DNA of 64,000 nt. Source: Paraflavisolibacter caeni. GTDB lineage: Bacteria > Bacteroidota > Bacteroidia > Chitinophagales > Chitinophagaceae. Shown here one piece after another: positions 1 through 64,000 of this stretch. How positions within the stretch are numbered: position 1 is the first letter of the stretch; the number at the start of each line of letters is the position of its first letter. A program made the translations under genes and the position numbers. The stretch covers positions 372,001-436,000 of the forward strand of contig NZ_JAOTIF010000001.1 of the NCBI RefSeq assembly GCF_025628885.1, read 5' to 3'. The notes beneath the pieces are model-generated. The model was given only the letters and a program-made list of their open reading frames with translations, was not told where the DNA came from and ran no database searches.

Positions 1-1346
1 ATAAGGATTCTTCTAAATGGGAGGATAAGGGCGACCGCTACATCTCACGATTTGTGTCCAACACGGCCGCCACAGGGCTGACGCACAGCATTTCCCTGGG
101 GCAGCGAACTAACCTGCGATCGGCGCTGGCCACGTCCTATAGCAAGATAGGTGACGACTACCAGTACATCGAGGATAATTACTCGTTGTCGGACGCCTAC
201 ATCGACCGCTTTACTACGCGCAAAACCACGCTGACCTCAACGCTCAATCATAAGTTCTCCTCGCATAGTGTAATAAGGGGTGGAGCTATTGTCACTTTTA
301 TCGGGTCCGATTATTACCAGAAGTCCAAGGAAAATGAGACAGCACCGTTGAAGGTCGTAATCAACTCAAAGGGCACCACCCAAACCGTACAGGGCTTTGC
401 CCAGTGGCAGTATAAAATATTGGAGGGCGTGACGCTTAATGGTGGGCTGCACTACTTGCAACTACTTTACAATAATACTATGGCACTGGAGCCGCGCGCT
501 TCCCTCAAATGGGAGATAGATAAAAAGAACACGCTTTCATTTGGCTATGGTGGCCATAGCCAAATACAGGCCATGGGTGTATACTTTGCCCAGGTGCAAC
601 AGCCCGATGGCAGTTTGATCCATCCCAACCGGGACCTGGATCTGACCCGTGCCCATCACGGAGTGGTTTCTTATCACCGCTGGCTGGGAAGCAACTTGGC
701 CCTGAAAGCCGAAGCCTATTATCAGCACCTCTATGATGTGCCCATAGCTACTTCTGATACCAGCACCTTTTCCATGCTGAATGTGCAGAGTGAATACATC
801 ACTGATCCGCTGGTCAATAGCGGTACCGGTCGCAACTATGGCCTGGAGCTGTCGCTCGAAAAATACCTGGCCCACCGGCTCTATTATACCCTCAGTACCT
901 CATTGTACCAAAGCAAGTACACTGCAGCTGACGGGGTAGAGCGCAATACTCGCTTTAACGGGGGCTACATTGTTAATCTCATTGGCGGAAAAGAATTTTT
1001 GTCGGCTAACGGTCTGCGCACCTTTGGCATCAACATTCGCACCCTGTACGCTGGTGGCCTGCGCACTACTCCCATCAACCTGGATGCCTCGCGCCAGGCC
1101 GGCTATGGCATTTACTACGAAAAAGAGGCCTATACGCAGCAAAATGACCCCTATTTCCGGACTGACCTTAGGCTAAGTCTGCGTTGGAACCGCTCGCGAC
1201 TGACCAGCACCCTATCGCTCGATATCCAGAACGTTACGAACCGCCTTAATGTTTACGGCGACTGGTATGATTCCGAAAAAGGAAAGGTGGTTACCAGTTA
1301 CCAGACAGGGTTGATTCCAATACTCAATTACAAAGTGGAATTTTAA
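1..1346 (+). CDS. TonB-dependent outer-membrane receptor, C-terminal part (5' end outside window)
   Basis: The reading frame is open from base 3 to the TAA at 1344-1346 (447 codons visible), so the gene begins before the window; the GTG at 54 is only the first start-like codon inside it. The protein is a run of amphipathic beta strands rich in Tyr, Asn and Thr. It contains a barrel-type segment near its end (SLDIQNVTNRLNVYG) and finishes in an aromatic residue (KVEF), as outer-membrane TonB-dependent receptors do. Plug and signal peptide are not visible, so the substrate cannot be inferred. The gene is visibly more GC-rich than everything to its right, which may mean a different origin or strong codon bias. 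Confidence 0.85.
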   Translation, partial: KDSSKWEDKGDRYISRFVSNTAATGLTHSISLGQRTNLRSALATSYSKIGDDYQYIEDNYSLSDAYIDRFTTRKTTLTSTLNHKFSSHSVIRGGAIVTFIGSDYYQKSKENETAPLKVVINSKGTTQTVQGFAQWQYKILEGVTLNGGLHYLQLLYNNTMALEPRASLKWEIDKKNTLSFGYGGHSQIQAMGVYFAQVQQPDGSLIHPNRDLDLTRAHHGVVSYHRWLGSNLALKAEAYYQHLYDVPIATSDTSTFSMLNVQSEYITDPLVNSGTGRNYGLELSLEKYLAHRLYYTLSTSLYQSKYTAADGVERNTRFNGGYIVNLIGGKEFLSANGLRTFGINIRTLYAGGLRTTPINLDASRQAGYGIYYEKEAYTQQNDPYFRTDLRLSLRWNRSRLTSTLSLDIQNVTNRLNVYGDWYDSEKGKVVTSYQTGLIPILNYKVEF

Positions 1347-1399
1347 AGCAATAATTAAGAATAAAACAGATCGAGAAAAACATCAGCAACATTATCATC

Positions 1400-2095
1400 T
1401 TACTTGTTTTCCATTTTTAGAAATTTAATGCCAATGATTATTAGCCAAATCAACCAAAGCGTACTGCCAATAAAGCCAGCCATATCCCAAACCGGAAAGT
1501 TGGGAATGACTGTAGCAAACAGTTCAGCCTGTGCCATCAGGTAGATAAAGGAAGCTGTTATTCCAAACCAACTAACCCATTTTGGAAATACATTCAATTT
1601 GATGAAAGCATACGATATCATAACCGTCCAGATGATGGTAAATAACTGACCTATATGTTCACCTAATAAAACGCCTCCAAACTGGTGGATTGTTTGAAAA
1701 GAAACTATGACGGCGGCTTTTGTAGCAGCATCACCAGCTGATACATAATTATTGGCTATTATAGGTACAACAAATACCCACCGCAACAATGCAATGATTT
1801 GAACAATGCCGGAGATCACACCAAATGTGGTAACCCATTTAATGAAGTCCAGTTTATTTTCGAATTTTCGACCAATGAGGATATAAGCGATCAGTAAGGG
1901 CAAGCCAAGCATTGCAAATGCCCACCATGTTAAAATTAGTGAACTCCCTCCTTCATGAAATTTGGTCAATACAATTCCTGTATTTTGCCGCAATATATCT
2001 GGATATTCAAAGGTAATTGTCAGAATAGTGTATGGAATAAATACACCAATTGCACCTGCAATCAATAAGAATCCGATTGTTTTTTCCTTGTTCAT
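1400..2095 (-). CDS. DUF4386-like integral membrane protein
   Basis: A 231-residue, very hydrophobic protein with about six predicted membrane helices, including residues 8-28, 53-74, 88-110, 140-165, 175-195 and 205-226, and no signal-peptide cleavage site. The start with a short charged tail (MNKEKT) before the first helix and the overall pattern match the DUF4386 family as I recall it; its function is unknown. It begins with ATG at 2093-2095. It converges with the receptor gene to its left (53 bp gap) and has a long 5' region, so it is probably transcribed alone. Confidence 0.65.
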   Translation of the reverse strand: MNKEKTIGFLLIAGAIGVFIPYTILTITFEYPDILRQNTGIVLTKFHEGGSSLILTWWAFAMLGLPLLIAYILIGRKFENKLDFIKWVTTFGVISGIVQIIALLRWVFVVPIIANNYVSAGDAATKAAVIVSFQTIHQFGGVLLGEHIGQLFTIIWTVMISYAFIKLNVFPKWVSWFGITASFIYLMAQAELFATVIPNFPVWDMAGFIGSTLWLIWLIIIGIKFLKMENK

Positions 2096-2832
2096 TAATA
2101 GATTTTTAAATGGAGAATAATTGTAAATAGCTCTATTGTTTTGTCTCTTCTCCTCGACTCATTTTTGCTCTAACCTGTAAATTGTTTTCCTTCCATATTT
2201 GATAACCTTAAATGTTTTATTGATTTTGAACGTTAGTTGATAGATTTAGTTTTTCAAGTTAAATGATATAAGTGGAAAAAACATCGCATGTAGTTCTTCG
2301 GAAATGCCCGGCCACCGGCTGGTAAAATATACCAACTGTAATCAATATGCGAAAACATTGTTGAAGGTCTCGAATAAAAAATGAACAATCGTTTGCACAT
2401 CCTGCATTGGTATTTGTGATTATGATATCCTTTAACTTCACTTTGGCGTTTTAGATACGATCAAGTTTTGATGATGAAACGATTTTTTTGGGGCGCTCGA
2501 GAAGAAACTTCAGGTGCACCAAAAGAAAACGTGAGTCATTGCTGATCGCTTACGCGGGAAGAGAAAAACAGGTAACAAACAGGTCTGATTGAACGATGAC
2601 TTCAGTAATCGTTTGGTCCCCTGTGAAAAATAAATTCATTCTAAACGATTGCTATAATATGCTGTAAAGTTCCTTACTAGATCCGGGCTATGCCATAGGC
2701 CCAAGATCGTCATATCATCTCTGACAGATCATACAGAAATACCGCAGTATAATACTGTTTTGTAAAGCTGGATACTTATAAAAGGCTTGCTTTATAACGG
2801 ACACAGTTATACGATAAGCGGAGATTGGGCTT
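2096..2832. other. Long intergenic region upstream of the susC operon
   Basis: About 740-800 bp between the divergent DUF4386-like gene and susC. I see no convincing gene: the one open frame (2259-2441, minus) has cysteine-rich, non-family-like sequence. The region holds four exact copies of the octamer AAACGATT and a bulged hairpin around 2681-2712 (GGGCTAT pairing with ATAGGCCC). No unambiguous TAnnTTTG promoter was identified. Confidence 0.5.
2387..2650. promoter_or_regulatory. Four copies of octamer AAACGATT (candidate operator cluster)
   Basis: AAACGATT occurs at 2477-2484 and 2643-2650, and its reverse complement AATCGTTT at 2387-2394 and 2607-2614. A near-copy lies at 2591-2598 (GAACGATG), where it forms a small inverted repeat with 2607-2614. 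Four exact copies of an 8-mer in 264 bp is far above chance. Position upstream of the susC operon suggests binding sites for a transcription factor; the identity of any such factor is not visible. Confidence 0.4.
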
Positions 2833-2898
2833 TTGCGACCCGATACCTATAGTCATTTCTATTTCATGTCATTTTTCTTACACCTAATACACTTAAAA

Positions 2899-5800
2899 AT
2901 GCAAAGAAACACTCATGTAGATTGTGCGCAACACAAGAGTGCGAAAAGCCTGTTCAACTTTTTACAAGTAGAGTTGAAGCTTTTCTGCCATGCCAGCTAC
3001 ATTTTATTCGCGCTGATGCTTTTAATCAGTTTTAGTGCATACAGCCAGACAACTGTTATTTCCGGGTTAATTAAAGATGAATCCGGAAAACCAATTTCGG
3101 GAGCTTCGGTTAAAGTAGTTCAAACTAAAACCGGCACTTTATCAGACGAAGAAGGACGGTTCAGCATTAATATGCCCGCTGGCCAGACCGTTTTGGAAGT
3201 GAGCTATGTAGGGTTTGCAACAGAAAAAATAAAGATCGTCGGCCAGCGTGAATTGGCCATAGTGCTGCGATCAACCAATAAGGTAATGGATGAAATCGTA
3301 GTGGTGGGTGTGCAGCGTCAGTCAAAACGAAGCACTACTTCAGCGATTTCGACCGTAACCGGGAAAGCCATTGAAAACATGCCAGCACCCAGTGTCGATG
3401 GATTACTGCAAGGGCGTGTAGCCGGTATGAATGTACAGATCACCAGCGGTGAGCCGGGGGTTACGCCTACCATTGTTGTGCGTGGAAACTCAAAGGTAAG
3501 TACCGATATTGGTAACTCAGATGTAGCCCAGTCCCGCGCCTTAAGCAGTCCGCTTTATGTGATTGACGGTGTGCCTACCAACACCAGTGATATTGATAAT
3601 GCGATTGGTACCACAGGGACCAATTATTTAGCGGGTATCAATATCAATGATATAGCAGAAGTTGTGGTTCAAAAAGATGCCACGGCCACGGCAGCCTGGG
3701 GCTCCCGGGGGGCAAATGGTGTTATTTATATTACAACCAAAAAAGGACGCAGCGGTACTCCCGAATTCAGATTGAATAGCTACGTGGGCGTTACCCAACG
3801 CCCTCAACTCCTGAAAACGCTTACAGGGGCGGAGGAGAGAAGAGAGAAAATGAACATTCTTAATAGCTATCTTACACCTACCCAAATTGCCTCCATTGTT
3901 CCTCAAATACTGACTGATAGTTTAAACCCTTCTTATAATCATGCTACCGACTGGCAGGGCTTATTTTACAGAACAGGTATGATCAAGAACATAGATGGTT
4001 CTGTTTCGGCCGCCACTTCAAATTTGAATTACCGTGTCAGTTTTAACTATTATGATGAACAGGGTATCATCCAAAGCTTTGGCTTTAAACGCTATAGCCT
4101 GAGAGGTAATTTTGATTTCAGGATTAGTCCAAAACTAAATACACAACTTGTAATTGGATTATCGAGAGGCGAGAGGCTACGAGGTATGAAATACAATAAC
4201 AGCGATAATAACACACCCGTATCCGGTAGTTCCGTTCCTTCTTCCTTTTATGGGTTAAACGCCGGGGATTCATCTCTTTTCCTGGGTGTATCATCCCAGT
4301 TAAGAAATCAAAATATAAATGACCAGCTTTCAGCGTCCTTAAACTTTAATTACGACATCCTGCCTTCCTTAAAATACAATATCCAGGGATCTGCCAATAT
4401 ATCCAGTTCCTACAGGGATTATTTCCAGCCTTCACGGAATGATAAAATTGCTTCGGTAAGACCAGCAGGAAGTGCTTCTTATGCCGAATCCAATAAAGGG
4501 TCCTATAACACTTTATTTTTTCAGCAAGGACTTAACTATACAAAAACCCTGGCAACAAATGCACATCAACATAGTTTGGTGGCCACGGCCAGCCAGCAAT
4601 TTTCAAGAGATATAACCAACAGTAACTGGGTATCCGGGTATAATATTCCCTCCAACGATATCCAGGTGGTGAGTGGTGTGGCACAGGCCGATATGGCTGG
4701 AGGTTCTTCGTATGCCGCTTCGGGATTGCTTTCAGTGCTGGGGCAGGTACAATATGATTTGGATAAAAAGTACATGCTCTATCTTTCATACCGTGGTGAC
4801 GCTTCTTCCCGTTTTGGCGCGAATTCCAAATGGGGATATTTCCCGGCCACCGGTTTGGGCTGGGTCGTGTCGGATGAAAAGTTCATGAGCAGGTTCTCCG
4901 GGGTGATCGACTACCTGAAATTGCGTGCCAGCTATGGGGTGGCCGGTACCAATTCCGGTGATTTTTATGCCCCTTATAATTCCTATGAGCTCGGCGGTTA
5001 TTATAATGGCGTGCAGTCCGTCCAGCCAAGTTATAGCAACGGTTTAACCAAGAATGATCTGACCTGGACAAAAACCATTCAGAAAAACCTGGGTATGGAT
5101 CTTTTCCTGCTGAAAAGCCGGCTGAATATTATGGTAGATGTGTATGATAAGTTATCGAAAGATGATTATTACCAATTTGCCCTCCCGTTTTTTACCGGTT
5201 ATAGCGATGTACAGTTTAATGCCCATGATCTTTGGGTGAGCAACCGGGGTGTAGATATCACCCTCGGCGCCAATATACTTCCCGAAAATAGAAAGCTTCA
5301 TTGGGGCACGCAATTGACTTTATCGCATAATCAAAACCTGATTGCCAAACTTCCCAATAACAACCGTACGTTCGTTATTACCGATGCGGGCGACATCAGC
5401 AGGATCTATTCCGTAGGACAACCGGTTTATGAAATGTTCCAGATAAAATACCTGGGCGTGTACAACTATGAAAGTGAAATTCCCTTCAATCCTCTGACGG
5501 GTAAAAAAGTTACGTATTTCAAAGGCAATCACGTAGTGGTGCCGGGTGATCCCAAATGGCTCGACCTGAATAAGGATTTTGATGTATGGAGTGGCGAAGA
5601 CAACGGCGATCAATATGGAGACAGAATGCCGACAGGAAACCCTAATCCCAAATTTACAGGCGGCTGGGTAAACGATTTTTCGTATAAAAATCTGTCGCTG
5701 AGTATTGTCAGCGTGTTTACCTTGAAAAGAGATGTGTACAACACCTATTTCCAGTCTCAAATAGCCAATATTACCGGGGGATATTCTTCGAGCATGAGCA

Positions 5801-6192
5801 AATTTGCGGAAAACAGGTTACCTGATTTAACAGGCATTGATTATTGGACACCGGCCAAAGCTGCAGCCAAGGGAGGTTACCAGGCCAGCTTCCCGACAAT
5901 TAATCCTGCGCTCGGCAGCTATTACCAATATATTGCTATTTCGGACATGTTTGTTACCGATGGCAGCTATTTTAAAGTAAAGACCATTTCATTGGGATAC
6001 GAGATGCCTCCAACTCTTCTAAAAAAGATAAAACTGAAAAAAGCAAGGGTGTATTCAATGCTCGACAATGTGCTCACACTTAAAAATTCAAGCATGCCGA
6101 ATCCGGAGCTGGTGGATCAACTGGGCGTCTATACCGGTGGACTATATCCCGTTTCTAAAAAACTAACCATTGGGCTTGATATTACCTTCTAA
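2899..6192 (+). CDS. SusC/RagA-family TonB-linked outer-membrane transporter
   Basis: Energy-dependent outer-membrane importer that pairs with the SusD lipoprotein encoded 10 bp downstream. After a long N-terminal lead and a hydrophobic signal segment ending in SFSAYSQ comes a carboxypeptidase-D-like domain (about residues 30-105, VISGLIKDESGKPISGASV), then the plug with the family signature YVIDGVPT and VQKDATATAAWGSRGANGV, then a large beta barrel ending in an aromatic residue (LDITF). I prefer ATG 2899 (1,097 residues); an in-frame ATG at 2866 and a TTG at 2833 would add 11 or 22 residues. There is no FecR/ECF-sigma pair next to it and no STN domain, so regulation is probably by a factor encoded elsewhere. 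Confidence 0.93.
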   Translation: MQRNTHVDCAQHKSAKSLFNFLQVELKLFCHASYILFALMLLISFSAYSQTTVISGLIKDESGKPISGASVKVVQTKTGTLSDEEGRFSINMPAGQTVLEVSYVGFATEKIKIVGQRELAIVLRSTNKVMDEIVVVGVQRQSKRSTTSAISTVTGKAIENMPAPSVDGLLQGRVAGMNVQITSGEPGVTPTIVVRGNSKVSTDIGNSDVAQSRALSSPLYVIDGVPTNTSDIDNAIGTTGTNYLAGININDIAEVVVQKDATATAAWGSRGANGVIYITTKKGRSGTPEFRLNSYVGVTQRPQLLKTLTGAEERREKMNILNSYLTPTQIASIVPQILTDSLNPSYNHATDWQGLFYRTGMIKNIDGSVSAATSNLNYRVSFNYYDEQGIIQSFGFKRYSLRGNFDFRISPKLNTQLVIGLSRGERLRGMKYNNSDNNTPVSGSSVPSSFYGLNAGDSSLFLGVSSQLRNQNINDQLSASLNFNYDILPSLKYNIQGSANISSSYRDYFQPSRNDKIASVRPAGSASYAESNKGSYNTLFFQQGLNYTKTLATNAHQHSLVATASQQFSRDITNSNWVSGYNIPSNDIQVVSGVAQADMAGGSSYAASGLLSVLGQVQYDLDKKYMLYLSYRGDASSRFGANSKWGYFPATGLGWVVSDEKFMSRFSGVIDYLKLRASYGVAGTNSGDFYAPYNSYELGGYYNGVQSVQPSYSNGLTKNDLTWTKTIQKNLGMDLFLLKSRLNIMVDVYDKLSKDDYYQFALPFFTGYSDVQFNAHDLWVSNRGVDITLGANILPENRKLHWGTQLTLSHNQNLIAKLPNNNRTFVITDAGDISRIYSVGQPVYEMFQIKYLGVYNYESEIPFNPLTGKKVTYFKGNHVVVPGDPKWLDLNKDFDVWSGEDNGDQYGDRMPTGNPNPKFTGGWVNDFSYKNLSLSIVSVFTLKRDVYNTYFQSQIANITGGYSSSMSKFAENRLPDLTGIDYWTPAKAAAKGGYQASFPTINPALGSYYQYIAISDMFVTDGSYFKVKTISLGYEMPPTLLKKIKLKKARVYSMLDNVLTLKNSSMPNPELVDQLGVYTGGLYPVSKKLTIGLDITF

Positions 6193-6202
6193 AAAAAAGA
6201 TT

Positions 6203-7741
6203 ATGATAAAGTATACATACAAAAAAACTGGTTTGAACCCTGTGATTTTTTTGTTCTTATCGGTTCTGATCCTTGCAGGCAGCTCCTGTAAAAAATATAT
6301 TTACGAGGCACCTATCACGTCTACTTACGGCGCTAAATTCTGGACCTCTGAGCAATCGGTGGAGCAGGCCTCACTGGCCATGTATGTTCAGCTGCGAAGC
6401 TGCTTGAGAACCGGTTCATCCCATTTTGTTTTCGGGGACTTGACAACCGACTTATTTCATTGCTCCTATAACGCTAACTGGACACTGAATGCGGTAAAAT
6501 CCAGTAATAGTCCAGCGTTCAATTATTCCTACGTTCCATACAGAGAGGGCGACTTACAAGACTGGAGTCGTTTTTACAGGTTGATTGCTCAATGCAACCT
6601 GGTGTTGCAAAATGTGCCTGCAATGGCAGATGGCCTTTTTTCTTCGAAGGCGGTTAAAGACAGTTACGTGAGTGAGGCTTTGTTTATAAGGGCCTACGCC
6701 TATTTTTATATGATAAGGGTTTGGGGCGATCCTGTGCATGTCACTAAAACCTACAACGACGTGGATTACGGTAATATTCCACCGGTACCGCGCAGTCCGG
6801 AAAACCAGGTGTTGGATAGTTGCCTGAAAGATTTAAGGGTTGCCTCGGGCTACCTGAACTATGCTAATGGAGATCGCTCCAAATCCATACGAGCCAACAA
6901 AGGATCGGCCTATGCATTGATGGGGCACATCTTTGCCTGGAAGCACCAATACGACAGCGCTCATGTATATTGCTCGAAAGTAATTAACGAAGGTGGGTAC
7001 AGCCTTGAACCCATGAATACATATAGCAATATCTGGGCAGGCCAGAAATCGGCAGAAAGTATTTTCGAATTGCCGATGGTCGCAACCAATAGCTCGCTTA
7101 CATCAGAAACAGATGGGGGCTTTTTTAGTGTCTTTCTGAAAGGCGAAGTTCTCAATAATACAAAGCAAAATTGCTGGGTGATTCCCAATGGTGGAACCAC
7201 GAATTATTTGTTTTCCGATCACAATGACGCCAGGTTTACCAAACTCTTGCAACCCGTTGCGGCTACTAACGGAGATGAAGCTGGGTATATGTTATTAAAG
7301 TACAGTAATATCCAATACAAGAATCCGCAGGATAAAACTGGTCTTTATGCTAACAATAACCTGGTGTTGCTTCGCTTATCCGATATTTTGTTATTGGATG
7401 CTGAGGCATTAGCCTCAACCGGTAATGTGGAGGGAGCCCGCAACTTGCTTAAACAGACACAAATACGTGCTGGTATTAACAGCTATGCCAATCCTGCTAC
7501 AGCGTACGACATGTTGGACGAGATCATAGTAGAAAGGGGAAGGGAATTGATGGGCGAAGGATGCTGGTTTTATGATCTGGTCAGAACAAACGAGGCGCAG
7601 GGATGGCTTCCTGCCGTTGGCTACCCGACCGACCGCGTGACGCCTGCCAATAAAGGCTATTACTGGCCACTGGATATGAACACGCTCTTTCCATATGATA
7701 ATTTATTGACTCAAAATCCATGGTGGATGAAACATAAATAA
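6203..7741 (+). CDS. SusD/RagB-family nutrient-binding outer-membrane lipoprotein
   Basis: A 512-residue partner of the upstream SusC, lying as a lid on the transporter at the cell surface. The start is ATG 6203, because the longer frame would begin with a TTG inside susC. A lipoprotein signal with lipobox GSSC lies near residue 29. The N-terminal SusD-like segment includes QDWSRFYRLIAQCNLVLQNV and the helix containing EALFIRAYAYFYMIRVWGD. The C-terminal RagB part contains LLRLSDILLLDAEALA and ends with a typical IVERGRELMGEG element and a WPLDMNTLFPYDNLLTQN tail. No glycoside hydrolase lies in the operon, so the ligand may be a glycan, a peptide or something else. Confidence 0.93.
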   Translation: MIKYTYKKTGLNPVIFLFLSVLILAGSSCKKYIYEAPITSTYGAKFWTSEQSVEQASLAMYVQLRSCLRTGSSHFVFGDLTTDLFHCSYNANWTLNAVKSSNSPAFNYSYVPYREGDLQDWSRFYRLIAQCNLVLQNVPAMADGLFSSKAVKDSYVSEALFIRAYAYFYMIRVWGDPVHVTKTYNDVDYGNIPPVPRSPENQVLDSCLKDLRVASGYLNYANGDRSKSIRANKGSAYALMGHIFAWKHQYDSAHVYCSKVINEGGYSLEPMNTYSNIWAGQKSAESIFELPMVATNSSLTSETDGGFFSVFLKGEVLNNTKQNCWVIPNGGTTNYLFSDHNDARFTKLLQPVAATNGDEAGYMLLKYSNIQYKNPQDKTGLYANNNLVLLRLSDILLLDAEALASTGNVEGARNLLKQTQIRAGINSYANPATAYDMLDEIIVERGRELMGEGCWFYDLVRTNEAQGWLPAVGYPTDRVTPANKGYYWPLDMNTLFPYDNLLTQNPWWMKHK

Positions 7742-7776
7742 AGACCTGGAATTCTTTTAACAATACAATTCACTTT

Positions 7777-8445
7777 ATGAACAATATGCTTTTAAAATTA
7801 TTTTCTGGTTGTTTACTGCTTACACTGGCATTCACTGCTTGTAAAAAAGATGATATTACAGGGGATGTGCAGGATGTAAATATTTATAAGGACAAAACAA
7901 CCTATGAATTCTTGAAATCCCATTCTTCCTTTGATACACTGGTACAAATGATCGATGCGGCAGGATTGAAAGACAAAATCAATGCACAGGGAGCCAGCTT
8001 TTTCCCGCCAACCGACTGGACGATTTACAATTATTTGTCGGCCCGTACACTGATCGTTCAAAACACGATTAATCAAAATTCCAAATGGGGACTGGATTCC
8101 ATGTTGTATTACCTATCCAACAATATCAAGGGGACCAGGGATTCCCTGCAAATGTATTTGATTGCACAACCATTGACCTTTGATAAGCTTACGGAAGCTG
8201 GCGTGAAATACCCCACCGGCCTGGCAAATGATACAGCGGTGGTTTCCTACAAAACCGTTACGTCCGGTCTTGGCTATAATAATAATTTCTCGTCGCCTAT
8301 ACGGGTGGTTTATTATTCACATCCCTATAAAGTGGGCAATACCCCAAATACAACTGATATCCTTTGCACCACTTCAGGCATTCTTACCAAAAACGGCGTG
8401 GTGCATGTACTCTCTTCGGGACATTCCCTGTTTTTCAGACAGTAG
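7777..8445 (+). CDS. Fasciclin-like domain lipoprotein
   Basis: A 222-residue lipoprotein with signal and lipobox FTAC at about residues 19-22, followed by KKD as expected for a surface-exported Bacteroidota lipoprotein. The rest resembles a single divergent fasciclin (FAS1) domain: a leading strand-helix (YEFLKSHSSFDTLVQMIDAAGL), an FPPTDWTIYNYL segment in place of the usual F(A/P)PT(D/N)xAF, and the closing KNGVVHVLSS element. It follows susD by 35 bp and precedes a DUF5007-like lipoprotein, so it is most likely an accessory surface subunit of the SusCD transporter. Confidence 0.7.
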   Translation: MNNMLLKLFSGCLLLTLAFTACKKDDITGDVQDVNIYKDKTTYEFLKSHSSFDTLVQMIDAAGLKDKINAQGASFFPPTDWTIYNYLSARTLIVQNTINQNSKWGLDSMLYYLSNNIKGTRDSLQMYLIAQPLTFDKLTEAGVKYPTGLANDTAVVSYKTVTSGLGYNNNFSSPIRVVYYSHPYKVGNTPNTTDILCTTSGILTKNGVVHVLSSGHSLFFRQ

Positions 8446-8512
8446 CAAACAGAAAATTGCCGGGGATGAAAACCTTCATTCATTTTATTAAAAACAAACA
8501 AAAATTATCAAG

Positions 8513-9595
8513 ATGAAAATATTATATGGTTTATGCATGGCCGCAGTTATTGCCCTGGTGGGTAGCTGCACCAAAGTTGATAAGGGATTTATTAGTCCTA
8601 CCATGCATTATAGTATCAATGAATTTACGGCAATACGGGGCAGAGTGGCCAATTCTTACAGCCTGGTGGGGGATGGTTCCACCATGCCCATCAAAGTGAA
8701 AATGCTGCATGCCTATGATGCTTCCGGAAAGATTGTTGATAGTCTTTTTTCAAAAACCTATCCTGTATCCGTATGGACAGCTGCATACGATAACAAGATC
8801 GATGTGACTTATTCCGCGATCATGGCCAAAAGAAAAATCGTCAATATGCAGGCGGTCTCCATTAATGAGAGCAACGGCAGCTTTGAAGTCAACCCCGGAA
8901 CCATTTACCTTCCCCTAGGTTCTTATACGTTTGATATCGAAGTGTCAAACTCGGTTGGAACCAAGGTTTTCGAAAAAGCGATGACCTTAATTCTGAAAGA
9001 TGGTAAACAAATTGAAACCACACCGGAAACTGGCGCCTATAGCCTCAGCAGGTTAATTGCCAATACGGCGGCAGGAGCTAACAATGGGGTTATGTTTAAT
9101 GGCAATAATAATCCCTTTGTAGTGGAAACCATTACCCGTTTTGCCGATACGCCTAATACTGTGATCATTAAGATAACCGACAAGGATGGGGTGGTGTTTA
9201 ACCCTAAAAAAAATGAGATCATGAAACGGCCGAACTCGGGCTTAAATCCCAATCCTCCCTTTTTGCAGAATTTGCAGGATTATGCACCGGACACTTTTAC
9301 GCCAACGGACACGGCTTTAACTCTTAAATATCCTTTGGTGCCATTTCCCATTGTCACGCTGGGAAATGGATTTAATATGTACTACCGTATTCCAACCGCA
9401 TTTGTACATATGGACAGCACCACCACGTGGAGTTCGAATACAGCCGGGAATTATTACAAGGGTACAACCGACAGCCATTTCCGCGGGTATTTTAAGGATG
9501 ATCTTTATGATTATGCGGTCAGGATACCGATGCGGGTCCAGGTACCGGGTGCTTATTTGATCAATTTGAAATTGCTAAATGCCACACATAGGTAA
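8513..9595 (+). CDS. DUF5007-like surface lipoprotein of the SusCD operon
   Basis: A 360-residue lipoprotein with lipobox VGSC near residue 19. The mature start (TKVDKGFISPTMHYSINEF) and an immunoglobulin-like first half rich in beta strands fit the DUF5007 family, which I recall from SusCD neighbourhoods; this is recognition by pattern, not by search. The second half has FNGNNNPFVVETITRF and many aromatic positions, suggesting ligand binding. It is the last gene of the four-gene operon, followed 61 bp later by a strong terminator. Function is unknown. Confidence 0.6.
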   Translation: MKILYGLCMAAVIALVGSCTKVDKGFISPTMHYSINEFTAIRGRVANSYSLVGDGSTMPIKVKMLHAYDASGKIVDSLFSKTYPVSVWTAAYDNKIDVTYSAIMAKRKIVNMQAVSINESNGSFEVNPGTIYLPLGSYTFDIEVSNSVGTKVFEKAMTLILKDGKQIETTPETGAYSLSRLIANTAAGANNGVMFNGNNNPFVVETITRFADTPNTVIIKITDKDGVVFNPKKNEIMKRPNSGLNPNPPFLQNLQDYAPDTFTPTDTALTLKYPLVPFPIVTLGNGFNMYYRIPTAFVHMDSTTTWSSNTAGNYYKGTTDSHFRGYFKDDLYDYAVRIPMRVQVPGAYLINLKLLNATHR

Positions 9596-9656
9596 AGTGG
9601 TAAGAATTGTTTATTGGTCCTTTACAGAAAGGATCCAGGATAAATAGAGTTGTTTT

Positions 9657-9686
9657 AAAGAGGGTGCCCCAGCGGGCACCCTCTTT
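9657..9686. terminator. Strong bidirectional terminator ending the SusCD operon
   Basis: A perfect 13-bp stem (AAAGAGGGTGCCC with GGGCACCCTCTTT) around a four-base CAGC loop. A-rich and T-rich ends on both strands let it work for the plus-strand operon and for minus-strand transcripts from the right. Confidence 0.85.
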
Positions 9687-9854
9687 AAGCATAAGCTCCT
9701 TGCAACGGAATTCATCTCAGCCACTTACCTTTTAGTAGGGCGGATAAATGCTCCGGTCAAACTGCCATCGTCCCTGAGCATTTCTAATTTCAATGTTTGC
9801 GTATTGGCATTAATTCATATAAGCGTTCTGTTTGCAGCCCCGAAGTTCTAAATG

Positions 9855-10796
9855 CTATTGCTGAAATACCACCGGCTGACGAAAATAGAATTTTACTTTT
9901 CTATTGTGGGAAACGGCTGCGTTCCATTTAGGAGCCTTGCGCAGCACATTTAAAGCAATTTGATCAAAGTCAGGATGTAGGGGAGCAGTAAGCCTAATAT
10001 CAGTGACATTTCCTTCTTCATCAATCGCTGCGTCCACGACCACAATTGCCATATCTGCATTAGCCAGCTTCCATTGAGAAGGAAAATAAAGGTTTTTGAC
10101 TAGATATTTCTGCCAGGCTTTTAGCCCACCGGGAAAGCTAGCTTCCCGATCCCTGTTGGTCGTATCTGAAAGGGTGTTTCCCTCCTCATCAATGTATTGT
10201 TTGGACAGAAGTCTACCGTTGTCATAAACTTCAACTGCACTAGTTTTTCCATTTTTATGAAAAAACTGCCATTTACCATGCATTTTATTTCCTGCTGCAT
10301 ACTTACCTGCAGCAGACGGATTGCCGTTATCAAACCAACTTACTGATACACCGCTACCGTCTTCAATCATGACAGAGGAATCTGAAAGAAATCCATTAGA
10401 ATGCCAACACAGTCTTGTACCTATAACATTATCATTTACGTAGGTTACGGAGTCTTTTGTCATACCATTTTCATGAAAACGCAGCCAAAGGCCCTGACGC
10501 TTTCCATCTGTATAAGCTCCTGTGGATTCTAATGCTCCATTGGCATGGTAATAAGAAAATTTACCTTCTTCTTTTTTACAAGCACTGTCCTTGTAATGAC
10601 CTTCCATTTGCAGTCTGCCTTCATGAATAAAGTAATCCTTTCTGAGCCAAAGAGAATTTTTCTTTTCAATCAAGGCATAATATCGGGCAGTTGTGGCGTC
10701 GGTGGGTCTCCAAGCATAATCAAAATATTTTTCAATTTTCTGAGCAATGGATGAAAGTGAAAGTAGTAGGGCTAAAGCAGTTATGGTTGTTTTCAT
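9855..10796 (-). CDS. MORN-like repeat protein with C-terminal TonB domain
   Basis: A 313-residue exported protein. The start is ATG 10796, giving a clean signal peptide MKTTITALALLLSLSSIAQ; the upstream extension lacks any signal-like logic. Residues about 55-210 hold repeated YxxNGxxxxxGxYxxGKxxGxWxxFHENG units typical of MORN/YwqK-like repeats. Residues about 225-310 form a TonB C-terminal-like domain (FPGGLKAWQKYLVKNLYFP, then VVVDAAIDEEGNVTDIRL and FDQIALNVLRKAPKWNAA). Such proteins occur across Bacteroidota; there is no N-terminal anchor like that of a true TonB, so it is probably periplasmic and of unknown role. Confidence 0.75.
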   Translation of the reverse strand: MKTTITALALLLSLSSIAQKIEKYFDYAWRPTDATTARYYALIEKKNSLWLRKDYFIHEGRLQMEGHYKDSACKKEEGKFSYYHANGALESTGAYTDGKRQGLWLRFHENGMTKDSVTYVNDNVIGTRLCWHSNGFLSDSSVMIEDGSGVSVSWFDNGNPSAAGKYAAGNKMHGKWQFFHKNGKTSAVEVYDNGRLLSKQYIDEEGNTLSDTTNRDREASFPGGLKAWQKYLVKNLYFPSQWKLANADMAIVVVDAAIDEEGNVTDIRLTAPLHPDFDQIALNVLRKAPKWNAAVSHNRKVKFYFRQPVVFQQ

Positions 10797-10902
10797 GGCC
10801 ACAAAATAAAACATTTGTGAGTATTGAAAGGCGTAATTTCTATCACCAAAAGCTCACTTGGAAAGTTTATTTATTTGTTTGTTTCTTCCAATCTACACCG
10901 TA

Positions 10903-10975
10903 AGTGCTCAGGACAGGAATCGAACCAGAGCACCCGTAAAAGCAGCAGATTTTGAGAATGATGCGGCCTTTCCTT
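10903..10975 (-). pseudogene. tRNA-like relic (T-arm and anticodon-loop fragment)
   Basis: Read on the minus strand, the segment has a GGTTCGATTCC block like a tRNA T-arm about 33 bases after CTCAAAA, which resembles a Leu (CAA) anticodon loop. The T-stem and the anticodon stem do not pair properly and the acceptor ends do not match, so this is not a functional tRNA. It lies at the left side of the AT-rich island and could be a degraded integration-site tRNA copy. Resemblance by chance is possible. Confidence 0.3.
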
Positions 10976-11147
10976 GCTCTTCTGAAACGCAGGCCCATAG
11001 CAGGTTTTATTATTTTAAGAACTCGGTATTCATGGAAAGCACGAGTACATTATTACCGGTTTTGTTACCGGTGAATTTGGGCAGGATTATTGATGAGCTT
11101 GAATTTGCTTATTGTTGAGTTACTAATTAATTTAGCTTTATAACTGC

Positions 11148-11879
11148 TTAAGATTTGTTGGCATTCATAGAGTGCATTACAAATGAAAAAAGTATAATAG
11201 CCTGAACTACAAAATTTAACCCATAGTTCCATGCCCAGGTGGTTTTTGACAATATAGGAATGAAGCCAAAAAGCCAGTTGAACAGTGATGAAAACATAAC
11301 AATAATGAAACCGGCTGCCAAACCTGAGGCAATTCTTACATGCAATGGCGACTTTTTGTCTAAAATAAGCACTATTGGTATGAATATGAGGCCAGCTATT
11401 ATATAAAGACCAGAAACCGTAAACTTAAATAATATATCATTTTTTATAGGAACATCTTTTGTTTTATCAGCCGCTATCGTTTTACTTGTATGGTCACTTT
11501 TAGAGCTAGCCCATTTGATATTCCGCAAAAAGGAGAGTGAATAATCTATAATGTTCTGCCGGTCCATAATTTCAGATCGAAGAGCAGCTGCATATGCTTT
11601 TGTTGTGCGATCGGCAGATGTATCATTTATGATTCCAGCTACTTTTTGCAATTCTTCTAATTTTTTATCAGTTCTGTAATGAAAGGAAAATCCTAGAATA
11701 TTATCTACAAGAACAATCATGAACAACGCCAAGATGACGAATGCAGCTTTGGTAGATAATCTTCTATTTTCATCAGTTAAATACTCTGTAATGTGGTCTA
11801 TAAAACTCGCTGCTCTGCTGTTAGTTTTTAGGTTTAGGATTCTGTGACTATCTTTACAAAAGCTATCGGCGACTGGCAT
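11148..11879 (-). CDS. Unknown membrane protein
   Basis: A 243-residue protein I do not recognise. It has a cytoplasmic N-terminal tail of about 40 residues, one membrane helix (about 45-66), a hydrophilic charged middle (70-150), and four further hydrophobic segments (about 153-170, 185-205, 210-225 and 222-240). The ATG at 11877-11879 opens a tail (MPVADSFCKDSHR) that may be too long; no better start exists before the first helix. It is single, on the minus strand, between the tRNA-like relic and the small-gene cluster. Confidence 0.6.
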   Translation of the reverse strand: MPVADSFCKDSHRILNLKTNSRAASFIDHITEYLTDENRRLSTKAAFVILALFMIVLVDNILGFSFHYRTDKKLEELQKVAGIINDTSADRTTKAYAAALRSEIMDRQNIIDYSLSFLRNIKWASSKSDHTSKTIAADKTKDVPIKNDILFKFTVSGLYIIAGLIFIPIVLILDKKSPLHVRIASGLAAGFIIVMFSSLFNWLFGFIPILSKTTWAWNYGLNFVVQAIILFSFVMHSMNANKS

Positions 11880-12226
11880 CGCCGGATAGCGGTCTCATCA
11901 GGTGGCCTGTCTTTATAAAAACAGATCTATCAGAGACTTCAGTTTAGTAGCTAAACTTACCGCTTTAGTAAGAACCTCAAGGATGTCTGAAAACCTTGAG
12001 GTTTTTCTTTTTTGATTCATAGAGTCGGAATTGTAGTGTTTTGTCACTACAAGGAGTTTTAAAGCTTAGCTTATAACGTCTTTGGTTATTCTGCTAGCAG
12101 TTGATATGAGATAGCAAACTCCAGATCCGACCTCCTATATAGTCCAATGAGCCACATTGAACAGGGTGCCAGCCCAGTTAGTTGAAAGAACTTATTTCAA
12201 TGAATTCAGACTAATAATGCATCAGG
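11880..12226. other. Intergenic segment with three successive hairpins
   Basis: No gene is visible. On the plus strand three small hairpins follow each other: GTTTAG-TAG-CTAAAC (11942-11956), TTAC/GTAA around 11957-11972, and a terminator at 11973-12009. The order resembles the 3' part of a structured RNA, but no promoter was recognised upstream. The remaining 200 bases up to 12226 show nothing I can name. Confidence 0.35.
11973..12012 (+). terminator. Plus-strand intrinsic terminator without an obvious upstream gene
   Basis: A 10-bp stem AACCTCAAGG / CCTTGAGGTT (11973-11982 and 11994-12003) with an 11-base loop, followed by a T-rich run. Genes on both sides are on the minus strand, so it ends either an unannotated plus-strand RNA or is a leftover. 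Confidence 0.6.
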
Positions 12227-12421
12227 TTAAGTAATGTTCTGTGTATCATCTTTTTTTAGAATTGCAGATGGTAATTCTTTCATTAAAAGTTCATGTTTAT
12301 TGGTATCGTAAAAATAAACTCGAACGTTTCCGTTTGCGAAAACTGAAGATGCTATTGTCATTTTTGGACTTCCTGATTTTAGGATTACTACATCCCCTAG
12401 TTGAAGTGTTTGTTCTGCCAT
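12227..12421 (-). CDS. DUF2158-like small protein
   Basis: A 64-residue protein whose first half (LQLGDVVILKSGSPKMTI, then VRVYFYDTNKHE) fits the DUF2158/YodC-like family, a single small beta-barrel-like fold of unknown role. The start ATG 12419-12421 is preceded by CTAAAACTAAAATTAACAA, a relaxed version of the CCAAAAC leader seen upstream of its neighbours. It is the last gene of the minus-strand cluster, 150 bp after the previous gene. Confidence 0.75.
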   Translation of the reverse strand: MAEQTLQLGDVVILKSGSPKMTIASSVFANGNVRVYFYDTNKHELLMKELPSAILKKDDTQNIT

Positions 12422-12571
12422 TTGTTAATTTTAGTTTTAGTGTTATATAATTAATGAATAGATTAAAAAATGCCACTTCACCAGCTCCCCACACTCAGCA
12501 TCAACGATCAGTGCAATCTTTACCAGGCTGCAGGCTATCTTTCTTGATCTTGTGGGGACCACAAAAATTGT

Positions 12572-13066
12572 TTATTCCTCATCCAGTGTACTATCAATAA
12601 AAATAATCCCGTGTTTGTAGCAAATAGACTTGAAAACATCCCTTACGATTAGTAAGGAACTATCAACTCCTTTATTCTTTTTATACCCGTAAAACTCCAG
12701 CCAATATGTAGCTTCACTCTTTTTAAAGTCATAGCCAAAATCTTCCAGTGAAAAATCTGGTTCATATAAAGCCGAAACAATTGTTTTTGCGGATCTTTCT
12801 ATTTCTTCCAATAATTTACTTTCTAGTTTTGATTCAGCTTCTAACTCTTCCAAAATCTCTTTTAAATAATTACGCGGTTCACGACCTAACTCCTGGTCTT
12901 CTCTTTGAAGTATTTGCTCAATTTCTTGAAGTTCAGGTAAACTTGCTGAATATTGGTCAATAGTGACATTATAATATATATGGCGCATTCCCCTTACTAG
13001 TTGGCCAATCAAGTCATTGATGGATCCTTGGGCCGATTTCATGAATTCGTATTTCAGTAAATCCAT
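12572..13066 (-). CDS. Unknown acidic helical protein, second gene of a coupled pair
   Basis: A 164-residue protein not recognised. I take ATG 13066: the longer frame would overlap the gene before it and its extra 32 residues look like shadow sequence. It is largely helical and acidic (LPELQEIEQILQREDQELG, LEELEAESKLESKLLEEIE), probably a short coiled coil at about 45-100, followed by a compact C-terminal part. It starts 13 bp after the stop of the gene at 13080-13556 and, unlike most members of the cluster, has no CCAAAAC leader, which suggests translation coupled to that gene. Confidence 0.6.
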   Translation of the reverse strand: MDLLKYEFMKSAQGSINDLIGQLVRGMRHIYYNVTIDQYSASLPELQEIEQILQREDQELGREPRNYLKEILEELEAESKLESKLLEEIERSAKTIVSALYEPDFSLEDFGYDFKKSEATYWLEFYGYKKNKGVDSSLLIVRDVFKSICYKHGIIFIDSTLDEE

Positions 13067-13079
13067 ATAGTTGTATTTC

Positions 13080-13556
13080 TTATGTTTTCTGCATTGAAGG
13101 CATGATATATTGAATGTCATTTTCGGAAACAAGAATATATTGAGCCCACTTGCAGCGAGCAAAAAGGGAAACTCCTGCTTTTAATGATAATTTTTCGAGT
13201 TCTGTCCTAGTATAGACTTTTTCTTCATCCAGGTATTTGGAAACAATTGATTTTGCCTCATCATCCTGATTTTCAATAGGAGAAATAAACCTATATACAA
13301 TACTTGTTTCTGGTAGCTTTATTTTCTCCCCATCTTTAATAGATTTATTATTAAGCTCTGGGAAATGAAAATATTCAGTAACATCAAATCCAATCCCTTT
13401 TGAGATCGTTTTAATGTCCTTCTTAGTGTAGACTTTATTCAAGGATCTCATTTTAGCATAAAACTCTATGCAGAAATCAAAATCATCTTTTGGCATACTA
13501 AATTCAGGTGTGTATTTGATACCCTTGAACTCAAATTTTTCCTTATTAAAAAACAT
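13080..13556 (-). CDS. Unknown protein with an internal duplication
   Basis: A 158-residue soluble protein of unknown family. It contains two related units, VYTKKDIKTISKGIGFDV at about residues 43-60 and VYTRTELEKLSLKAGVSL at about 114-131, suggesting duplication of a small helical module. The start ATG 13554-13556 is preceded by CCAAAAC seven bases upstream. It forms a tight pair with the following gene (13 bp gap). A two-component role such as toxin and antitoxin is possible but nothing in the sequence proves it. Confidence 0.6.
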   Translation of the reverse strand: MFFNKEKFEFKGIKYTPEFSMPKDDFDFCIEFYAKMRSLNKVYTKKDIKTISKGIGFDVTEYFHFPELNNKSIKDGEKIKLPETSIVYRFISPIENQDDEAKSIVSKYLDEEKVYTRTELEKLSLKAGVSLFARCKWAQYILVSENDIQYIMPSMQKT

Positions 13557-13624
13557 GATGTACGTTTTGGTTTATTTTTGCTTTATGAACCAAAAAGAGC
13601 TATTAGCCTATAATAAGATCATTT

Positions 13625-14077
13625 TTATTTTGCAGCTTTTATTAACTGCCATATTAGTAATGCAATGTTTATAACCCCCATGATCATGTTGATGACTGCA
13701 AAGGTTTTATTGTCCTTGGCTGCTTTCTTCTGAGCTTCATTAGCCTCCATGGTGGACAGTGCCAGTAACCGTTCTGATTCCTGCCGCTCTCTTTCTGCCT
13801 GCTCAATTGTCTCCAAGTATTTTTGAATACCTCCTGCTTCAACAATATCTATACCTGTAGGGGTAATGTCAATAATGGAGGTTCGTCTATTAGCTGGATT
13901 ACGATAGGATATGAGTCTGTTATTTTCAAGGATAGGTATGGCAGCTGCAATTTCGATTTCAAAAAGCCCACCAGTATCTCCATTAAAAAGACGGGTAAGA
14001 AATTTATCTACTTCCCTGTATATATCTTCTTTGGTTACTTTTTTCTCGAAACTCTCCTCTGGAATAAATAAAGGCAT
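13625..14077 (-). CDS. Unknown protein: possible winged helix, coiled coil and C-terminal membrane helix
   Basis: A 150-residue protein. The start is ATG 14077, since the earlier in-frame codons lie inside the preceding gene. Residues 10-85 look like a small winged-helix-type fold (IYREVDKFLTRLF, EIAAAIPILENNRLISY, then SIIDITPTGIDIVE). Residues 88-125 are a charged helix (YLETIEQAERERQESERLL), and the last 25 residues form one hydrophobic helix (FAVINMIMGVINIALLIWQL), so it is probably tail-anchored in the inner membrane. A CCAAAAC element sits exactly seven bases before the ATG. Family unknown. Confidence 0.55.
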   Translation of the reverse strand: MPLFIPEESFEKKVTKEDIYREVDKFLTRLFNGDTGGLFEIEIAAAIPILENNRLISYRNPANRRTSIIDITPTGIDIVEAGGIQKYLETIEQAERERQESERLLALSTMEANEAQKKAAKDNKTFAVINMIMGVINIALLIWQLIKAAK

Positions 14078-14124
14078 ATGGTTAGTTTTGGGATTAGTTA
14101 TTAAAAGTCGAATTCGGATTTTTA

Positions 14125-14340
14125 TCAATGTGACAGCCATTTTAATAAAGCCTTTGGACCAGCTACTAGGTAAATAAGGCCGCCTACAACTATTAAAATA
14201 ACCAACGTTATAAAGCACCCCATTTGGTCATGTTCAGCCTTTTGTTCCGGTGTCATTTTCTGATAATTCTCCCAAGCTTCCTGCCTGGCTCTTCTTCTTC
14301 CGTATTTGGTATTTAGGTTTGGAGGTTTTTTGTAGGCCAT
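14125..14340 (-). CDS. Small basic single-helix membrane protein
   Basis: A 71-residue protein starting at ATG 14340 (the frame continues upstream only into the neighbour). The N-terminal 30 residues are basic and helical (KYGRRRARQEAWENYQKMT), then comes one membrane helix (about 43-63, GCFITLVILIVVGGLIYLV). CCAAAAC precedes the ATG by seven bases, and about 35 bases of its leader resemble the leader of the next gene, pointing to duplicated 5' regions. No family recognised. Confidence 0.55.
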   Translation of the reverse strand: MAYKKPPNLNTKYGRRRARQEAWENYQKMTPEQKAEHDQMGCFITLVILIVVGGLIYLVAGPKALLKWLSH

Positions 14341-14393
14341 TTTGTTAGTTTTGGTTTGGTGTATTAAAAGTGTAGTTTGGGTTTGTACTAAGC

Positions 14394-14993
14394 TTACCAA
14401 TCTGATTTTTTTGTTTCTGGCTTTTTAAGCATCGCAGCTTTTAACAGATTGATTGTTGCTCTTATTTCTGCGTCAACAGCTTCAATGTACCGTTTGTGCA
14501 TCTTCATTTTAGATTTGGCAAATCCTTCCAGAGGAGAATTCACTTCGTGGCCTGAAATGTACGATGTGCCAATTCTTGAACCACTTTCATAATAATTCAC
14601 TGATAAATCTTTGATCTCGTATTTATATCTCCCATCCTTTACATATATGGAAATTGTGTGCTTAACACTAGTTGATACACCACTAATTAATGCCCCTCTA
14701 TCAAAAAATACTTTAAAGTTTCCTTTTCCTGTTACTTCGCCGTTTTTCTCGTCATCCATTTGAATTACATCATTGGCGCTTTTATATGCATCCACGAAAA
14801 ATCGTTTAGCCCTTTGATATAAATCTGTCGCAGATGTACTATCAACTTGTACTACTTCAGAGTAAATAATAGCATCATTGACAAAGGGAATTTGAACTGT
14901 TGTGTCAGATTCTACTTCTTTTGCTTTTCCTTTTTTTTGTGAAAATGCTAATAAGGGGACCAATAAAATCAAGGTAAAGATTGGCTTTCTCAT
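14394..14993 (-). CDS. DUF4468-like exported protein
   Basis: A 199-residue protein with a signal peptide (MRKPIFTLILLVPLLAFSQ) and a domain recognised as DUF4468-like: IIYSEVVQVDSTSATDLYQRA, then a strand pattern GEVTGKGNFKVFFD and YEIKDLSVNYYESGS. Members are exported proteins of Bacteroidota with a TBP-like fold; no function is established. The ATG at 14993 lies 17 bp after the upstream gene and has CCAAAAC seven bases before it. Confidence 0.75.
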   Translation of the reverse strand: MRKPIFTLILLVPLLAFSQKKGKAKEVESDTTVQIPFVNDAIIYSEVVQVDSTSATDLYQRAKRFFVDAYKSANDVIQMDDEKNGEVTGKGNFKVFFDRGALISGVSTSVKHTISIYVKDGRYKYEIKDLSVNYYESGSRIGTSYISGHEVNSPLEGFAKSKMKMHKRYIEAVDAEIRATINLLKAAMLKKPETKKSDW

Positions 14994-15010
14994 AATTATT
15001 GTTTTGGATG

Positions 15011-15274
15011 TTATTTGTTTTCTTTGAAAGACTTCTCTATCATTTCCATCACTCTTGGATCATTCAAATCTGTTAGCTTATTATTGGATTGATCTTTTTT
15101 CTGTAATATTTCCAGAATACCTTTCAGCAGATTGTTTGTTTCTTCCATGTAAGCATTGCGTTTACTTATTTCTGCATACCATCCAAATATGAGTTTTCCT
15201 ATTACTAGTGATACTATAATCGAAAGAAAGATTATAACAGCCAAAATATTTGGTTCAATTTCAAGCAAATACAT
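15011..15274 (-). CDS. Small N-terminally anchored membrane protein
   Basis: An 87-residue protein with one N-terminal membrane helix (about residues 9-32, NILAVIIFLSIIVSLVIGKLI). A cytoplasmic or periplasmic charged helix follows (ISKRNAYMEETNNLLKGILEILQKK). No family recognised. The ATG is preceded by CCAAAAC at seven bases. It lies 41 bp after the lipoprotein gene and 17 bp before the DUF4468-like gene, so it is probably co-transcribed with both. Confidence 0.55.
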   Translation of the reverse strand: MYLLEIEPNILAVIIFLSIIVSLVIGKLIFGWYAEISKRNAYMEETNNLLKGILEILQKKDQSNNKLTDLNDPRVMEMIEKSFKENK

Positions 15275-15315
15275 AAGTATTGTTTTGGGTTTATATTATT
15301 AGAATCTATTGCACC

Positions 15316-15837
15316 TTAATATGGAGTAAACGATTTTAGGTAAGCATTGACTGTAGGAAGTTCTATTTCTGAAAATGAATTATCAAATGAAACGCCATCT
15401 TCAAACCTGATAGTTTTAAACTTAATTAAATACTGGCTGTCTTCTTTCAGGTTGTCAAGTTGTTCTTTTTTTATAATACATTGAACTTTGATATAGTGGA
15501 CATCATCATCAAAAATAAAATTACCGTACGCAACACCATTGTGGAGTGTTGTTGCAACTAATTTGAATGGGATACTATCATAAAGGCCTTTTTTATCAAT
15601 TAAAGGGAGTAGCTTTTGTGTAACCAATCCTTCATAGTGTTCCCTTAGTGCTTTATTTTTATTGATTGCCTCTCTATTAACGTTAATGAAGCTATCAATA
15701 TACGTAATGCACTTATAATCCTTGTCAACTGGTTTCTCTGGAAGAGGTGAACTGGAAGGCTCTGCTTCTTTTGAAAGGGAATCAGCACATGATGCGAAAA
15801 CAGCAAGAGAGAAAAATAAAATGAGTAATAGTCTCAT
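15316..15837 (-). CDS. Unknown lipoprotein, first gene of the AT-rich cluster
   Basis: A 173-residue lipoprotein with a signal ending in lipobox FASC (Cys at about residue 17) and a serine/proline-rich linker before a mixed alpha/beta domain (YKCITYIDSFINVNREAINK, then HNGVAYGNFIFDDDVHYIKV). Family not recognised. It is the first gene of the eight-gene minus-strand run; its leader has CCAAAAC eight bases before the ATG and the S24 remnant ends 32 bp upstream. Confidence 0.65.
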   Translation of the reverse strand: MRLLLILFFSLAVFASCADSLSKEAEPSSSPLPEKPVDKDYKCITYIDSFINVNREAINKNKALREHYEGLVTQKLLPLIDKKGLYDSIPFKLVATTLHNGVAYGNFIFDDDVHYIKVQCIIKKEQLDNLKEDSQYLIKFKTIRFEDGVSFDNSFSEIELPTVNAYLKSFTPY

Positions 15838-15868
15838 AGTGTGTTGTTTTGGTATATAATATAATATG

Positions 15869-16081
15869 TCAAACTTTTATTTCAAACCGCTTTGGCGGTG
15901 ACATCTCCCAGTCCAGTTTTCTCTTTACCAGCCATATCTCTTTAATATCTTCAGTCAGAAGAATAAACTGCGGGTAATAGTCCTCGTTATCAGAGATCAG
16001 CACGAATTCTTTCTCGCTCTTTCTGAATAGTCTTTTCAGCATTACCTGGCTCTAGGTGACTACCACATAGGAGTGGTTGTT
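15869..16081 (-). pseudogene. Broken S24/LexA-like peptidase (repressor C-terminal half)
   Basis: Conceptual translation on the minus strand gives NNHSYVVVT, a TAG stop (16052-16054), then SQVMLKRLFRKSEKEFVLIS and about 40 further residues (DNEDYYPQF, EIWLVKRKLDWEM) ending at TGA 15869-15871. This is the C-terminal pattern of S24-family repressors (phage CI/LexA-like), with the VVVTE-type strand interrupted by the stop and no DNA-binding or catalytic-serine half upstream: a TGA lies a few codons before the recognisable part. It is therefore a truncated relic. Its presence at the head of the small-gene cluster hints at past mobile-element activity. Confidence 0.65.
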
Positions 16082-16531
16082 CACTAAGGTATGTCAAAAG
16101 TCTAATTTAATGAATTGCCTGAATAGGAAAATTTCCCTTTGGCTATTAATAAATATTAAATGGAGTACCCTTTTAAAGAGACTTATTGATAGATTTTATT
16201 ACTATCAATTTTCACTTATGATTAATCTAATAAGCATAATCAATAGGATTCTATTCCATAATTGATAGTTGAATTTTATAATTAGGTTTGGGATTGAAAC
16301 TTTTTTTACACGACCTACAATACACTTCACGTCATACTTTATCAGGAAGTAATTATCCTTAATCTCTTCCCTATCACTTTTCTTACTTCAGGGATACTCC
16401 TAAAACCAATGTTTTCTCTATTTAATGTTTCACTGTCTCATACCCCCCTCCGCATGAAAAATTTTTAATTTTATTCGGATCAAGTTAAATACTTGGGGAA
16501 TACTGATTAAATGTTGATTCCAAACCCGCTG
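16082..16531. other. AT-rich intergenic segment
   Basis: About 450 bp of AT-rich sequence between the S24 relic and the unknown basic protein. One short plus-strand frame (16077-16265) has low-complexity Ile/Leu/Asn composition and no family features. I see no RNA gene, promoter or terminator I can support. Confidence 0.5.
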
Positions 16532-17140
16532 CTAAATCCGCAATACTGCTAAACAACCATCCTTCATCATACAACCTTCTTCCACTTCAAGCTCAACTGC
16601 CTCTTCTTTCTGCCACACCACCTTCCAGCCTCCCAACTGCTCCCAACTATTCCCTCCACCAGCATTCCCCATTGACAATTGCCCATTCACAAACTCCACC
16701 ATCTCCCTTCTGCCTGTGCTCATCATCCCCCTCACCGCCAGCTGCTTCCTCAGCCACTGCTTATCCCCCTGCATCCTCATATACAACCGGATGGCTGCCT
16801 GGTAGACATGCTTCCGCTTCTTCCTCGGTAATGTCTTCCTGAATGCCTCCTTCCTTTCAGCATCAGCAAGGATCCACTGGGCATAGACCACTGCCTCCTT
16901 AAACAAATCCCTCCTTACCCGCTGCTTTTCACTGGCCACTATGCCACTCATGTCCGGGTACTTGGTGATCACAATCCTTTTCTTCCACTTCTTTTTCTTG
17001 TTGCCCCTGTAATGCTTCACCACAAAACACTTCCCAATCGAGCCCCGGATCATGCCCAACAGCAGTCTAGGTACCTTTTTGCCATCCTTGATCACCACCC
17101 TTTCTTTACTATTGATATAGACCTGATTCATATAGCTCAT
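16532..17140 (-). CDS. Conserved-looking basic protein of unknown function
   Basis: A 202-residue, strongly basic protein. The central part (ITKYPDMSGIVASEKQRVRR, then DLFKEAVVYAQWILADAERK) resembles a small hypothetical family I associate with Bacteroidota genomes; no function is known to me. The last roughly 55 residues look different (GNAGGGNSWEQLGGW): their DNA (about 16665-16692) matches the CCATTGACAATTGCC-type intergenic word found elsewhere in the window, so the 3' end may have been extended into repeat DNA. ATG 17140 is used; an ATG three codons later is also possible. It stands alone beside an 11-bp repeat array. Confidence 0.55.
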   Translation of the reverse strand: MSYMNQVYINSKERVVIKDGKKVPRLLLGMIRGSIGKCFVVKHYRGNKKKKWKKRIVITKYPDMSGIVASEKQRVRRDLFKEAVVYAQWILADAERKEAFRKTLPRKKRKHVYQAAIRLYMRMQGDKQWLRKQLAVRGMMSTGRREMVEFVNGQLSMGNAGGGNSWEQLGGWKVVWQKEEAVELEVEEGCMMKDGCLAVLRI

Positions 17141-17822
17141 CCATTTATCCCCTAAAGCTACTCCTACCCATCCACAACCAAAAACCTCTTGGCCGATTTG
17201 GCATAAAATGGCAGGAAATGACCGCTTTTGTCCGCTTCCCCTTCAGGTTTCCAGTAGGGATCCTTCGTACCTCAAGTATACCTGAAGCATACCATCAGTA
17301 TACCTAGAGTAGGACAACAGTATGCCTCCTTCGTTCCTAAACCTCAAAAAAGCATCTTTTCTTCCCTTTCTCAATCTCCAATAAAACCCCGACTCCTCCA
17401 TTAAAAAATCCTATTCATCCCTTTCTAATCGGGCAAATCCGCGGTTCATCTTTCGTTCCTCAGCCCTACCTGAGCCCTACTGAATCCATAGCTAAGCCTA
17501 GGAAAAGCCTAGAAAACCACTTTTACCCCACCAATCTCCTAATATCATTCCCCTCACCCCATTTTCAAATTGTCAAAACCTGTTCCGCTCCGCGGGGTTA
17601 TCTAATAATAATATCCCCATAGCCAGATCAACCTTTGACCAAAACAATCAGCATTCCAATCTACTTCTGGTTACCTCTTCCACAATAAACCCAAAATTTT
17701 TCCAAGGCATCGTTCCCGATAACGTTTGCGTAAAAAATTATGGGCCTATCAGCTTCTGTTTCTGGTAAATTAAATACACTTGCCTTTACAGTTCATCTAA
17801 AAGCCTTAATACATTCTTCCAT
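17141..17822. other. Intergenic region carrying 11-bp-period repeats, upstream of the pectin operon
   Basis: No gene is visible in these 680 bp. The left part holds the repeat blocks 17271-17336 and 17461-17515. The right part, upstream of the first pectinesterase, has a near-consensus -7 element TACACTTG around 17774, about 50 bases before the start codon, so the operon promoter is probably there. Confidence 0.45.
17271..17515. repeat. 11-bp-period repeat array A (two blocks)
   Basis: Six consecutive 11-mers at 17271-17336 begin CTCAAGTATAC, CTGAAGCATAC, CATCAGTATAC and then decay. A second block at 17461-17515 has five 11-mers with another word (CAGCCCTACCT, GAGCCCTACTG, AATCCATAGCT, AAGCCTAGGAA, AAGCCTAGAAA). 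The flank CCTTCGTAC immediately before the first block is shared with array B at 35 kb. Confidence 0.75.
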
Positions 17823-18782
17823 ATGATGAAATATTGTCTCCAGTTGATCCTGTGCTTGCTGTTGGTCTCTTCTTCAGTTTTCGCTAATGCAGTCTATGAT
17901 TTTATAGTAGCACAAGATGGCAGTGGCAACTTCAAAACAGTCCAGGAAGCCATCAACGCTGTTCCCGACTTCCGCAAAAAAGAAACAAGGATCCTGATCA
18001 AAAATGGTGTCTATAAAGAAAAGCTGGTATTAGCTGAAAGCAAGCAGTTTGTCACCTTTATTGGTGAAAGCCTGGACAAGACCATCATCACCTACGATGA
18101 TTACGCTCAGAAGAAAAACATCTTTGGTGAAGAAAAGGGCACTTCCGGCTCCTCAGGGTTTTACATTTATGGCCACAATTTCACGGCGGAAAATATTACT
18201 TTCCAGAATACAGCCGGGCCAGTAGGACAGGCCGTTGCCGTTTTTGTATCCGGCGACAGGGTGCAGTTCAAAAACTGCAGGTTTCTTGGTTTCCAGGATA
18301 CTTTGTATACCTACGGCCGCGAGAGCAGGCAATACTACAAGAATTGTTATATAGAAGGCACTGTAGATTTTATTTTCGGGTCTTCTACTGCCGTTTTTGA
18401 TAGTTGTACTTTATTTGGTAAAACATCCGGCTACTTCACTGCGGCTTCAACTCCTGAAAATAAAAAGTTTGGGTATGTGTTCCTGAACTGTCATCTGACA
18501 GGCAATGCTCCTGAAGCTTCATTCCTCCTGGGAAGGCCTTGGAGACCTTATGCTAAAACCGTTTTCATTAATTGCAGGCTGGATAAAATAGTGCGTGCTG
18601 AAGGCTGGAGCAACTGGAGTAATGCTGCTAATGAAAAGACGGCCTTTTACGCTGAATACAAAACATTTGGCGATGGCGCCGCTGCAGGTGACAGGGCTAC
18701 CTGGTCGCACCAGTTAACCGATTCAGAAGCAAACCTGTATACCCTGAAGAACATTTTCGGCGATTGGGAACCAACCAAATAA
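17823..18782 (+). CDS. Pectinesterase (carbohydrate esterase family 8)
   Basis: Removes methyl esters from pectin homogalacturonan. A 319-residue protein with a signal peptide ending near SSVFANA, so periplasmic or surface located. It is a right-handed beta helix with all CE8 signatures: the N-terminal VAQDGSGNFKTVQEAINAVP, QAVAV, FQDTLYT with the oxyanion-hole Gln, the catalytic Asp in DFIFGSSTAVF, and the Arg in LGRPWRPY. First gene of a five-gene same-strand run; the next gene, another CE8, begins 54 bp later after a short ATTCACC-type repeat. ATG 17823 is followed directly by a second ATG, either of which may be used. Confidence 0.93.
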   Translation: MMKYCLQLILCLLLVSSSVFANAVYDFIVAQDGSGNFKTVQEAINAVPDFRKKETRILIKNGVYKEKLVLAESKQFVTFIGESLDKTIITYDDYAQKKNIFGEEKGTSGSSGFYIYGHNFTAENITFQNTAGPVGQAVAVFVSGDRVQFKNCRFLGFQDTLYTYGRESRQYYKNCYIEGTVDFIFGSSTAVFDSCTLFGKTSGYFTAASTPENKKFGYVFLNCHLTGNAPEASFLLGRPWRPYAKTVFINCRLDKIVRAEGWSNWSNAANEKTAFYAEYKTFGDGAAAGDRATWSHQLTDSEANLYTLKNIFGDWEPTK

Positions 18783-18836
18783 ATTACCAATTGCCAATTC
18801 ACCATTGACCATCGTCCATTCACCATTCACCTTCAA
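18783..18836. repeat. Short-word intergenic repeat (CCATTCAC/CCATTGAC)
   Basis: The gap between the two pectinesterases is almost wholly made of variants of one word: CAATTGCCAATTCACC, CCATTGACC, CCATCGTCC, CCATTCACC, CCATTCACC. The same word recurs inside the 3' end of the gene at 16532-17140. Confidence 0.6.
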
Positions 18837-19838
18837 ATGAAGCAATTCATGTATAAACTATTGTTCCTTACCTTATTTTCCTTTTTTGTTGTTTGCACTT
18901 TTGCCCAGACTGTTAACTACCCATCCAGGTTCACCGTAGCTAAAGATGGGAGCGGCGACTTCAAGACCATCCAGGAAGCTGTGAATGCAGTGCGTGATCT
19001 TTCCCAACAGCAGGTAACTATTTATATCAAGAATGGCGTCTATAATGAAAAGCTGGTGATTCCTTCCTGGAAAAAAAGAATATCACTGGTTGGACAGAGT
19101 AAAGACAGTACGGTGATCTGCAATGACGATTATTCCGGCAAAGCTTACCCTGGAGGAAAGGATGCTTTTGGAAAAGATAAATTCACTACTTACACTTCAT
19201 ACACAGTGTTGGTACAGGGTGATGACTGCAGCATAGAAAACCTGTCCATCAAAAACACTGCGGGCAGAGTAGGACAGGCTGTAGCCCTGCACGTGGAAGG
19301 CGACAGGTTCGTAGCTGTCAACTGCATACTCACCGGCAACCAGGATACCTTATATACGGCAACCAACAATAGTCGCCAGTATTATAAAGACTGTTATATA
19401 GAAGGTACGACAGACTTTATCTTCGGTGAAGCCACTGTTGTGTTCCGGAACTGCACCATCAAAAGCCTGACCAATTCCTACATCACGGCTGCATCTACTA
19501 CTCCGATGCAGAAGTTTGGCTATGTCTTTTTTGATTGTAGGCTGGTTGCAGATTCCTCTGCAACTAAAGTTTTACTCGGAAGGCCCTGGAGACCGAATGC
19601 AAAGACTGTTTTTATCAATACGGAAATGGGCAGCCATATTCATCCTGTTGCCTGGGACAACTGGCGCAACCCGGAAAATGAAAGGACTGTTCTTTATGCA
19701 GAATACAAGAGCAGGGGAGAGGGGGCAAAAATCAAGGAAAGAGCGAAGTGGTCTAAACAATTGTCCCGCAGGGAGGTAAAAAAATATACCCTGGAAAAGA
19801 TCTTTAATTTAGAAGTTTCATGGATTCCAAGAGTGTAG
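18837..19838 (+). CDS. Pectinesterase (carbohydrate esterase family 8), second copy
   Basis: A 333-residue paralogue of the preceding gene with signal peptide ending VVCTFAQ. The CE8 motifs are intact: VAKDGSGDFKTIQEAVNAV, QAVALHVEGD, NQDTLYT, the catalytic DFIFGEATVVF and LGRPWRPNAKTVF. Relative to the first copy it has an insertion near residue 100 (GKAYPGGKDAFGKDKFTTYT), a loop near the substrate groove, so the two may prefer differently methylated pectin. It is followed by two esterases and an acetylesterase, which fits pectin side-group removal. Confidence 0.93.
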   Translation: MKQFMYKLLFLTLFSFFVVCTFAQTVNYPSRFTVAKDGSGDFKTIQEAVNAVRDLSQQQVTIYIKNGVYNEKLVIPSWKKRISLVGQSKDSTVICNDDYSGKAYPGGKDAFGKDKFTTYTSYTVLVQGDDCSIENLSIKNTAGRVGQAVALHVEGDRFVAVNCILTGNQDTLYTATNNSRQYYKDCYIEGTTDFIFGEATVVFRNCTIKSLTNSYITAASTTPMQKFGYVFFDCRLVADSSATKVLLGRPWRPNAKTVFINTEMGSHIHPVAWDNWRNPENERTVLYAEYKSRGEGAKIKERAKWSKQLSRREVKKYTLEKIFNLEVSWIPRV

Positions 19839-19878
19839 GTAGCTCATTCTTGCTATTAATTTTTCAACCCCTTTCAAT

Positions 19879-20805
19879 ATGTTGCGCTTTACGTTTTTGA
19901 TACTATTGGTTGGCTTTACTTTTTTGCAAGCAATGGCACAGGAGTTCATTCCACTTTGGCCAAAAGGAAAAATGCCGAACTCAAAGGGCATGAACCTGAA
20001 AGATAGCATTGCCAATGAAAGGGTCTACCGTGTGGGTACACCCGGCATGTATGCCTTCTTGCCATCCGCCCAGGAAAATAAAGGCGGGGCAGTGATCATT
20101 TGCCCTGGTGGTGGTTATGAACGATTGGCTTATGTCATCAGTGGTACCCAGTTGGCCAAATGGTTCAATACCATGGGCATGAGTGCTTTTGTTCTGAATT
20201 ACCGTTTGCCCAACTCCCCGGATCTGAAACAAAGAGAATTAGGCCCTTTACAGGATGTACAGAGAGCTATTCGTGTTGTACGTGCCAATGCATCCAAATG
20301 GGGCATCAAAGGCGATAAAATTGGCGTACAGGGCTCTTCTGCCGGAGGTCACCTGGCTGCCATGGCGGGTACGCAAACAAACGATGTTTCTGCTATTGGT
20401 GATTCATTGAATGCTATTTCTTTTCGACCTGATTTCATGATCCTGGTGTCCCCGGTGATTAACCTGGGGCCTTATGCACATGCAGGCAGCCGCAAGAACC
20501 TGTTGGGAGAAGATGCATCCAGTGAGCTCATAGAGAAATTCTCCCAGGAAACACAAGTGACCAGTACAACGCCGCCTGCCTTCCTGGTACATGCCTTTAA
20601 CGATAAAACAGTGAGTGCACGGAATAGCTTACTGTTCTATGGGGCTTTGCTGGAGAAAGGCGTATCAGCCAGCCTGCATATTTTCCCGCAGGGTGGTCAT
20701 GCTATTGCATTGCGCAATAATCCTGGTTCTACAGAACAATGGACGTCCTTATGTGAAGCCTGGATGATTGAAATGGGCATTATTCCTCAAACCTTGAATA
20801 AATAA
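19879..20805 (+). CDS. Exported alpha/beta-hydrolase esterase (BD-FAE/acetyl-esterase type)
   Basis: A 308-residue protein with a signal peptide (cleavage near AMAQ). The oxyanion-hole motif PGGGY lies at residues 76-80, the nucleophile elbow GSSAGGH has Ser154, an Asp lies in the C-terminal FNDKTVS loop, and the catalytic His is in PQGGHAI. This is the fold of small acetyl/feruloyl esterases of polysaccharide loci. Between pectinesterases and an acetylesterase, removal of acetyl groups from pectin is the likely job, but substrate is inferred. The gene starts 40 bp after the CE8 gene and ends 8 bp before the next esterase. Confidence 0.82.
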   Translation: MLRFTFLILLVGFTFLQAMAQEFIPLWPKGKMPNSKGMNLKDSIANERVYRVGTPGMYAFLPSAQENKGGAVIICPGGGYERLAYVISGTQLAKWFNTMGMSAFVLNYRLPNSPDLKQRELGPLQDVQRAIRVVRANASKWGIKGDKIGVQGSSAGGHLAAMAGTQTNDVSAIGDSLNAISFRPDFMILVSPVINLGPYAHAGSRKNLLGEDASSELIEKFSQETQVTSTTPPAFLVHAFNDKTVSARNSLLFYGALLEKGVSASLHIFPQGGHAIALRNNPGSTEQWTSLCEAWMIEMGIIPQTLNK

Positions 20806-20813
20806 AATAACAA

Positions 20814-21758
20814 ATGAAATTCCTGGTTGCCTGGGTATTGATGATACCTGTTCTTGTTACCGCACAAAGTATTCCAAGAGATACCTCCTTTACGGTTTAT
20901 GGCACTTATATCAAAGAAAGTAAGGGCCGGCCTTATATCCGGGTAGCACAACCGGCAATGCCTGAAGGCGTAAAGAGCAAAGAGAACATTATTTACAGTA
21001 CTATGGGTAACAGGGAGTTGTCTGCAGATGTGTTTTATCCTGCAAAGAAATCAAAGAAAGGGTATCCGGCAGTGGTCATGATCTTTGGAGGAGGATGGAG
21101 GTCCGGAGATAAATCTCAGAATGTTCCCATAGCGCAACAATTGGCAGCAAAGGGTTATGTGGCCATGACCATTGAATACCGGCTTTCACAGGAGGCTCAA
21201 TATCCTGCTGCCGTACAGGATGTAAAGGCGGCCATCAGGTGGCTCCGGGCGAATGCGAAACAATACAATATTGATAAAAGTAAAATTGCAACCTTAGGCA
21301 TGTCCGCAGGCGGACAGTTGGCTGCTTTGGCAGGTACAACTAATGGCATAGCAAAGTTTGAAGGCCCAGGTGGCAATGCAAAGCAGTCGAGTGATGTGGA
21401 GGCGATTGTAAATATTGATGGCACGCTTGCTTTCCATCACCCGGAATCGGTAGAAGGAAAAGCTGCTTCAGAGTTCTTAGGTGGCACTTACCAGGAAAAG
21501 CCGGAGGTATGGGAAGAAGCTGCTCCCCTGAATCATACAGGTAAGCATACGCCGCCCATTATTTTTATCAACAGCTCCATTCCCCGCTTTCATGCTGGTA
21601 GGGATGACATGATCAGGATTCTTGACAAGTATGGGATCTATCATGAAGAGCATACCTTACCCGACACACCGCATCCTTTCTGGTTCTTTCATCCATGGTT
21701 TGAACCTACAGTCAATTATACTGTTCAGTTTTTGGATAAGGTGTTCAAAAAGAAATAA
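20814..21758 (+). CDS. Exported alpha/beta-hydrolase esterase, second type
   Basis: A 314-residue protein with a short signal peptide ending VLVTAQ. Motifs: oxyanion hole FGGGWRSGDK (about 91-100), nucleophile GMSAGGQ with Ser164, and an HPFWFFHPWF region carrying the candidate catalytic His. It belongs to the same broad superfamily as its neighbour but is only distantly similar; the DADVFYPAKK-like segment and HPESVEGKAASEFLGG insertion are typical of BD-FAE-like carboxylesterases. Start is 8 bp after the previous stop, so the two are co-translated in one operon. Confidence 0.82.
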   Translation: MKFLVAWVLMIPVLVTAQSIPRDTSFTVYGTYIKESKGRPYIRVAQPAMPEGVKSKENIIYSTMGNRELSADVFYPAKKSKKGYPAVVMIFGGGWRSGDKSQNVPIAQQLAAKGYVAMTIEYRLSQEAQYPAAVQDVKAAIRWLRANAKQYNIDKSKIATLGMSAGGQLAALAGTTNGIAKFEGPGGNAKQSSDVEAIVNIDGTLAFHHPESVEGKAASEFLGGTYQEKPEVWEEAAPLNHTGKHTPPIIFINSSIPRFHAGRDDMIRILDKYGIYHEEHTLPDTPHPFWFFHPWFEPTVNYTVQFLDKVFKKK

Positions 21759-21812
21759 GCAATTGACGATATTCCTAAATATCGAAATCACAAAATCAGT
21801 AATTTAATCATC

Positions 21813-22577
21813 ATGTCACATCGTTTTTTTAAAGTATTCGGACTGTTCAGTGTCCTCTTCCTCTTGTCTTTCACAATGGCTCCCAGGAAGATCAAAGTAT
21901 ATCTCATTGGTGATTCTACCATGTCGATCAAGCAATCGAAAGCCTATCCCGAAACTGGCTGGGGTATGCCGTTTGTTTACTTCTTCGATTCAACTGTTGA
22001 AGTGGACAACCGTGCGCAAAACGGCCGCAGTACCAGGACGTTTATTGAGGAAGGCCGCTGGCAGCCTGTGACTGAGAACCTTCAAGCAGGTGATTATGTC
22101 TTCATCCAGTTTGGTCATAATGATGAAGTGCCTACAAAGAAAAGTTATACTACTGAAGATGCTTTCAAGGCCAACCTGGCGAAGTTTATAAATGAAACAA
22201 GAGCCAAAAAAGCAACTCCTGTTTTGATCACGCCTGCAGCACGCAGATCATTTGATTCTACCACAGGCAAGATCAAGGGTACTCACGATATATATTCAGC
22301 TCTTGTACGTTCTGTTGCTGTAGCATACAAAACACCTTTAATTGATTTGGACAAGCAAAGCCAGGACTTATTGCAGTCATTTGGTGTAGAAGGCTCAAGA
22401 CTTTTATTCAACCAATTGAAACCCGGTGAACATCCCAATTATCCCAAAGGTGTTGAAGACAATACACACTTCAATGAATTGGGAGCGCGTAAAATGGCGC
22501 AGATCGTATTGGCTGATATAAAAGACCTGAAACTTGAATTGGCAGATAGGATTGTAAATTCCGGAGTGAAGAAATGA
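21813..22577 (+). CDS. Rhamnogalacturonan acetylesterase-like SGNH hydrolase (CE12-like)
   Basis: A 254-residue exported SGNH hydrolase. Block I GDSTMS carries the nucleophile Ser35, block II has NGRSTRTF, block III QFGHND, and block V DNTHFN provides Asp216 and His219. The family removes acetyl groups from the rhamnogalacturonan I backbone of pectin. Last gene of the pectin run; it lies 54 bp after the esterase. With two CE8 enzymes and two esterases it makes an all-esterase operon; no lyase or glycoside hydrolase of pectin is in the window. Confidence 0.88.
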   Translation: MSHRFFKVFGLFSVLFLLSFTMAPRKIKVYLIGDSTMSIKQSKAYPETGWGMPFVYFFDSTVEVDNRAQNGRSTRTFIEEGRWQPVTENLQAGDYVFIQFGHNDEVPTKKSYTTEDAFKANLAKFINETRAKKATPVLITPAARRSFDSTTGKIKGTHDIYSALVRSVAVAYKTPLIDLDKQSQDLLQSFGVEGSRLLFNQLKPGEHPNYPKGVEDNTHFNELGARKMAQIVLADIKDLKLELADRIVNSGVKK

Positions 22578-22644
22578 TGTGACTCAGCATCCCGGTGCAG
22601 TATACCTGAAGAAGTATGCTGCACCCGGAATGCTAATGATTTTA

Positions 22645-23559
22645 TTAGTTGGCAAGATAAACCTGCACTTTATTTTCTTCCGATAGCTTCATATGTTTTG
22701 ACAGCTGATTGATGAAGCTTGCCATATAGGATGGAATTGTTTTATTTTTTAACACACCTGCATACCAGGTTCTCTTAAGGCCCCTCCTGGTTATTTTAAC
22801 TGCATTCAACTCTTTAGACTTTAAATAACGGGCCGCCACCCATTGCGGTTGTACCGTTACTCCTATTCCTGCTTTCACCATTTCAAGGATAGCCTCTGTC
22901 AGCATCACCTGGTATAACTTGACAGGTTTTCCATTCTGAAAAATAAGGTTGTACATTCTACTTTCCTCAAGGGGAATATTATACATGATGTATGATTCCT
23001 GTTGAAAAGCTTCTATCTCTATCCATTTACGCTTTGTCCACGGATGTCCTGGTGACACAATGGCAAAAAGTTCATCTGAGAACAAAGGCGTATATACAAG
23101 GTTTTTGTTTTTGTTGTCTTCAAAAATGCCAACATCTATTTTGTTTTCTAAAAGATTTGCTAAGGCATGCCTTGTCGCTTCTGCCTTTATGTGTATATCT
23201 ACTTTTGGATAAAGAGCTTGAAATGCTCTTAGAAATCCTGATAACCAGGGATAGGAAGTATAACATTCCGTGCTGAGCCGGATATCACCACAATCCTTTT
23301 CCGTCATCAAACGGATCTGCCTTGTGGTTCTTTCCACTTCATCCAGTATACGTTGGCTCGATAACAATACAACCTCACCTTCCTTCGTAAGCAGCATTTG
23401 CTTGTTTTGACGGATAAATAGTTGTGCCTGGAAATGATCTTCAATTTCTCTTAACTGATGACTTAATGCTGATTGCGAGAGATAAAGGTTTTCAGCAGCC
23501 TTTGTAAGGCTTTTTGTGCGGGCAACTTCCTGGATCATTTTAAGATGTCGAAGTTCCAT
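22645..23559 (-). CDS. LysR-family transcriptional regulator
   Basis: A 304-residue regulator with an N-terminal winged helix-turn-helix (residues 1-60: LKMIQEVARTKSLTKAAENL, then LSQSALSHQLREIE) and a two-lobe effector-binding domain (about 90-295). It converges with the pectin operon and is divergent from the PepSY-like gene at 23667; the 107 bp between them contain an inverted repeat and a consensus promoter. It may control the divergent gene, itself, or the pectin operon; position favours the first two. Effector unknown. Confidence 0.9.
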   Translation of the reverse strand: MELRHLKMIQEVARTKSLTKAAENLYLSQSALSHQLREIEDHFQAQLFIRQNKQMLLTKEGEVVLLSSQRILDEVERTTRQIRLMTEKDCGDIRLSTECYTSYPWLSGFLRAFQALYPKVDIHIKAEATRHALANLLENKIDVGIFEDNKNKNLVYTPLFSDELFAIVSPGHPWTKRKWIEIEAFQQESYIMYNIPLEESRMYNLIFQNGKPVKLYQVMLTEAILEMVKAGIGVTVQPQWVAARYLKSKELNAVKITRRGLKRTWYAGVLKNKTIPSYMASFINQLSKHMKLSEENKVQVYLAN

Positions 23560-23560
23560 A

Positions 23561-23612
23561 TGTATGAATATTGCTAATGGTTATTACAAAAATAATTCAA
23601 TTTGCTCATACA
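23561..23612. promoter_or_regulatory. Candidate LysR operator: inverted repeat TGTATGA...TCATACA
   Basis: TGTATGA at 23561-23567, just upstream of the LysR start, and its reverse complement TCATACA at 23606-23612. A direct repeat CTAATGGTTA lies at about 23574 and 23616. The right arm lies within the spacer between the -33 and -7 elements of the rightward promoter, so binding could control both directions. Confidence 0.4.
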
Positions 23613-23630
23613 TACTAATGGTTAATTTTG
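23601..23630 (+). promoter_or_regulatory. Bacteroidota-type promoter of the PepSY-like gene
   Basis: TTTG (23601-23604), an 18-base spacer and TAATTTTG (23623-23630) match the -33 TTTG / -7 TAnnTTTG consensus of Bacteroidota. Transcription would begin near 23637, leaving a leader of about 30 bases. Confidence 0.65.
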
Positions 23631-23666
23631 GTTCAGCGAAAAGCCTTTAACCTCAAAATCTTATTT

Positions 23667-24113
23667 ATGAAACTGATTCTTTTAACCTTCGCATTGCTGA
23701 TAACAGAAGTGCTTTATTGTGCAACTCCGGACATGAGTGATACTATTGAAAAAGACTTCAGGAATGCTTTTCCCAAAGCCGAGCAGGTAAAATGGTATAA
23801 GACTGATTTGATGTACGAGGTCGTTTTTATAAATGACCAGGTGAGCTGTAGAATGAGGTTTTTGCTCAACGGTACAATTGATAGAACCATTCGTTATTAT
23901 ACTGAAGAACACTTGCCTCCGTTTATCTTGTCCAAGATCAAAAGAAAATTTGCTGGCAAAAAAGTATATGGTGTTACTGAAGATACCTCAGAGGACGGAG
24001 TTACTTACTACATTGTCCTGGAAGATGAAGATCACTGGTTGCATATTCAATCAGATGCAATTGGTAATACCATCATTACCAATCAGTATAAAAAGAATAG
24101 GAATGTAAAATGA
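23667..24113 (+). CDS. PepSY-like exported protein
   Basis: A 148-residue protein starting at ATG 23667, which gives a clean signal peptide (MKLILLTFALLITEVLYC). The mature part carries a PepSY-like pattern: an N-terminal helix ending FRNAFPKAEQVKWYKTD, a strand YEVVFINDQVSCRMRF, then helix HLPPFILSKIKRKFAGKKV and strands GVTYYIVLEDEDHW. Such proteins are periplasmic and of unknown role. It has its own promoter and is divergent from the LysR gene. Its stop is 6 bp before the end of the convergent membrane protein gene. Confidence 0.65.
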   Translation: MKLILLTFALLITEVLYCATPDMSDTIEKDFRNAFPKAEQVKWYKTDLMYEVVFINDQVSCRMRFLLNGTIDRTIRYYTEEHLPPFILSKIKRKFAGKKVYGVTEDTSEDGVTYYIVLEDEDHWLHIQSDAIGNTIITNQYKKNRNVK

Positions 24114-24119
24114 AGAATA

Positions 24120-26504
24120 TTAAAACCAGGACAAGCCTATAACAGGAAGACAATAAGCCAGGGCTGCCAGGAACAACACCCAATTAAATCCCAGTTCAAT
24201 AGAAAGAATGGTTGCTAATGCAGTGCTGATCACTGAAATGCAACCATTCACGCCCCATGCCCATGGTATGGCCTCAGGATTAGATTTTGAAACAAGCGAC
24301 AAACCGGAGGGAAAAGGCATCCCCATCAAAAAGGCTAAAGGACCCATCAGTAATAAAACAATGACCAGTTTAATAGGCAGGCTTACATGTATTGTGTTTT
24401 GTAAAAGAGGCATCAATACAAAAGCATCAATCAGTAACAATAGAGCAATCAACACAAAGAGTAAATACGAATCCTTTTTACTGCCAATGAACCTGGCCGA
24501 TACATTGCTGCCTAGGCCTGAAAAAATAAGTAAGGAGGTAAGGACTGCTGAAGCAGCATAAACAGGGTTCCCGAAATATAGAATGAAGTGCTGGATGAGC
24601 ACGATTTCTACGAACATATAACCCAATCCGATGCCACTGAAGTAAAGCAGGATACTAAACTTGTTCTTTCCACTCCACCCCAGCTTGAAAAGGGGAAGCA
24701 GGATCAGTACAAAAGAGACAATTGCAATTTGTACGAGCGTAACCAGTACCAGGAAATAGCCTACTTCAAAAAAAGGTATGGACCGGGTGCCGAAGAAATG
24801 TGACAGGCGGTTGAGGTTTTCCCATCGTAGAAACTGTGAAAAGAAGGGTTTGTTGTCAGTTGCGGGCTTTATATTGAAATCATATTCATCATAAAATGCT
24901 TTTCTGTTCTCCGAAAGGATTTGGTCTATATATCGAAAGAAACGTTCATCCTGCAACTGGTTGTAGCTACTGCGCTCTTCCGCTTTCAGTCCGGGAAGTA
25001 TGGCAGGATCAAACATCATATCATCGCAAAACTTCCGGATGTTGGCCACTTCAGTTACCGTTACAGGTGATTTGGTCAGGACGAAGGTTATGGTACCCCA
25101 ACTCCTGATGGCAGCAAGATGTGCCCTGGGGTTTTTTATTCCTGAGTTGTAAAGTACTTCCACCATGGTCGCTAAAACTTTCAAAGGGTTTCGTAACGGG
25201 TAGTCCATCCAGGAGGTGATGCTGATCACACCATTTTCATTTAATCGAAGCCACATTTCCTGAAAAGCTTCCCGGGTCATAATGGCTTGCTCCTGCAATG
25301 CATATAACCCGGATGAACCTCCAAATGTTCCTGTCATTGGGAGCACAATGAGATCATACCTGGCTGTATCCATCATCAGGAAAGTTCTCGGCTCCATTCT
25401 TTGGCTCATTACCTTAGGCTGATACAAGAGGGAATCTGATGCAAGTGCCAGTTCCTTTTTTAATAAAGAAAGCACAACAGAGTTGGGCTCTGTTGTAGTG
25501 ATGCTTTCCACGTCATGGCTAACAGCATGTGCAACGTCGATACCTGTACTGGTGCGCAGTACCAGTACTTTATTTCTTTTCCTCATGACATAAGGCAGTG
25601 CACTGGTCGTATAGTCGAGAATGAAAGAACTATCTTCTTTTTTCCAGCTTGTAATAGGCCCAAACCAGTCACCATTAACAAAGGCGGCTGCTTTTACCCG
25701 GGCTGTATTTTGTGCAGTAAGACTTAATCCCGGTGCATAACGCAGTACAGGAGAAGTGACGGTTTGTACGAATCCATAGGGACTGGACTTTTGTATGGTA
25801 ACCTTTGCTTCAGGAAGAAGCAGGGTTTTACTAATGTCTTTGTACTGCGAAGGGATCAGTTGCGGAGGATGCGCTAGTTGCCAGAGGATGACCAGAAAAG
25901 AAAGGATTATGATCAGAGCTCTTGATTTGGATCTGCCAGGTAAAATAATGATACCGGCTATGATGGGTAATATAGAGATGATGGCTGGGAGTTGCTGGGG
26001 GAGGTATATCCAGGTAAGTACAAGGGCAAAGAGACCTCCCATCCCTGATCCAAACAGGTCTGCGAAATATATTTTACTAATGGATGCAACATATTGCACG
26101 AATAGGATCCCGATCGCTAAGGCACCAAAGAAAAATGGTGTAAAGAATAGAAGGTAGGTAAGGAGCAGTTTTCCTGCTTGACGATAATCAGCAAACACAA
26201 GATAGGAATCGAAGCGTGTAAAGGATGATTGCGACCAGCCAACAACGAACGACATGGAAAGGCCGGATACCATCATAAGAACAGGAACCATGATTTCGCT
26301 ATGCTTCAATAGCCATGTCCTGGAAAGGGATAATACCGTTCCTGCAGCACCAAATCCGAGCATAGCCACCGAAATGATCATATAGGCGAAATGATGCCAT
26401 TGAACAATGGACAGGATCTGCATTAAGACCAGTTGGAATGCAATGATAGCTGCCGAAAGCAGTCCTATGGATAGTAGTAATTTATATTTTATTGTACTTG
26501 TCAC
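24120..26504 (-). CDS. Membrane protein with a spermidine-synthase-like domain
   Basis: A 794-residue protein with about seven membrane helices in the first 230 residues, a soluble Rossmann-like domain at about 300-560, and six or seven further helices at 580-790. This is the arrangement of membrane-bound polyamine-aminopropyltransferase-like proteins. The soluble part has an SAM-binding-like VLRTSTGIDVAHAV and SITTTEPNSVVLSLL, but I cannot find a convincing GGGD motif or catalytic Asp pair, so spermidine synthesis is doubtful. The start is GTG 26504, overlapping the stop of pcm by one base (TAGTG), which indicates translational coupling. Confidence 0.7.
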   Translation of the reverse strand: MTSTIKYKLLLSIGLLSAAIIAFQLVLMQILSIVQWHHFAYMIISVAMLGFGAAGTVLSLSRTWLLKHSEIMVPVLMMVSGLSMSFVVGWSQSSFTRFDSYLVFADYRQAGKLLLTYLLFFTPFFFGALAIGILFVQYVASISKIYFADLFGSGMGGLFALVLTWIYLPQQLPAIISILPIIAGIIILPGRSKSRALIIILSFLVILWQLAHPPQLIPSQYKDISKTLLLPEAKVTIQKSSPYGFVQTVTSPVLRYAPGLSLTAQNTARVKAAAFVNGDWFGPITSWKKEDSSFILDYTTSALPYVMRKRNKVLVLRTSTGIDVAHAVSHDVESITTTEPNSVVLSLLKKELALASDSLLYQPKVMSQRMEPRTFLMMDTARYDLIVLPMTGTFGGSSGLYALQEQAIMTREAFQEMWLRLNENGVISITSWMDYPLRNPLKVLATMVEVLYNSGIKNPRAHLAAIRSWGTITFVLTKSPVTVTEVANIRKFCDDMMFDPAILPGLKAEERSSYNQLQDERFFRYIDQILSENRKAFYDEYDFNIKPATDNKPFFSQFLRWENLNRLSHFFGTRSIPFFEVGYFLVLVTLVQIAIVSFVLILLPLFKLGWSGKNKFSILLYFSGIGLGYMFVEIVLIQHFILYFGNPVYAASAVLTSLLIFSGLGSNVSARFIGSKKDSYLLFVLIALLLLIDAFVLMPLLQNTIHVSLPIKLVIVLLLMGPLAFLMGMPFPSGLSLVSKSNPEAIPWAWGVNGCISVISTALATILSIELGFNWVLFLAALAYCLPVIGLSWF

Positions 26505-27193
26505 TATTTCTTTTCCCTGGTAAACGGCACAAACATAACCGGCAACAAGCTCTTGGTTGTTGCTTTCTTCCCCTTCTTTTCTACCAGCATCAGCGTTTGG
26601 GTCATAAAAGGAGAACCAATAGGAATGATCATCCTGCCGCCATCTTTCAATTGTTCCAGTAAAGGAGGGGGAACATATTCTGTTGCTGCCGTAACAACAA
26701 TAGCATCATAGGGGCCATGCTCTTTCCATCCATAATAGCCATCACCAATTTTTGCCTGAACGTTCTTGTATCCTAACTTTTTCAACCGGTTAGCTGCAGC
26801 AGTGCCCAGTTGGGGAACAATTTCGATGGTGTAAACTTCTTTGACAATAGGAGAGAGCACAGCAGCCTGGTACCCGGAACCTGTACCAATTTCCAGGACT
26901 TTATATTCTGGCTTTGGTTTGATGGCTTCGGTCATGTAAGCAACGATATAAGGCTGTGATATCGTTTGCCCGTAGCCTATTGGTAATGGCCCGTCATTGT
27001 AAGCATCAGGAATGCTGCTGGAAGGAACAAACAAATGCCGCTTTACTTGTCGCATGGCATTCAATACTGCTGCATCTTTCACGCCTCGTTTTTCAATCTG
27101 CAACTTCACCATACCTTCTCTTTTTTCCTTATAGTCTTCCTGGAAAAAGGAAACAAAAAATAAAAACAGGAGGCAAGGAATTACGCCATTCAT
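26504..27193 (-). CDS. pcm: Protein-L-isoaspartate O-methyltransferase
   Basis: Transfers a methyl group from S-adenosylmethionine to isoaspartyl residues of damaged proteins. A 229-residue form starting at ATG 27193 with an N-terminal hydrophobic segment (CLLFLFFVSFF), so it is probably exported, unlike the usual cytosolic enzyme. Motifs: VPSSSIPDAYNDGPLPIGYG with the family substrate loop, SQPYIVAYMTEA, the SAM-binding VLEIGTGSGYQAAVLS, and DAIVVTAATEYVPPPLLEQL. Stop overlaps the GTG of the membrane protein downstream, so the two work in one operon, possibly in envelope protein maintenance. Confidence 0.88.
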   Translation of the reverse strand: MNGVIPCLLFLFFVSFFQEDYKEKREGMVKLQIEKRGVKDAAVLNAMRQVKRHLFVPSSSIPDAYNDGPLPIGYGQTISQPYIVAYMTEAIKPKPEYKVLEIGTGSGYQAAVLSPIVKEVYTIEIVPQLGTAAANRLKKLGYKNVQAKIGDGYYGWKEHGPYDAIVVTAATEYVPPPLLEQLKDGGRMIIPIGSPFMTQTLMLVEKKGKKATTKSLLPVMFVPFTREKK

Positions 27194-27691
27194 AAACAAG
27201 GATTTAGTAAAATGAATGAGCCTGTTAAAATTACTGAAAGTCTGCCAGGATGATCTAAGTACTGTAATGATACATTCAAACAGTATATTACTTTCCTGTA
27301 AGAAAGTTAGTTATATTTCTCGTTTTATATATTTTGTTTTGATATTTGATTACCTTTATCATTGTATTTGCTGCATCATTTATTTCCTGCGGGTAATTGC
27401 AATCCTGTATATTACACTAACGGCTGAATGAAATAATTTTCAGCATCCTGCCTTTTGATTTTCGTTGCAGTCACTTCCCTTAAGAAAGCTGTCGTAACAA
27501 CTTAAGTCGTATGCGAAAGCATTTTGTTTACCTGCATTTACAAGCCCCTTATACAAACGATCCAACGCTTTCCTTCCGGAAAGAAATGAAATGACAATGA
27601 AGCGGAGATCTATTGTACATCTTTCATTACAACCAAACAAAGATCCCCTTGTGAAGAGAAATGCTCTTTATCATTTCTAAAAATTCTTGTT
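27194..27691. other. Intergenic region upstream of the T9SS sugar-dehydrogenase-like gene
   Basis: About 500 bp between divergent genes. Two short open frames (27216-27431 plus, 27440-27640 minus) show no signal peptide, domain or codon pattern that would support them. I see no clear promoter consensus and no RNA gene. Confidence 0.45.
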
Positions 27692-30277
27692 ATGAGAAAC
27701 GATTTGCTGCGCCTGACCGCTTGTGTTGTAATGGTTACTTTATTGCTCATGCTCTCTGCCAGTTCCTATGCTGCAATTGCTGAGGAAAATGAAACCAACT
27801 ACCTGGTGAATTTAAAGATAAACTTTCAGGATGCTGCCACCATACCCCCGGCCGGTTGGCTAAGGGATTATGGGCAGGCTTATGGATTACGCACTTCAGC
27901 TTATCAGGGTGTAGGCAATTACTATGGATGGATCAACAGGGATAATAATACGCCTCTGGATTTAACTAAAAATGGACGTAAAAGAAGCAGTCCTTCTGAT
28001 CTTCTGCAGGCTACATTGATGCATATGCAAGCAGATGATATTATTGGTTTTAGCGGTACTCCAATTGAAGGAAGGTGGGAGGCCAAGGTAGTCAATGGCA
28101 TTTATGAAGTTACTGTTTCAGTGGGTGATGGTGCTTATACAGGTGGCAAGCATACGATCAATGTTGAAGGGGTGCCGGCAATATTAAGTTTTGAGGGTAC
28201 TACCAATACACGATTTAGTTTAGCCACTGTCTCGGTAAAAGTGACAGATGGGCTTTTAACAGTTGATGCCATTGGAGGTGTTAATACAAAGATCAATTAT
28301 ATAATCATTCAGCAAACCTCTGCGCTAAGGCCTTCAGTGGCAAGAGTCAACCCTGTACATGGAGCAGAAGATATCAGTGATTATACATCAATATCTACCG
28401 ATATATTGAACCTGCCCAATAGCGGCATCAATAATGTTACTATTACTACAGCTAACGTTTACCTGGTAGAAAAGGCAACCGGTAACCCGGTGCCGGCAAA
28501 TGTAAATGGTACAGGAGGCGGTGATGCCATTACCCTCGTGCCTTCCGCAGCATTAAAACTAAGTACGGCCTATGTATTCAATGTGACCAGTGGTGTTAAG
28601 GATTTATCTGGTGCTGCTTTTTTACCTTTCTCAAGTACATTTACAACTACTGCAACACCTACTCCTCAACTCAGTATCAAATTCGATAAGGTGCAACTAA
28701 CCAATACGACCGGGAGACATACCAGTCTCACCATCGGGCCGGATGGAAAGTTATATGCATTAAGGGATGATGGTGTGATTAAGCGCTTCCCCATCAACGC
28801 TAATGGTACGTTGGGCACTCCTCAACTGATCTACTCTTTACAGGATGCATATGGCACCAGGAAATCCAGATTGGCCATTGGTTTAGCCTTTGATCCTGCA
28901 TCTACTGCTACTAACCTTATCGCTTGGGTCACTCATGGTTCATACGTGTTTTTAAACGCTCCTGATTGGGATGATAAATTGACAAGACTAAGCGGTAGTA
29001 ACTTACAGAATGTTCAGGATGTATTAATTAATCTACCCCGCTCCACCAAAGACCACCTGACCAACAGCATTGCTTTTGGCCCGGATGGTGCTTTGTATTT
29101 CACCCAAGGCTCTAACAGTGCGATGGGTAAAGCTGATCAAACCTGGGGGAATAGAGAAGAGCACTTGCTTTCAGCGGCAGTACTGCGTCTTGATAAAACC
29201 AAGTTGGGTACATTGCCATTGAATGTTAAGACAGCAGAAGGAGGCGGTACTTATAATCCCTATGCAGCCAATGCTCCTTTAACTATTTACGCATCAGGCG
29301 TTAGAAATGCTTATGATTTGGTATGGCATAGCAATGGAGAGCTATATGTACCTACCAATGGTTCAGCGGCCGGTGGCAATACGCCTGCATCGGTTAATGG
29401 TACACTGCGGCCTGATGGTACTACCTACAATGGGCCATCTATACCAGCCTTAACAAATGTGCCGCAAACAATGAAAGATTTTCTCTTTAAGGTGAAGAAA
29501 GGCGGTTATTATGGACACCCCAATCTCAGGCGGGGCGAGTATGTGATAAATGGTGGGAACCCCACTTCCAACATAGAACCAGCCCAGATTGATGAGTATC
29601 CGGTGGGTACGAATCCTGATATAAACTGGAGGGGATTTGCTTTTGACTTCAAAGCCAATAAATCACCGAATGGTGTGATTGAATATAAGAGCAATGTATT
29701 CAATGGGGCCCTGAAAGGAAAACTACTGGTAGTTCGATACAGCCAGAATGATGATATTATCGTATTGACTCCTGGCGGTACTAACAACAATATTGTCAAT
29801 TTCTATGAAGGAGCTTTGATCCAGGGCTTTACAGGTTTTGTTGACCCGCTGGACCTGGTAGAAGACGTAAGAAACGGAAATATTTATGTATCAGAATATG
29901 GAGGTAATGGAAAGATAACATTGCTCAAACCAAATACAACCGCTTCTGCTGCCGGGTTGATCACAATGAATACAAATAACGATCCGGAAAACAGTGTAAC
30001 AGATATTGAGCAGCATTCAGCATACCTGGAACAGAATGCTCCAAATCCTTTTAGTGATCATACGCTCATTCGTTATTTTGTCCCAGCCAATACTAACTCT
30101 GTTAAAATAGTCATTACTAATATGATCGGAATGGTGAATATGGTGTTCGATTTAGACGGCAAGAACTCCAGCCAAATAGCATTAGATGCAGGCACTTTGC
30201 CTTCGGGTACTTATATCTATTCTTTATGGGTAGAAGGAAAACAGGTAGACAGTAAACGATTGGTTATTATAAGATAA
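27692..30277 (+). CDS. Secreted T9SS cargo: malectin-like, Ig-like and PQQ sugar-dehydrogenase-like propeller
   Basis: An 861-residue secreted protein. Signal peptide at 1-28. Residues about 37-210 resemble a malectin/carbohydrate-binding-like domain (VNLKINFQDAATIPPAGWLRDYGQAYG is split by family hallmarks, GKHTINVEG). Residues 215-325 form a Big_5-like Ig domain (NPVHGAEDIS...TAYVFNVTSGVKDLSG). Residues 335-760 form a six-bladed propeller of the glucose/sorbosone dehydrogenase type (SLTIGPDGKLYALRDDG, IAFGPDGALYFTQGSN, YASGVRNAYDLVWHSNGELY). Residues 785-861 form a type A T9SS sorting domain (LEQNAPNPFSD, LPSGTYIYSLWVEGK). It probably oxidises or binds a sugar at the cell surface. Confidence 0.85.
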   Translation: MRNDLLRLTACVVMVTLLLMLSASSYAAIAEENETNYLVNLKINFQDAATIPPAGWLRDYGQAYGLRTSAYQGVGNYYGWINRDNNTPLDLTKNGRKRSSPSDLLQATLMHMQADDIIGFSGTPIEGRWEAKVVNGIYEVTVSVGDGAYTGGKHTINVEGVPAILSFEGTTNTRFSLATVSVKVTDGLLTVDAIGGVNTKINYIIIQQTSALRPSVARVNPVHGAEDISDYTSISTDILNLPNSGINNVTITTANVYLVEKATGNPVPANVNGTGGGDAITLVPSAALKLSTAYVFNVTSGVKDLSGAAFLPFSSTFTTTATPTPQLSIKFDKVQLTNTTGRHTSLTIGPDGKLYALRDDGVIKRFPINANGTLGTPQLIYSLQDAYGTRKSRLAIGLAFDPASTATNLIAWVTHGSYVFLNAPDWDDKLTRLSGSNLQNVQDVLINLPRSTKDHLTNSIAFGPDGALYFTQGSNSAMGKADQTWGNREEHLLSAAVLRLDKTKLGTLPLNVKTAEGGGTYNPYAANAPLTIYASGVRNAYDLVWHSNGELYVPTNGSAAGGNTPASVNGTLRPDGTTYNGPSIPALTNVPQTMKDFLFKVKKGGYYGHPNLRRGEYVINGGNPTSNIEPAQIDEYPVGTNPDINWRGFAFDFKANKSPNGVIEYKSNVFNGALKGKLLVVRYSQNDDIIVLTPGGTNNNIVNFYEGALIQGFTGFVDPLDLVEDVRNGNIYVSEYGGNGKITLLKPNTTASAAGLITMNTNNDPENSVTDIEQHSAYLEQNAPNPFSDHTLIRYFVPANTNSVKIVITNMIGMVNMVFDLDGKNSSQIALDAGTLPSGTYIYSLWVEGKQVDSKRLVIIR

Positions 30278-30300
30278 TTGAACAAGAATGTATTTTGTCT

Positions 30301-30349
30301 GCACCCCGTTTAAGGCACTGATAAAGTAGGTGCCTTGACGGAGTGCATT
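30301..30349. terminator. Hairpin between convergent genes
   Basis: An imperfect stem: TGCAC and CCGT with AAGGCAC on the left pair with GTGCCTT, ACGG and GTGCA on the right, around a loop of about ten bases. No long T-run follows, so it may act as a bidirectional Rho-independent-like barrier for the genes ending at 30277 and 30355. Confidence 0.5.
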
Positions 30350-30354
30350 AATGC

Positions 30355-31653
30355 TTATTCTTCCTCCATTTCATCAAGTATTTCCGGGCTTGCCGTTACC
30401 AGCACCTTATCGATGCGGTGTCCATCCATGTCCATGATCTCAAATGTGAAGCCTTTCCATTGCATTTTATCTCCCGGCTGAGGTATACGTTCCAGTTCAT
30501 ATAAAATGCATCCTGCCAGGGTGTCGTATTCATGAACACTTTCATTTACCCATTCCTGTTTTTCAAAGCGGCTAAGAAAGTCGTAAAAAGGAATTTGCGC
30601 ATCAACGAGAAAACTGCCGTCTTCCCGTTCTACAATTTCGTAATCTAAAGATTCGGTCTGCGGAATGTTGCCCACGATAGCTTCAAGGATATCGTTCAAT
30701 GTGATCATTCCCTGCAAGCTGCCATACTCATCTACAATAAAACAAGAATGGATTTTTGATTCCTTGAATTTTTCCATCACCTGGTAGGCTGTATTGTTTT
30801 CTGGCACAAACAAGGCTTGATGCATTAAGTTTTTGAACAGGGTCATATCGTCGGCCACATACAAGTCCTTTATAGAAACCACTCCTTTGATGTTATCAAT
30901 TTCACCATCACAAATGGGATAGACTGAATGAGGCTCTGACATAATCTTTTCCTTGATCTTCTCTTCATTATCATTAATGTCAAACCACACGATATCGCTC
31001 CGGTGTGTCATAAGGGATGTGATATTGCGATCACCCAGGTGAAAGATCCGTTCAATCATTTCTTTTTCTTCTTCTTCAATAGTGCCTGCTTCTGTACCTT
31101 CTGAGATAATGGCTTTAATTTCATCTTCAGTCACGGTATCATCTTTAGAGCTTTTAATATTGAAAAGCTTAAAAAATGAATTGCTTGTGATATTCAGCAA
31201 CCAAACAATCGGGTGTGTAATTTTTGAAAAGACAAGCATGGGCGTGGCCATAATACGCGCAATTTTTTCAGCGCTGGTCAGCCCAATTCGCTTTGGGATC
31301 AATTCGCCAAAAACAATAGACAAGAAAGTAACCACCATGACAACCAATGTTGTGGCGATGGTTTCCGCATAAGGCTTAAATGCATCTACTTTTTCTACTA
31401 AGGGTTGCAGGTAGATACTAAAGCGCTCGCCTGAATAAACACCCGTAATAATGGCGATCAGGGTGATGCCTATTTGTGCTGCTGAAAGGAAGATTTCAGG
31501 GGAGTAGGACAGGTTCAGTGCCGTTTCTGCCTTTTTATCGCCTTTTTCGGCCATGCTTTCTAGTCTGGCTTTACGAGCGGACACTAGCGCAATCTCCGAC
31601 ATCACAAAAAGGCCATTCAAAAAAATTAGCCCCAACAATATGATTATGTCCAT
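30355..31653 (-). CDS. CNNM/HlyC-CorC family membrane protein (DUF21, CBS pair, CorC_HlyC)
   Basis: A 432-residue inner-membrane protein of the family often called hemolysin-like or magnesium/cobalt efflux. It has a DUF21 transmembrane domain at about 1-190 (ILLGLIFLNGLFVMSEIALV, ALNLSYSPEIFLSAAQIGIT, FGELIPKRIGL). Two CBS domains follow at about 215-335 (LMTHRSDIVWFDIND, CFIVDEYGSLQGMITLNDIL) and a CorC_HlyC domain at about 350-425. Family members act in Mg2+ homeostasis. Next to a PAP2 gene in the same direction (12 bp gap). Confidence 0.9.
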   Translation of the reverse strand: MDIIILLGLIFLNGLFVMSEIALVSARKARLESMAEKGDKKAETALNLSYSPEIFLSAAQIGITLIAIITGVYSGERFSIYLQPLVEKVDAFKPYAETIATTLVVMVVTFLSIVFGELIPKRIGLTSAEKIARIMATPMLVFSKITHPIVWLLNITSNSFFKLFNIKSSKDDTVTEDEIKAIISEGTEAGTIEEEEKEMIERIFHLGDRNITSLMTHRSDIVWFDINDNEEKIKEKIMSEPHSVYPICDGEIDNIKGVVSIKDLYVADDMTLFKNLMHQALFVPENNTAYQVMEKFKESKIHSCFIVDEYGSLQGMITLNDILEAIVGNIPQTESLDYEIVEREDGSFLVDAQIPFYDFLSRFEKQEWVNESVHEYDTLAGCILYELERIPQPGDKMQWKGFTFEIMDMDGHRIDKVLVTASPEILDEMEEE

Positions 31654-31665
31654 TTGGAATGAAAG

Positions 31666-32268
31666 TTACTCTAAATTTAATTTTCCTACCTTGTTAATAT
31701 ATACTGTAGCTGTCAAAAGCCCTGCCAAGACTCCCAATATTCCTCCACCCAAAACGTCCAGCGGATAATGCACACCTACATAGATTTGAGCATAGGCAAT
31801 AAAAAATGCCCATAGGTAAGTTAAGTAGATCCACCTTTTAAAAGTGGAGTATAAGGTGATGCTTACAAAAGTTGCCATGCCGAAGTGGTTAGCTGCATGC
31901 GAAGATGTGAAGCTATATCCTCCCGCGCAGTGTTTGAGCAGCAGGCGCACATGATCGAAAAAGAAGGGATCATTGCAAGGGCGCAAGCGTTCAAAACCTT
32001 CTTTGAAAACCCGGCTGCTCACCATGTCGGCAATCGCAATGGTACAGAGAAAGGCTATACTCCACCACCAGCCTTTTTTGCCATAGTTGAGTGTGATAAA
32101 AGCCAAAACAAATAAATAAAGGGGCGCCCAGAAAACAGAATCGCGGAAATAAGGAAGTACGGTATCAAAAAAAGGATTGGTCCACCCGCTGTTCAGTTTT
32201 ATAAACAGCCGTTTATCCCATAAATCCAATTGTTCCCAAACTGATGAAGCTATTATAACGGCCTGCAT
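31666..32268 (-). CDS. PAP2-family membrane phosphatase
   Basis: A 200-residue integral membrane lipid phosphatase, probably acting on undecaprenyl pyrophosphate or phosphatidate. The three PAP2 motifs are present: KEGFERLRP, TSSHAAN (in place of PSGH), and AQIYVGVHYPLD. ATG 32268 is used because upstream residues are shadow-like. A perfect TACATTTG -7 element lies only five bases before this ATG, so either the transcript is nearly leaderless or translation begins later, for example at the in-frame TTG at 32229. Confidence 0.88.
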   Translation of the reverse strand: MQAVIIASSVWEQLDLWDKRLFIKLNSGWTNPFFDTVLPYFRDSVFWAPLYLFVLAFITLNYGKKGWWWSIAFLCTIAIADMVSSRVFKEGFERLRPCNDPFFFDHVRLLLKHCAGGYSFTSSHAANHFGMATFVSITLYSTFKRWIYLTYLWAFFIAYAQIYVGVHYPLDVLGGGILGVLAGLLTATVYINKVGKLNLE

Positions 32269-32399
32269 GTCGCAAATGTAAGAGAATGAGACCTTTTCGC
32301 CGATTTTGTGTTTTCGTGACACTTAAAATTTTGTTGCTTTGCGGAGTGCAAAGGTGGTGTTTGAATGTTCAAGCCTAAACTGCCAAACAGTAATAAATT

Positions 32400-34385
32400 A
32401 TGCTCGCGAAAACCCGTTTACCCAAAACATTGCTTTGGATCATCAATCTTTTAGGGATTTACCTGCTGATGTTCACCAGTTTCCGGCTGGTTACATATTT
32501 TGCATTTCATCCTGAAGATCAATCAATTACTGATCTTTTGCCTTCTTTTTTACTGGGTCTGCGTTACGATCTTCGCTGGATCAGTTTATTGTTATTGCCT
32601 ATTATTTTGATCAGCATGTGGCCGGCTTTATCGCCTTTTTATTCTGAGCGGAATAAAAAAATATGGACCTGGTACCTGGCTTTTGCCACTTTTTTTGTCG
32701 TTTTTTTCTTTGCAGCGGACTTTGGATGCTTTTCTTACAATAAAACCCGCCTCAATGCAAGCGCCCTGAATTTCATGGAAGATCCGGGTATCTCATTATC
32801 CATGTTATGGCAATCATACCCGATGTTCTGGCTGATCCTGGCTTTGATCATTGCTGTATTGCTTCTGCGGCGCATGTTCCGGGAAATGCATATTTATGTT
32901 ATTTCCAAAACAGAAGGGCTGGGAATTCCCTACCGGAGGAAGTGGTTTGTGATCGCTTCTGTCTTTTTTGGTTTGCTAGTGTATGGCAATGCCGGCCTGC
33001 AGCCGTTGAAATGGAACCGTGCATTTGTTTTGCAGGATAGCTTTAAATCTTATCTGGCCCTGAATCCTTTGCAAAATTTTTTCACTACCCTGAAATTCCG
33101 GAGGCCGCAATTCAATGAAAAGCAGGCGAGGGAGAGTTTTCCTGTCGTTGCCGAATGGATGGGATTAACTGCCAAAGAGTTTTCCTACCGCCGTGAAATG
33201 GCGCCGGGCGTCCATTCCCTGGAGTCAAAGCCAAATGTCGTATTGGTGCTGTGTGAATCGTTCAGCATGTATAAAAGCAGCATGAGTGGGAATCTGCTGA
33301 ATACAACGCCGTTTTTCCAGTCGATAGCCGATAGCGGAATTTTCTTTGAACGTTGCTTTACGCCCCATTTCTCAACAGCCAGGGGGTTGTTTGCTACATT
33401 GACCGGCATCCCTGATGTACAACTGTCTAAATTTTCAACCCGCAATCCCGAGGCAATAAAGCAACATACCATTATCAACCATTTTGAGGGATATGAGAAA
33501 ATGTACTTCCTGGGTGGAAGTGCCTCATTCAACAACTTTGAGGGCATACTGCAGAATATCAAAGGCCTGCAAATGTTTACGGAAGGCAGGTTTAAAGCGA
33601 AGCCTGTCAATGTATGGGGGATTTCGGATAAAGACTTATTCCTGGAAGCCAATGAGGTGCTCGCAAAGCAAACAAGACCCTTTTTTGCCATTGTGCAGAC
33701 TGCTGACAACCACCGCCCATTCATGATCCCTGAAAGTGAATCTGAATTTGAAAGAAAGGATCTGCACCCTGATTCTTTGCATAAATATGGTTTTGAATCT
33801 GTAGATGAGTTTAATTCTTTCCGGTACGCAGACTTCTGCATTCAGAAATTCATTGAAGCTGCGCGCAAAGAGCGGTATTTTTCAAATACCATTTTTGTAT
33901 TCATCGGCGACCATGGCGTTTCAGGCAATGCAAGGGAAGTGTATCCCAAAGTTTGGACTGATAAGCGCCTGACTGACGAACATGTGCCGTTGCTTTTTTA
34001 TGCGCCTAAATTGCTGACTCCGCAAAAACGAGGTGAAGTAGTATCTCAAATTGATGTTTTACCAACTATCGCCGGCTTAACCGGGCAGTCTTACATCAAT
34101 ACCACCCTTGGGCGTGACGTTTTGCATAAACGGAAGAATAACGACTATGCCTTCATTATCTATCATGACGAAGGCCAGATCGGCATGCTTACAGATGACT
34201 ATTATTTCACCAAAAATCTCAATTTCAAAAGAGAAGAACTGCACCTGATGCCTGGAAAATACTTTTCCTCTGCCCAGGAAGATTCAATTAAGAAAAAGCT
34301 GTCGCAGGTTACGACCGCATATTACGAAACAGCAAAGTGGATGCTGATGAATAATAAGGACCTGCACACCCTCAGTCCGCCGTAG
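32400..34385 (+). CDS. LtaS-like membrane sulfatase / phosphoglycerol transferase
   Basis: A 661-residue protein with five N-terminal membrane helices (within residues 1-205) and a periplasmic alkaline-phosphatase-superfamily domain at about 275-640. Motifs: NVVLVLCESFS with the metal-binding Glu, TPHFSTARGLFATLTG with the nucleophilic Thr, a metal-binding DNHRPFMIP region and IGDHGVSG. In Gram-negative bacteria such enzymes transfer phosphoglycerol or phosphoethanolamine to lipid or glycan; the acceptor here is unknown. Confidence 0.87.
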   Translation: MLAKTRLPKTLLWIINLLGIYLLMFTSFRLVTYFAFHPEDQSITDLLPSFLLGLRYDLRWISLLLLPIILISMWPALSPFYSERNKKIWTWYLAFATFFVVFFFAADFGCFSYNKTRLNASALNFMEDPGISLSMLWQSYPMFWLILALIIAVLLLRRMFREMHIYVISKTEGLGIPYRRKWFVIASVFFGLLVYGNAGLQPLKWNRAFVLQDSFKSYLALNPLQNFFTTLKFRRPQFNEKQARESFPVVAEWMGLTAKEFSYRREMAPGVHSLESKPNVVLVLCESFSMYKSSMSGNLLNTTPFFQSIADSGIFFERCFTPHFSTARGLFATLTGIPDVQLSKFSTRNPEAIKQHTIINHFEGYEKMYFLGGSASFNNFEGILQNIKGLQMFTEGRFKAKPVNVWGISDKDLFLEANEVLAKQTRPFFAIVQTADNHRPFMIPESESEFERKDLHPDSLHKYGFESVDEFNSFRYADFCIQKFIEAARKERYFSNTIFVFIGDHGVSGNAREVYPKVWTDKRLTDEHVPLLFYAPKLLTPQKRGEVVSQIDVLPTIAGLTGQSYINTTLGRDVLHKRKNNDYAFIIYHDEGQIGMLTDDYYFTKNLNFKREELHLMPGKYFSSAQEDSIKKKLSQVTTAYYETAKWMLMNNKDLHTLSPP

Positions 34386-34393
34386 GCGGAGAG
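34375..34393. terminator. Short hairpin across the stop codon of the sulfatase gene
   Basis: TCCGCC-GTA-GGCGGA with flanking GAG/CTC pairs, with the stop codon of the plus-strand gene in its loop, between two genes only 10 bp apart that converge. No T-run follows. Confidence 0.45.
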
Positions 34394-34395
34394 CA

Positions 34396-35136
34396 TTAGA
34401 TTTTCTTTGCCACAACAATCATCCTGGGTGTTTTTCGTACATCATAGGAATTTAAGTCGTGGTCACCGAAAACCTCTGTTACCTGCATTTTTTGAAAAGA
34501 TAACATATCGGTAAAGTCTCCGAGGCTAAACTTGGCTACCTTTTCCGTGTACTCTAAAGGCTCTTTTAAATTGGGATCTGTAACAATAATTCTTTTGAAA
34601 AAATGCGAATCATCGTGCCAGCGGTGAATTTCGTACTGTGTTTCATCTATAGTTTTCACCTCGTTGTGCAGTAGCCTGTCTTCGACATAGTGAACATTTA
34701 AATAGTCGAACAAAATAGTGCCTGTTGGCTTTAAGCATCCGGCGATCGTCCGTATCGCATCATCATGTTCGCGCCTTGTATTGAAGTAACCAAAGGAGGT
34801 AAAAAAGTTGAAAGCATAATCAAAATAGTTGACCCAAAAGGGGAGGCGCATGTCATGAACGTAGAAATGAAGTTTGCCGTTTTCAAACTGTTTGGCATAC
34901 TGGATACTGTCACTTGCAATGTCAATACCTGTTACGTCATAAGCATTGGTCGCTAACAGTTTGCTGTGCCTTCCTTTCCCGCAAGCAACATCTAAGATGC
35001 GACTGTCGCCTTCTGGTTTAAAATGGTTTAACAGGTTCTCTATGAACTTCCTGGCTTCAGCTTCATCGCGGTCAAAATATAATTTATGGTAATAGGGTGA
35101 GTTGAACCAGTTCTTGTACCATTCGTTGGTCGGCAT
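34396..35136 (-). CDS. Class I SAM-dependent methyltransferase
   Basis: A 246-residue cytosolic methyltransferase. ATG 35136 (MPTNEWYKNWFNSPYYHKLY) is the natural start of this family; the frame stays open for another 90 codons upstream only because it runs through an 11-bp repeat array, which gives an 11-residue repeat peptide there. Motif I is ILDVACGKGRHSKLLA, followed by VTGIDIASDSIQYAKQF and an FNFFTSFGYFNT motif. The C-terminal half resembles small-molecule methyltransferases; substrate unknown. Confidence 0.83.
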   Translation of the reverse strand: MPTNEWYKNWFNSPYYHKLYFDRDEAEARKFIENLLNHFKPEGDSRILDVACGKGRHSKLLATNAYDVTGIDIASDSIQYAKQFENGKLHFYVHDMRLPFWVNYFDYAFNFFTSFGYFNTRREHDDAIRTIAGCLKPTGTILFDYLNVHYVEDRLLHNEVKTIDETQYEIHRWHDDSHFFKRIIVTDPNLKEPLEYTEKVAKFSLGDFTDMLSFQKMQVTEVFGDHDLNSYDVRKTPRMIVVAKKI

Positions 35137-35268
35137 TTCTTTTTTTAACAAATGTAAAGCATACGAATTTGATGTAGTACAGTTCACCTGTTTCCACCCC
35201 GGCCATTTTGACCGCTTTGACCGCTTTTGACCGGTTTTGTCCCCCAAACCCAAATGTATCCTTCGTAC

Positions 35269-35334
35269 CTCAAGTATACCTGAAGCATACCTGAAGCATA
35301 CCTGAAGTATACCTGAAGCACACCTGAAGCACGA
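35269..35334. repeat. 11-bp-period repeat array B
   Basis: Six perfectly phased 11-mers: CTCAAGTATAC, CTGAAGCATAC, CTGAAGCATAC, CTGAAGTATAC, CTGAAGCACAC, CTGAAGCACGA. Preceded by CCTTCGTAC as in array A and followed by a TTTTGACC-containing flank that array C shares in inverted orientation. This is the best preserved copy in the window. Confidence 0.85.
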
Positions 35335-35456
35335 AATCAATTTTGACCCTCCCATCCCCCTCATTCCTACTTGAGCCGTACTTGAGCCCTGAAAAGTTTT
35401 TTTCACTATCTCAAACCTCTATTCATCATGCAGATATTCCAATATGTCAATATCCC

Positions 35457-35488
35457 TTTCAGAGGTTAATAGCAAACACCTAACTTTG
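35457..35488 (+). promoter_or_regulatory. Promoter of the psd gene
   Basis: TAACTTTG at 35481-35488 is a perfect TAnnTTTG -7 element; TTTC at 35457-35460 stands 20 bases before it in the -33 position. The transcript would start about ten bases before the ATG at 35506, giving a very short leader. Confidence 0.6.
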
Positions 35489-35505
35489 GCGTTTTAGTTT
35501 AATAC

Positions 35506-36162
35506 ATGAAAATTCACAAAGAAGGGCATAGGAGTATTGCTATCGCAATCATCATTTTTGCCATTATCAATCTGGTTACCCTGTTTTTTATCAGTGCTTA
35601 TTCACCCTTGATTAGCTGGCTTATTTTTGTTGTTACCTTTTGCTTGCTGCTATTTATCTTTTCTTTTTTCCGCATTCCGCGGCGCGCACATACAATAGGA
35701 GAGGATTCTTTGGTAGCTCCCTGCGACGGTACAGTTGTTGTAATTGAAGAGGTGCAGCCCGATGAGTATTTCAAGGACAAGAGAATCCAGCTTTCAATAT
35801 TCATGAGCCCCTTGAATGTGCATGTGAATCGTAATCCTGTCACTGGTGAAGTGGTATATAGCCAATATCACCCAGGGAAATACCTTGTAGCCTGGCATCC
35901 CAAGTCTTCTACCGACAATGAAAGACATTCTGTTGTTTATCGGGCCGGAGGCAAAGAAGTCCTGGTGAAGCAAATCGCTGGTGCACTTGCCAAGCGTATT
36001 GTCAACTATTTAAAGCCTGGTGACAAAGTAGAGCAGGGGAGTGAAATGGGCTTTATTAAATTTGGTTCCAGGGTGGATCTGTTATTACCCTTAGACACAA
36101 AGATTGATGTCCAGATCAACCAAAAAGTAAAGGGTGGCGTAACAGTCCTGGGAAAATGGTAA
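35506..36162 (+). CDS. psd: Phosphatidylserine decarboxylase family protein
   Basis: Makes phosphatidylethanolamine from phosphatidylserine. A 218-residue short form of the family, normal for Bacteroidota. Two membrane helices lie at about 9-30 and 33-55. The enzyme core contains EDSLVAPCDGTV, IFMSPLNVHVNRNP and the self-cleavage motif FGSRVDLLLP, where the Gly187-Ser188 bond is cut and Ser188 becomes the pyruvoyl group. It is transcribed from its own promoter. Confidence 0.9.
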   Translation: MKIHKEGHRSIAIAIIIFAIINLVTLFFISAYSPLISWLIFVVTFCLLLFIFSFFRIPRRAHTIGEDSLVAPCDGTVVVIEEVQPDEYFKDKRIQLSIFMSPLNVHVNRNPVTGEVVYSQYHPGKYLVAWHPKSSTDNERHSVVYRAGGKEVLVKQIAGALAKRIVNYLKPGDKVEQGSEMGFIKFGSRVDLLLPLDTKIDVQINQKVKGGVTVLGKW

Positions 36163-36214
36163 GTGGTTGCTAGTATTGCTGGAAAATTGTTGTATCTTAA
36201 CGCAAACACCAGCT

Positions 36215-36409
36215 ATGAAAAAGCCCTTACTGTTTGCAGCCGCAGGCCTGCTAACCACGGCCACCATAGTGTATGCAACCGTTGAGAAGAAACCAGCTGT
36301 AAAAGAAGATGCGAAGAAAGAAGCCGTGAAAAAAGAGACTCAGAAGAAGACAAACCACCATAATGCCAACAAGAGAAATTGTAGTTGGCACTTCACAAAA
36401 ACAACCTAA
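36215..36409 (+). CDS. Small exported Lys/Glu-rich protein
   Basis: A 64-residue protein starting at ATG 36215 (an upstream in-frame start would begin within 5 bp of psd and spoil the signal peptide). A signal peptide at 1-22 is followed by a highly charged tail (KKPAVKEDAKKEAVKKETQK) and a short basic end with one Cys. No family recognised. It lies 52 bp after psd and before a strong terminator, so it is probably the last gene of that transcript. Confidence 0.5.
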   Translation: MKKPLLFAAAGLLTTATIVYATVEKKPAVKEDAKKEAVKKETQKKTNHHNANKRNCSWHFTKTT

Positions 36410-36415
36410 AAACAG

Positions 36416-36437
36416 AAGCCCCATCCGGGGCTTTTTT
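36416..36437 (+). terminator. Intrinsic terminator after psd and the small exported protein
   Basis: AAGCCCC (36416-36422), loop ATCC, GGGGCTT (36427-36433), followed by a run of T. It ends the plus-strand psd transcript. Confidence 0.85.
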
Positions 36438-36462
36438 ATTAATTCCATACCTCCAGTCCAGC

Positions 36463-37158
36463 TCAGAATATATCTTCCAGCTCTTTCAGTGTCCTAACCG
36501 TATAGGTAGGCTTCAGGTTTTGCTCAGCACCGCTGTAATTCACATGTACCTGGTCCATGCCAACATTTATGGCACCTGCGATATCCACTTCAATCGTATC
36601 TCCAATCATAATGCTTTCCTTCACAGTAGCTCCTGTTTGACTCATGGCAAACTCAAATATCTCCTTTTCAGGCTTTAGGCTGTTGGATGATTCGGAAGTG
36701 ATTACTGCCTTGAAAAAGTGGTCCAATCCACAGCTTTGCAACTTGCATAGCTGTACTTTTTCGAAGCCATTGGTAATTAAATGAAGTTGATAACCCTTAT
36801 TGGTAAGGTATTGAAGAATTTCCTTGGTGTGAGGAAAGATGATGGTGCGGCTTGGTAGCAACTGTAAAAACAGGTCACTCATTTCCCTTGCCAATGTTTC
36901 ATCTGCAATCTTAAAGTCCAATAAAGCCAGCCACATTCGCTTCAGGCGCAGTTCATCCTGTTTGATATATCCCTTGCGGTAGCGTTCCCACAGTTTTTCA
37001 TTATGCTTCAGATAATTATTATAAAAGAGCTCAAAGTCATGAACCCCTCTCTCTGCCAGTTTCAGATCGAAGTGCATTTGTTCAAGTGTCTGCCTCGCAT
37101 TGGCATCAAAATCCCAGAGGGTATGATCCAGGTCGAAAAATATATGTTTATACTTCAT
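36463..37158 (-). CDS. YjjG-family HAD nucleotidase
   Basis: A 231-residue HAD-superfamily hydrolase close to YjjG, which dephosphorylates non-canonical pyrimidine nucleotides. Motif I is FFDLDHTLWDF, motif II LHLITNGFEK, the Lys is in SLKPEKEIFEFA, and motif IV is MIGDTIEVDIAGA. ATG 37158 is chosen because motif I then lies close to the N-terminus as usual. Divergent from the SDR gene (90 bp gap). Confidence 0.87.
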   Translation of the reverse strand: MKYKHIFFDLDHTLWDFDANARQTLEQMHFDLKLAERGVHDFELFYNNYLKHNEKLWERYRKGYIKQDELRLKRMWLALLDFKIADETLAREMSDLFLQLLPSRTIIFPHTKEILQYLTNKGYQLHLITNGFEKVQLCKLQSCGLDHFFKAVITSESSNSLKPEKEIFEFAMSQTGATVKESIMIGDTIEVDIAGAINVGMDQVHVNYSGAEQNLKPTYTVRTLKELEDIF

Positions 37159-37248
37159 GATAGGGCTCAAAAATACAAAGCTCTAAATGCCAAACTTTCC
37201 AATTGACAAATTATTCGGCATTTCTCTCTACATTCGTCCACCTCCAAA

Positions 37249-37956
37249 ATGAAGTCTATGAATGTTGTTATTACTGGTGCGTCCAGAGGATTAGGCAAAG
37301 CTATTGCAAGGAAATTTGCTGCAAATGGATATGATTTGTTTTTGAGTTCCCGTCACGAAGAGAGTTTATTACCGGCTGCTGAAGAATTGAAGGCAGAGTT
37401 TCCTTCTGTTGCTGTGCATGCCAAAGCATTTGACTTGGGGAAAAAGCAACAGGCTCAGTTTTTAGCCAGGTGGGTGCTGGAACAGGCGTCTTCAGTTGAT
37501 ATTTTGGTCAATAATGCAGGAACCTTTGTTCCTGGCAATGTATCCGATGAGCCAGACGGAGCGCTTGAAGAAATGCTGGATGTTAATTTATGCAGTGCTT
37601 ACCACCTTACCAGGGCTTTATTACCCAGGTTTATGGAGCAGCGGTCCGGTCATATATTTAATATGGGCTCTATTGCTGGTTTAAAGGCTTATCCGGGCGG
37701 TGGTTCATATAGCATCAGTAAGTTTGCATTGCATGGTTTTTCAAAGAATTTAAGGCATGAATTAATGCCTCACGGAATAAAGGTAACAACGCTCATACCC
37801 GGCGCTGTATTCACTGATTCCTGGAAGGGATTTGTCGCAGAGGAAAGAATCATGCAAGCCGATGATATTGCCCAATTAGTATATACTGCCAGCCAGTTAT
37901 CTCTGCAGGCAACTGTTGAAGAAATTATTATAAGACCGCAGTTGGGGGACTTATAA
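37249..37956 (+). CDS. Short-chain dehydrogenase/reductase
   Basis: A 235-residue NAD(P)-dependent oxidoreductase. The cofactor motif is TGASRGLGKAI (residues 9-19), then NNAGTF. The catalytic part is GSIAGLKAYPGGGSYSISK, with YxxxK as Y-S-I-S-K, and a PG motif follows (LIPGAVFTDSW). Arg near residue 36 suggests NADP preference. Substrate unknown. It converges with the response regulator gene, with a 21-bp gap. Confidence 0.88.
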   Translation: MKSMNVVITGASRGLGKAIARKFAANGYDLFLSSRHEESLLPAAEELKAEFPSVAVHAKAFDLGKKQQAQFLARWVLEQASSVDILVNNAGTFVPGNVSDEPDGALEEMLDVNLCSAYHLTRALLPRFMEQRSGHIFNMGSIAGLKAYPGGGSYSISKFALHGFSKNLRHELMPHGIKVTTLIPGAVFTDSWKGFVAEERIMQADDIAQLVYTASQLSLQATVEEIIIRPQLGDL

Positions 37957-37977
37957 CCCCCAGCGTACCCCCGGCCC

Positions 37978-38688
37978 CTAAACCTCCGTATACTTATAAC
38001 CAACTCCCCTTACCGAATGGAAAAATTTAGGAGTGCGGCTGTCTTCCTCAAAATATTTGCGGAAGTTCAAAATAAAGTTGTCTATTGTTCTCGTAGTGGG
38101 GTATACGTTATAACCCCAAACAGATTGCAATATTTTCTCACGGGGCACTACTTCATTCTTGTTTTCAATCAATAATTTCAGGAGCATTACTTCTTTCTTG
38201 CTCAACTGGAGCTTTTCTCCCCTTAATGTCTTTGCTTCCTGAGCTTTAAAATCTATACTATTGCCGCCAAAGTCATAGGTTTCGCCAATCGTGGTCTTTT
38301 CCTGTAGTTTTTTACTCTTATTGATCAGTTTCTGAATACGGAGTAATAATTCTTCCAGATCAAAAGGTTTGGTCATGTAATCATCGGCTCCTTTCTTCAG
38401 GCCAAGTATTTTGTCACTACTGGTGTTTTTTGCGCTTAAGATCAAGATAGGAACTTCATCATTGGTCAGCCTGATGTTTTGGGTTACATTGATACCATCA
38501 ATTTCAGGAATCATTACATCCAGGATGATCAAATCAAAATACTCGTTCTGGGATGCCTTCATAGCTGCGGCACCATCATAAGCTGAGGTTACTTCGTATC
38601 CCTCAAGCTCAAGGTTCATTTTTAATGTTTCGTGCAGGTTTTCTTCATCTTCCACTAAAAGGATCGATGGCTTTTTTGTTTGTTCCAT
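37978..38688 (-). CDS. OmpR/PhoB-family response regulator
   Basis: A 236-residue two-component regulator: a receiver domain at about 8-122 (ILLVEDEENLHETLKMNLE, phosphorylation Asp in LIILDVMIPEIDG, conserved Lys in DDYMTKPFD) and a winged-helix DNA-binding domain at about 135-234 (TLRGEKLQLSKKEVMLLKLL, REKILQSVWGY, RTIDNFILNFRKYFE). It is encoded 6 bp after its cognate sensor kinase and must be co-transcribed with it. Target genes cannot be inferred. Confidence 0.93.
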   Translation of the reverse strand: MEQTKKPSILLVEDEENLHETLKMNLELEGYEVTSAYDGAAAMKASQNEYFDLIILDVMIPEIDGINVTQNIRLTNDEVPILILSAKNTSSDKILGLKKGADDYMTKPFDLEELLLRIQKLINKSKKLQEKTTIGETYDFGGNSIDFKAQEAKTLRGEKLQLSKKEVMLLKLLIENKNEVVPREKILQSVWGYNVYPTTRTIDNFILNFRKYFEEDSRTPKFFHSVRGVGYKYTEV

Positions 38689-38694
38689 TCCAGA

Positions 38695-39681
38695 TTATTT
38701 AGCGTCAAAGTGTACGGTAAAAATACTTCCTAGAGGTTTATTATTCGTCACTGTAAAAAAGGCCTTGTGGTCATGTGCTATGATTTTACAAAGGTAAAGT
38801 CCAAGGCCAGTTCCTTTCGCATTGCGTGTTTGTTCGTTTCCTATCCGGTAAAACTTTTTAAAGATATTTTTCTTTTCGACATCTTCAATCCCTGGTCCTT
38901 CATCTGCCACCTGCAGTAATATCTCCTTGTCTTTACGGGTCAATTGAAAGGAGACCGGTTTTTCGCGAGGAGAGTATTTGTTGGCATTTTCCAGAAGATT
39001 ACTGATCAGCAGCTTTAATAGAAGGGGGTCTCCATAAAGTGTTACATCAGACTCAACTTCCTCCTTAATATGACGATCGGGGTAGCGGGAAGAAAATTGA
39101 TGTACCACATCTGCTGCCAGCCTGGAAAAGTCCAGTTCTTCTTTTGAGATATGATATGAGTGGCCTTCCAGTTGTGATGAAAGTAGAATATTATTGATGA
39201 GCATATCAAGCCTCAGCGTTTCCTGCAGCGTTGTTTTCATTAGTTTACTGCGCCTGGCTTCATCTAGCTGATGTTTCTGCATTGTTTCCAGATTAAGGCG
39301 AGCCACAGCTATAGGCGTTTTCAATTCATGCGTAATCGCCATTACAAAGTTTTGTTGCTGCTGCTGTAGACGAAAGTGCCGTCTTACAGAGCGGAAGATA
39401 AAGACTGCACCCAGGATAATGAACAATAAGAAGGTTGTGCCTTCTCCAATATGCCTGATGGTATTTCTCTTTCTATGATCCTCAATGGATAAGCGTTCCT
39501 TGTTAAAGCTAACAGGATCGGAACGCATATGTTCAATCTTATCCATCTTCAGTTGATAGATTTGATGGTTCTGCGTTTCTAAAACCAGGAACCACCAGGC
39601 TAAGGCTACAACGATGTAAAGCAACAATACCCAATAAATGATCGTTGCCCGACGTAGCTTCCTTCTGCTTTCATCAGCCAT
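38695..39681 (-). CDS. Sensor histidine kinase
   Basis: A 328-residue membrane histidine kinase. Two membrane helices (about 10-33 and 75-95) enclose a short periplasmic loop of about 40 residues. A dimerisation/phosphoacceptor segment MAITHELKTPIAVARLNLE follows at about 115-133, then the ATPase boxes N (LISNLLENANKYS), G1 (VADEGPGIEDVE) and G2 (GTGLGLYLCKII). There is no HAMP or PAS domain, so sensing probably involves the small loop or the membrane. Pairs with the response regulator next to it. Confidence 0.93.
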   Translation of the reverse strand: MADESRRKLRRATIIYWVLLLYIVVALAWWFLVLETQNHQIYQLKMDKIEHMRSDPVSFNKERLSIEDHRKRNTIRHIGEGTTFLLFIILGAVFIFRSVRRHFRLQQQQQNFVMAITHELKTPIAVARLNLETMQKHQLDEARRSKLMKTTLQETLRLDMLINNILLSSQLEGHSYHISKEELDFSRLAADVVHQFSSRYPDRHIKEEVESDVTLYGDPLLLKLLISNLLENANKYSPREKPVSFQLTRKDKEILLQVADEGPGIEDVEKKNIFKKFYRIGNEQTRNAKGTGLGLYLCKIIAHDHKAFFTVTNNKPLGSIFTVHFDAK

Positions 39682-39686
39682 AATAG

Positions 39687-39777
39687 TTAATATTAATAAG
39701 CATTAGACAATCGGCAATAGGCAAATCGGTAATGGCTAATTTAGTCGTTTGCCTGTTGCCCGTTGCTTATTGTGCTT
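39687..39777. repeat. Short-word intergenic repeat (GCAATxGGCAAAT type)
   Basis: Between the kinase and gldH the sequence is built of related words: CAATCGGCAATAGGC, AAATCGGTAATGGC, TTTGCCTGTTGCCCG, TTGCTTATTG. They read partly as inverted copies and reach up to the 3' end of gldH. Confidence 0.45.
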
Positions 39778-40261
39778 TCTTTTCCATTCTGATCCCTACC
39801 CCCATTACATTTTGCAAAGGTTCTTCGCGCATGATATTTTCGAGGATGAAAGTATAATTACCGGCTTTATAGAAGTTTACCTTTTCCGGATCGAGTGTAA
39901 TGGGAATCCTGTGTTCATACAGGTCGTCCATGCCACTTGCCATCCATCCCTTTTCGTTTGTAGCCAGAGGTAATTCAAGTGTAAACTTTTCTGATTTCTT
40001 ACCAGGAGCCTGGACGTACAGATTAAGCCAAAGGTTGTTGTAATTATATTTTTCGTTGTGCCGGAAGATCAGATATAATTGGTAAGGCGACAATGTATCG
40101 CTTATGGCAAACTCGAATTTGGGTTTATAACTACTCTTCCATTCATGGCGTGGCATGTTGGAAACTTTTTCATAAAGATCAATTTTACTACACGAAGAGA
40201 GCAATAGGCAGGAGAGTAGCAGTGTATAAAGAGTAAAGTATAGTTTACGTTCCTTTTTCAA
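39767..40261 (-). CDS. gldH: Gliding motility lipoprotein GldH
   Basis: A 164-residue outer-membrane or periplasmic lipoprotein of the gliding machinery: a short signal with lipobox LLSSC (about residue 20), then the GldH pattern (HEWKSSYKPKFEFAISDT, YQLYLIFRHNEKYNYNNLWLNLYV, GWMASGMDDLYEHRIPI). No ATG lies between the end of yicC and the signal peptide; the likely start is TTG at 40261 or 40267. It lies on the same strand as yicC, 119 bp downstream of it. Confidence 0.87.
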   Translation of the reverse strand: MKKERKLYFTLYTLLLSCLLLSSCSKIDLYEKVSNMPRHEWKSSYKPKFEFAISDTLSPYQLYLIFRHNEKYNYNNLWLNLYVQAPGKKSEKFTLELPLATNEKGWMASGMDDLYEHRIPITLDPEKVNFYKAGNYTFILENIMREEPLQNVMGVGIRMEKKAQ

Positions 40262-40380
40262 AATCAAATGTTTTTTGCAAAAGTAAAGCAATGGAAACGA
40301 GTCCAGAAAGTGGAAAGGAGGTAAGTCCGAAAGAATGTATCCTTCAATATTCGTCTTCCGGACTTTATGGGCTTTTAGAT

Positions 40381-41256
40381 TTACAATATATTCAACACCT
40401 GTTCTTTTGCTTTTTCCAACTCGTCTTTCATCAGTACCACGCACTTTTGGATCGTTGAGTCATAAGCTTTGGAGCCAGTTGTATTGATTTCTCTGCCTAT
40501 TTCCTGAAGTATAAAAGATAACTTCTTGCCTTTTGAGTTTTCTTCATCGATCATCACTGAGAGAAAGTATTCGCAATGGTTGGTCAGTCGCACCTGCTCT
40601 TCGCTGATGTCGATCTTCTCAATATAATAAATCAGTTCCTGTTCCAGCCGGTTACCATCATAAGCATCTTTACCTACTCTTTCTTCCAGGAGTCCTACAA
40701 TTCCATCCCGGATCTTTTTTTGGCGCAGAGGTTCCAGTTCTATTACTTTCTTCTGCTGGATCATAATATTGTCAATGCGCTGTTGTAAATCTGCCTGCAA
40801 TGCCTTGCCTTCTTCTACACGATGCTGATTAAGGTCTTCAATAGCAGCAAGGAGAATTTTTTCAAACTCATTCCATTCTTCGTCGGTAAGCGTTTCACTG
40901 GTTGGCGTAATTACTTCAGGAAGTTTCACCAGCGTGCTTAAAATAGAGGAAGGATCAAGATTCAGTTCAGCAGACAGGGATGCGAGTGAATGGTAATATG
41001 CCTTGGCAAGCTGGGTGTTTATGGTAACAGGCTTGGCGTTGCCTGTATCTTTTAAACTGATCATACAGTCAACCGATCCCCGCAATAGGTTTTCAGATAG
41101 CACTCTTCGGATATCAAATTCAAATGGCTTCAAAAAAGCTGGCATCTTAAGCTGCAATTCAAACTGCTTTCCATTTAATGATTTGATGTCGACTAAAAAA
41201 GTTTTCCCGCCAACAGTGCGTTCAGCCCTTCCGAAACCAGTCATAGATTTTAGCAT
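40381..41256 (-). CDS. YicC/YloC-family endoribonuclease
   Basis: A 291-residue protein of the conserved YicC family, reported to be a ribonuclease acting on RNA in several bacteria. It has the signature start MLKSMTGFGRAE and a C-terminal DUF1732 part (QELIYYIEKIDISEEQVRL, then KKLSFILQEIGREINTTGSKA). Length and ends are typical. It lies upstream of gldH on the same strand; 88 bp before its start, on the same strand, is a terminator-like palindrome. Confidence 0.92.
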   Translation of the reverse strand: MLKSMTGFGRAERTVGGKTFLVDIKSLNGKQFELQLKMPAFLKPFEFDIRRVLSENLLRGSVDCMISLKDTGNAKPVTINTQLAKAYYHSLASLSAELNLDPSSILSTLVKLPEVITPTSETLTDEEWNEFEKILLAAIEDLNQHRVEEGKALQADLQQRIDNIMIQQKKVIELEPLRQKKIRDGIVGLLEERVGKDAYDGNRLEQELIYYIEKIDISEEQVRLTNHCEYFLSVMIDEENSKGKKLSFILQEIGREINTTGSKAYDSTIQKCVVLMKDELEKAKEQVLNIL

Positions 41257-41654
41257 GTAAGTACATTTTGATAAAGGATAAAGATATTTGAATTCTCTTG
41301 TAAATCATGTGCGGCAAGGGATGATTATGATCAAAATAAAAAAAGCCTCGCGATCGCGAGGCTAATATGTAGATGGGTTAGTAAGTACAGGAAATAAATT
41401 TCCTATCACAATATTAAAAAATATTTTTTCCATACTAAAAAAAATTAGGAACATTTTTATTCACATTTTTAAATCTGTGTTGTGGATTAATGATTTTGAA
41501 CTTAAAAATTTGGTCTCAGTTGTACTGGTCATTGTGTATTATGATCATGAGTAAACTTGATTTTATTGTTCATTGCTTTGTTCATTGAGTAATTATCCCT
41601 TTAACAATAAACCCAAAACATAAACTCCAAACTCCCTTTATCTTTATCTAAAAA
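41257..41654. other. AT-rich intergenic region between yicC and the LpxD-like gene
   Basis: About 400 bp, divergent genes on both sides. It holds the terminator-like palindrome and, before the LpxD-like gene, TATCTTTA (around 41638), one mismatch from a -7 element. Nothing else can be supported. Confidence 0.4.
41335..41363 (-). terminator. Minus-strand terminator-like palindrome upstream of yicC
   Basis: AGCCTCGCGATCGCGAGGCT at 41344-41363 is a perfect 20-base palindrome; on the minus strand it is followed by seven T and further A/T-rich sequence. No gene ends upstream of it on that strand, so it could close a small RNA or act as an attenuator in the yicC leader. The nearby AGGAAATTTATTTCCT hairpin (about 41389-41404) supports a structured transcript. 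Confidence 0.6.
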
Positions 41655-42602
41655 ATGCGTTTTGAACGACCGGTTCCAATAACCGAAATAGCATCATTGA
41701 TTGGAGCAGAAATTATCGGCAATCAACAAGGTGTTGCTACAGGCATCAATGAAATTCACAAGGTAGAAGAAGGAGACCTGGTGTTTGTAGATCATCCAAA
41801 ATATTATGATAAGTGTATTAACTCTGCGGCAACTTATATCATCATCAATCAAAAGACTGATTTTCCTTCACACAAGGCATTGCTTTTAGTAGAACATCCA
41901 TTTGAGGCTTATCTTACTATCGTTCAGCAATTTCGTCCTTTTCAACCTTTAAAAAAGCCTGTTAGTGATTCGGCGAGCATTGGCGAAAATACTATTGTTA
42001 TGCCAGGTGTTGTTCTCGGCAATCATGTACGAATAGGCTCCAATTGTATTATCCATGCTAATGTAGTAATCATGGATCATTGCATTATTGGCGATAATGT
42101 AATCATTCAGCCAGGTACTATCATTGGTTCGGACGCTTTCTATTATAATAAGAAAACAAACCGCGATGTTCACTACAAGAAAATGTTGAGCTGTGGTCGG
42201 GTAGTCATTGAAAATGACGTGGAGATTGGAGCTAATTGTACGATTGATCGTGGTGTAAGTGGGGATACAGTTATTGGTGCCGGTACTAAGATGGATAATC
42301 TTGTGCACATTGGGCATGATACAGTTGTGGGGCGGAATTGTTTGTTTGCTGCACAGGTAGGTATAGCTGGCGCCACGATTATTGAGGATAATGTTATTTT
42401 ATGGGGGCAGGTTGGTGTAAGCAAAACGCTTACAATTGGAAAAGGAGCGGAATTGTATGCTCAAAGTGGTGTGCCAGCAAGCCTTGAGGGTGGTAAGAAA
42501 TACTTTGGCTCTCCTGCGGAAGATGCCATGCAAAAGAAAAAGGAGATTGTTTGGATCAAGCGTATTCCTAAGTTATGGGAGAAGGTGATGAATAAGCACT
42601 GA
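41655..42602 (+). CDS. LpxD-like UDP-3-O-acylglucosamine N-acyltransferase
   Basis: A 315-residue hexapeptide-repeat acyltransferase. An N-terminal LpxD-type uridine-binding domain (residues 1-100, [30 protein letters not shown]) is followed by a left-handed beta helix of hexapeptides (about 108-275, [33 protein letters not shown]). LpxD adds the N-linked acyl chain of lipid A. The catalytic His may be the one in [11 protein letters not shown]. It stands alone rather than with lpxA/lpxC, so it is possibly a second LpxD-type enzyme of the genome. Confidence 0.83.
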
Positions 42603-42624
42603 TCTTACCTGGAGAGGTCATCTA

Positions 42625-42711
42625 ACTTAACAGGAACATTAAAATGGTAAACGTCAAACAAATAGGGAGAATAGCTTAGCTGCCTCTTCTTTGTTTGACG
42701 TTCTGTTAAGC
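42625..42711. terminator. Long inverted repeat between convergent genes
   Basis: CTTAACAG and AACGTCAAACAAA on the left (42650-42662 for the second part) pair with TTTGTTTGACGTT (42690-42702) and CTGTTAAG on the right. The left arm carries an extra 16-base bulge. It sits between the LpxD-like gene and the CBS protein gene, which converge, and probably terminates both. Confidence 0.55.
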
Positions 42712-42759
42712 AATTAGCGTTAGTACGAATTAAAATTTAAAACTTTCGTTCGTGAGTGA

Positions 42760-43221
42760 TCAAAAAACAAAATGTCTTGCTTCTTCCTGATTAATCAGCT
42801 GTACTGCCAGGTTGTTATCTAGTTTGTCCTCTGTATCTAAAATAGCTTGTCTTAGAAGATCGTGAATGGTAATAATGCCTGCGAATTTATGGTTGTCATC
42901 AAATGTTAAAAGGTAGCGGGTTTTGTGCATGTTGACCAACCTCATACAGTAAGCAATAGTGTCTGTAATATCAACAATAGGATAATCTGTAGACATTACT
43001 TCTTGGACTGGGGTGGTGCTGCTGGTTCGGCCTCTTAGAATGACATTTCTGCTGTAGTCTCGTTCGGTGAATATCCCTTTAAACTGGTCGCCCTGCATGA
43101 CTATCAGGTAGCTGATGTTCAGGCTGCTCAACTGGCTTAAAGCGTCAATAACGAGTGTTTCTGGGGAAACGGTATTAAATCTCTTAGATTTTGTCTCTAG
43201 GACGTTTTTTACTGTTCGCAT
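42760..43221 (-). CDS. Tandem CBS-domain protein
   Basis: A 153-residue protein of two CBS domains (about 8-75 and 80-140): VSPETLVIDALSQLSSLNIS with GIFTERDYSRNVI, and DITDTIAYCMRLVNMHKTRYL with FAGIITIHDLLR. CBS pairs bind adenine nucleotides and regulate partner proteins. No catalytic domain is attached. ATG 43221 is preferred over a TTG six codons earlier. Confidence 0.85.
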   Translation of the reverse strand: MRTVKNVLETKSKRFNTVSPETLVIDALSQLSSLNISYLIVMQGDQFKGIFTERDYSRNVILRGRTSSTTPVQEVMSTDYPIVDITDTIAYCMRLVNMHKTRYLLTFDDNHKFAGIITIHDLLRQAILDTEDKLDNNLAVQLINQEEARHFVF

Positions 43222-43657
43222 GGCAAGTCGTTTTACCAAATATCGTTGATCTTATTTAATAAATGTTATGATTGTTATCAGACTTCTAAAAAAAAGTTGA
43301 TTTTTTTTAGAGCAATGATTGGTTCTGTCGTCCCTTTTTAGATTTTTTACTTTAAACTTTCATTTTTGTGTCATAGTTACACAACCAGCTTAAATATAGA
43401 TCTAATGGTAATATGGGCTATTAGACTTTTCGTTTATAGCAAAACCATACTTTAAATGAAGTCCAGAAACGTTACTTTCTCTCTCCTAGCCCAATCTATG
43501 CTTTGCAGGGGTATGCTATTTAGGGAAAGTATATCCGGGTTCTCTTTGAGCAGTGCCAATCCTGTACGAGGGTTGCAGGCTGTTATTTTCTCCGGGAAGA
43601 AAATAACTGTGATTGCGTTGGTAACGTCTCTCTGGGGATAGGAATATCCATTTGGCA
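43222..43657. other. Intergenic region without a supported gene
   Basis: About 435 bp. Two open frames face each other here (43456-43641 plus and 43452-43658 minus); neither shows a recognisable domain. I see no RNA gene. The segment near 43300 is AT-rich and may hold the promoter of the CBS gene. Confidence 0.4.
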
Positions 43658-45220
43658 TTAATATTCCTGATACACTCTTTTTTTGCTTTTCTGGTATTTT
43701 TCCTGGATGATTGTGCTCATAGGTTTTTGGTATACCTTACTTTCAACCCATGAAATAATATCCAGATAGGCAAATGAACGGGCCTCAAAGCGACTCTTTT
43801 CATATTGCTTTATCCTCTGTAAAAAGTTCTCAAACTCTTGTTTCAATTTATGGCGTGAAATCAGGAAAGAAGAGCGGACAAACTTCAGCATTTCATCTTC
43901 CATAACGGTCAGCTTTTCCATTTTAGCCATAAACCGGTAGACCGATTTCATGAGCGATTCAAGGATATCATAATTGCCCAATTCATAATGCGCCATCAGG
44001 TGAAGCAGGCGTGCATAACATTGAAGGTCATTTCTTACATCAATGTTTTCGTTGATGATGCGCTGCAGGTAGTCTATGGAAGTTTCATAATCTCCCGCAC
44101 CAAAGTATAAGGTGGCTATTTTATAGTTGAACGTAAGTAGCCGGTGCTTATCCAGGAACAATGCATATTCCTCCAGCTTTTCTTCCATATAAGGAACCAG
44201 CGAGAGGCCTTCTTTGAAGGTGCCGGCCATGAAATGCTGTTTTACTTTCGCGCTGCTTATATAGACAAAGGTTTGTACCCTGAAGTTATCGTGGTGTTTG
44301 GCAATTCCTGTTTCTGTAAAATCTTCAAACTCCCGGAGCACCTTTTCAAACTTTTGGTAGTTACGAAGGTTAAAAAGGGAGTTTAGCAGGTTGTGCATTC
44401 CTTTTATGTAATGTCCTGTTTCGGCATTGATCATAAAGGGCTGTTCTTTAAAGAGGTTTACCCACTTTTGTGTATAGCGGTAACTCATTAAATAATCCTG
44501 GCGTATGTAGGCATACCAAAAGTAGCTTTGGTAGAGGTAAAGCCTTTCATAGAAGCCTGTATGTTTGTGGGCGTTAGCTGGCAGGTTTTCACGGAGAAAC
44601 TGCTTAACGCCTATTTCTTCTTTTTCGTTCCGGGCGGGACCATTCTTTACAAACCAACTGTATAATTGAAGGGAAAGATTGGAGAGTTGAGTAATATTCC
44701 GTCTCCTTTCGTGTACATCATTGGCTTCAGCGGTCAGGCGGTCTGCACGGTTTTGCATTCCGCGCGTGGAGTGAAGTATCTCAATCTTCTTTTCCAGAGA
44801 TATTACTTGTATTAATACTGTATCCTGGTTGTATGCGTTGGCTTGCTCTTTGACTTTATCCAAAATTTTCAGGCTTTGCTGATAAAGCCCTTTGAAATAC
44901 AAGATACGGGCATGGTCTAACTGCTCGTTCAGTTCGAGTACGATGTTTTCTGCTTTTTTCAAAAGCCTCAGGCTCGCCAATACTTGTTTGTAAAGGTGGG
45001 TTTTCAAATTAGAAAGCTGAGGCTTTTCAGTTCCGGCCATTTTCTTTAGCAGCAGTTTTTCATCATAGTCCTGCATTTTATCCATGGCATCGAAAAGCTG
45101 CACTACTTTCAAGTCTTCCTTGGCAGAACTTCTCTTAATGTAGAGCTTGAAGTGCCTTTTTTCGGACTTCTCTAAAGAGTGAATCAACTGAAATAACGTA
45201 TCTGAATATCGGTTGGACAT
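43658..45220 (-). CDS. Conserved helical-repeat protein of unknown function
   Basis: A 520-residue cytosolic, almost wholly alpha-helical protein, probably built of TPR-like helix pairs (ILYFKGLYQQSLKILDKV, YKIATLYFGAGDYETSIDYL, LLHLMAHYELGNYDILESLM). It begins MSNRYSDTLFQLIHSLEKSE and shows no catalytic motif or membrane segment. I associate this type with Chitinophagaceae genomes, but its role is unknown. It is transcribed alone with a long 5' region in which a candidate plus-strand sRNA lies. Confidence 0.7.
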   Translation of the reverse strand: MSNRYSDTLFQLIHSLEKSEKRHFKLYIKRSSAKEDLKVVQLFDAMDKMQDYDEKLLLKKMAGTEKPQLSNLKTHLYKQVLASLRLLKKAENIVLELNEQLDHARILYFKGLYQQSLKILDKVKEQANAYNQDTVLIQVISLEKKIEILHSTRGMQNRADRLTAEANDVHERRRNITQLSNLSLQLYSWFVKNGPARNEKEEIGVKQFLRENLPANAHKHTGFYERLYLYQSYFWYAYIRQDYLMSYRYTQKWVNLFKEQPFMINAETGHYIKGMHNLLNSLFNLRNYQKFEKVLREFEDFTETGIAKHHDNFRVQTFVYISSAKVKQHFMAGTFKEGLSLVPYMEEKLEEYALFLDKHRLLTFNYKIATLYFGAGDYETSIDYLQRIINENIDVRNDLQCYARLLHLMAHYELGNYDILESLMKSVYRFMAKMEKLTVMEDEMLKFVRSSFLISRHKLKQEFENFLQRIKQYEKSRFEARSFAYLDIISWVESKVYQKPMSTIIQEKYQKSKKRVYQEY

Positions 45221-45304
45221 AATATAAACGATCTTTCGAAACTCAATGCTGTAAAGGGTTTCAACAAAAAATTAACTCTTTTGACATGATGTTGTTTCTG
45301 AATA

Positions 45305-45340
45305 TTTGTTTAGATACCGCATCATTAGTGCTTATTTTTG
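45305..45340 (+). promoter_or_regulatory. Promoter-like element for a candidate small RNA
   Basis: TATTTTTG at 45333-45340 is a perfect TAnnTTTG -7 element. TTTG lies at 45305-45308, somewhat farther upstream than usual (24-base spacer), with a TTTA at 20 bases. No plus-strand gene follows before the terminator at 45476-45505. Confidence 0.45.
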
Positions 45341-45346
45341 TTTCAG

Positions 45347-45506
45347 CAATTGAGTGATACGGCAGGCAACAATCGTTAAGATAAAGCAATCCTTACATGA
45401 AAAATTGCTTAAAGCTGTAAAAACCAGCACAAAGAATATAATTATCTCTTTTCATATGGCAAGCAATCGTTAGACGCCCTTTGTTTCTACAAGGGGCTTT
45501 TTTTTG
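45347..45506 (+). ncRNA. Candidate small RNA of about 160 nt
   Basis: The segment between a promoter-like element and a strong intrinsic terminator has no open frame of note. It folds in parts: AAGCAAT (45384-45390) pairs with ATTGCTT (45404-45410), and the 3' end is a nine-pair stem (GCCCTTTGT / ACAAGGGGC, 45476-45484 and 45489-45497, loop TTCT) followed by nine T. It does not resemble tmRNA, SRP RNA, RNase P RNA or a clear 6S RNA. The two words AACAATCGTTA and AGCAATCGTTA frame the RNA's middle. Confidence 0.4.
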
Positions 45507-45636
45507 CAATGTAGTGAAGAATATTTTAAAAAATGCTTTTGAAAATTGCATCAGAATCCCATAGGTGCATTTGCTATTACTTAAACTAAAAGAATAAGTT
45601 ATCTATAAGAATTTATTAACAATTCATTGATTTATA

Positions 45637-45670
45637 ACAGAAAAGCCCTGGCTGTCCAGGGCTTTTCTGT
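45637..45670. terminator. Bidirectional terminator downstream of the receiver protein gene
   Basis: A perfect 15-bp stem (ACAGAAAAGCCCTGG / CCAGGGCTTTTCTGT) with a CTGT loop. It ends the minus-strand response regulator transcript, whose stop codon is 65 bp away. Confidence 0.85.
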
Positions 45671-45734
45671 ATTTACCATTAAACTGGTAATGATATCATG
45701 AGATGTTGTTCCTATTAAACCATTGCAGGGAGCT

Positions 45735-46142
45735 TTACACCTTGCAAAAGCTTAAAAGCCTGTTTGCGACTTCAAACATCGTATTGTATTGAATAGGCTT
45801 GGTAATGAACTCCACATTCTTTTTTGCAAAAAACAATTGATCCAGCGGGTTGGATGATGTGGTAAAAACCACAACAGGCATGGACTTCATTTCTTCATCC
45901 TTTTGAATGGATACCAGTGTTTGTTTGCCATCAATCTTCGGCATATTAATATCCAGGACGACAAGGCAAGGCAAATTGCCATTATGCTTCATTTCTTTCA
46001 GCATTATCAAAGCTTCTTCGCCATTGTAAGCCTCTACAATTTTATGATTTGAGCCAACTTCCTTTAATGCAATTTGAAGCAGGTGTAAATCATCCGGGTC
46101 ATCATCCACGCAAAGAATTATATGTTCTTTATTTGCATCCAT
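45735..46142 (-). CDS. Receiver-only response regulator (Rcp1-like)
   Basis: A 135-residue stand-alone receiver domain. The acidic pair and Asp cluster are in ILCVDDDPDDLHLLQ, the phosphoacceptor in LVVLDINMPKIDGK, the conserved Thr/Ser in VVVFTTSSNPLD, and the Lys in VEFITKPIQY. Single-domain regulators of this type usually work with hybrid or phytochrome-like kinases; none is in the window. The start at ATG 46142 removes a 23-residue upstream extension without similarity. It is transcribed alone and followed by a strong terminator. Confidence 0.88.
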   Translation of the reverse strand: MDANKEHIILCVDDDPDDLHLLQIALKEVGSNHKIVEAYNGEEALIMLKEMKHNGNLPCLVVLDINMPKIDGKQTLVSIQKDEEMKSMPVVVFTTSSNPLDQLFFAKKNVEFITKPIQYNTMFEVANRLLSFCKV

Positions 46143-46386
46143 AGTATCTAAAGAAAGTTGTAAACCCGTGGGGTACAGATTATCAGGTTTTTCAAAGTAT
46201 TCTACTACCAAGTTGTTAACGATGGCAAAACTACTCCTGTAGAGTTGTTCCTGTTTTCATGATTAGGTCAATACCTGTAAAGTGCGGTTGAAATGCTTGT
46301 ATGCAAGGATGAAGGAATATCAGGCAAATACTTACTCTTTCATTCTGAAAGCTTTGTGTATCAGACACATTTAAGGGAATATCATT

Positions 46387-46431
46387 ATTCCGTTCCATCA
46401 ATCATGAGCATTCCGTTCCATCAATCATGAG
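46387..46431. repeat. Tandem duplication of a 22-23-base unit
   Basis: Two adjacent copies beginning ATTCCGTTCCATCAATCATG at 46387 and 46410. The first part of the unit recurs inverted at 46471-46482, giving a possible long-range hairpin. Confidence 0.75.
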
Positions 46432-46492
46432 GCAGGGATGGAACTCCTCCTCCTGATCTTTGTTTTGATAGAACGGAATAATCATTACTGTT

Positions 46493-46531
46493 TGATGAAC
46501 GTATACGTTCATCAGAAGATATGCTCTTCTT
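46493..46531. terminator. Perfect 22-bp palindrome plus small hairpin downstream of the 46.5-kb gene
   Basis: TGATGAACGTA at 46493-46503 is followed directly by its own reverse complement to 46514, then AGAAGA-TATGC-TCTTCT (46515-46531). Both lie just after the stop codon of the minus-strand gene. There is no clear T-run, so this may be a processing or termination structure, or an operator. Confidence 0.5.
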
Positions 46532-46543
46532 TCCTGAAATGTT

Positions 46544-46855
46544 TTATATTGTTTGCAGTTCGGATTCTTCTATTAGTTCTTTAATTTCCACCTCATTTAA
46601 TTCTGTACATAGTTTACAGAGTTCAATAAAGGCGGGAAGATCTTCGAGGTGAATAGCAAAACGGGAAAGTTTAAAAGTTTCATAAGGTTTACAACTTTCG
46701 TCCAGGGGCTTTTCATAGAGCGTGCACCCCTGTATGCCCTGGTTTGGATGAAAATAAACATGTGTAATACGGTATTCTTCATCCTTTTTCACCCATTTAT
46801 CCACAGGTATTTCTGCAGGGCGGTTCTCATCATCGATACAAACACATTTAACCAT
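46544..46855 (-). CDS. Small conserved-looking soluble protein
   Basis: A 103-residue protein without signal or membrane helix. Beta-strand start MVKCVCIDDENRPAEIPVDK, then YRITHVYFHPNQGIQGCTLY and an acidic helical tail ending with four Glu-rich turns (ELNEVEIKELIEESE). It contains four Cys, one in an HPNQGIQGC turn; zinc binding is not obvious. Family not recognised. It lies divergent to the M20 peptidase gene, 123 bp away. Confidence 0.6.
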   Translation of the reverse strand: MVKCVCIDDENRPAEIPVDKWVKKDEEYRITHVYFHPNQGIQGCTLYEKPLDESCKPYETFKLSRFAIHLEDLPAFIELCKLCTELNEVEIKELIEESELQTI

Positions 46856-46978
46856 GAAGCTTTTTGTTTAGGGCCGCAAAGTTATAATAAGGAACGGTTT
46901 TAATTAAATACTATCAAATACCCGCCCAGACATTTACCTTTATCACTTCATCATTAAGTTCACTTAAAATTATAAATT

Positions 46979-48343
46979 ATGCAAGCCTGGAAGGAATATC
47001 AGGAAAAGAATAAAGAACGCTTTCTGGAGGAAATGCTTGACCTGCTGCGCATTCCGTCGATAAGCGCTAAAAGCGAACACAAGAATGATATGCGTCGTTG
47101 CGCCGAGCAGGTGCGGCAAAACCTTTTGGATGCAGGTGCTGATAAAGCAGTGGTAATGGAAACAGCAGGTCATCCAGTAGTGTATGGTGAAAAGATCATA
47201 GATCCCTCTAAGCCTACGGTATTGGTCTATGGCCATTATGATGTACAACCAGCAGATCCTTTGGAACTTTGGCACAGCGGGCCATTTGAGCCAGTAATAA
47301 AGGATGGTAAAGTATATGCCCGGGGAAGTGCAGATGACAAGGGGCAGTTTTATATGCACGTGAAGGCCATGGAAACCATGATCAAAACGGCATCCCTGCC
47401 TACGAATATAAAATTTCTGATCGAGGGAGAGGAAGAGGTAGGTTCTCCTAACCTGGCCGCCTTTATTGCTGCACAGAAAGAGTTGTTGAAGGCTGATGTG
47501 ATCCTGATCAGTGATAGTGCTATGATCAGCATGGAGAACCCATCGCTGGATATTGGCGTAAGAGGTTTATCTTATATTGAAGTAGAAGTAACAGGTGCTA
47601 ACCGCGACTTGCACAGCGGTGTTTATGGCGGCGCTGTTGCCAATCCTATTACTATACTAGCAAAAATGATCGCTTCCTGTCATGATGAGAACAACCATAT
47701 AACCATTCCTGGCTTTTATGATGATGTGGTAGAAGCAACACCAGAAGAAAGAGAGCTGATGGCCAAGGCTCCTTATGATGAAGAGGAGTATAAAAAAGAC
47801 CTCGGCGTAAAAGAACTATGGGGTGAAAAAGGATATACTACTAATGAAAGAACTGGTATCCGTCCTACTCTGGAAGTAAACGGCATTTGGGGTGGCTACA
47901 TGGGAGAGGGGGCTAAAACAGTGTTGCCTTCAAAGGCTACTGCAAAGATCTCGGCAAGGCTAGTGCCTAATCAATCTTCAGCAAAGATCACGCAAATATT
48001 ACTGGATCATTTCAGGAAGATTGCTCCGCCTTCTGTTTCAGTAAATGCGTTTGAGCATCACGGTGGTGAGGCTTATATGACTCCAATTGAAAGCAAAGCC
48101 TACCAGTCTGCTGCCAAGGCTATAAAGGAGACCTTTGGCAAGGAGCCTGTTCCAGTGCGTGGAGGTGGCTCTATTCCTATTTGTGCCATACTGGAAAAAG
48201 AACTAGGCGTGAAGATCGTCTTCATGGGTTTTGGCTTGGATAGTGACAACCTGCACTCGCCTAACGAGAAGTTTAATCTTGAGAATTATTACAAGGGGAT
48301 TGAGACCATTCCTTACTTCCATAAGTTCTTTGCGGAGAGCTAG
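46979..48343 (+). CDS. M20-family dipeptidase
   Basis: A 454-residue cytosolic zinc metallopeptidase of the M20 family, dipeptidase/carnosinase type. Metal-ligand motifs are complete: YGHYDVQPADP, ARGSADDKGQ, LIEGEEEVGSPN with the catalytic Glu pair, DSAMISMENP, and the C-terminal LHSPNEKF His. The dimerisation domain is inserted at about 195-360. There is no signal peptide. Single gene followed by a strong terminator. Confidence 0.92.
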   Translation: MQAWKEYQEKNKERFLEEMLDLLRIPSISAKSEHKNDMRRCAEQVRQNLLDAGADKAVVMETAGHPVVYGEKIIDPSKPTVLVYGHYDVQPADPLELWHSGPFEPVIKDGKVYARGSADDKGQFYMHVKAMETMIKTASLPTNIKFLIEGEEEVGSPNLAAFIAAQKELLKADVILISDSAMISMENPSLDIGVRGLSYIEVEVTGANRDLHSGVYGGAVANPITILAKMIASCHDENNHITIPGFYDDVVEATPEERELMAKAPYDEEEYKKDLGVKELWGEKGYTTNERTGIRPTLEVNGIWGGYMGEGAKTVLPSKATAKISARLVPNQSSAKITQILLDHFRKIAPPSVSVNAFEHHGGEAYMTPIESKAYQSAAKAIKETFGKEPVPVRGGGSIPICAILEKELGVKIVFMGFGLDSDNLHSPNEKFNLENYYKGIETIPYFHKFFAES

Positions 48344-48365
48344 GAGTGATCTGAAGTAATAAGAG

Positions 48366-48410
48366 AAGCCGCTCCATAATGTTCGCATTCATGAGCGGCT
48401 TTGCTTTTTT
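48366..48410 (+). terminator. Intrinsic terminator of the M20 peptidase gene
   Basis: AAGCCGCTC (48366-48374) pairs with GAGCGGCTT (48393-48401) around an 18-base loop, followed by TGCTTTTTT. Confidence 0.8.
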
Positions 48411-48510
48411 GATGAGAAAGAATAGTGGAGGAGATGGGGATTTAGAGATTTCGGAATTTTGAGATTTGGAATTCGAGGTTGAGGGGATTAGTGGTCAAAA
48501 TCTGTTTCGT

Positions 48511-48598
48511 GCTTCAGGTATGCTGTTAGTATGCTGTAAGTATGCTTCAGGTATGCTTGATCTATACTGAAGGTATTGAGTCGGTACGGCTTAGGGCG
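48511..48598. repeat. 11-bp-period repeat array C
   Basis: Eight phased 11-mers: GCTTCAGGTAT, GCTGTTAGTAT, GCTGTAAGTAT, GCTTCAGGTAT, GCTTGATCTAT, ACTGAAGGTAT, TGAGTCGGTAC, GGCTTAGGGCG. The word is the inverted counterpart of that in array B (ATACCTGAAGC), and the flank GGTCAAAATCTGTTTCGTG mirrors the end of array B. Confidence 0.8.
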
Positions 48599-48736
48599 GG
48601 CGGAGGAATGAAGGAAGCGAGACGGCTGAGGGGTAGGGCAGAACAAGATTATTATTGTTAAAGAAGCAGAAAGACCATTTAGAAAGAGATTCAGGTTTAA
48701 TCTTTGAGACTTAATAATTGTAGATAATTTTTATTT

Positions 48737-49126
48737 ATGGCAGAAAAAGAAAAACTGCGTCTTGATAAATATTTATGGGCTATCAGGTTGTTTAAAACAC
48801 GAACGATGGCTGCTGCTGCGTGCGATACCGGAAAAGTGAAGCAAAATGGTACTTCGGTAAAAGCCGCAAAGAATGTATCTGTAGGTGATGAATATGAGGT
48901 GAAGACTGAAGCTAAAAAGTGGGTGGTCAAGGTGACGGGGTTATTGCATAACCGTATGGCTTATTCTGAAGCTATCAAGTATTATATAGATGTGACGCCC
49001 CAGGAGGAACTGGACAGACTCCAGTTCCAGGCAGCTTCCTTCCATACCGGTAAACGTCCCAGTAAGATTGGGAGGCCTACTAAGAAGCAAAGAAGGGAAC
49101 TGGATGAGTTTATGGAAGAAGAATAG
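48737..49126 (+). CDS. S4-domain RNA-binding protein (Hsp15-like)
   Basis: A 129-residue protein with an S4 domain at about 5-65 (LRLDKYLWAIRLFKTRTMAA, CDTGKVKQNG, then VGDEYEVK) and a basic C-terminal tail (KRPSKIGRPTKKQRRE). In E. coli Hsp15 binds stalled 50S subunits carrying nascent chains; the same ribosome-rescue role is likely here by family. Length is close to the usual 133. It converges with the DUF5686 gene, with 7 bp between stops. Confidence 0.85.
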   Translation: MAEKEKLRLDKYLWAIRLFKTRTMAAAACDTGKVKQNGTSVKAAKNVSVGDEYEVKTEAKKWVVKVTGLLHNRMAYSEAIKYYIDVTPQEELDRLQFQAASFHTGKRPSKIGRPTKKQRRELDEFMEEE

Positions 49127-49133
49127 TGGTTTT

Positions 49134-51584
49134 TTAGAACCATCTATTCCTTCTTTTATCCCAAGTGGTGAAGCCTACTTTGAACTGGACAGGATTTCTG
49201 AATTGGTTGGCAGCAGCGCCTACCACATAAACACCTATCTTGAATTTATCCAATGGGTTGAAGGGGGATTCAAAAGCTCTTTCAATGCCTACGAACAATT
49301 CGGCATACGTCAGGTTGCGTTCCTGTGCATATAGAAAACCACCACCACCAACTTCGCGTAACTGCAGCTTTTTGAACAGCGGGATCTTGTTCAGGAACAG
49401 GCCATTGAATTCATGGAAGATATGACCTTCATAAAAGCGTTTGAAGACAGGGAAGGTAGAGTCGAGAGACTGGAATGCCTTATGGGGGTTCATGAACATA
49501 AGCGGGTCGCCGCGGCGCTGGAACTTATAGTCAATCAGTCTCAAGTCAGTTGTGTTTAAGTATTCACCTGATTTGATGGTATATTTTGAAACGCCTAGTA
49601 ACCCGAGGTTCATCATTTGTTCTACTCCAAACTCCAGGTAGTCAAAGTCTATTTTGCTACTTGCAATACCGGAAATACCTTTTTCCCACTGTACATAAAA
49701 GGTCGGGAGCTTTGATCCTAGAATGACCTTCTCTTTTGGCTCGCGCCTGTAACGTTGTGCAGGCGTGTATTGCAGTTTCACTTTACTATAAACGGCATTG
49801 TAAGGCTGAAAAGTGATTGCACTGTTATTATCCAAATCCAATCTATCGCCCAAAAGACTGTCTACCAGTTTGCCGGTTTTATATTCGTTAACGGAACGGC
49901 GAAAAGCGATCTGGGCATCAGTATTGAGCACAAGTCCGTTTATGATTTCAATGCCGTGGCCTGCACCTATATAGTTATTCAAATAGATGTTGTTGCGTTT
50001 GATCATGTTGATCCAGGCATCTCCCTCATAGATAAAAGCAAAGTCTCTTCCAGCTGACATTCTGAAAACACCACGGTTGTATGGATTGTACATCCTTGAC
50101 AGCTCGATGTTTCCATTCACATCTCCATTACGAATACCATAGCTTAGGTCGGTGTTTACATTCAGGTTTTTACGAGAAGAAAATGTTTTAGAGTAATATG
50201 CAAAAGCACTGAGACGACCTCCACCAAAAGCAAAAGGTTTGTATAAAGTAATGAGTGGTGACAGGTGCCAGGTGCGCTCTTTTCGATGATCGTGGAAGGA
50301 TTGACCAAAAAAGCCTAGTTTTTTCCATGTGATCTTGTTGATCAATTTATCGACAGAGTCGAGATAGACGTTAGAAAGGGCTACCTGTTGCATGCTGTCC
50401 TGGTAATGTGAAAAAATGGCTTCTTTATCTGTTAGAGGCCGACTGCGTACCGTTTGCCAGTATGTAGTATCTCTTTCATAAGCTTCAGCTGCGGTGGCGC
50501 TTAGTTCATTGGTAAAGTGGCGCTTGTCAAAACGTTTGTTGAGTTGGTGATCATAATAAGTGACTTCCGTTTGTCCTGCATATGTTTTCCTGCTACTGCC
50601 GGTTTTATAGGTAAACTGTTGACGGGTAAGCATCCAAGCAGTATTATTGACGAAGCTGAAGTCCTGTTCAACTTCAAAAAAGTCGAATTCCTGTAAGTGA
50701 TATTTGGGAAAACGGAAGCGGGCGTGCAGCACTACCCATGCACTGTCTGAAACAGTAAGTTCACCTTCAATGGTTGCATTGGTGACTTGTAAGGGTTTTA
50801 CAGAAAATGTATAGATACGGTGCTTTCCAAACCGCTGAACTTTAATGGTTTTGAATTTATAAGCTACCAGCCCGTTGTAGCTAATGGGAGACACGAAGGG
50901 AGTAGGGGATATTGTTGGTACTTTTACCAGATTGTCATAAAAGTTAAAGTCGCCTTCTGTAACGGATTGGTAAAAGAGTCTTTTGGTGTTGCCACCTTTC
51001 TTCACAGCCAGTCTTTCTTCCCTGATCTTGTTTTCTCCCTCTTTATCTAATTGCAATAATATTTCGGCCATTGACATGCCCTGCCAGTCGTTGTCATTTT
51101 TGAGGCTGCTCGTTACTTGTTCCTGATCTTTTGATCCGGAAGTTTCCTGAACTGCTTTGATATATACTTTACAGGAGTAAGCTCCGGCTGCTGCCTGTAT
51201 GCTGTCTTTTTTCCGGATGATCTGCCGCATTATCTCTTCAGCCCTGTCTCTTACCTTGGCTTTGACTACAACTTCTGAAAGATTTTGTGATTCTTCTTCT
51301 AGTGTAATGTCTTTTTGGAGGTTATCATTTACAATAAGAGGAACTTCCATGTTTTTGTAGCCAATCATTGAAAGAGCCAGATGGTAATTGCCTGCAGCCA
51401 GGTTGAGCTCGTAGCTTCCGTCTTGCCTGGTCATCAACCCGGCCTGGGTCTCTTTTACCCTGATGGTAACGTAAGGTAAAGGTTCCTGTTTGCTGTTAAC
51501 AATTTTTCCATGCACTTTAAATATTTGCGCCTCAACATTAACTGCAGAAAGTAAAATAATAAAGAATAATAAATATTTGTACAT
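49134..51584 (-). CDS. DUF5686 outer-membrane protein with carboxypeptidase-like N-domain
   Basis: An 816-residue outer-membrane protein. ATG 51584 gives a proper signal peptide (MYKYLLFFIILLSAVNVEA). A carboxypeptidase-D-like domain lies at about 20-110 (VHGKIVNSKQEPLPYVTIRV, GSYELNLAAGNYHLALSMIG), then the DUF5686 part (DRAEEIMRQIIRKKDSIQAA, YKFKTIKVQRFGKHRIYTF) with a beta-barrel-like C-terminus ending WDKRRNRWF. Common in Bacteroidota; function unknown. The gene is single. Confidence 0.87.
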   Translation of the reverse strand: MYKYLLFFIILLSAVNVEAQIFKVHGKIVNSKQEPLPYVTIRVKETQAGLMTRQDGSYELNLAAGNYHLALSMIGYKNMEVPLIVNDNLQKDITLEEESQNLSEVVVKAKVRDRAEEIMRQIIRKKDSIQAAAGAYSCKVYIKAVQETSGSKDQEQVTSSLKNDNDWQGMSMAEILLQLDKEGENKIREERLAVKKGGNTKRLFYQSVTEGDFNFYDNLVKVPTISPTPFVSPISYNGLVAYKFKTIKVQRFGKHRIYTFSVKPLQVTNATIEGELTVSDSAWVVLHARFRFPKYHLQEFDFFEVEQDFSFVNNTAWMLTRQQFTYKTGSSRKTYAGQTEVTYYDHQLNKRFDKRHFTNELSATAAEAYERDTTYWQTVRSRPLTDKEAIFSHYQDSMQQVALSNVYLDSVDKLINKITWKKLGFFGQSFHDHRKERTWHLSPLITLYKPFAFGGGRLSAFAYYSKTFSSRKNLNVNTDLSYGIRNGDVNGNIELSRMYNPYNRGVFRMSAGRDFAFIYEGDAWINMIKRNNIYLNNYIGAGHGIEIINGLVLNTDAQIAFRRSVNEYKTGKLVDSLLGDRLDLDNNSAITFQPYNAVYSKVKLQYTPAQRYRREPKEKVILGSKLPTFYVQWEKGISGIASSKIDFDYLEFGVEQMMNLGLLGVSKYTIKSGEYLNTTDLRLIDYKFQRRGDPLMFMNPHKAFQSLDSTFPVFKRFYEGHIFHEFNGLFLNKIPLFKKLQLREVGGGGFLYAQERNLTYAELFVGIERAFESPFNPLDKFKIGVYVVGAAANQFRNPVQFKVGFTTWDKRRNRWF

Positions 51585-51983
51585 ACACAGATCCCGCCAA
51601 TTGCGGCGCAAATTTCTTTGTTTTATCGTTTAATTAGTCATAAGATTAAGTTATTGTAGAGGTGGGGAATGATGGGAATGGAGGGAATGACGAATAGAGA
51701 AAGGGAGATAATAGATGACAGATGTTAGAGTGGAGCTGACAGGGTAAGAGAAGGCAGTTAAAGGGGATATTGTGATATTTGAATATTGAGGGTGAGGAGT
51801 GTTTAATAAAAGGGTTTTTAATGTGATGTGAGGGAGAACATTCATAAGGTTGGGTTGGCAATTTAAAATTTGTCGTTTGAATGATTAGTGTACTTTTGTG
51901 GCGGTAAATCCTACTTTTTGATTATCATTTATATCCGCAGCCTCTGAAACGATTTTTGCAACAATTCAAAAGAGGAGGCAATC
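51585..51983. other. Intergenic region with purine-rich low-complexity DNA and the first ABM promoter
   Basis: About 400 bp. 51655-51760 is purine-rich on the plus strand with words like GATAATAGATGACAGATG, also seen at 55.4 and 58.2 kb. The right end carries a promoter and leader of the first ABM-like gene. Short frames on the minus strand are artefacts of the low-complexity stretch. Confidence 0.55.
51869..51898 (+). promoter_or_regulatory. Promoter of the first ABM-like gene
   Basis: TTTG (51869-51872), an 18-base spacer and TACTTTTG (51891-51898), a perfect match to the Bacteroidota consensus. The leader would be about 80 bases and ends in a Shine-Dalgarno AGAGGAGG. Confidence 0.7.
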
Positions 51984-52292
51984 ATGTATGTACGCTTAAC
52001 CTACTGCGAGTTTGTTCCTTCCAGAATTAAGGACGCAAAAGGAGTTTATATGGAAGAAATTGTTCCAGTTGTTTCATCGCAGAAAGGTTTGATCGATCTC
52101 ATGTTATTAGAACCAACCGAGCCTTCGAATGAATATATTGCAGTAACTTTATGGAAGACGAAAGCTGATTCGGATGCTTATGTATTCAGCGGAACATTCC
52201 ATAGAATGGTCACAAAGATTGAAAGTTTTCTTGCAAAGCCGCCGTTCGTGAAAGCGTATTATGCGGAAAAGTTGTTAGTTCCTACGCTATGA
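51984..52292 (+). CDS. ABM-superfamily-like small protein, copy 1
   Basis: A 102-residue protein with the ferredoxin-like pattern of antibiotic-biosynthesis-monooxygenase (ABM) dimeric barrels: strand MYVRLTYCEF, helix with VYMEEIVPVVSSQKGLID, strand YIAVTLWKTKADSDAY, helix FHRMVTKIESFL and strand FVKAYYAEKLLVP. No heme or cofactor residue is identifiable. By hand alignment about 46 of 102 positions match copy 2 without gaps. A perfect Shine-Dalgarno (GAGGAGG, about seven bases before ATG) is unlike nearly all other genes here. It has its own promoter and terminator. Confidence 0.75.
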   Translation: MYVRLTYCEFVPSRIKDAKGVYMEEIVPVVSSQKGLIDLMLLEPTEPSNEYIAVTLWKTKADSDAYVFSGTFHRMVTKIESFLAKPPFVKAYYAEKLLVPTL

Positions 52293-52387
52293 TATTATTC
52301 AAATAATTGTAATTATCTAACCTTCTGATCATTGGAAAATATGATGGTATATTGATAAGTGGCCAGAAGGAATCAGGTAATCAAAAT

Positions 52388-52421
52388 AAAAGTCCCGTCA
52401 GAAATGCGGGGCTTTTATTTT
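52388..52421 (+). terminator. Terminator of ABM-like gene 1
   Basis: AAAAGTCCCG (52388-52397) pairs with CGGGGCTTTT (52407-52416) around GTCAGAAAT-type loop bases with one mismatch, followed by ATTTT. Confidence 0.75.
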
Positions 52422-52472
52422 AGCCTTCAGCAGAAGCAATTGTTTTAATTTTTGATCATGGTCATTGAAATA

Positions 52473-52505
52473 TTGTTGCTGCGCATCTACCTTTGCTATT
52501 CCAAT
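52473..52505 (+). promoter_or_regulatory. Promoter of ABM-like gene 2
   Basis: TTG (52476-52478), a 19-base spacer and TACCTTTG (52498-52505), a perfect -7 element. The leader of about 60 bases ends in AAAAGGAGG before the ATG at 52572. Confidence 0.65.
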
Positions 52506-52571
52506 CCCCGCCTTGACAACAAATTGATCTGACCTAGAATAGTCTTCACTTCACTTAAAAAGGAGGTAATT

Positions 52572-52880
52572 ATGTATGTACGTTTAACTTATTGCAAGTT
52601 TTCTCCTGCAAACCTTCAAGAAGCTTTAAGAGTTTACAAGGAAGAAATTATTCCAATTCTTTTAAAACAACAAGGACTTATTGATGTCCAAATGATGGAG
52701 CCAGTAGATCAAACAGAAGATTATATTTCTATGACACAATGGAGTTCTAAAGCCGATGCGGATCTATACGATTCCAGTGGTACATATAGAAAACTGGTTT
52801 CAATGCTGGAAAATTATTTTGCAGAAAAGCCTGTATTGAAGGTTTATAATGTAGAAAAAGTAATGATTCCAACTGCCTAA
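52572..52880 (+). CDS. ABM-superfamily-like small protein, copy 2
   Basis: A 102-residue tandem paralogue of the gene at 51984 (about 45% identical by hand, no gaps), with MYVRLTYCKFSPANLQEALR, YKEEIIPILLKQQGLIDVQM, YISMTQWSSKADADLY and a closing VEKVMIPTA strand. AAGGAGG stands seven bases before ATG, the best Shine-Dalgarno in the window. It is a self-contained unit with its own promoter and terminator, so the pair is not an operon. Function unknown; ABM folds often act in stress defence or small-molecule oxidation. Confidence 0.75.
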   Translation: MYVRLTYCKFSPANLQEALRVYKEEIIPILLKQQGLIDVQMMEPVDQTEDYISMTQWSSKADADLYDSSGTYRKLVSMLENYFAEKPVLKVYNVEKVMIPTA

Positions 52881-52899
52881 AGAACTGTAACTAAAGATT

Positions 52900-52931
52900 A
52901 AAGCCCCGGAATTTCTGCCGGGGCTTTTGTT
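52900..52931 (+). terminator. Terminator of ABM-like gene 2
   Basis: AAAGCCCCGG (52900-52909), loop AATTTCTG, CCGGGGCTTTT (52918-52928), then GTTT. Strong stem. Confidence 0.88.
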
Positions 52932-53199
52932 TATTCTAAATTTTACCATCCTATTATCCTACTTTAATTCATGGTGGTTACTCTATATATGAGGAGCGAA
53001 CGTAAAGTGTTAGCTGATATTATGATTAGGAATGTCTATGTAAGTTGCCTGTTTTGTACATTTTTCTAATATCAGCAGTGATTTTGCCAATTTTTAACAC
53101 TGCAAATCCCAGGTATTCATCAGGTAATTATTTCAATGACTTTCTTTGCACTCAGTAAAAAAAACAATAAACAAGTCTCCATTACTAAAACCTAATTGC
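52929..53199. other. Leader region of the OmpA-family gene
   Basis: About 270 bp, AT-rich, with no gene. A CTAAAAC element is placed eight bases before the ATG at 53200, like the motif of the 12-16 kb cluster but with one change. No -7 consensus was recognised with confidence. Confidence 0.35.
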
Positions 53200-54069
53200 A
53201 TGAACAAGTCCTATTTAATGGCGATTGCTGCAGGATCTTTTTTGTTCGTATCCTGTGTCAGTGGTAAAAAATTAAAGAAAGAACAGGCTCGCTATTCAGA
53301 ACTGAATTCGTTTTATACGAAAGTGCAGCAAGATCTGAAAACCTGCCGTGAAGATGCTGAGGCTATGGCCCGTTTGAAAGCCCAGTATGAATCTGAAATT
53401 GCGAACCTGAACAAGCAGGTTGCCTTCCTGAAAGACAATAACAATGTGGTAGTAACCCAGTTGAAAGACCTTTCAGTAATTTCCAGCGCCCAAGCTGAAA
53501 GTATCAAAAAGTCTATGGACAATATAGGAGCAAAAGACTTATATATCCAGGATCTGCAAAAGAGCATGGCTCGTAAGGATTCATTGAATATGGCATTGGT
53601 GATGAACCTGAAGAGCGCGTTGAATGACATTAATGACAGCGATGTAGAAATTAAAGTTGAAAAGAGCGCAGTATATATTTCTATTTCTGACAAGATGTTG
53701 TTTAAAACCGGAAGCTATGACGTATCTGACAAGGCTATGACTGTGTTGGGTAAAGTAGCACAAGTGTTGAACAGCCGTCCTGAAATTGAGTTTTTGGTTG
53801 AAGGACATACAGATAATGTGCCCATCAAAGGTGGCCCCATTGCTGATAACTGGGATTTGAGTGTAAAGAGAGCTACTTCTGTAGTACGTATTTTGCAAAA
53901 CCAGTTCAAGATCGATCCTAAGCGCATGACTGCCGGTGGCCGTAGCGAATACCTGCCAATAGCTGATAACAGCGATGCTTCAGGAAGAGCAGTTAACCGT
54001 CGTACACGCATTGTGATTTTACCTCAGCTTGATCAATTCTTCAAGTTGTTGGAAAAGCCACAGTCGTAA
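53200..54069 (+). CDS. OmpA-family lipoprotein
   Basis: A 289-residue envelope protein starting at ATG 53200, where the lipobox FVSC (Cys about residue 19) fits a lipoprotein signal. A coiled-coil-like helical region follows at 25-125, then an OmpA-like peptidoglycan-binding domain at about 165-280: MLFKTGSYDVSDKAM, LVEGHTDNVPIKGG, the Asp/Arg ligands in NWDLSVKRATSVVRIL and NRRTRIVILP. It anchors the outer membrane to peptidoglycan. Single gene closed by a strong terminator. Confidence 0.9.
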   Translation: MNKSYLMAIAAGSFLFVSCVSGKKLKKEQARYSELNSFYTKVQQDLKTCREDAEAMARLKAQYESEIANLNKQVAFLKDNNNVVVTQLKDLSVISSAQAESIKKSMDNIGAKDLYIQDLQKSMARKDSLNMALVMNLKSALNDINDSDVEIKVEKSAVYISISDKMLFKTGSYDVSDKAMTVLGKVAQVLNSRPEIEFLVEGHTDNVPIKGGPIADNWDLSVKRATSVVRILQNQFKIDPKRMTAGGRSEYLPIADNSDASGRAVNRRTRIVILPQLDQFFKLLEKPQS

Positions 54070-54144
54070 GTTAGTGTTTTACAAAATGGCATCATTCATC
54101 ATTCATCATTGATTATTGGTTATTGGTTTCATTTTGAATATAAA

Positions 54145-54180
54145 ATAAAAGCCATCCGGGTTGCGGATGGCTTTTATTTT
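54145..54180 (+). terminator. Terminator of the OmpA-family gene
   Basis: AAAAGCCATCCG (54147-54158) pairs with CGGATGGCTTTT (54164-54175) around GGTTG, followed by ATTTT. The A/T flanks on both sides would also serve the convergent serine hydrolase gene. Confidence 0.87.
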
Positions 54181-54196
54181 GGTGATCAATTCATTT

Positions 54197-55330
54197 TTAT
54201 AAACTCTTGCCCCATTTGACCAGGGCATCTACTTCGGCAGGGGCTCCATTGATCCTTAACTCGGAGCGCTGTTTGCCTAAGCGTACAAGTACAACCTTTT
54301 TTGAGGGAATTACAATAATGTATTGGCCTAAGATACCGCGGGCGTAAAAGATGGGTTCATCTGCAGGGAATATCCACCACTGGTAACCGTAATAATTGCA
54401 AGGTTCTCCTATTTCATCAGGGATCATACAGGGAGTGACTGATTTGATAAAATAATCTTTAGTGATGATCTCCTGCCCCTTCCAGCGGCCGCTATCGAGC
54501 ATGAGTTGGCCAATGCGGGCAAAGTCGCGTGTATTGGAGTTAAAGCAGCAGTATGCTTTTTCGTGCCCACCTTCTTTGTCTGTGCTCCACAATGCCGGAT
54601 GTTCTGCTCCCAGGGGCTGCCATAATTTTTTGGAAGCGTATTGGCTTAGTGACATGCCAGTAGCTTTTTCCAAAAGCAGTCCTAATAATTGTGAATCTCC
54701 ACTTTTATATGAATGGAAGGTTCCTGGTTTGTGAATGATATTAACGTCTGTTGCTACTTTGTAAACATCGCTTCCATAATACATTTCTGTGGTAACAGAA
54801 AGAGGATTGGCGTAGGATTCGTCAAAGTCGCTGCCACTGCTCATGGTGAGGAGGTCTACTATACGAACTTTGTTTTTCTCCCCGGTTCTAAATTCGGGCA
54901 GGTAATTTCCTATAGGCTCGTCCAGTGATTTAATCTTTCCTTCTTTTAAGGCAATGCCTATGAGCAGGCTTGTGATGCTTTTGGTGACTGAAAAGGAACC
55001 GGAATAAGATGCCTGGTCGTATCCATCCCAATATCTTTCAAATACAATTGAATCGTTTTTTACTGCCAGTAATCCAATAGTATTGAGTCCTTCGAGCATT
55101 GATAACAGGGGAGCGGGTAAATTCTTTTTATTATAAGAGGTAGCAGATGACCATGGTTGAGGAGCTGCTGCAGCTACTGTATTGTTGGTGAATACCTGGT
55201 AATCATCAATGCCTGCGAAATTATACCATATTGCTTTGAACAGGTATGTTCTTCCTGATGCAACTGCATAAATACTGCCGATCAAAACCATAGAAAGTAG
55301 AATAAGGAGGATGCTTTTTAAGATTTTCAT
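54197..55330 (-). CDS. Serine hydrolase of the beta-lactamase class C / penicillin-binding-like family
   Basis: A 377-residue protein with an N-terminal membrane anchor (about 7-25). The active-site SxxK is Ser114-Val-Thr-Lys117 in SGSFSVTKSITSLLIG. A second motif with Tyr is in HSYKSGDSQLLGLLLEK, and a GHE-type region lies near the C-terminus (YARGILGQYIIVIPSKK). Such proteins are D-aminopeptidases, esterases or cell-wall enzymes; true beta-lactamase activity is not indicated. Single gene. Confidence 0.85.
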   Translation of the reverse strand: MKILKSILLILLSMVLIGSIYAVASGRTYLFKAIWYNFAGIDDYQVFTNNTVAAAAPQPWSSATSYNKKNLPAPLLSMLEGLNTIGLLAVKNDSIVFERYWDGYDQASYSGSFSVTKSITSLLIGIALKEGKIKSLDEPIGNYLPEFRTGEKNKVRIVDLLTMSSGSDFDESYANPLSVTTEMYYGSDVYKVATDVNIIHKPGTFHSYKSGDSQLLGLLLEKATGMSLSQYASKKLWQPLGAEHPALWSTDKEGGHEKAYCCFNSNTRDFARIGQLMLDSGRWKGQEIITKDYFIKSVTPCMIPDEIGEPCNYYGYQWWIFPADEPIFYARGILGQYIIVIPSKKVVLVRLGKQRSELRINGAPAEVDALVKWGKSL

Positions 55331-55673
55331 ATCGCAGGGGTTTTGAATAGAAATTTACTCAATTATTTGGAGATTACTAAAGGGGGAGAGAAGATGATAG
55401 ATGTTAGATGATAGATGGTAGATGGCGGGCAGGCGTTGATGGGGTGTTGGAGCGCAGTTGGTACGGAGTAGACAGGGAGTTCCTATGGAGTTAGACCGCA
55501 GTAATGTCTCTATAAAGTCACTATAAGGTCTCTATAACATCTCTATAAGGTCCCTATAAGCCTGGGAGAAAATGTAAAATTTGGCATTAAAAAGTACAAT
55601 ATAAAACTGGGGTTGGGAAAGGAAAGATGCGAAATTAAGTAGGAAAGAAAAGAACTATGCTGATTTGGATAGA
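55331..55673. other. Intergenic region with repeat array D
   Basis: About 340 bp. GATAGATGTTAGATGATAG-type words lie at 55391-55425, and the 11-bp array at 55457-55560. No gene is visible. Confidence 0.6.
55457..55560. repeat. 11-bp-period repeat array D
   Basis: Four 11-mers (GTTGGTACGGA, GTAGACAGGGA, GTTCCTATGGA, GTTAGACCGCA; 55457-55500), a 5-base slip, then five better preserved ones (GTCTCTATAAA, GTCACTATAAG, GTCTCTATAAC, ATCTCTATAAG, GTCCCTATAAG; 55506-55560). The word differs completely from arrays A-C, but the 11-bp period is the same. Confidence 0.8.
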
Positions 55674-56858
55674 TCAGGGGGTAGGAGGTTGGTCTTCTTT
55701 TGAAGAGCGGGATATTGTTGCTGCTTTTTTTAAGAGATTGTTTCCAAACTGTTTTTTGATATCATCTACTGCTTTGAATAATTCCAGTTTTTCTTCCGCG
55801 TTATCAAACAAGTTCATTTGGAGCGTCATGGGGACGAGTTGACTAAAGCGTACACCTAAAAGACGCACCTTTTCTCCTTTCCTGTATAATTTGCCGAACA
55901 GGTTCTTAACCTTGGCTAATAATACATTATCCAGAGCGGTATAATCGATGACCTCCTGCCTTGAAACTGTTTCAAAGTTTGCATACCTAATTTTTACGGT
56001 TACACAGCCCGTTAGCTTTTCTTCCTGTCGCAGGTCGTAAGCTGTTTCTTCGGTTAGTTTTACCAATTCGGTATGCAGAAAGTTTAGATCATTGCTATCC
56101 TGGTGAAACGTATTTTCATGGGAAAGTGATTTTTGTTCGCTGTAAGGTTCCACAGGATTGTCGTCAATGGCGCGGGCTTTTTCCCATAGTCTTTTCCCCG
56201 ATTTACCAAATTGATACTCCAGCAGGTCCAATGAAGTATGGGCGAGTTGTTCAATGGTGCTGATGCCCATGCTATGCAATTGAATGGTGGTTTGTTTACC
56301 CACCATTGGAATTTTATCTACATTCATAGGCCAGAGGAAGGCTGTTTCTTTACCAGCGGGTATTTCCAGGTATCCATTGGGTTTGGCTTCATTGGTAGCC
56401 ATTTTGCTTACCAATTTGCTTGTAGACAGTCCATAAGATATGGGCAGACCAGTTTCTTTAATAATCTTTTCTCTTAATTCCCGGGTGTACTGGCTTACAC
56501 CAAAAAAGCGGTCCATGCCTGTCAGGTCGCAGTAGAATTCGTCTATGGAGGCTTTTTCAAATTGAGGAACTTCGTTGCCGATTATCTCTGTTACTATGCG
56601 TGAATACTTGCTATACTCGTGATAGCTTCCCTTCAGGAAGATAGCGTTTGGGCATAGGCGTTTGGCCGTTAGTGCCGGCATAGCGCTTTGGATACCGAAT
56701 TTTCGTGCCTCATAGCTGCAAGCAGCCACAATGCCCCGCTGACCATCGCCGCCTACAATTAATGGTTTGCCTTTGAGTTCAGGATTTTTTAAGATCTCCA
56801 CTGATACAAAAAAAGCATCCAGGTCAAAATGTGCGATGTGTTTAACAGGATGTGACAT
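55674..56858 (-). CDS. dinB: DNA polymerase IV
   Basis: A Y-family translesion DNA polymerase of 394 residues. Catalytic motifs: HFDLDAFFVSVE (the first metal-binding Asp pair), GIVAACSYEARKFGI, and SIDEFYCDLTG with the Asp-Glu pair. A helix-hairpin-helix region (MVGKQTTIQLHSMGISTIEQL) and a little-finger domain (VKIRYANFETVSRQEV) follow. The C-terminus carries no clear beta-clamp motif of the QLVLGL type, except possibly QMNLFD at about 357-362, which fits one. Divergent from the DinB-fold gene. Confidence 0.93.
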   Translation of the reverse strand: MSHPVKHIAHFDLDAFFVSVEILKNPELKGKPLIVGGDGQRGIVAACSYEARKFGIQSAMPALTAKRLCPNAIFLKGSYHEYSKYSRIVTEIIGNEVPQFEKASIDEFYCDLTGMDRFFGVSQYTRELREKIIKETGLPISYGLSTSKLVSKMATNEAKPNGYLEIPAGKETAFLWPMNVDKIPMVGKQTTIQLHSMGISTIEQLAHTSLDLLEYQFGKSGKRLWEKARAIDDNPVEPYSEQKSLSHENTFHQDSNDLNFLHTELVKLTEETAYDLRQEEKLTGCVTVKIRYANFETVSRQEVIDYTALDNVLLAKVKNLFGKLYRKGEKVRLLGVRFSQLVPMTLQMNLFDNAEEKLELFKAVDDIKKQFGNNLLKKAATISRSSKEDQPPTP

Positions 56859-56965
56859 TTGCCAAAAGTCGGGAAAAGAGTTTGAAAGTGTGCATTTCGG
56901 AAGTCCATATGGGAGGCAATTCTATAATGGTCTATATTTTGAATAGTATTCAAAAAACTATCATT

Positions 56966-57592
56966 ATGGCGAAGTTTAAAACTGAAGACCTGATCAATGA
57001 GTTAAAGGGCGATGTTCATAAAATTATAGCCAGTGCAGAGCAAATGAAGACAGCAGATAAAGCAAAGCTTATTTACCAGCTAGATAAAAAAACATGGAGC
57101 GTAGTGCAGGTCATGGAACATTTAAACGCGTATAATCGTTTTCATTTACCACAAATAGAAAAAGCCCTGTCTGTAAGGAATGATACAAGGAATGCCTGGT
57201 TCAATTCTGGTTTTTGGGGGGAGTATTTCACTAAATTGATGAAGCCCACCAATGTATTCGAAGTCAAGAACAAAATGAAGGCTATGAAAGATTATACTTT
57301 CCCTAATAGCCTTAATGTGAATAATGTACTTGATGAGTTTTTCCAGCATCAACAGAGGCTGCTTCAGTTGCTGGACGCTTCCAAAGACAGGGACCTGAAT
57401 GCCATTAAGGTTCCTATTAGCTTAAGCAAATTCATCAGGTTAAAGTTGGGTGATGCTTTACGTTTTATTGTTGCACATGAACAACGGCATATGGTTCAGG
57501 CCAGGAATACCATGAGAAAAGTTGGTATTTCGACCGGGCAGTTTCCTGTGATCATGGATTCGCCCAGAAGACCTCAAATGGCCCATGTTTAA
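56966..57592 (+). CDS. DinB-fold (YfiT/DinB_2-like) protein
   Basis: A 208-residue four-helix metal-binding protein. The start ATG 56966 is used because the longer frame overlaps dinB. The predicted metal-binding His triad is His52 (VMEHLNAYNRFH), His171 and His175 (VAHEQRHMVQARN). Members act in thiol-transfer or damage-related reactions, mostly uncharacterised. The name resembles dinB next door but the proteins are unrelated; the divergent placement (107 bp) is still notable. Confidence 0.78.
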   Translation: MAKFKTEDLINELKGDVHKIIASAEQMKTADKAKLIYQLDKKTWSVVQVMEHLNAYNRFHLPQIEKALSVRNDTRNAWFNSGFWGEYFTKLMKPTNVFEVKNKMKAMKDYTFPNSLNVNNVLDEFFQHQQRLLQLLDASKDRDLNAIKVPISLSKFIRLKLGDALRFIVAHEQRHMVQARNTMRKVGISTGQFPVIMDSPRRPQMAHV

Positions 57593-57615
57593 TTGGGTAT
57601 GTGCGCATGTTTTAA

Positions 57616-58131
57616 TTATAAATAGACTTCAAGAAGGCCTTCAGGTAATTCTACGATTACCTGTTTGGCCTTTTTGTCAATTTTCAGGATCGTGTCTTCA
57701 TGGAGAGGAATGAGGACCTCTTTTTGATTGATTTCGATCCGGCAGAGCAGTTGGTGCGGCTGTTCAATTACTTCCAGGATCTTGCCCAGAACTTTTTTAT
57801 CTTCTACAATGTCAAACCCCAAGAGAGTGATGGGAGAAGATTTGGAAGAGAATTTTTTGAATTCTTCTTCAGGAAGCCACACTTCTTTTTGTGCCAGTTT
57901 GATAGCGGCTTCCCGCGTATTTACATCTTGTAATTTTAAATAGATTTCCTCTTCGTTTTTGATACGGGCTGTTTCAATAAAATATGGAATAAAAGAATCC
58001 TTTCTTTCTTCAATAAAGATGGCCGGAAGGCCTTTCAAGGCGGTTTTTTTCCCCAAGTTATGCTTTAATATCAGCTCACCTTTCAGTCCAAAAGAAGTGA
58101 CCAGCTTACCTATCTTGAAATATTCAGTCAT
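57616..58131 (-). CDS. rimM: Ribosome maturation factor RimM
   Basis: A 171-residue RimM, needed for maturation of the 30S subunit head. The start is ATG 58131: the longer frame crosses repetitive spacer sequence. An N-terminal RimM barrel (EYFKIGKLVTSFGLKGELIL, then VWLPEEEFKKF) is followed by a PRC-like barrel (TLLGFDIVEDKKVLGKILEV, VLIPLHEDTILKID). It lies 186 bp after rpsP on the same strand, the common rpsP-rimM order; trmD does not follow within the window. Confidence 0.88.
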   Translation of the reverse strand: MTEYFKIGKLVTSFGLKGELILKHNLGKKTALKGLPAIFIEERKDSFIPYFIETARIKNEEEIYLKLQDVNTREAAIKLAQKEVWLPEEEFKKFSSKSSPITLLGFDIVEDKKVLGKILEVIEQPHQLLCRIEINQKEVLIPLHEDTILKIDKKAKQVIVELPEGLLEVYL

Positions 58132-58135
58132 ATAA

Positions 58136-58262
58136 AAAGTTCGAGGTTGAAGGTGCGAAGTACGAAATAAAAAGTTAGAAATACAAAGCCCATCAATGAC
58201 AGATGGATGGTGATGGATAATGGATGGTAGAAGAAAGATGATAGGTAGGGGGGAGTAGATAT
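58136..58262. repeat. Low-complexity spacer between rpsP and rimM
   Basis: Words such as GTTCGAGGTTGAAGGTGCGAAGT and GATGGATGGTGATGGATAATG repeat imperfectly (the first is split here for length). Similar words occur at 51.7 and 55.4 kb. It separates two normally co-transcribed ribosome genes. Confidence 0.45.
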
Positions 58263-58317
58263 TGAATAAAAAAGGTGGCAATTGCTTGCCACCTCAACTA
58301 CTTTAAGGCATGGATGA

Positions 58318-58764
58318 TTATCCCTGAGCACCGGATTGGCTCTCAGGCCTACGTTCTGGCCTGCGATACGGCGGATTTCTACGGGTTCTTCTTTCCCTTT
58401 GAGCAGCTTCCTGGCGTTTTCTGATTTGAGCTTCATGCTCATCATGCCACACCTGGAATTTTTGCATAGCTGTTGCATCATCAAACAAGCCAAGAGATAC
58501 ACCACGAAGCAAATGCTTCAGGAATAAAACTCCTTTGAATGATAAAAGTTTGCGCACAGTGTCGGTAGGCTGAGCACCCTTTTGCAGCCAATCCAAAGCT
58601 CTCTGACGATCCAATAGAATGGTGGCAGGGTTGGTTAATGGATTGTACGTACCTAATTTCTGGATGAATTTGCCATCGCGAGGGCTGCGAGCATCGGCAA
58701 CAACGATGAAATAGAATGGTCTCTTCTTAGACCCGTGTCTTTGCAGTCGGATTTTAACTGGCAT
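58318..58764 (-). CDS. rpsP: 30S ribosomal protein bS16
   Basis: A 148-residue bS16: the conserved N-terminal part is [20 protein letters not shown] to the [15 protein letters not shown] segment (about residues 1-80). It is followed by a roughly 65-residue extension rich in Arg, Glu and Pro ([20 protein letters not shown]). The E. coli protein has only about 82 residues; long extensions are usual in Bacteroidota. First gene of the rpsP-rimM pair. Confidence 0.94.
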
Positions 58765-59305
58765 CTTAAATAGACATTTAAATGCTTGAATAAATAAAAA
58801 TTACGTAGCAAATGTAAGTCAGAGTTCATTAAAAGTCAATATATAATTGTAAAGTTTTGGTTAACAGACCAGCTACTGTTTAAATGGGGGTAGGAGGTAG
58901 GGTAAAAAAGGGATTGATGGATCAGATAAATGTTTAAGATGAGGAGTTTTAGGAAAGGACATAAAAAAGATTATATGTTGACCCTGATCACTGTTTATCA
59001 AGGATATAAAAGTCTGTTTTTGTTGTCTGTATTATAATTCTATTAATAAGTTGAAGATTTTCCTTTGACAGATTTCTTTAAAGGGTTACTTTTTGGTTAT
59101 CAGACATTTATATCTTGTTTTTGGTAAAAAAACAGGAGGCTTATGTCTTATAATGTATAATTATTAATTGTAATAAGAGAGGGGGCCATCTGTTTTTTGT
59201 CATGTCCCTCTTTAACGACAATCATATCTCTCAAACCCCCTTTGTCATGTTTTACGCTTGAGGTTGACTCTACTTTTGACTTGTCAATAAAAATTAACAT
59301 AAAAC
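58765..59305. other. Intergenic region before the YceI-porin-YceI operon
   Basis: About 540 bp between divergent genes, AT-rich. It contains AACAGGAGGCTT followed by a five-codon frame (ATG TCT TAT AAT GTA TAA, 59143-59160), and a promoter element near its right end. No longer gene is supportable. Confidence 0.45.
59271..59278 (+). promoter_or_regulatory. -7 promoter element of the YceI-porin operon
   Basis: TACTTTTG is a perfect TAnnTTTG element, 27 bases before the start codon. No clean TTTG is found at the normal -33 distance (the nearest, 59241-59244, is 26 bases upstream), so the promoter may need an activator. Confidence 0.5.
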
Positions 59306-59926
59306 ATGAATAAAATGAAAACCGCGTTATCAGCACGACTTCCAATTATCCGACAAATGATCCTAACCGCCGTGTTAGGTATTGTTGCACTTATCAGTTC
59401 ATTATATGTAAATGCCCAAAACGGTGTACGTAGTTCTGATATAAAAGTGCTGGGGACTTCCAACCTGCATGACTGGAAAATGAAGGCTCAAAGCACAAGT
59501 TTAAGTGCAAAGTTTGACTTAAAACCAGGGACTAACCAGCTTACTGAACTCAGCGCATTAAGCTTTACAATGCCTGTGAAAGGTTTGAAGAGTGATGAAA
59601 GCCTTATGGATTCAAGGGCTTACAGCACATTAAAAGCTGACAAGTACGAAAAAATCGCTTTCAACATGTCTTCTGCAGTTGTTACACCTGGAGCAAACAA
59701 TCAATACGTGGTAAAAGCAACTGGAAACCTTACTATTTCTGGTGTAACTAAACCTGTAACACTCGTAGCCAATGGTGTTGTAAATCCTGACAAATCCATC
59801 ACTATTACCGGTGCACAAAAAATTAAAATGAGTGAGTTTGGTGTGAAACCTCCAACCTTTATGCTGGGTGCTTTAAAAGTTGGTGATGTAGTGACTGTAG
59901 AGTACAACTTGAAATTCAACGGCTAA
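59306..59926 (+). CDS. YceI-family protein, copy 1
   Basis: A 206-residue exported lipocalin-like protein of the YceI family, which binds isoprenoid-type lipids in some members. A signal segment at about 15-37 ends VNAQ. The mature part has the family strands (GTSNLHDWKMKAQSTSLSAKF, FTMPVKGLKSDESLMDSRAY, NLTISGVTKPVTLVANG, MSEFGVKPPTFMLGALKVGD). First gene of a three-gene same-strand group with a porin-like gene between two YceI genes. Confidence 0.88.
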   Translation: MNKMKTALSARLPIIRQMILTAVLGIVALISSLYVNAQNGVRSSDIKVLGTSNLHDWKMKAQSTSLSAKFDLKPGTNQLTELSALSFTMPVKGLKSDESLMDSRAYSTLKADKYEKIAFNMSSAVVTPGANNQYVVKATGNLTISGVTKPVTLVANGVVNPDKSITITGAQKIKMSEFGVKPPTFMLGALKVGDVVTVEYNLKFNG

Positions 59927-59991
59927 TTCAATAGACAGGTCAATAATTAAAGGCAATAAATAACCAAAATATCATCTTAAAAATTAAAGCA

Positions 59992-61365
59992 ATGAAAAAA
60001 ATTAATTTACTCTATGCGTTGGGAGTTGCACTTGCTATGGGAAGTACAGTTTCTTCACATGCACAGGAGCTCAAAGAATTTTATGGAAGACCAACTAATT
60101 GGAGAGCTTATGATCAAACAGGTATCAATCAGTTTGAAACTAAAAAAACTGCTGATATTCCTTTCGAAGGACCAAGATTTCGTATTGGTGCCGGCTTCAC
60201 TCAACAGTGGCAAAATTTGAAACATGAAAATCCAGGATCTGCAGTTAAATTGTATCCACTTGCATCTGGTTTCATGACTTCTCAAGCCAACCTGTACACT
60301 GATGTTCAATTAGCTGATGGTATCCGTCTGAACGTAACTTCTTACTTGTCTGCTCGTCACCACAACGAAACTTGGGTGAAAGGTGGCTACATTCAATTTG
60401 ACAAACTGCCTTTCAAAAGTGCATTCTTCAACAAATTGATGGAAAATGTGACTGTAAAAGTTGGTCACATGGAAATCAACTACGGTGATGCTCACTTCCG
60501 TCGTTCTGATGGTGGTCAGACACTTTACAACCCATTTGCTGACAACTACATCGTTGATGCCTTCACTACAGAAATCGGCGGTGAAGCTTACTACCAAAAG
60601 AATGGCTTCATCGGTATGCTCGGTGTTACTGGCGGTATGATCAAAGGTAACGTTGATTCAGTTGATGGTAACGCAATGGCTAATGGTAAACCCGTTATTG
60701 CTGATAAGAATGGTAACAGAAACCCATCTATCTATGGTAAACTTGGTTATGACAACAAAGTTGCTGAAAACGTAAGATTGCGTGTTACCGGTAGCTACTA
60801 CCATAACTCAAGCTCTGCAGGTAGTGGTCTGACTCTTTATGGTTCTCAATCAACAGGTGACCGTACAGGTTCTAACTACCAGGAAGTAATGGAAACTGCA
60901 TCTGCTGGTACTGCTAACGCTTGGTCTGGCCGTACAGGACCTGGCTTCTCTAAGAAATTGGATGCTGCTATGTTCAATGCTTTTGTAAAAGCTGGTGGTC
61001 TTGAGTTCTTCGGTTCTTACGAAAATGCAAGTGGTTATGCTAAAACAGAAAGTGTCAAAAGACACATGAAACAAACTGCACTTGATTTAGTTTACCGTTT
61101 TGGTAAAGCAGAAAACCTGTTTGTCGGCGCCCGCTACAATACAGCTAAAATTGGATTGGCTAATGTTACTACTGCTCCTGTGATTACTTACAATGGTGAT
61201 GTTACTATAGACCGTACAGCTTTTGCTGCTGGTTGGTTCTTAACTAAGAGTGTTCTGCTGAAAGGTGAATATGTAACTCAAAAATACAAAGACTACCCAA
61301 CTGCCAGCGTTTTTAACAATGGTAAGTTCAATGGTGTAGTAATTGAAGCTGTAGTAGGTTTCTAA
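59992..61365 (+). CDS. Outer-membrane beta-barrel porin-like protein
   Basis: A 457-residue protein with signal peptide ending SSHAQ and an almost continuous series of amphipathic strands rich in Gly, Asn, Tyr and Thr, ending in a terminal Phe (VVGF), the mark of an outer-membrane barrel. Motifs such as VKVGHMEINYGDAHFRRSDGG and ADNYIVDAFTTEIGGEAYY suggest a phosphate-selective-type or similar porin of Bacteroidota, but the substrate is unknown. Flanked by two YceI genes at 65 and 59 bp, it is probably the pore of the module. Confidence 0.8.
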   Translation: MKKINLLYALGVALAMGSTVSSHAQELKEFYGRPTNWRAYDQTGINQFETKKTADIPFEGPRFRIGAGFTQQWQNLKHENPGSAVKLYPLASGFMTSQANLYTDVQLADGIRLNVTSYLSARHHNETWVKGGYIQFDKLPFKSAFFNKLMENVTVKVGHMEINYGDAHFRRSDGGQTLYNPFADNYIVDAFTTEIGGEAYYQKNGFIGMLGVTGGMIKGNVDSVDGNAMANGKPVIADKNGNRNPSIYGKLGYDNKVAENVRLRVTGSYYHNSSSAGSGLTLYGSQSTGDRTGSNYQEVMETASAGTANAWSGRTGPGFSKKLDAAMFNAFVKAGGLEFFGSYENASGYAKTESVKRHMKQTALDLVYRFGKAENLFVGARYNTAKIGLANVTTAPVITYNGDVTIDRTAFAAGWFLTKSVLLKGEYVTQKYKDYPTASVFNNGKFNGVVIEAVVGF

Positions 61366-61424
61366 GTTGTCCATGAAAGGGTTGAATCAATAAATAAGAC
61401 CCAGGATCGATAAATGAACTCTTT

Positions 61425-62012
61425 ATGAAATGGCTGATTATTTTACTGACAATGTTTGCCGGTTTCAATAAAGCCGGAGACAATGAAAATGTAAAAATCT
61501 GGACTGTTGGTAAAGAAAGTAAGATATCTATCCTGGGTTCTTCTAATGTCAACACTTTTACTTTTGATATCAAAGAATATTCTGGTAAAGACACATTGGT
61601 TTTGTTGGCACAGCAGGCACAGGCTGTTTTTAAAAAAGGAACCGTGCATTTGCCAGTGAATGATTTTAAAAATTCAAATCCTTTTCTTACAAAAGATTTC
61701 AGGAAAATCATCAAGTCCAAAATACATCCTGATATCCTGATGAATTTCCGTCGTCTTAACTCTTTACCTGATGCAGGTGCAAAGAGTGAGCGAATTACCG
61801 CTGATGTTGATATTACTCTTGCAGGTAAAACCAAGACAATCCGTATCATGCTTATGGCAACACGTTCGGGTGAATTTATTTACCTGAAAGGAGCAGAAAA
61901 GTTGTTTTTCACTGATTTTGATTTGGCTGCTCCTGAAAATATAATGGGCTTTATCAATGTCAATAATGATCTCACTGTGAACTTCCAACTTGCGTTAAAA
62001 GTATTAAGTTAG
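61425..62012 (+). CDS. YceI-family protein, copy 2 (divergent)
   Basis: A 195-residue exported protein with a short signal (MKWLIILLTMFAGF). The YceI pattern is weaker than in copy 1 but visible: ILGSSNVNTFTFDIKEY, GTVHLPVNDFKNSNPFLTKD, KIHPDILMNFRRLN and ITADVDITLAGKTKTIRIML. It ends in LALKVLS. As the last gene of the operon it is followed by a strong terminator. It probably works with copy 1 and the porin on a common lipid or small hydrophobic compound. Confidence 0.78.
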   Translation: MKWLIILLTMFAGFNKAGDNENVKIWTVGKESKISILGSSNVNTFTFDIKEYSGKDTLVLLAQQAQAVFKKGTVHLPVNDFKNSNPFLTKDFRKIIKSKIHPDILMNFRRLNSLPDAGAKSERITADVDITLAGKTKTIRIMLMATRSGEFIYLKGAEKLFFTDFDLAAPENIMGFINVNNDLTVNFQLALKVLS

Positions 62013-62041
62013 GAATAAGTAAATATCCTTTATCCAAAGAG

Positions 62042-62070
62042 AAGACCGGCTTATGGGCCGGTCTTTTTAA
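62042..62070 (+). terminator. Terminator of the YceI-porin-YceI operon
   Basis: AAGACCGGC (62042-62050), loop TTATGG, GCCGGTCTT (62057-62065), then TTT. Confidence 0.88.
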
Positions 62071-62096
62071 TTCAATAGAAACAGTATCAAAATTTA

Positions 62097-63419
62097 TTAT
62101 CCCCTCATTCCCGGCATCATTCTTCCCATTGGCATTTTATTCATCATCTTCATCATTTCGCGCATTTGCTCAAACTGCTTCATGAAGGCGTTTACTTCGG
62201 CAATATCTTTTCCGCTGCCGTTGGCAATGCGTTTACGGCGGCTGCCGTCGATGACATCAGGATTGGCACGTTCGTAAGGAGTCATTGAATTGATCATGGC
62301 TTCAACGCCTTTAAAGGCATCGTCGCTAATATCGATATCCTTAATTGCCTTGCCAACGCCAGGGATCATGGCCATCAGGTCTTTCAGGTTACCCATACGT
62401 TTGATTTGCTCCAGTTGTTGTTTGAAGTCGGCAAAGTCGAACTGGTTTTTGCGGATCTTTTTTTCCAGTTTGCGGGCCTGTTCCTCGTCAAACTCCATTT
62501 GGGCTTTTTCTACCAGTGTGGTAATATCACCCATGCCGAGTATACGTTGTGCCATCCGTTCGGGATAAAACACATCGAGGGTATCCAATTTTTCACCGCT
62601 ACTGATAAACTTGATAGGTTTATCGACAGTATACTTAATAGACAGTGCTGCACCACCGCGGGTATCACCATCCAGCTTTGTCAGCACAACGCCGGTGAAG
62701 TCGAGTCTGTCGTTGAATGCCTTTGCCGTGTTTACAGCATCCTGACCGGTCATGCTATCAACGACGAACAGGATTTCCTGAGGATTTACGGCGGCTTTAA
62801 TATTGGCCACTTCGGTCATCATTGCCTCGTCGATTGCCAAGCGGCCTGCAGTATCAATGATCACTACATTTTTGTTTTTGCTGCGACTATCGCGTATTGC
62901 ATTCTGGGCTATTTCTACCGGGTTTTTATTTTCCGGTTCGATGTGAACATCAATGCCTATCTGCTCGCCTAAAACGCGTAACTGTTCCATCGCGGCAGGG
63001 CGGTAAACGTCGGCTGCCACCAAAATAGGAGACAATCCTTTGCGCTTTTTAAGATAGTTGGCCAGTTTGCCACTGAAAGTGGTTTTACCACTACCTTGCA
63101 AGCCAGCGATCAGAATGACAGCGGGGGCGCCTTTTGCATTAAATTCTGCTGCGTCTCCTCCCATCAGTTCTACCAGTTCATCTTTTACGATCTTTACCAT
63201 TAACTGGCTTGGACTGATGGCATTGATCACTTTTTCGCCTTCAGCTTTAGTCTTTACGGTGTCTGTGAACTCCTTTGCAATTTTATAGTTTACGTCAGCA
63301 TCCACCAATGCACGGCGTATTTCTTTAAGTGTGGATGCAATATTAAGTTCAGTGATTTTATGTTCTCCCTTTAACTGTTTAAAGGCGCCATCTAATCGTT
63401 CCTGTAATGATTCAAACAT
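62097..63419 (-). CDS. ffh: Signal recognition particle protein Ffh
   Basis: A 440-residue GTPase of the signal recognition particle that delivers nascent membrane proteins. N domain at 1-90, G domain with P-loop GLQGSGKTT at 106-114, DTAGRLAIDE, TKLDGDTRGGAAL, and a Met-rich M domain from about 320 to the end (MREMMKMMNKMPMGRMM) that binds signal peptides and SRP RNA. Length is normal. The SRP RNA gene is not in the window. Confidence 0.95.
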   Translation of the reverse strand: MFESLQERLDGAFKQLKGEHKITELNIASTLKEIRRALVDADVNYKIAKEFTDTVKTKAEGEKVINAISPSQLMVKIVKDELVELMGGDAAEFNAKGAPAVILIAGLQGSGKTTFSGKLANYLKKRKGLSPILVAADVYRPAAMEQLRVLGEQIGIDVHIEPENKNPVEIAQNAIRDSRSKNKNVVIIDTAGRLAIDEAMMTEVANIKAAVNPQEILFVVDSMTGQDAVNTAKAFNDRLDFTGVVLTKLDGDTRGGAALSIKYTVDKPIKFISSGEKLDTLDVFYPERMAQRILGMGDITTLVEKAQMEFDEEQARKLEKKIRKNQFDFADFKQQLEQIKRMGNLKDLMAMIPGVGKAIKDIDISDDAFKGVEAMINSMTPYERANPDVIDGSRRKRIANGSGKDIAEVNAFMKQFEQMREMMKMMNKMPMGRMMPGMRG

Positions 63420-63531
63420 TTATTGAGGTTTTATACATTAAAATAAATAACCGTGGATTGCCGGGCCTCAATTGAGTGCTCCGTCCGTCCACGGTTGCAA
63501 AAATAGGATGATAAGGGGATTTAATTTATTG

Positions 63532-64000
63532 TCAGGAACCCAAGAAAACGCGTAGTTCTTTTGCGCAATGGTTGGATTTCAGTTTTACAATTGCTTTATC
63601 CTTGATTTGGCGTACCCTTTCTCGCGTGAGATTATACCTTTGGCCAATGTCTTCCAGGCTAAGAGGGTGGTCTACACCAATGCCGAAGAAGTAGCAGATC
63701 ACTTCCTTTTGTCTTTCGGTAAGGGTTTCCAGATGCCGGTTTATTTCCATTTTCATTGATACGTGGTGGTCGAGGTATTCGTCCGTTTTTTCTGCATTGG
63801 GGTTTTCCAATATATCCAATAAAGTGCTTTCATCACCATCTGCGAAGGGGGAATCCACGCTAACGTGGCGGGCATTTGTGCCCAAGGAAGCGGAAACTTC
63901 ATCTGTTTCCAAGTCCAGCATTTCGGCCACTTCTTCCACTGAAGGTTCGCGTTCAAATTCCTGTTCCAGTTGTGAAAATGCTTTTTGTACGCGATTGGTC
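63532..64000 (-). CDS. rpoD: Primary sigma factor RpoD, C-terminal part (5' end outside window)
   Basis: The frame ends with the stop at 63532-63534 and stays open to the right edge (about 155 codons seen), so the gene continues beyond the window. Region 3 (FEREPSVEEVAEMLDLETDE) and region 4 with the -35-binding helix-turn-helix (LEDIGQRYNLTRERVRQIKD) are typical of the housekeeping sigma of Bacteroidota, which recognises TTTG/TAnnTTTG promoters like those seen in this window. Confidence 0.93.
   Translation of the reverse strand, partial: TNRVQKAFSQLEQEFEREPSVEEVAEMLDLETDEVSASLGTNARHVSVDSPFADGDESTLLDILENPNAEKTDEYLDHHVSMKMEINRHLETLTERQKEVICYFFGIGVDHPLSLEDIGQRYNLTRERVRQIKDKAIVKLKSNHCAKELRVFLGS

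What the first reader, a model, noticed from the sequence alone, without database searches (positions are those of the whole stretch)
17271..55560. Four intergenic arrays with an exact 11-bp period but different words
Seen directly: arrays at 17271-17515, 35269-35334, 48511-48598 and 55457-55560 are made of consecutive 11-mers that stay in phase over 5-9 units. Arrays A-C share the word CTGAAGCATAC (C inverted) and flanks (CCTTCGTAC; TTTTGACC next to GCACGAAA), while array D has the unrelated word GTCTCTATAAG. What is conserved is the period, close to one DNA turn, more than the sequence. They are not CRISPR arrays, and the period is not a multiple of three. This suggests helically phased protein-binding sites, a curved-DNA element, or a mobile-repeat family copied by slippage. 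I do not know a name for it.
Basis: seen in the sequence. Interest (0 to 1): 0.75.

Follow-up and report, generated by a model that had tools for sequence, protein, structure and literature searches.

The report
DNA repeats spaced one helix turn
Short DNA repeats spaced exactly one turn of the double helix sit beside many members of an unstudied family of small bacterial genes, and in some genomes are also scattered alone, which suggests an unrecognised protein-and-DNA partnership.

Summary
The four arrays are real: at lag 11 the window has 3 strong clusters, against a mean of 0.0 in 200 surrogates. The A-C word has 141 genome hits and 0 read backwards.

They belong to something larger. Array A lies directly upstream of a multicopy gene for a basic protein. 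Homologues, remotely linked to Pfam DUF6266, occur across Bacteroidota. Lag 11 marks the upstream DNA of 64 of 131 family genes and of 0 of 83 other genes in the same loci. Words differ between gene lineages; the period stays 11 bp (10 in a few).

In some genomes the gene's own word is also scattered gene-free. One word, taken from upstream of a DUF6266 gene, gave 43 hits (control 0) at 15 intergenic places, one being the gene itself; 14 aligned copies form a bounded block of about eight in-phase units.

Best reading: iteron-like sites bound cooperatively on one DNA face by the encoded protein. Association, phase and dispersal are shown; binding, autoregulation and mobility are inferred. Array D is not separate: elsewhere its units run in register into other words.

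The parts
16532..17140 (-). P0001, 202-aa basic protein, one of about 25 copies in this genome; diverged branch of the KYPDM family
   Evidence: 27 matches in the genome, some partial, one the distant gene L246; 14 copies, first 150 residues, 91 pairs: dN/dS 0.12; aligned with homologues L035-L037; no Pfam or NCBIfam hit
17197..17237 (.). conserved block GGCATAAAATGGCAGGAAATGACCGCTTTTGTCCGC between gene and array, with about 10-bp internal repeats
   Evidence: p-distance 0.04-0.06 among 14 copies
17258..17338 (-). array A main block; in gene orientation GGAACGAAGGG, five divergent units, GGTACGAAGGA (7 units of 11 bp)
   Evidence: p-distance 0.03-0.14
17436..17518 (.). array A second block (CCTACCTGAGC-like units)
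   Evidence: similar block in L015, L017, L018, L022, L029
35260..35336 (+). array B, gene-less; TTCGTACC .. GCACGAAA ends, TACCTGAAGCA units; hairpin on the minus strand (z -6.2)
48506..48587 (-). array C, gene-less, inverted copy of the A/B word
55435..55575 (-). array D, gene-less; TTATAGAGACC-like units followed in register by TTACTGCGGTC, TAACTCCATAG, GAACTCCCTGT, CTACTCCGTAC
   Evidence: L292

Best explanation
The arrays are iteron-like recognition elements for small basic proteins of a superfamily that includes Pfam DUF6266. One protein subunit reads about one helical turn (11 bp, in some lineages 10). Equal spacing puts successive subunits on the same face of the DNA, so that they can bind cooperatively as a row. 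Each gene lineage has its own word. The array beside the gene, usually upstream and in a few downstream, probably autoregulates it. In some genomes the same word also occurs alone as short, discrete, intergenic elements (about four core units plus flanking in-phase units) that have multiplied and are probably read by the same protein in trans. SHOWN: the exact period, its association with the gene family, purifying selection on the protein and conservation of the array, phase kept while words change, and gene-free copies of the gene's own word. INFERRED: that the encoded protein binds the array, the autoregulation, and how the elements spread.
For: Association: 64 of 131 family upstream regions at lag 11 against 0 of 83 controls, Fisher p about 1e-17; 71 of 131 with lag 10 or 11. 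Pfam-selected DUF6266 genes: 6 of 16 at lag 11 and 3 of 16 at lag 10, one in both; 4 of the 16 were already in the larger set, but none of the six. Four loci without an upstream array (L084, L093, L098, L102) have the ATCCTACGTTT/AACGTAGGAT word repeated downstream. Lags 12, 13 and 15-19 have 0-1 of 131. Word follows gene lineage: Mantel r 0.54, p 0.001; similarity equals the shuffled-column null below 25% protein identity and is 0.80 at 70-95%. Proteins: first 98 residues median pI 10.0, mean net charge +9.4, strongly hydrophobic N-terminus in 0 of 131; one clade fused to a winged helix. Selection: dN/dS 0.12 with dS 0.71; array p-distance 0.03-0.14. Trans relation: word read upstream of a DUF6266 gene, then 43 hits (0 control) at 15 intergenic places of that genome, 14 without the gene; P. 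frigiditerrae 62 hits against 1. Phase: anchors of different words are 10 mod 11 apart in 5 of 6 elements, 6 mod 11 in 3 of 5; units 8 apart match 0.42 in phase against 0.14 out of phase in L030, 0.33 against 0.24 in L310, 0.33 against 0.22 in L013.
Against: No binding data. 67 of 131 family upstream regions have no lag-11 array at the threshold used. Dispersal is not general: with the AACGWARGATR pattern 5 of 13 genomes (G285, G286, G289, G290, G291) clearly exceed their control and 8 do not; with the ATCCTRGGGT pattern 5 of 7 do. No PDB structure matches the basic domain convincingly, so DNA binding rests on charge, winged-helix fusions and the array. Word-lineage correlation is also expected from co-inheritance, and 7 of 30 unlike same-genome pairs share word similarity at or above the null's 95% point. 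Dispersed elements show no promoter preference (co/div/conv 11/5/4; 7/5/3), which speaks against a simple regulon. In the phylum search only 1 of 7 strong matches has lag 11, and that is the window's own genome. The loci are not phylogenetically independent.
Confidence: 0.58

Rival explanations
1. The arrays are recognition ends of a miniature mobile element moved by an unidentified transposase; the DUF6266-type gene is a passenger or helper and does not itself read the units.
For: Bounded elements with unrelated flanks; about 25 gene-bearing copies in the window's genome, 5 of 12 read sharing one gene-side end; copy numbers like those of REPINs.
Against: No target-site duplication evident by eye in 24 elements; the array-gene link holds in genomes with few family genes; no other gene family recurs in more than 3 of 46 loci; no His among the invariant or nearly invariant protein columns.
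Confidence: 0.23
2. The arrays act as RNA or cruciform hairpins, and 11 bp reflects the A-form RNA helix.
For: Chitinophaga arrays are near-perfect long palindromes (z -8.5 to -15.6); seven Niastella/Flavihumibacter arrays z -3.6 to -6.7; own L005, L024 and array B z -4.3, -7.1 and -6.2 on the better strand.
Against: Two of two Pedobacter arrays do not fold (z 0.3 to 1.8), nor do arrays A and D (z -0.5 to 1.0); some arrays have a 10-bp period; no Rfam match at gathering score in the window.
Confidence: 0.07
3. Neutral minisatellites made by replication slippage.
For: Tandem units; length differences in whole units; neighbouring units more alike than distant ones.
Against: Does not predict one period across unrelated words, placement beside one gene family, about four core units in most dispersed copies, or array distances far below synonymous divergence.
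Confidence: 0.04
4. Binding sites for a general nucleoid protein, or intrinsically curved DNA.
For: Helical spacing and intergenic position.
Against: A/T tracts depleted in arrays; unlike paralogues in one genome mostly carry unlike words.
Confidence: 0.04

Closest known systems
parC/ParR partition site of plasmid R1 (type II)
   Same: Direct repeats upstream of the genes, two sets of five, 22 bp holding two of them; each ParR dimer binds one repeat, DNA wraps a protein superhelix and the promoter is repressed (passages of PMC4949242 and PMC5016525).
   Different: No motor gene or other recurring neighbour; one query protein found no plasmid or phage record; dispersed chromosomal arrays; words vary between gene lineages.
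REPIN-RAYT
   Same: Gene with its repeat in the non-coding flank plus a dispersed extragenic population of that repeat (passages of PMC3116915).
   Different: No HUH/Y1 motif seen in the protein alignments; the repeat is a phased tandem array, a hairpin only in some lineages.
BrickBuilt MITE of Porphyromonas gingivalis
   Same: Bacteroidota; tandem units inside a dispersed intergenic element with leader and tail (abstract and outline of PMC4596501).
   Different: 23-bp unit, reported from one species; no cognate gene in the abstract.
Pfam DUF6266 (PF19781)
   Same: Distant members of the family score over its cut-off, and some carry upstream arrays.
   Different: KYPDM-type, ~189-aa and ~227-aa proteins scanned have no DUF6266 hit; the family entry gives no function.

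Membership tests
REPIN-RAYT | Gene encodes an HUH/Y1 (TnpA-REP) transposase | tested here: not met
   No His among invariant or nearly invariant columns of A3 or A4; no transposase family in the Pfam, NCBIfam and PHROGs tables shown
REPIN-RAYT | Repeat of the gene's flank dispersed in intergenic DNA of the same genome | tested here: met
   G291, G298, G416 and others; but 8 of 13 genomes not above control
REPIN-RAYT | Element is a REP doublet forming a hairpin | tested here: inconclusive
   Hairpins in Chitinophaga, Niastella and some own arrays, not in 2 of 2 Pedobacter arrays
parC/ParR partition site | About 11-bp direct repeats upstream of the binding protein's gene | tested here: met
   64 of 131
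parC/ParR partition site | Operon with a motor gene | tested here: not met
   No neighbour family in more than 3 of 46 loci; same-strand ORF within 60 bp downstream in 0 of 38
parC/ParR partition site | Ribbon-helix-helix binding protein | tested here: inconclusive
parC/ParR partition site | Protein binds the repeats | not testable with these tools
   needs EMSA or footprinting
DUF6266 (PF19781) | Score over the Pfam cut-off | tested here: not met
   39 members of A3 and 8 further proteins: no DUF6266 hit; of 9 distant proteins 4 are over the cut-off (L262, L263, L266, L267); link through profile A4 is remote (E 8.9e-5 to 4.6e-9 for genes also matched by PF19781)
CRISPR | Repeats separated by unique spacers | tested here: not met
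   Units are contiguous 11-mers
A-tract curved DNA | Phased A/T tracts | tested here: not met
   Tracts depleted in arrays

The most novel reading that the evidence does not exclude
DUF6266-superfamily proteins are a phylum-wide class of helical-phase readers. Each protein lineage co-evolves with its own word, and what is inherited is a spatial code (one subunit per turn) more than a sequence. Gene-free copies are a replicating population served in trans by a single gene: a counterpart of REPIN-RAYT without a transposase, which may shape chromosome folding or be copied by a new mechanism.
Probability: 0.38. Interest if true: 0.92.

Novelty: categorically new. Interest (0 to 1): 0.83.

Why it matters
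It links an unannotated protein superfamily (DUF6266 is in no paper of the library searched) to a DNA target that can be read from sequence alone: take the array beside the gene, then look for its copies in the genome. That makes function directly testable by binding, ChIP and deletion in ordinary soil bacteria. If the dispersed arrays are copied in trans, this would be a second, unrelated solution to the REPIN-RAYT arrangement; if they are bound in place, a chromosome-organising or regulatory system defined by helical phase, with words free to change.

Full report
WHAT IS THERE. The four arrays are real and periodic at 11 bp. In the window lag 11 gives 3 clusters in 44-base windows at 70% identity, against a mean of 0.0 in 200 block-Markov surrogates; lag 7 gives 2 (simple repeats) and lag 22 gives 2 (harmonic). 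In 240 kb of the same genome not chosen by hits, lags 11 and 22 lead with 3 clusters each and no other lag exceeds 1; at the looser 60% threshold that sample does not separate lag 11 (5) from lags 6 (6), 7 (5) and 15 (4). The A-C word occurs 141 times in the 7.01-Mb genome (up to 3 mismatches) and 0 times read backwards. In 57 relatives (up to 2 mismatches) it gives one hit in each of three and none in the rest.

THE GENE BESIDE THE ARRAY. Array A lies immediately upstream of a 202-aa gene on the minus strand (16532-17140). The genome holds 27 matches to it, some partial, and the same gene-plus-array arrangement recurs at 12 of the 25 distinct array loci printed (L008, with a shortened gene, L009, L015, L017-L020, L022, L023, L025, L028, L029). 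It has no Pfam or NCBIfam hit. Fourteen copies compared over their first 150 residues give dN 0.085 and dS 0.71, ratio 0.12. In the roughly 330 bp compared upstream of a fixed point in the gene, array columns differ by 0.03-0.14 (lowest in the first units) with a gap fraction of 0.00-0.01, the GACCGC block by 0.04-0.06, and most of the rest by 0.13-0.28. So protein and array are both conserved far beyond synonymous sites; gene conversion could contribute.

THE ASSOCIATION IS GENERAL. Homologues at 35-40% identity led to a family with a KYPDM motif: 38 of 244 genomes of the taxonomic family match the profile A2, and 46 named loci were fetched (Cnuella, Lacibacter, Flavihumibacter, Chitinophaga, Niastella, Pedobacter and others). 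In the 400 bp upstream, lag 11 passes in 24 of 45 loci and lag 22 in 14, while no other lag exceeds 3; a control stretch 1,000-1,400 bp upstream gives 0 of 40 at lag 11, and downstream DNA 4 of 46. Those four (L084, L093, L098, L102) lack an upstream array and carry the ATCCTACGTTT / AACGTAGGAT word downstream. Proteins without KYPDM also have arrays with unrelated words, for example AAAGACGAACG and GAGGACCCAAA: 18 of 31 at lag 11. At phylum scale 30 of 296 genomes match profile A4. Of 29 usable upstream regions there, 11 pass at lag 11: 10 of 22 weak matches and 1 of 7 strong ones, the latter being the canonical gene of the window's own genome (L246). Four of nine distant proteins scanned score over the Pfam DUF6266 cut-off. 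Genes picked by the Pfam model alone gave 6 of 16 at lag 11 and 3 of 16 at lag 10, one in both; four of these 16 (L274, L276, L279, L288) are genes already seen, but all six lag-11 cases are new (one, L278, was read in a frame away from the expected match). Pooled and deduplicated, with 300-bp upstream regions, lag 11 is present in 64 of 131 family genes and in 0 of 83 other genes of the same loci, Fisher p about 1e-17; lag 10 or 11 in 71 of 131. Nearly half have no array at this threshold, and related loci are not independent.

WHAT IS CONSERVED IS THE TURN. Word similarity rises with protein identity (Mantel r 0.54, p 0.001) and falls to the shuffled-column null (0.478 against 0.477) below 25% identity; of 30 unlike pairs (under 40% identity) inside four genomes, about 23 lie below the null's 95% point and 7 at or above it. 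Periods are 11 bp, and 10 bp in some: winged-helix fusions L036, L047, L118 and L221 carry ACGTAGGATG-like units every 10 bp. Lags 12, 13 and 15-19 stay at 0-1 of 131; lag 21 (8 of 131) is at the control level (4 of 83). In composite elements of the window's genome phase survives a change of word: TTATAG to ACGAAACAG is 153, 164, 175, 175 and 186 bp (10 mod 11) in five of six elements and 194 in the sixth; CCTTCGTACC to TTCGACCATCC is 160, 171 and 182 (6 mod 11) in three of five. Units eight apart are still 42% identical in phase and 14% out of phase in L030 (23 units); the contrast is weaker in L310 (0.33 against 0.24) and L013 (0.33 against 0.22). Array D belongs to the same system: at L310 its units continue in register into the other words.

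GENE-FREE COPIES. In some genomes the word beside a gene is also scattered without it. Pedobacter frigiditerrae (G291) has 62 hits against 1 control, at about 21 places, while the family profile finds 3 genes; Niastella populi (G298) has 27 against 0. This is not universal: of 13 genomes searched with the first pattern 5 are clearly above control, of 7 with the second 5 are. As a forward test I took the word upstream of the one Pfam-scored DUF6266 gene of G416, in another taxonomic family: 43 hits against 0, at 15 places, and none in three other genomes. All 15 are intergenic by ORF calling, one being the gene's own array; 11 of 15 have exactly four units by the matching rule; neighbours are co-directional 7, divergent 5, convergent 3. 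The earlier set of 20 arrays from four genomes gave 11, 5 and 4, with one array overlapped by a 100-aa ORF. Aligning the 14 gene-free G416 elements shows a bounded block of about eight in-phase units with unrelated sequence outside; 14 P. frigiditerrae elements show four strong core units and weaker flanking units. G416 has a second, weaker family gene (L247).

THE PROTEIN. The conserved part is about 95 residues: short strands and three helices in the AlphaFold model (mean pLDDT 87.6, pTM 0.57). It is strongly basic (median pI 10.0, mean net charge +9.4, n = 131) and none of 131 has a strongly hydrophobic N-terminus. It occurs alone, fused to a winged helix like the C-terminal one of Fic proteins, or fused to a beta-sandwich domain. 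No solved structure resembles the basic domain convincingly. In 46 loci no other gene family recurs in more than 3, and 0 of 38 genes have a same-strand ORF starting within 60 bp downstream. One family member gave no match in the plasmid or phage collections.

HOW IT MOST LIKELY WORKS. A small basic protein reads one turn per subunit and binds a row of units cooperatively on one face of the DNA, as ParR does on parC (passages). The array ends a median of 78 bp before the start codon, with -7-like motifs denser between it and the gene, which fits autoregulation. Dispersed copies are probably read by the same protein. Shown: periodicity, gene association, selection, phase through word change, gene-free copies of the gene's word. 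Inferred: binding, autoregulation, copying mechanism. Hairpins occur in some lineages (Chitinophaga palindromes, z -8.5 to -15.6) but not in two Pedobacter arrays or in arrays A and D, so they cannot be the common principle.

COMPARISON AND NOVELTY. It works like an iteron site and is organised like REPIN-RAYT, but a tested defining feature of each is missing (no motor partner; no HUH transposase signature). I therefore rate it categorically new as a system, while the physical principle, phased cooperative binding, is known. The searches named under Tried and rejected found no description in print.

Noticed in passing
contig ends C6, C9, C11, C14, C22, C26, C28, C36, C56, C78 of the window's genome (L319-L322, L325-L334): Ten contig ends that were read share an identical 72-bp insertion-sequence end, each followed by AATCTCTATAA (the last word may be part of the end itself); 7 of 10 continue into further array-D units. 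C3 has the same end but was not read. A diverged copy (81%) lies beside an IS110-family transposase (PF01548, PF02371; L335:2661-3698). An IS110-type element appears to insert into array D.
   Followed up: partly
downstream of the gene in L116, L117, L118, L119: The four winged-helix-fused genes among the named loci are each followed by repeats of TGGGCTCA or TTGGCTCAT about every 21 bp, roughly two turns.
   Followed up: partly
window 18797-18835, 54090-54110, 55392-55424, and loci L005, L013, L024, L030: 7-bp and 14-bp simple repeats (ATTCACC, CATCATT, AGATGAT) and CCAAACTTCAAACT-like stretches lie near the elements and give a separate lag-7 signal.
   Followed up: no
L246:1495-1788 (contig C45): The host also has a short KYPDM gene of the usual type with its own array GTATAGCTTAA upstream (21/22 at lag 11); similar GTATAGCTGAA units occur in dispersed elements.
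   Followed up: partly
upstream of the gene in L088, L089, L090, L092: Chitinophaga arrays are long near-perfect palindromes with arms of about four 11-bp units.
   Followed up: partly
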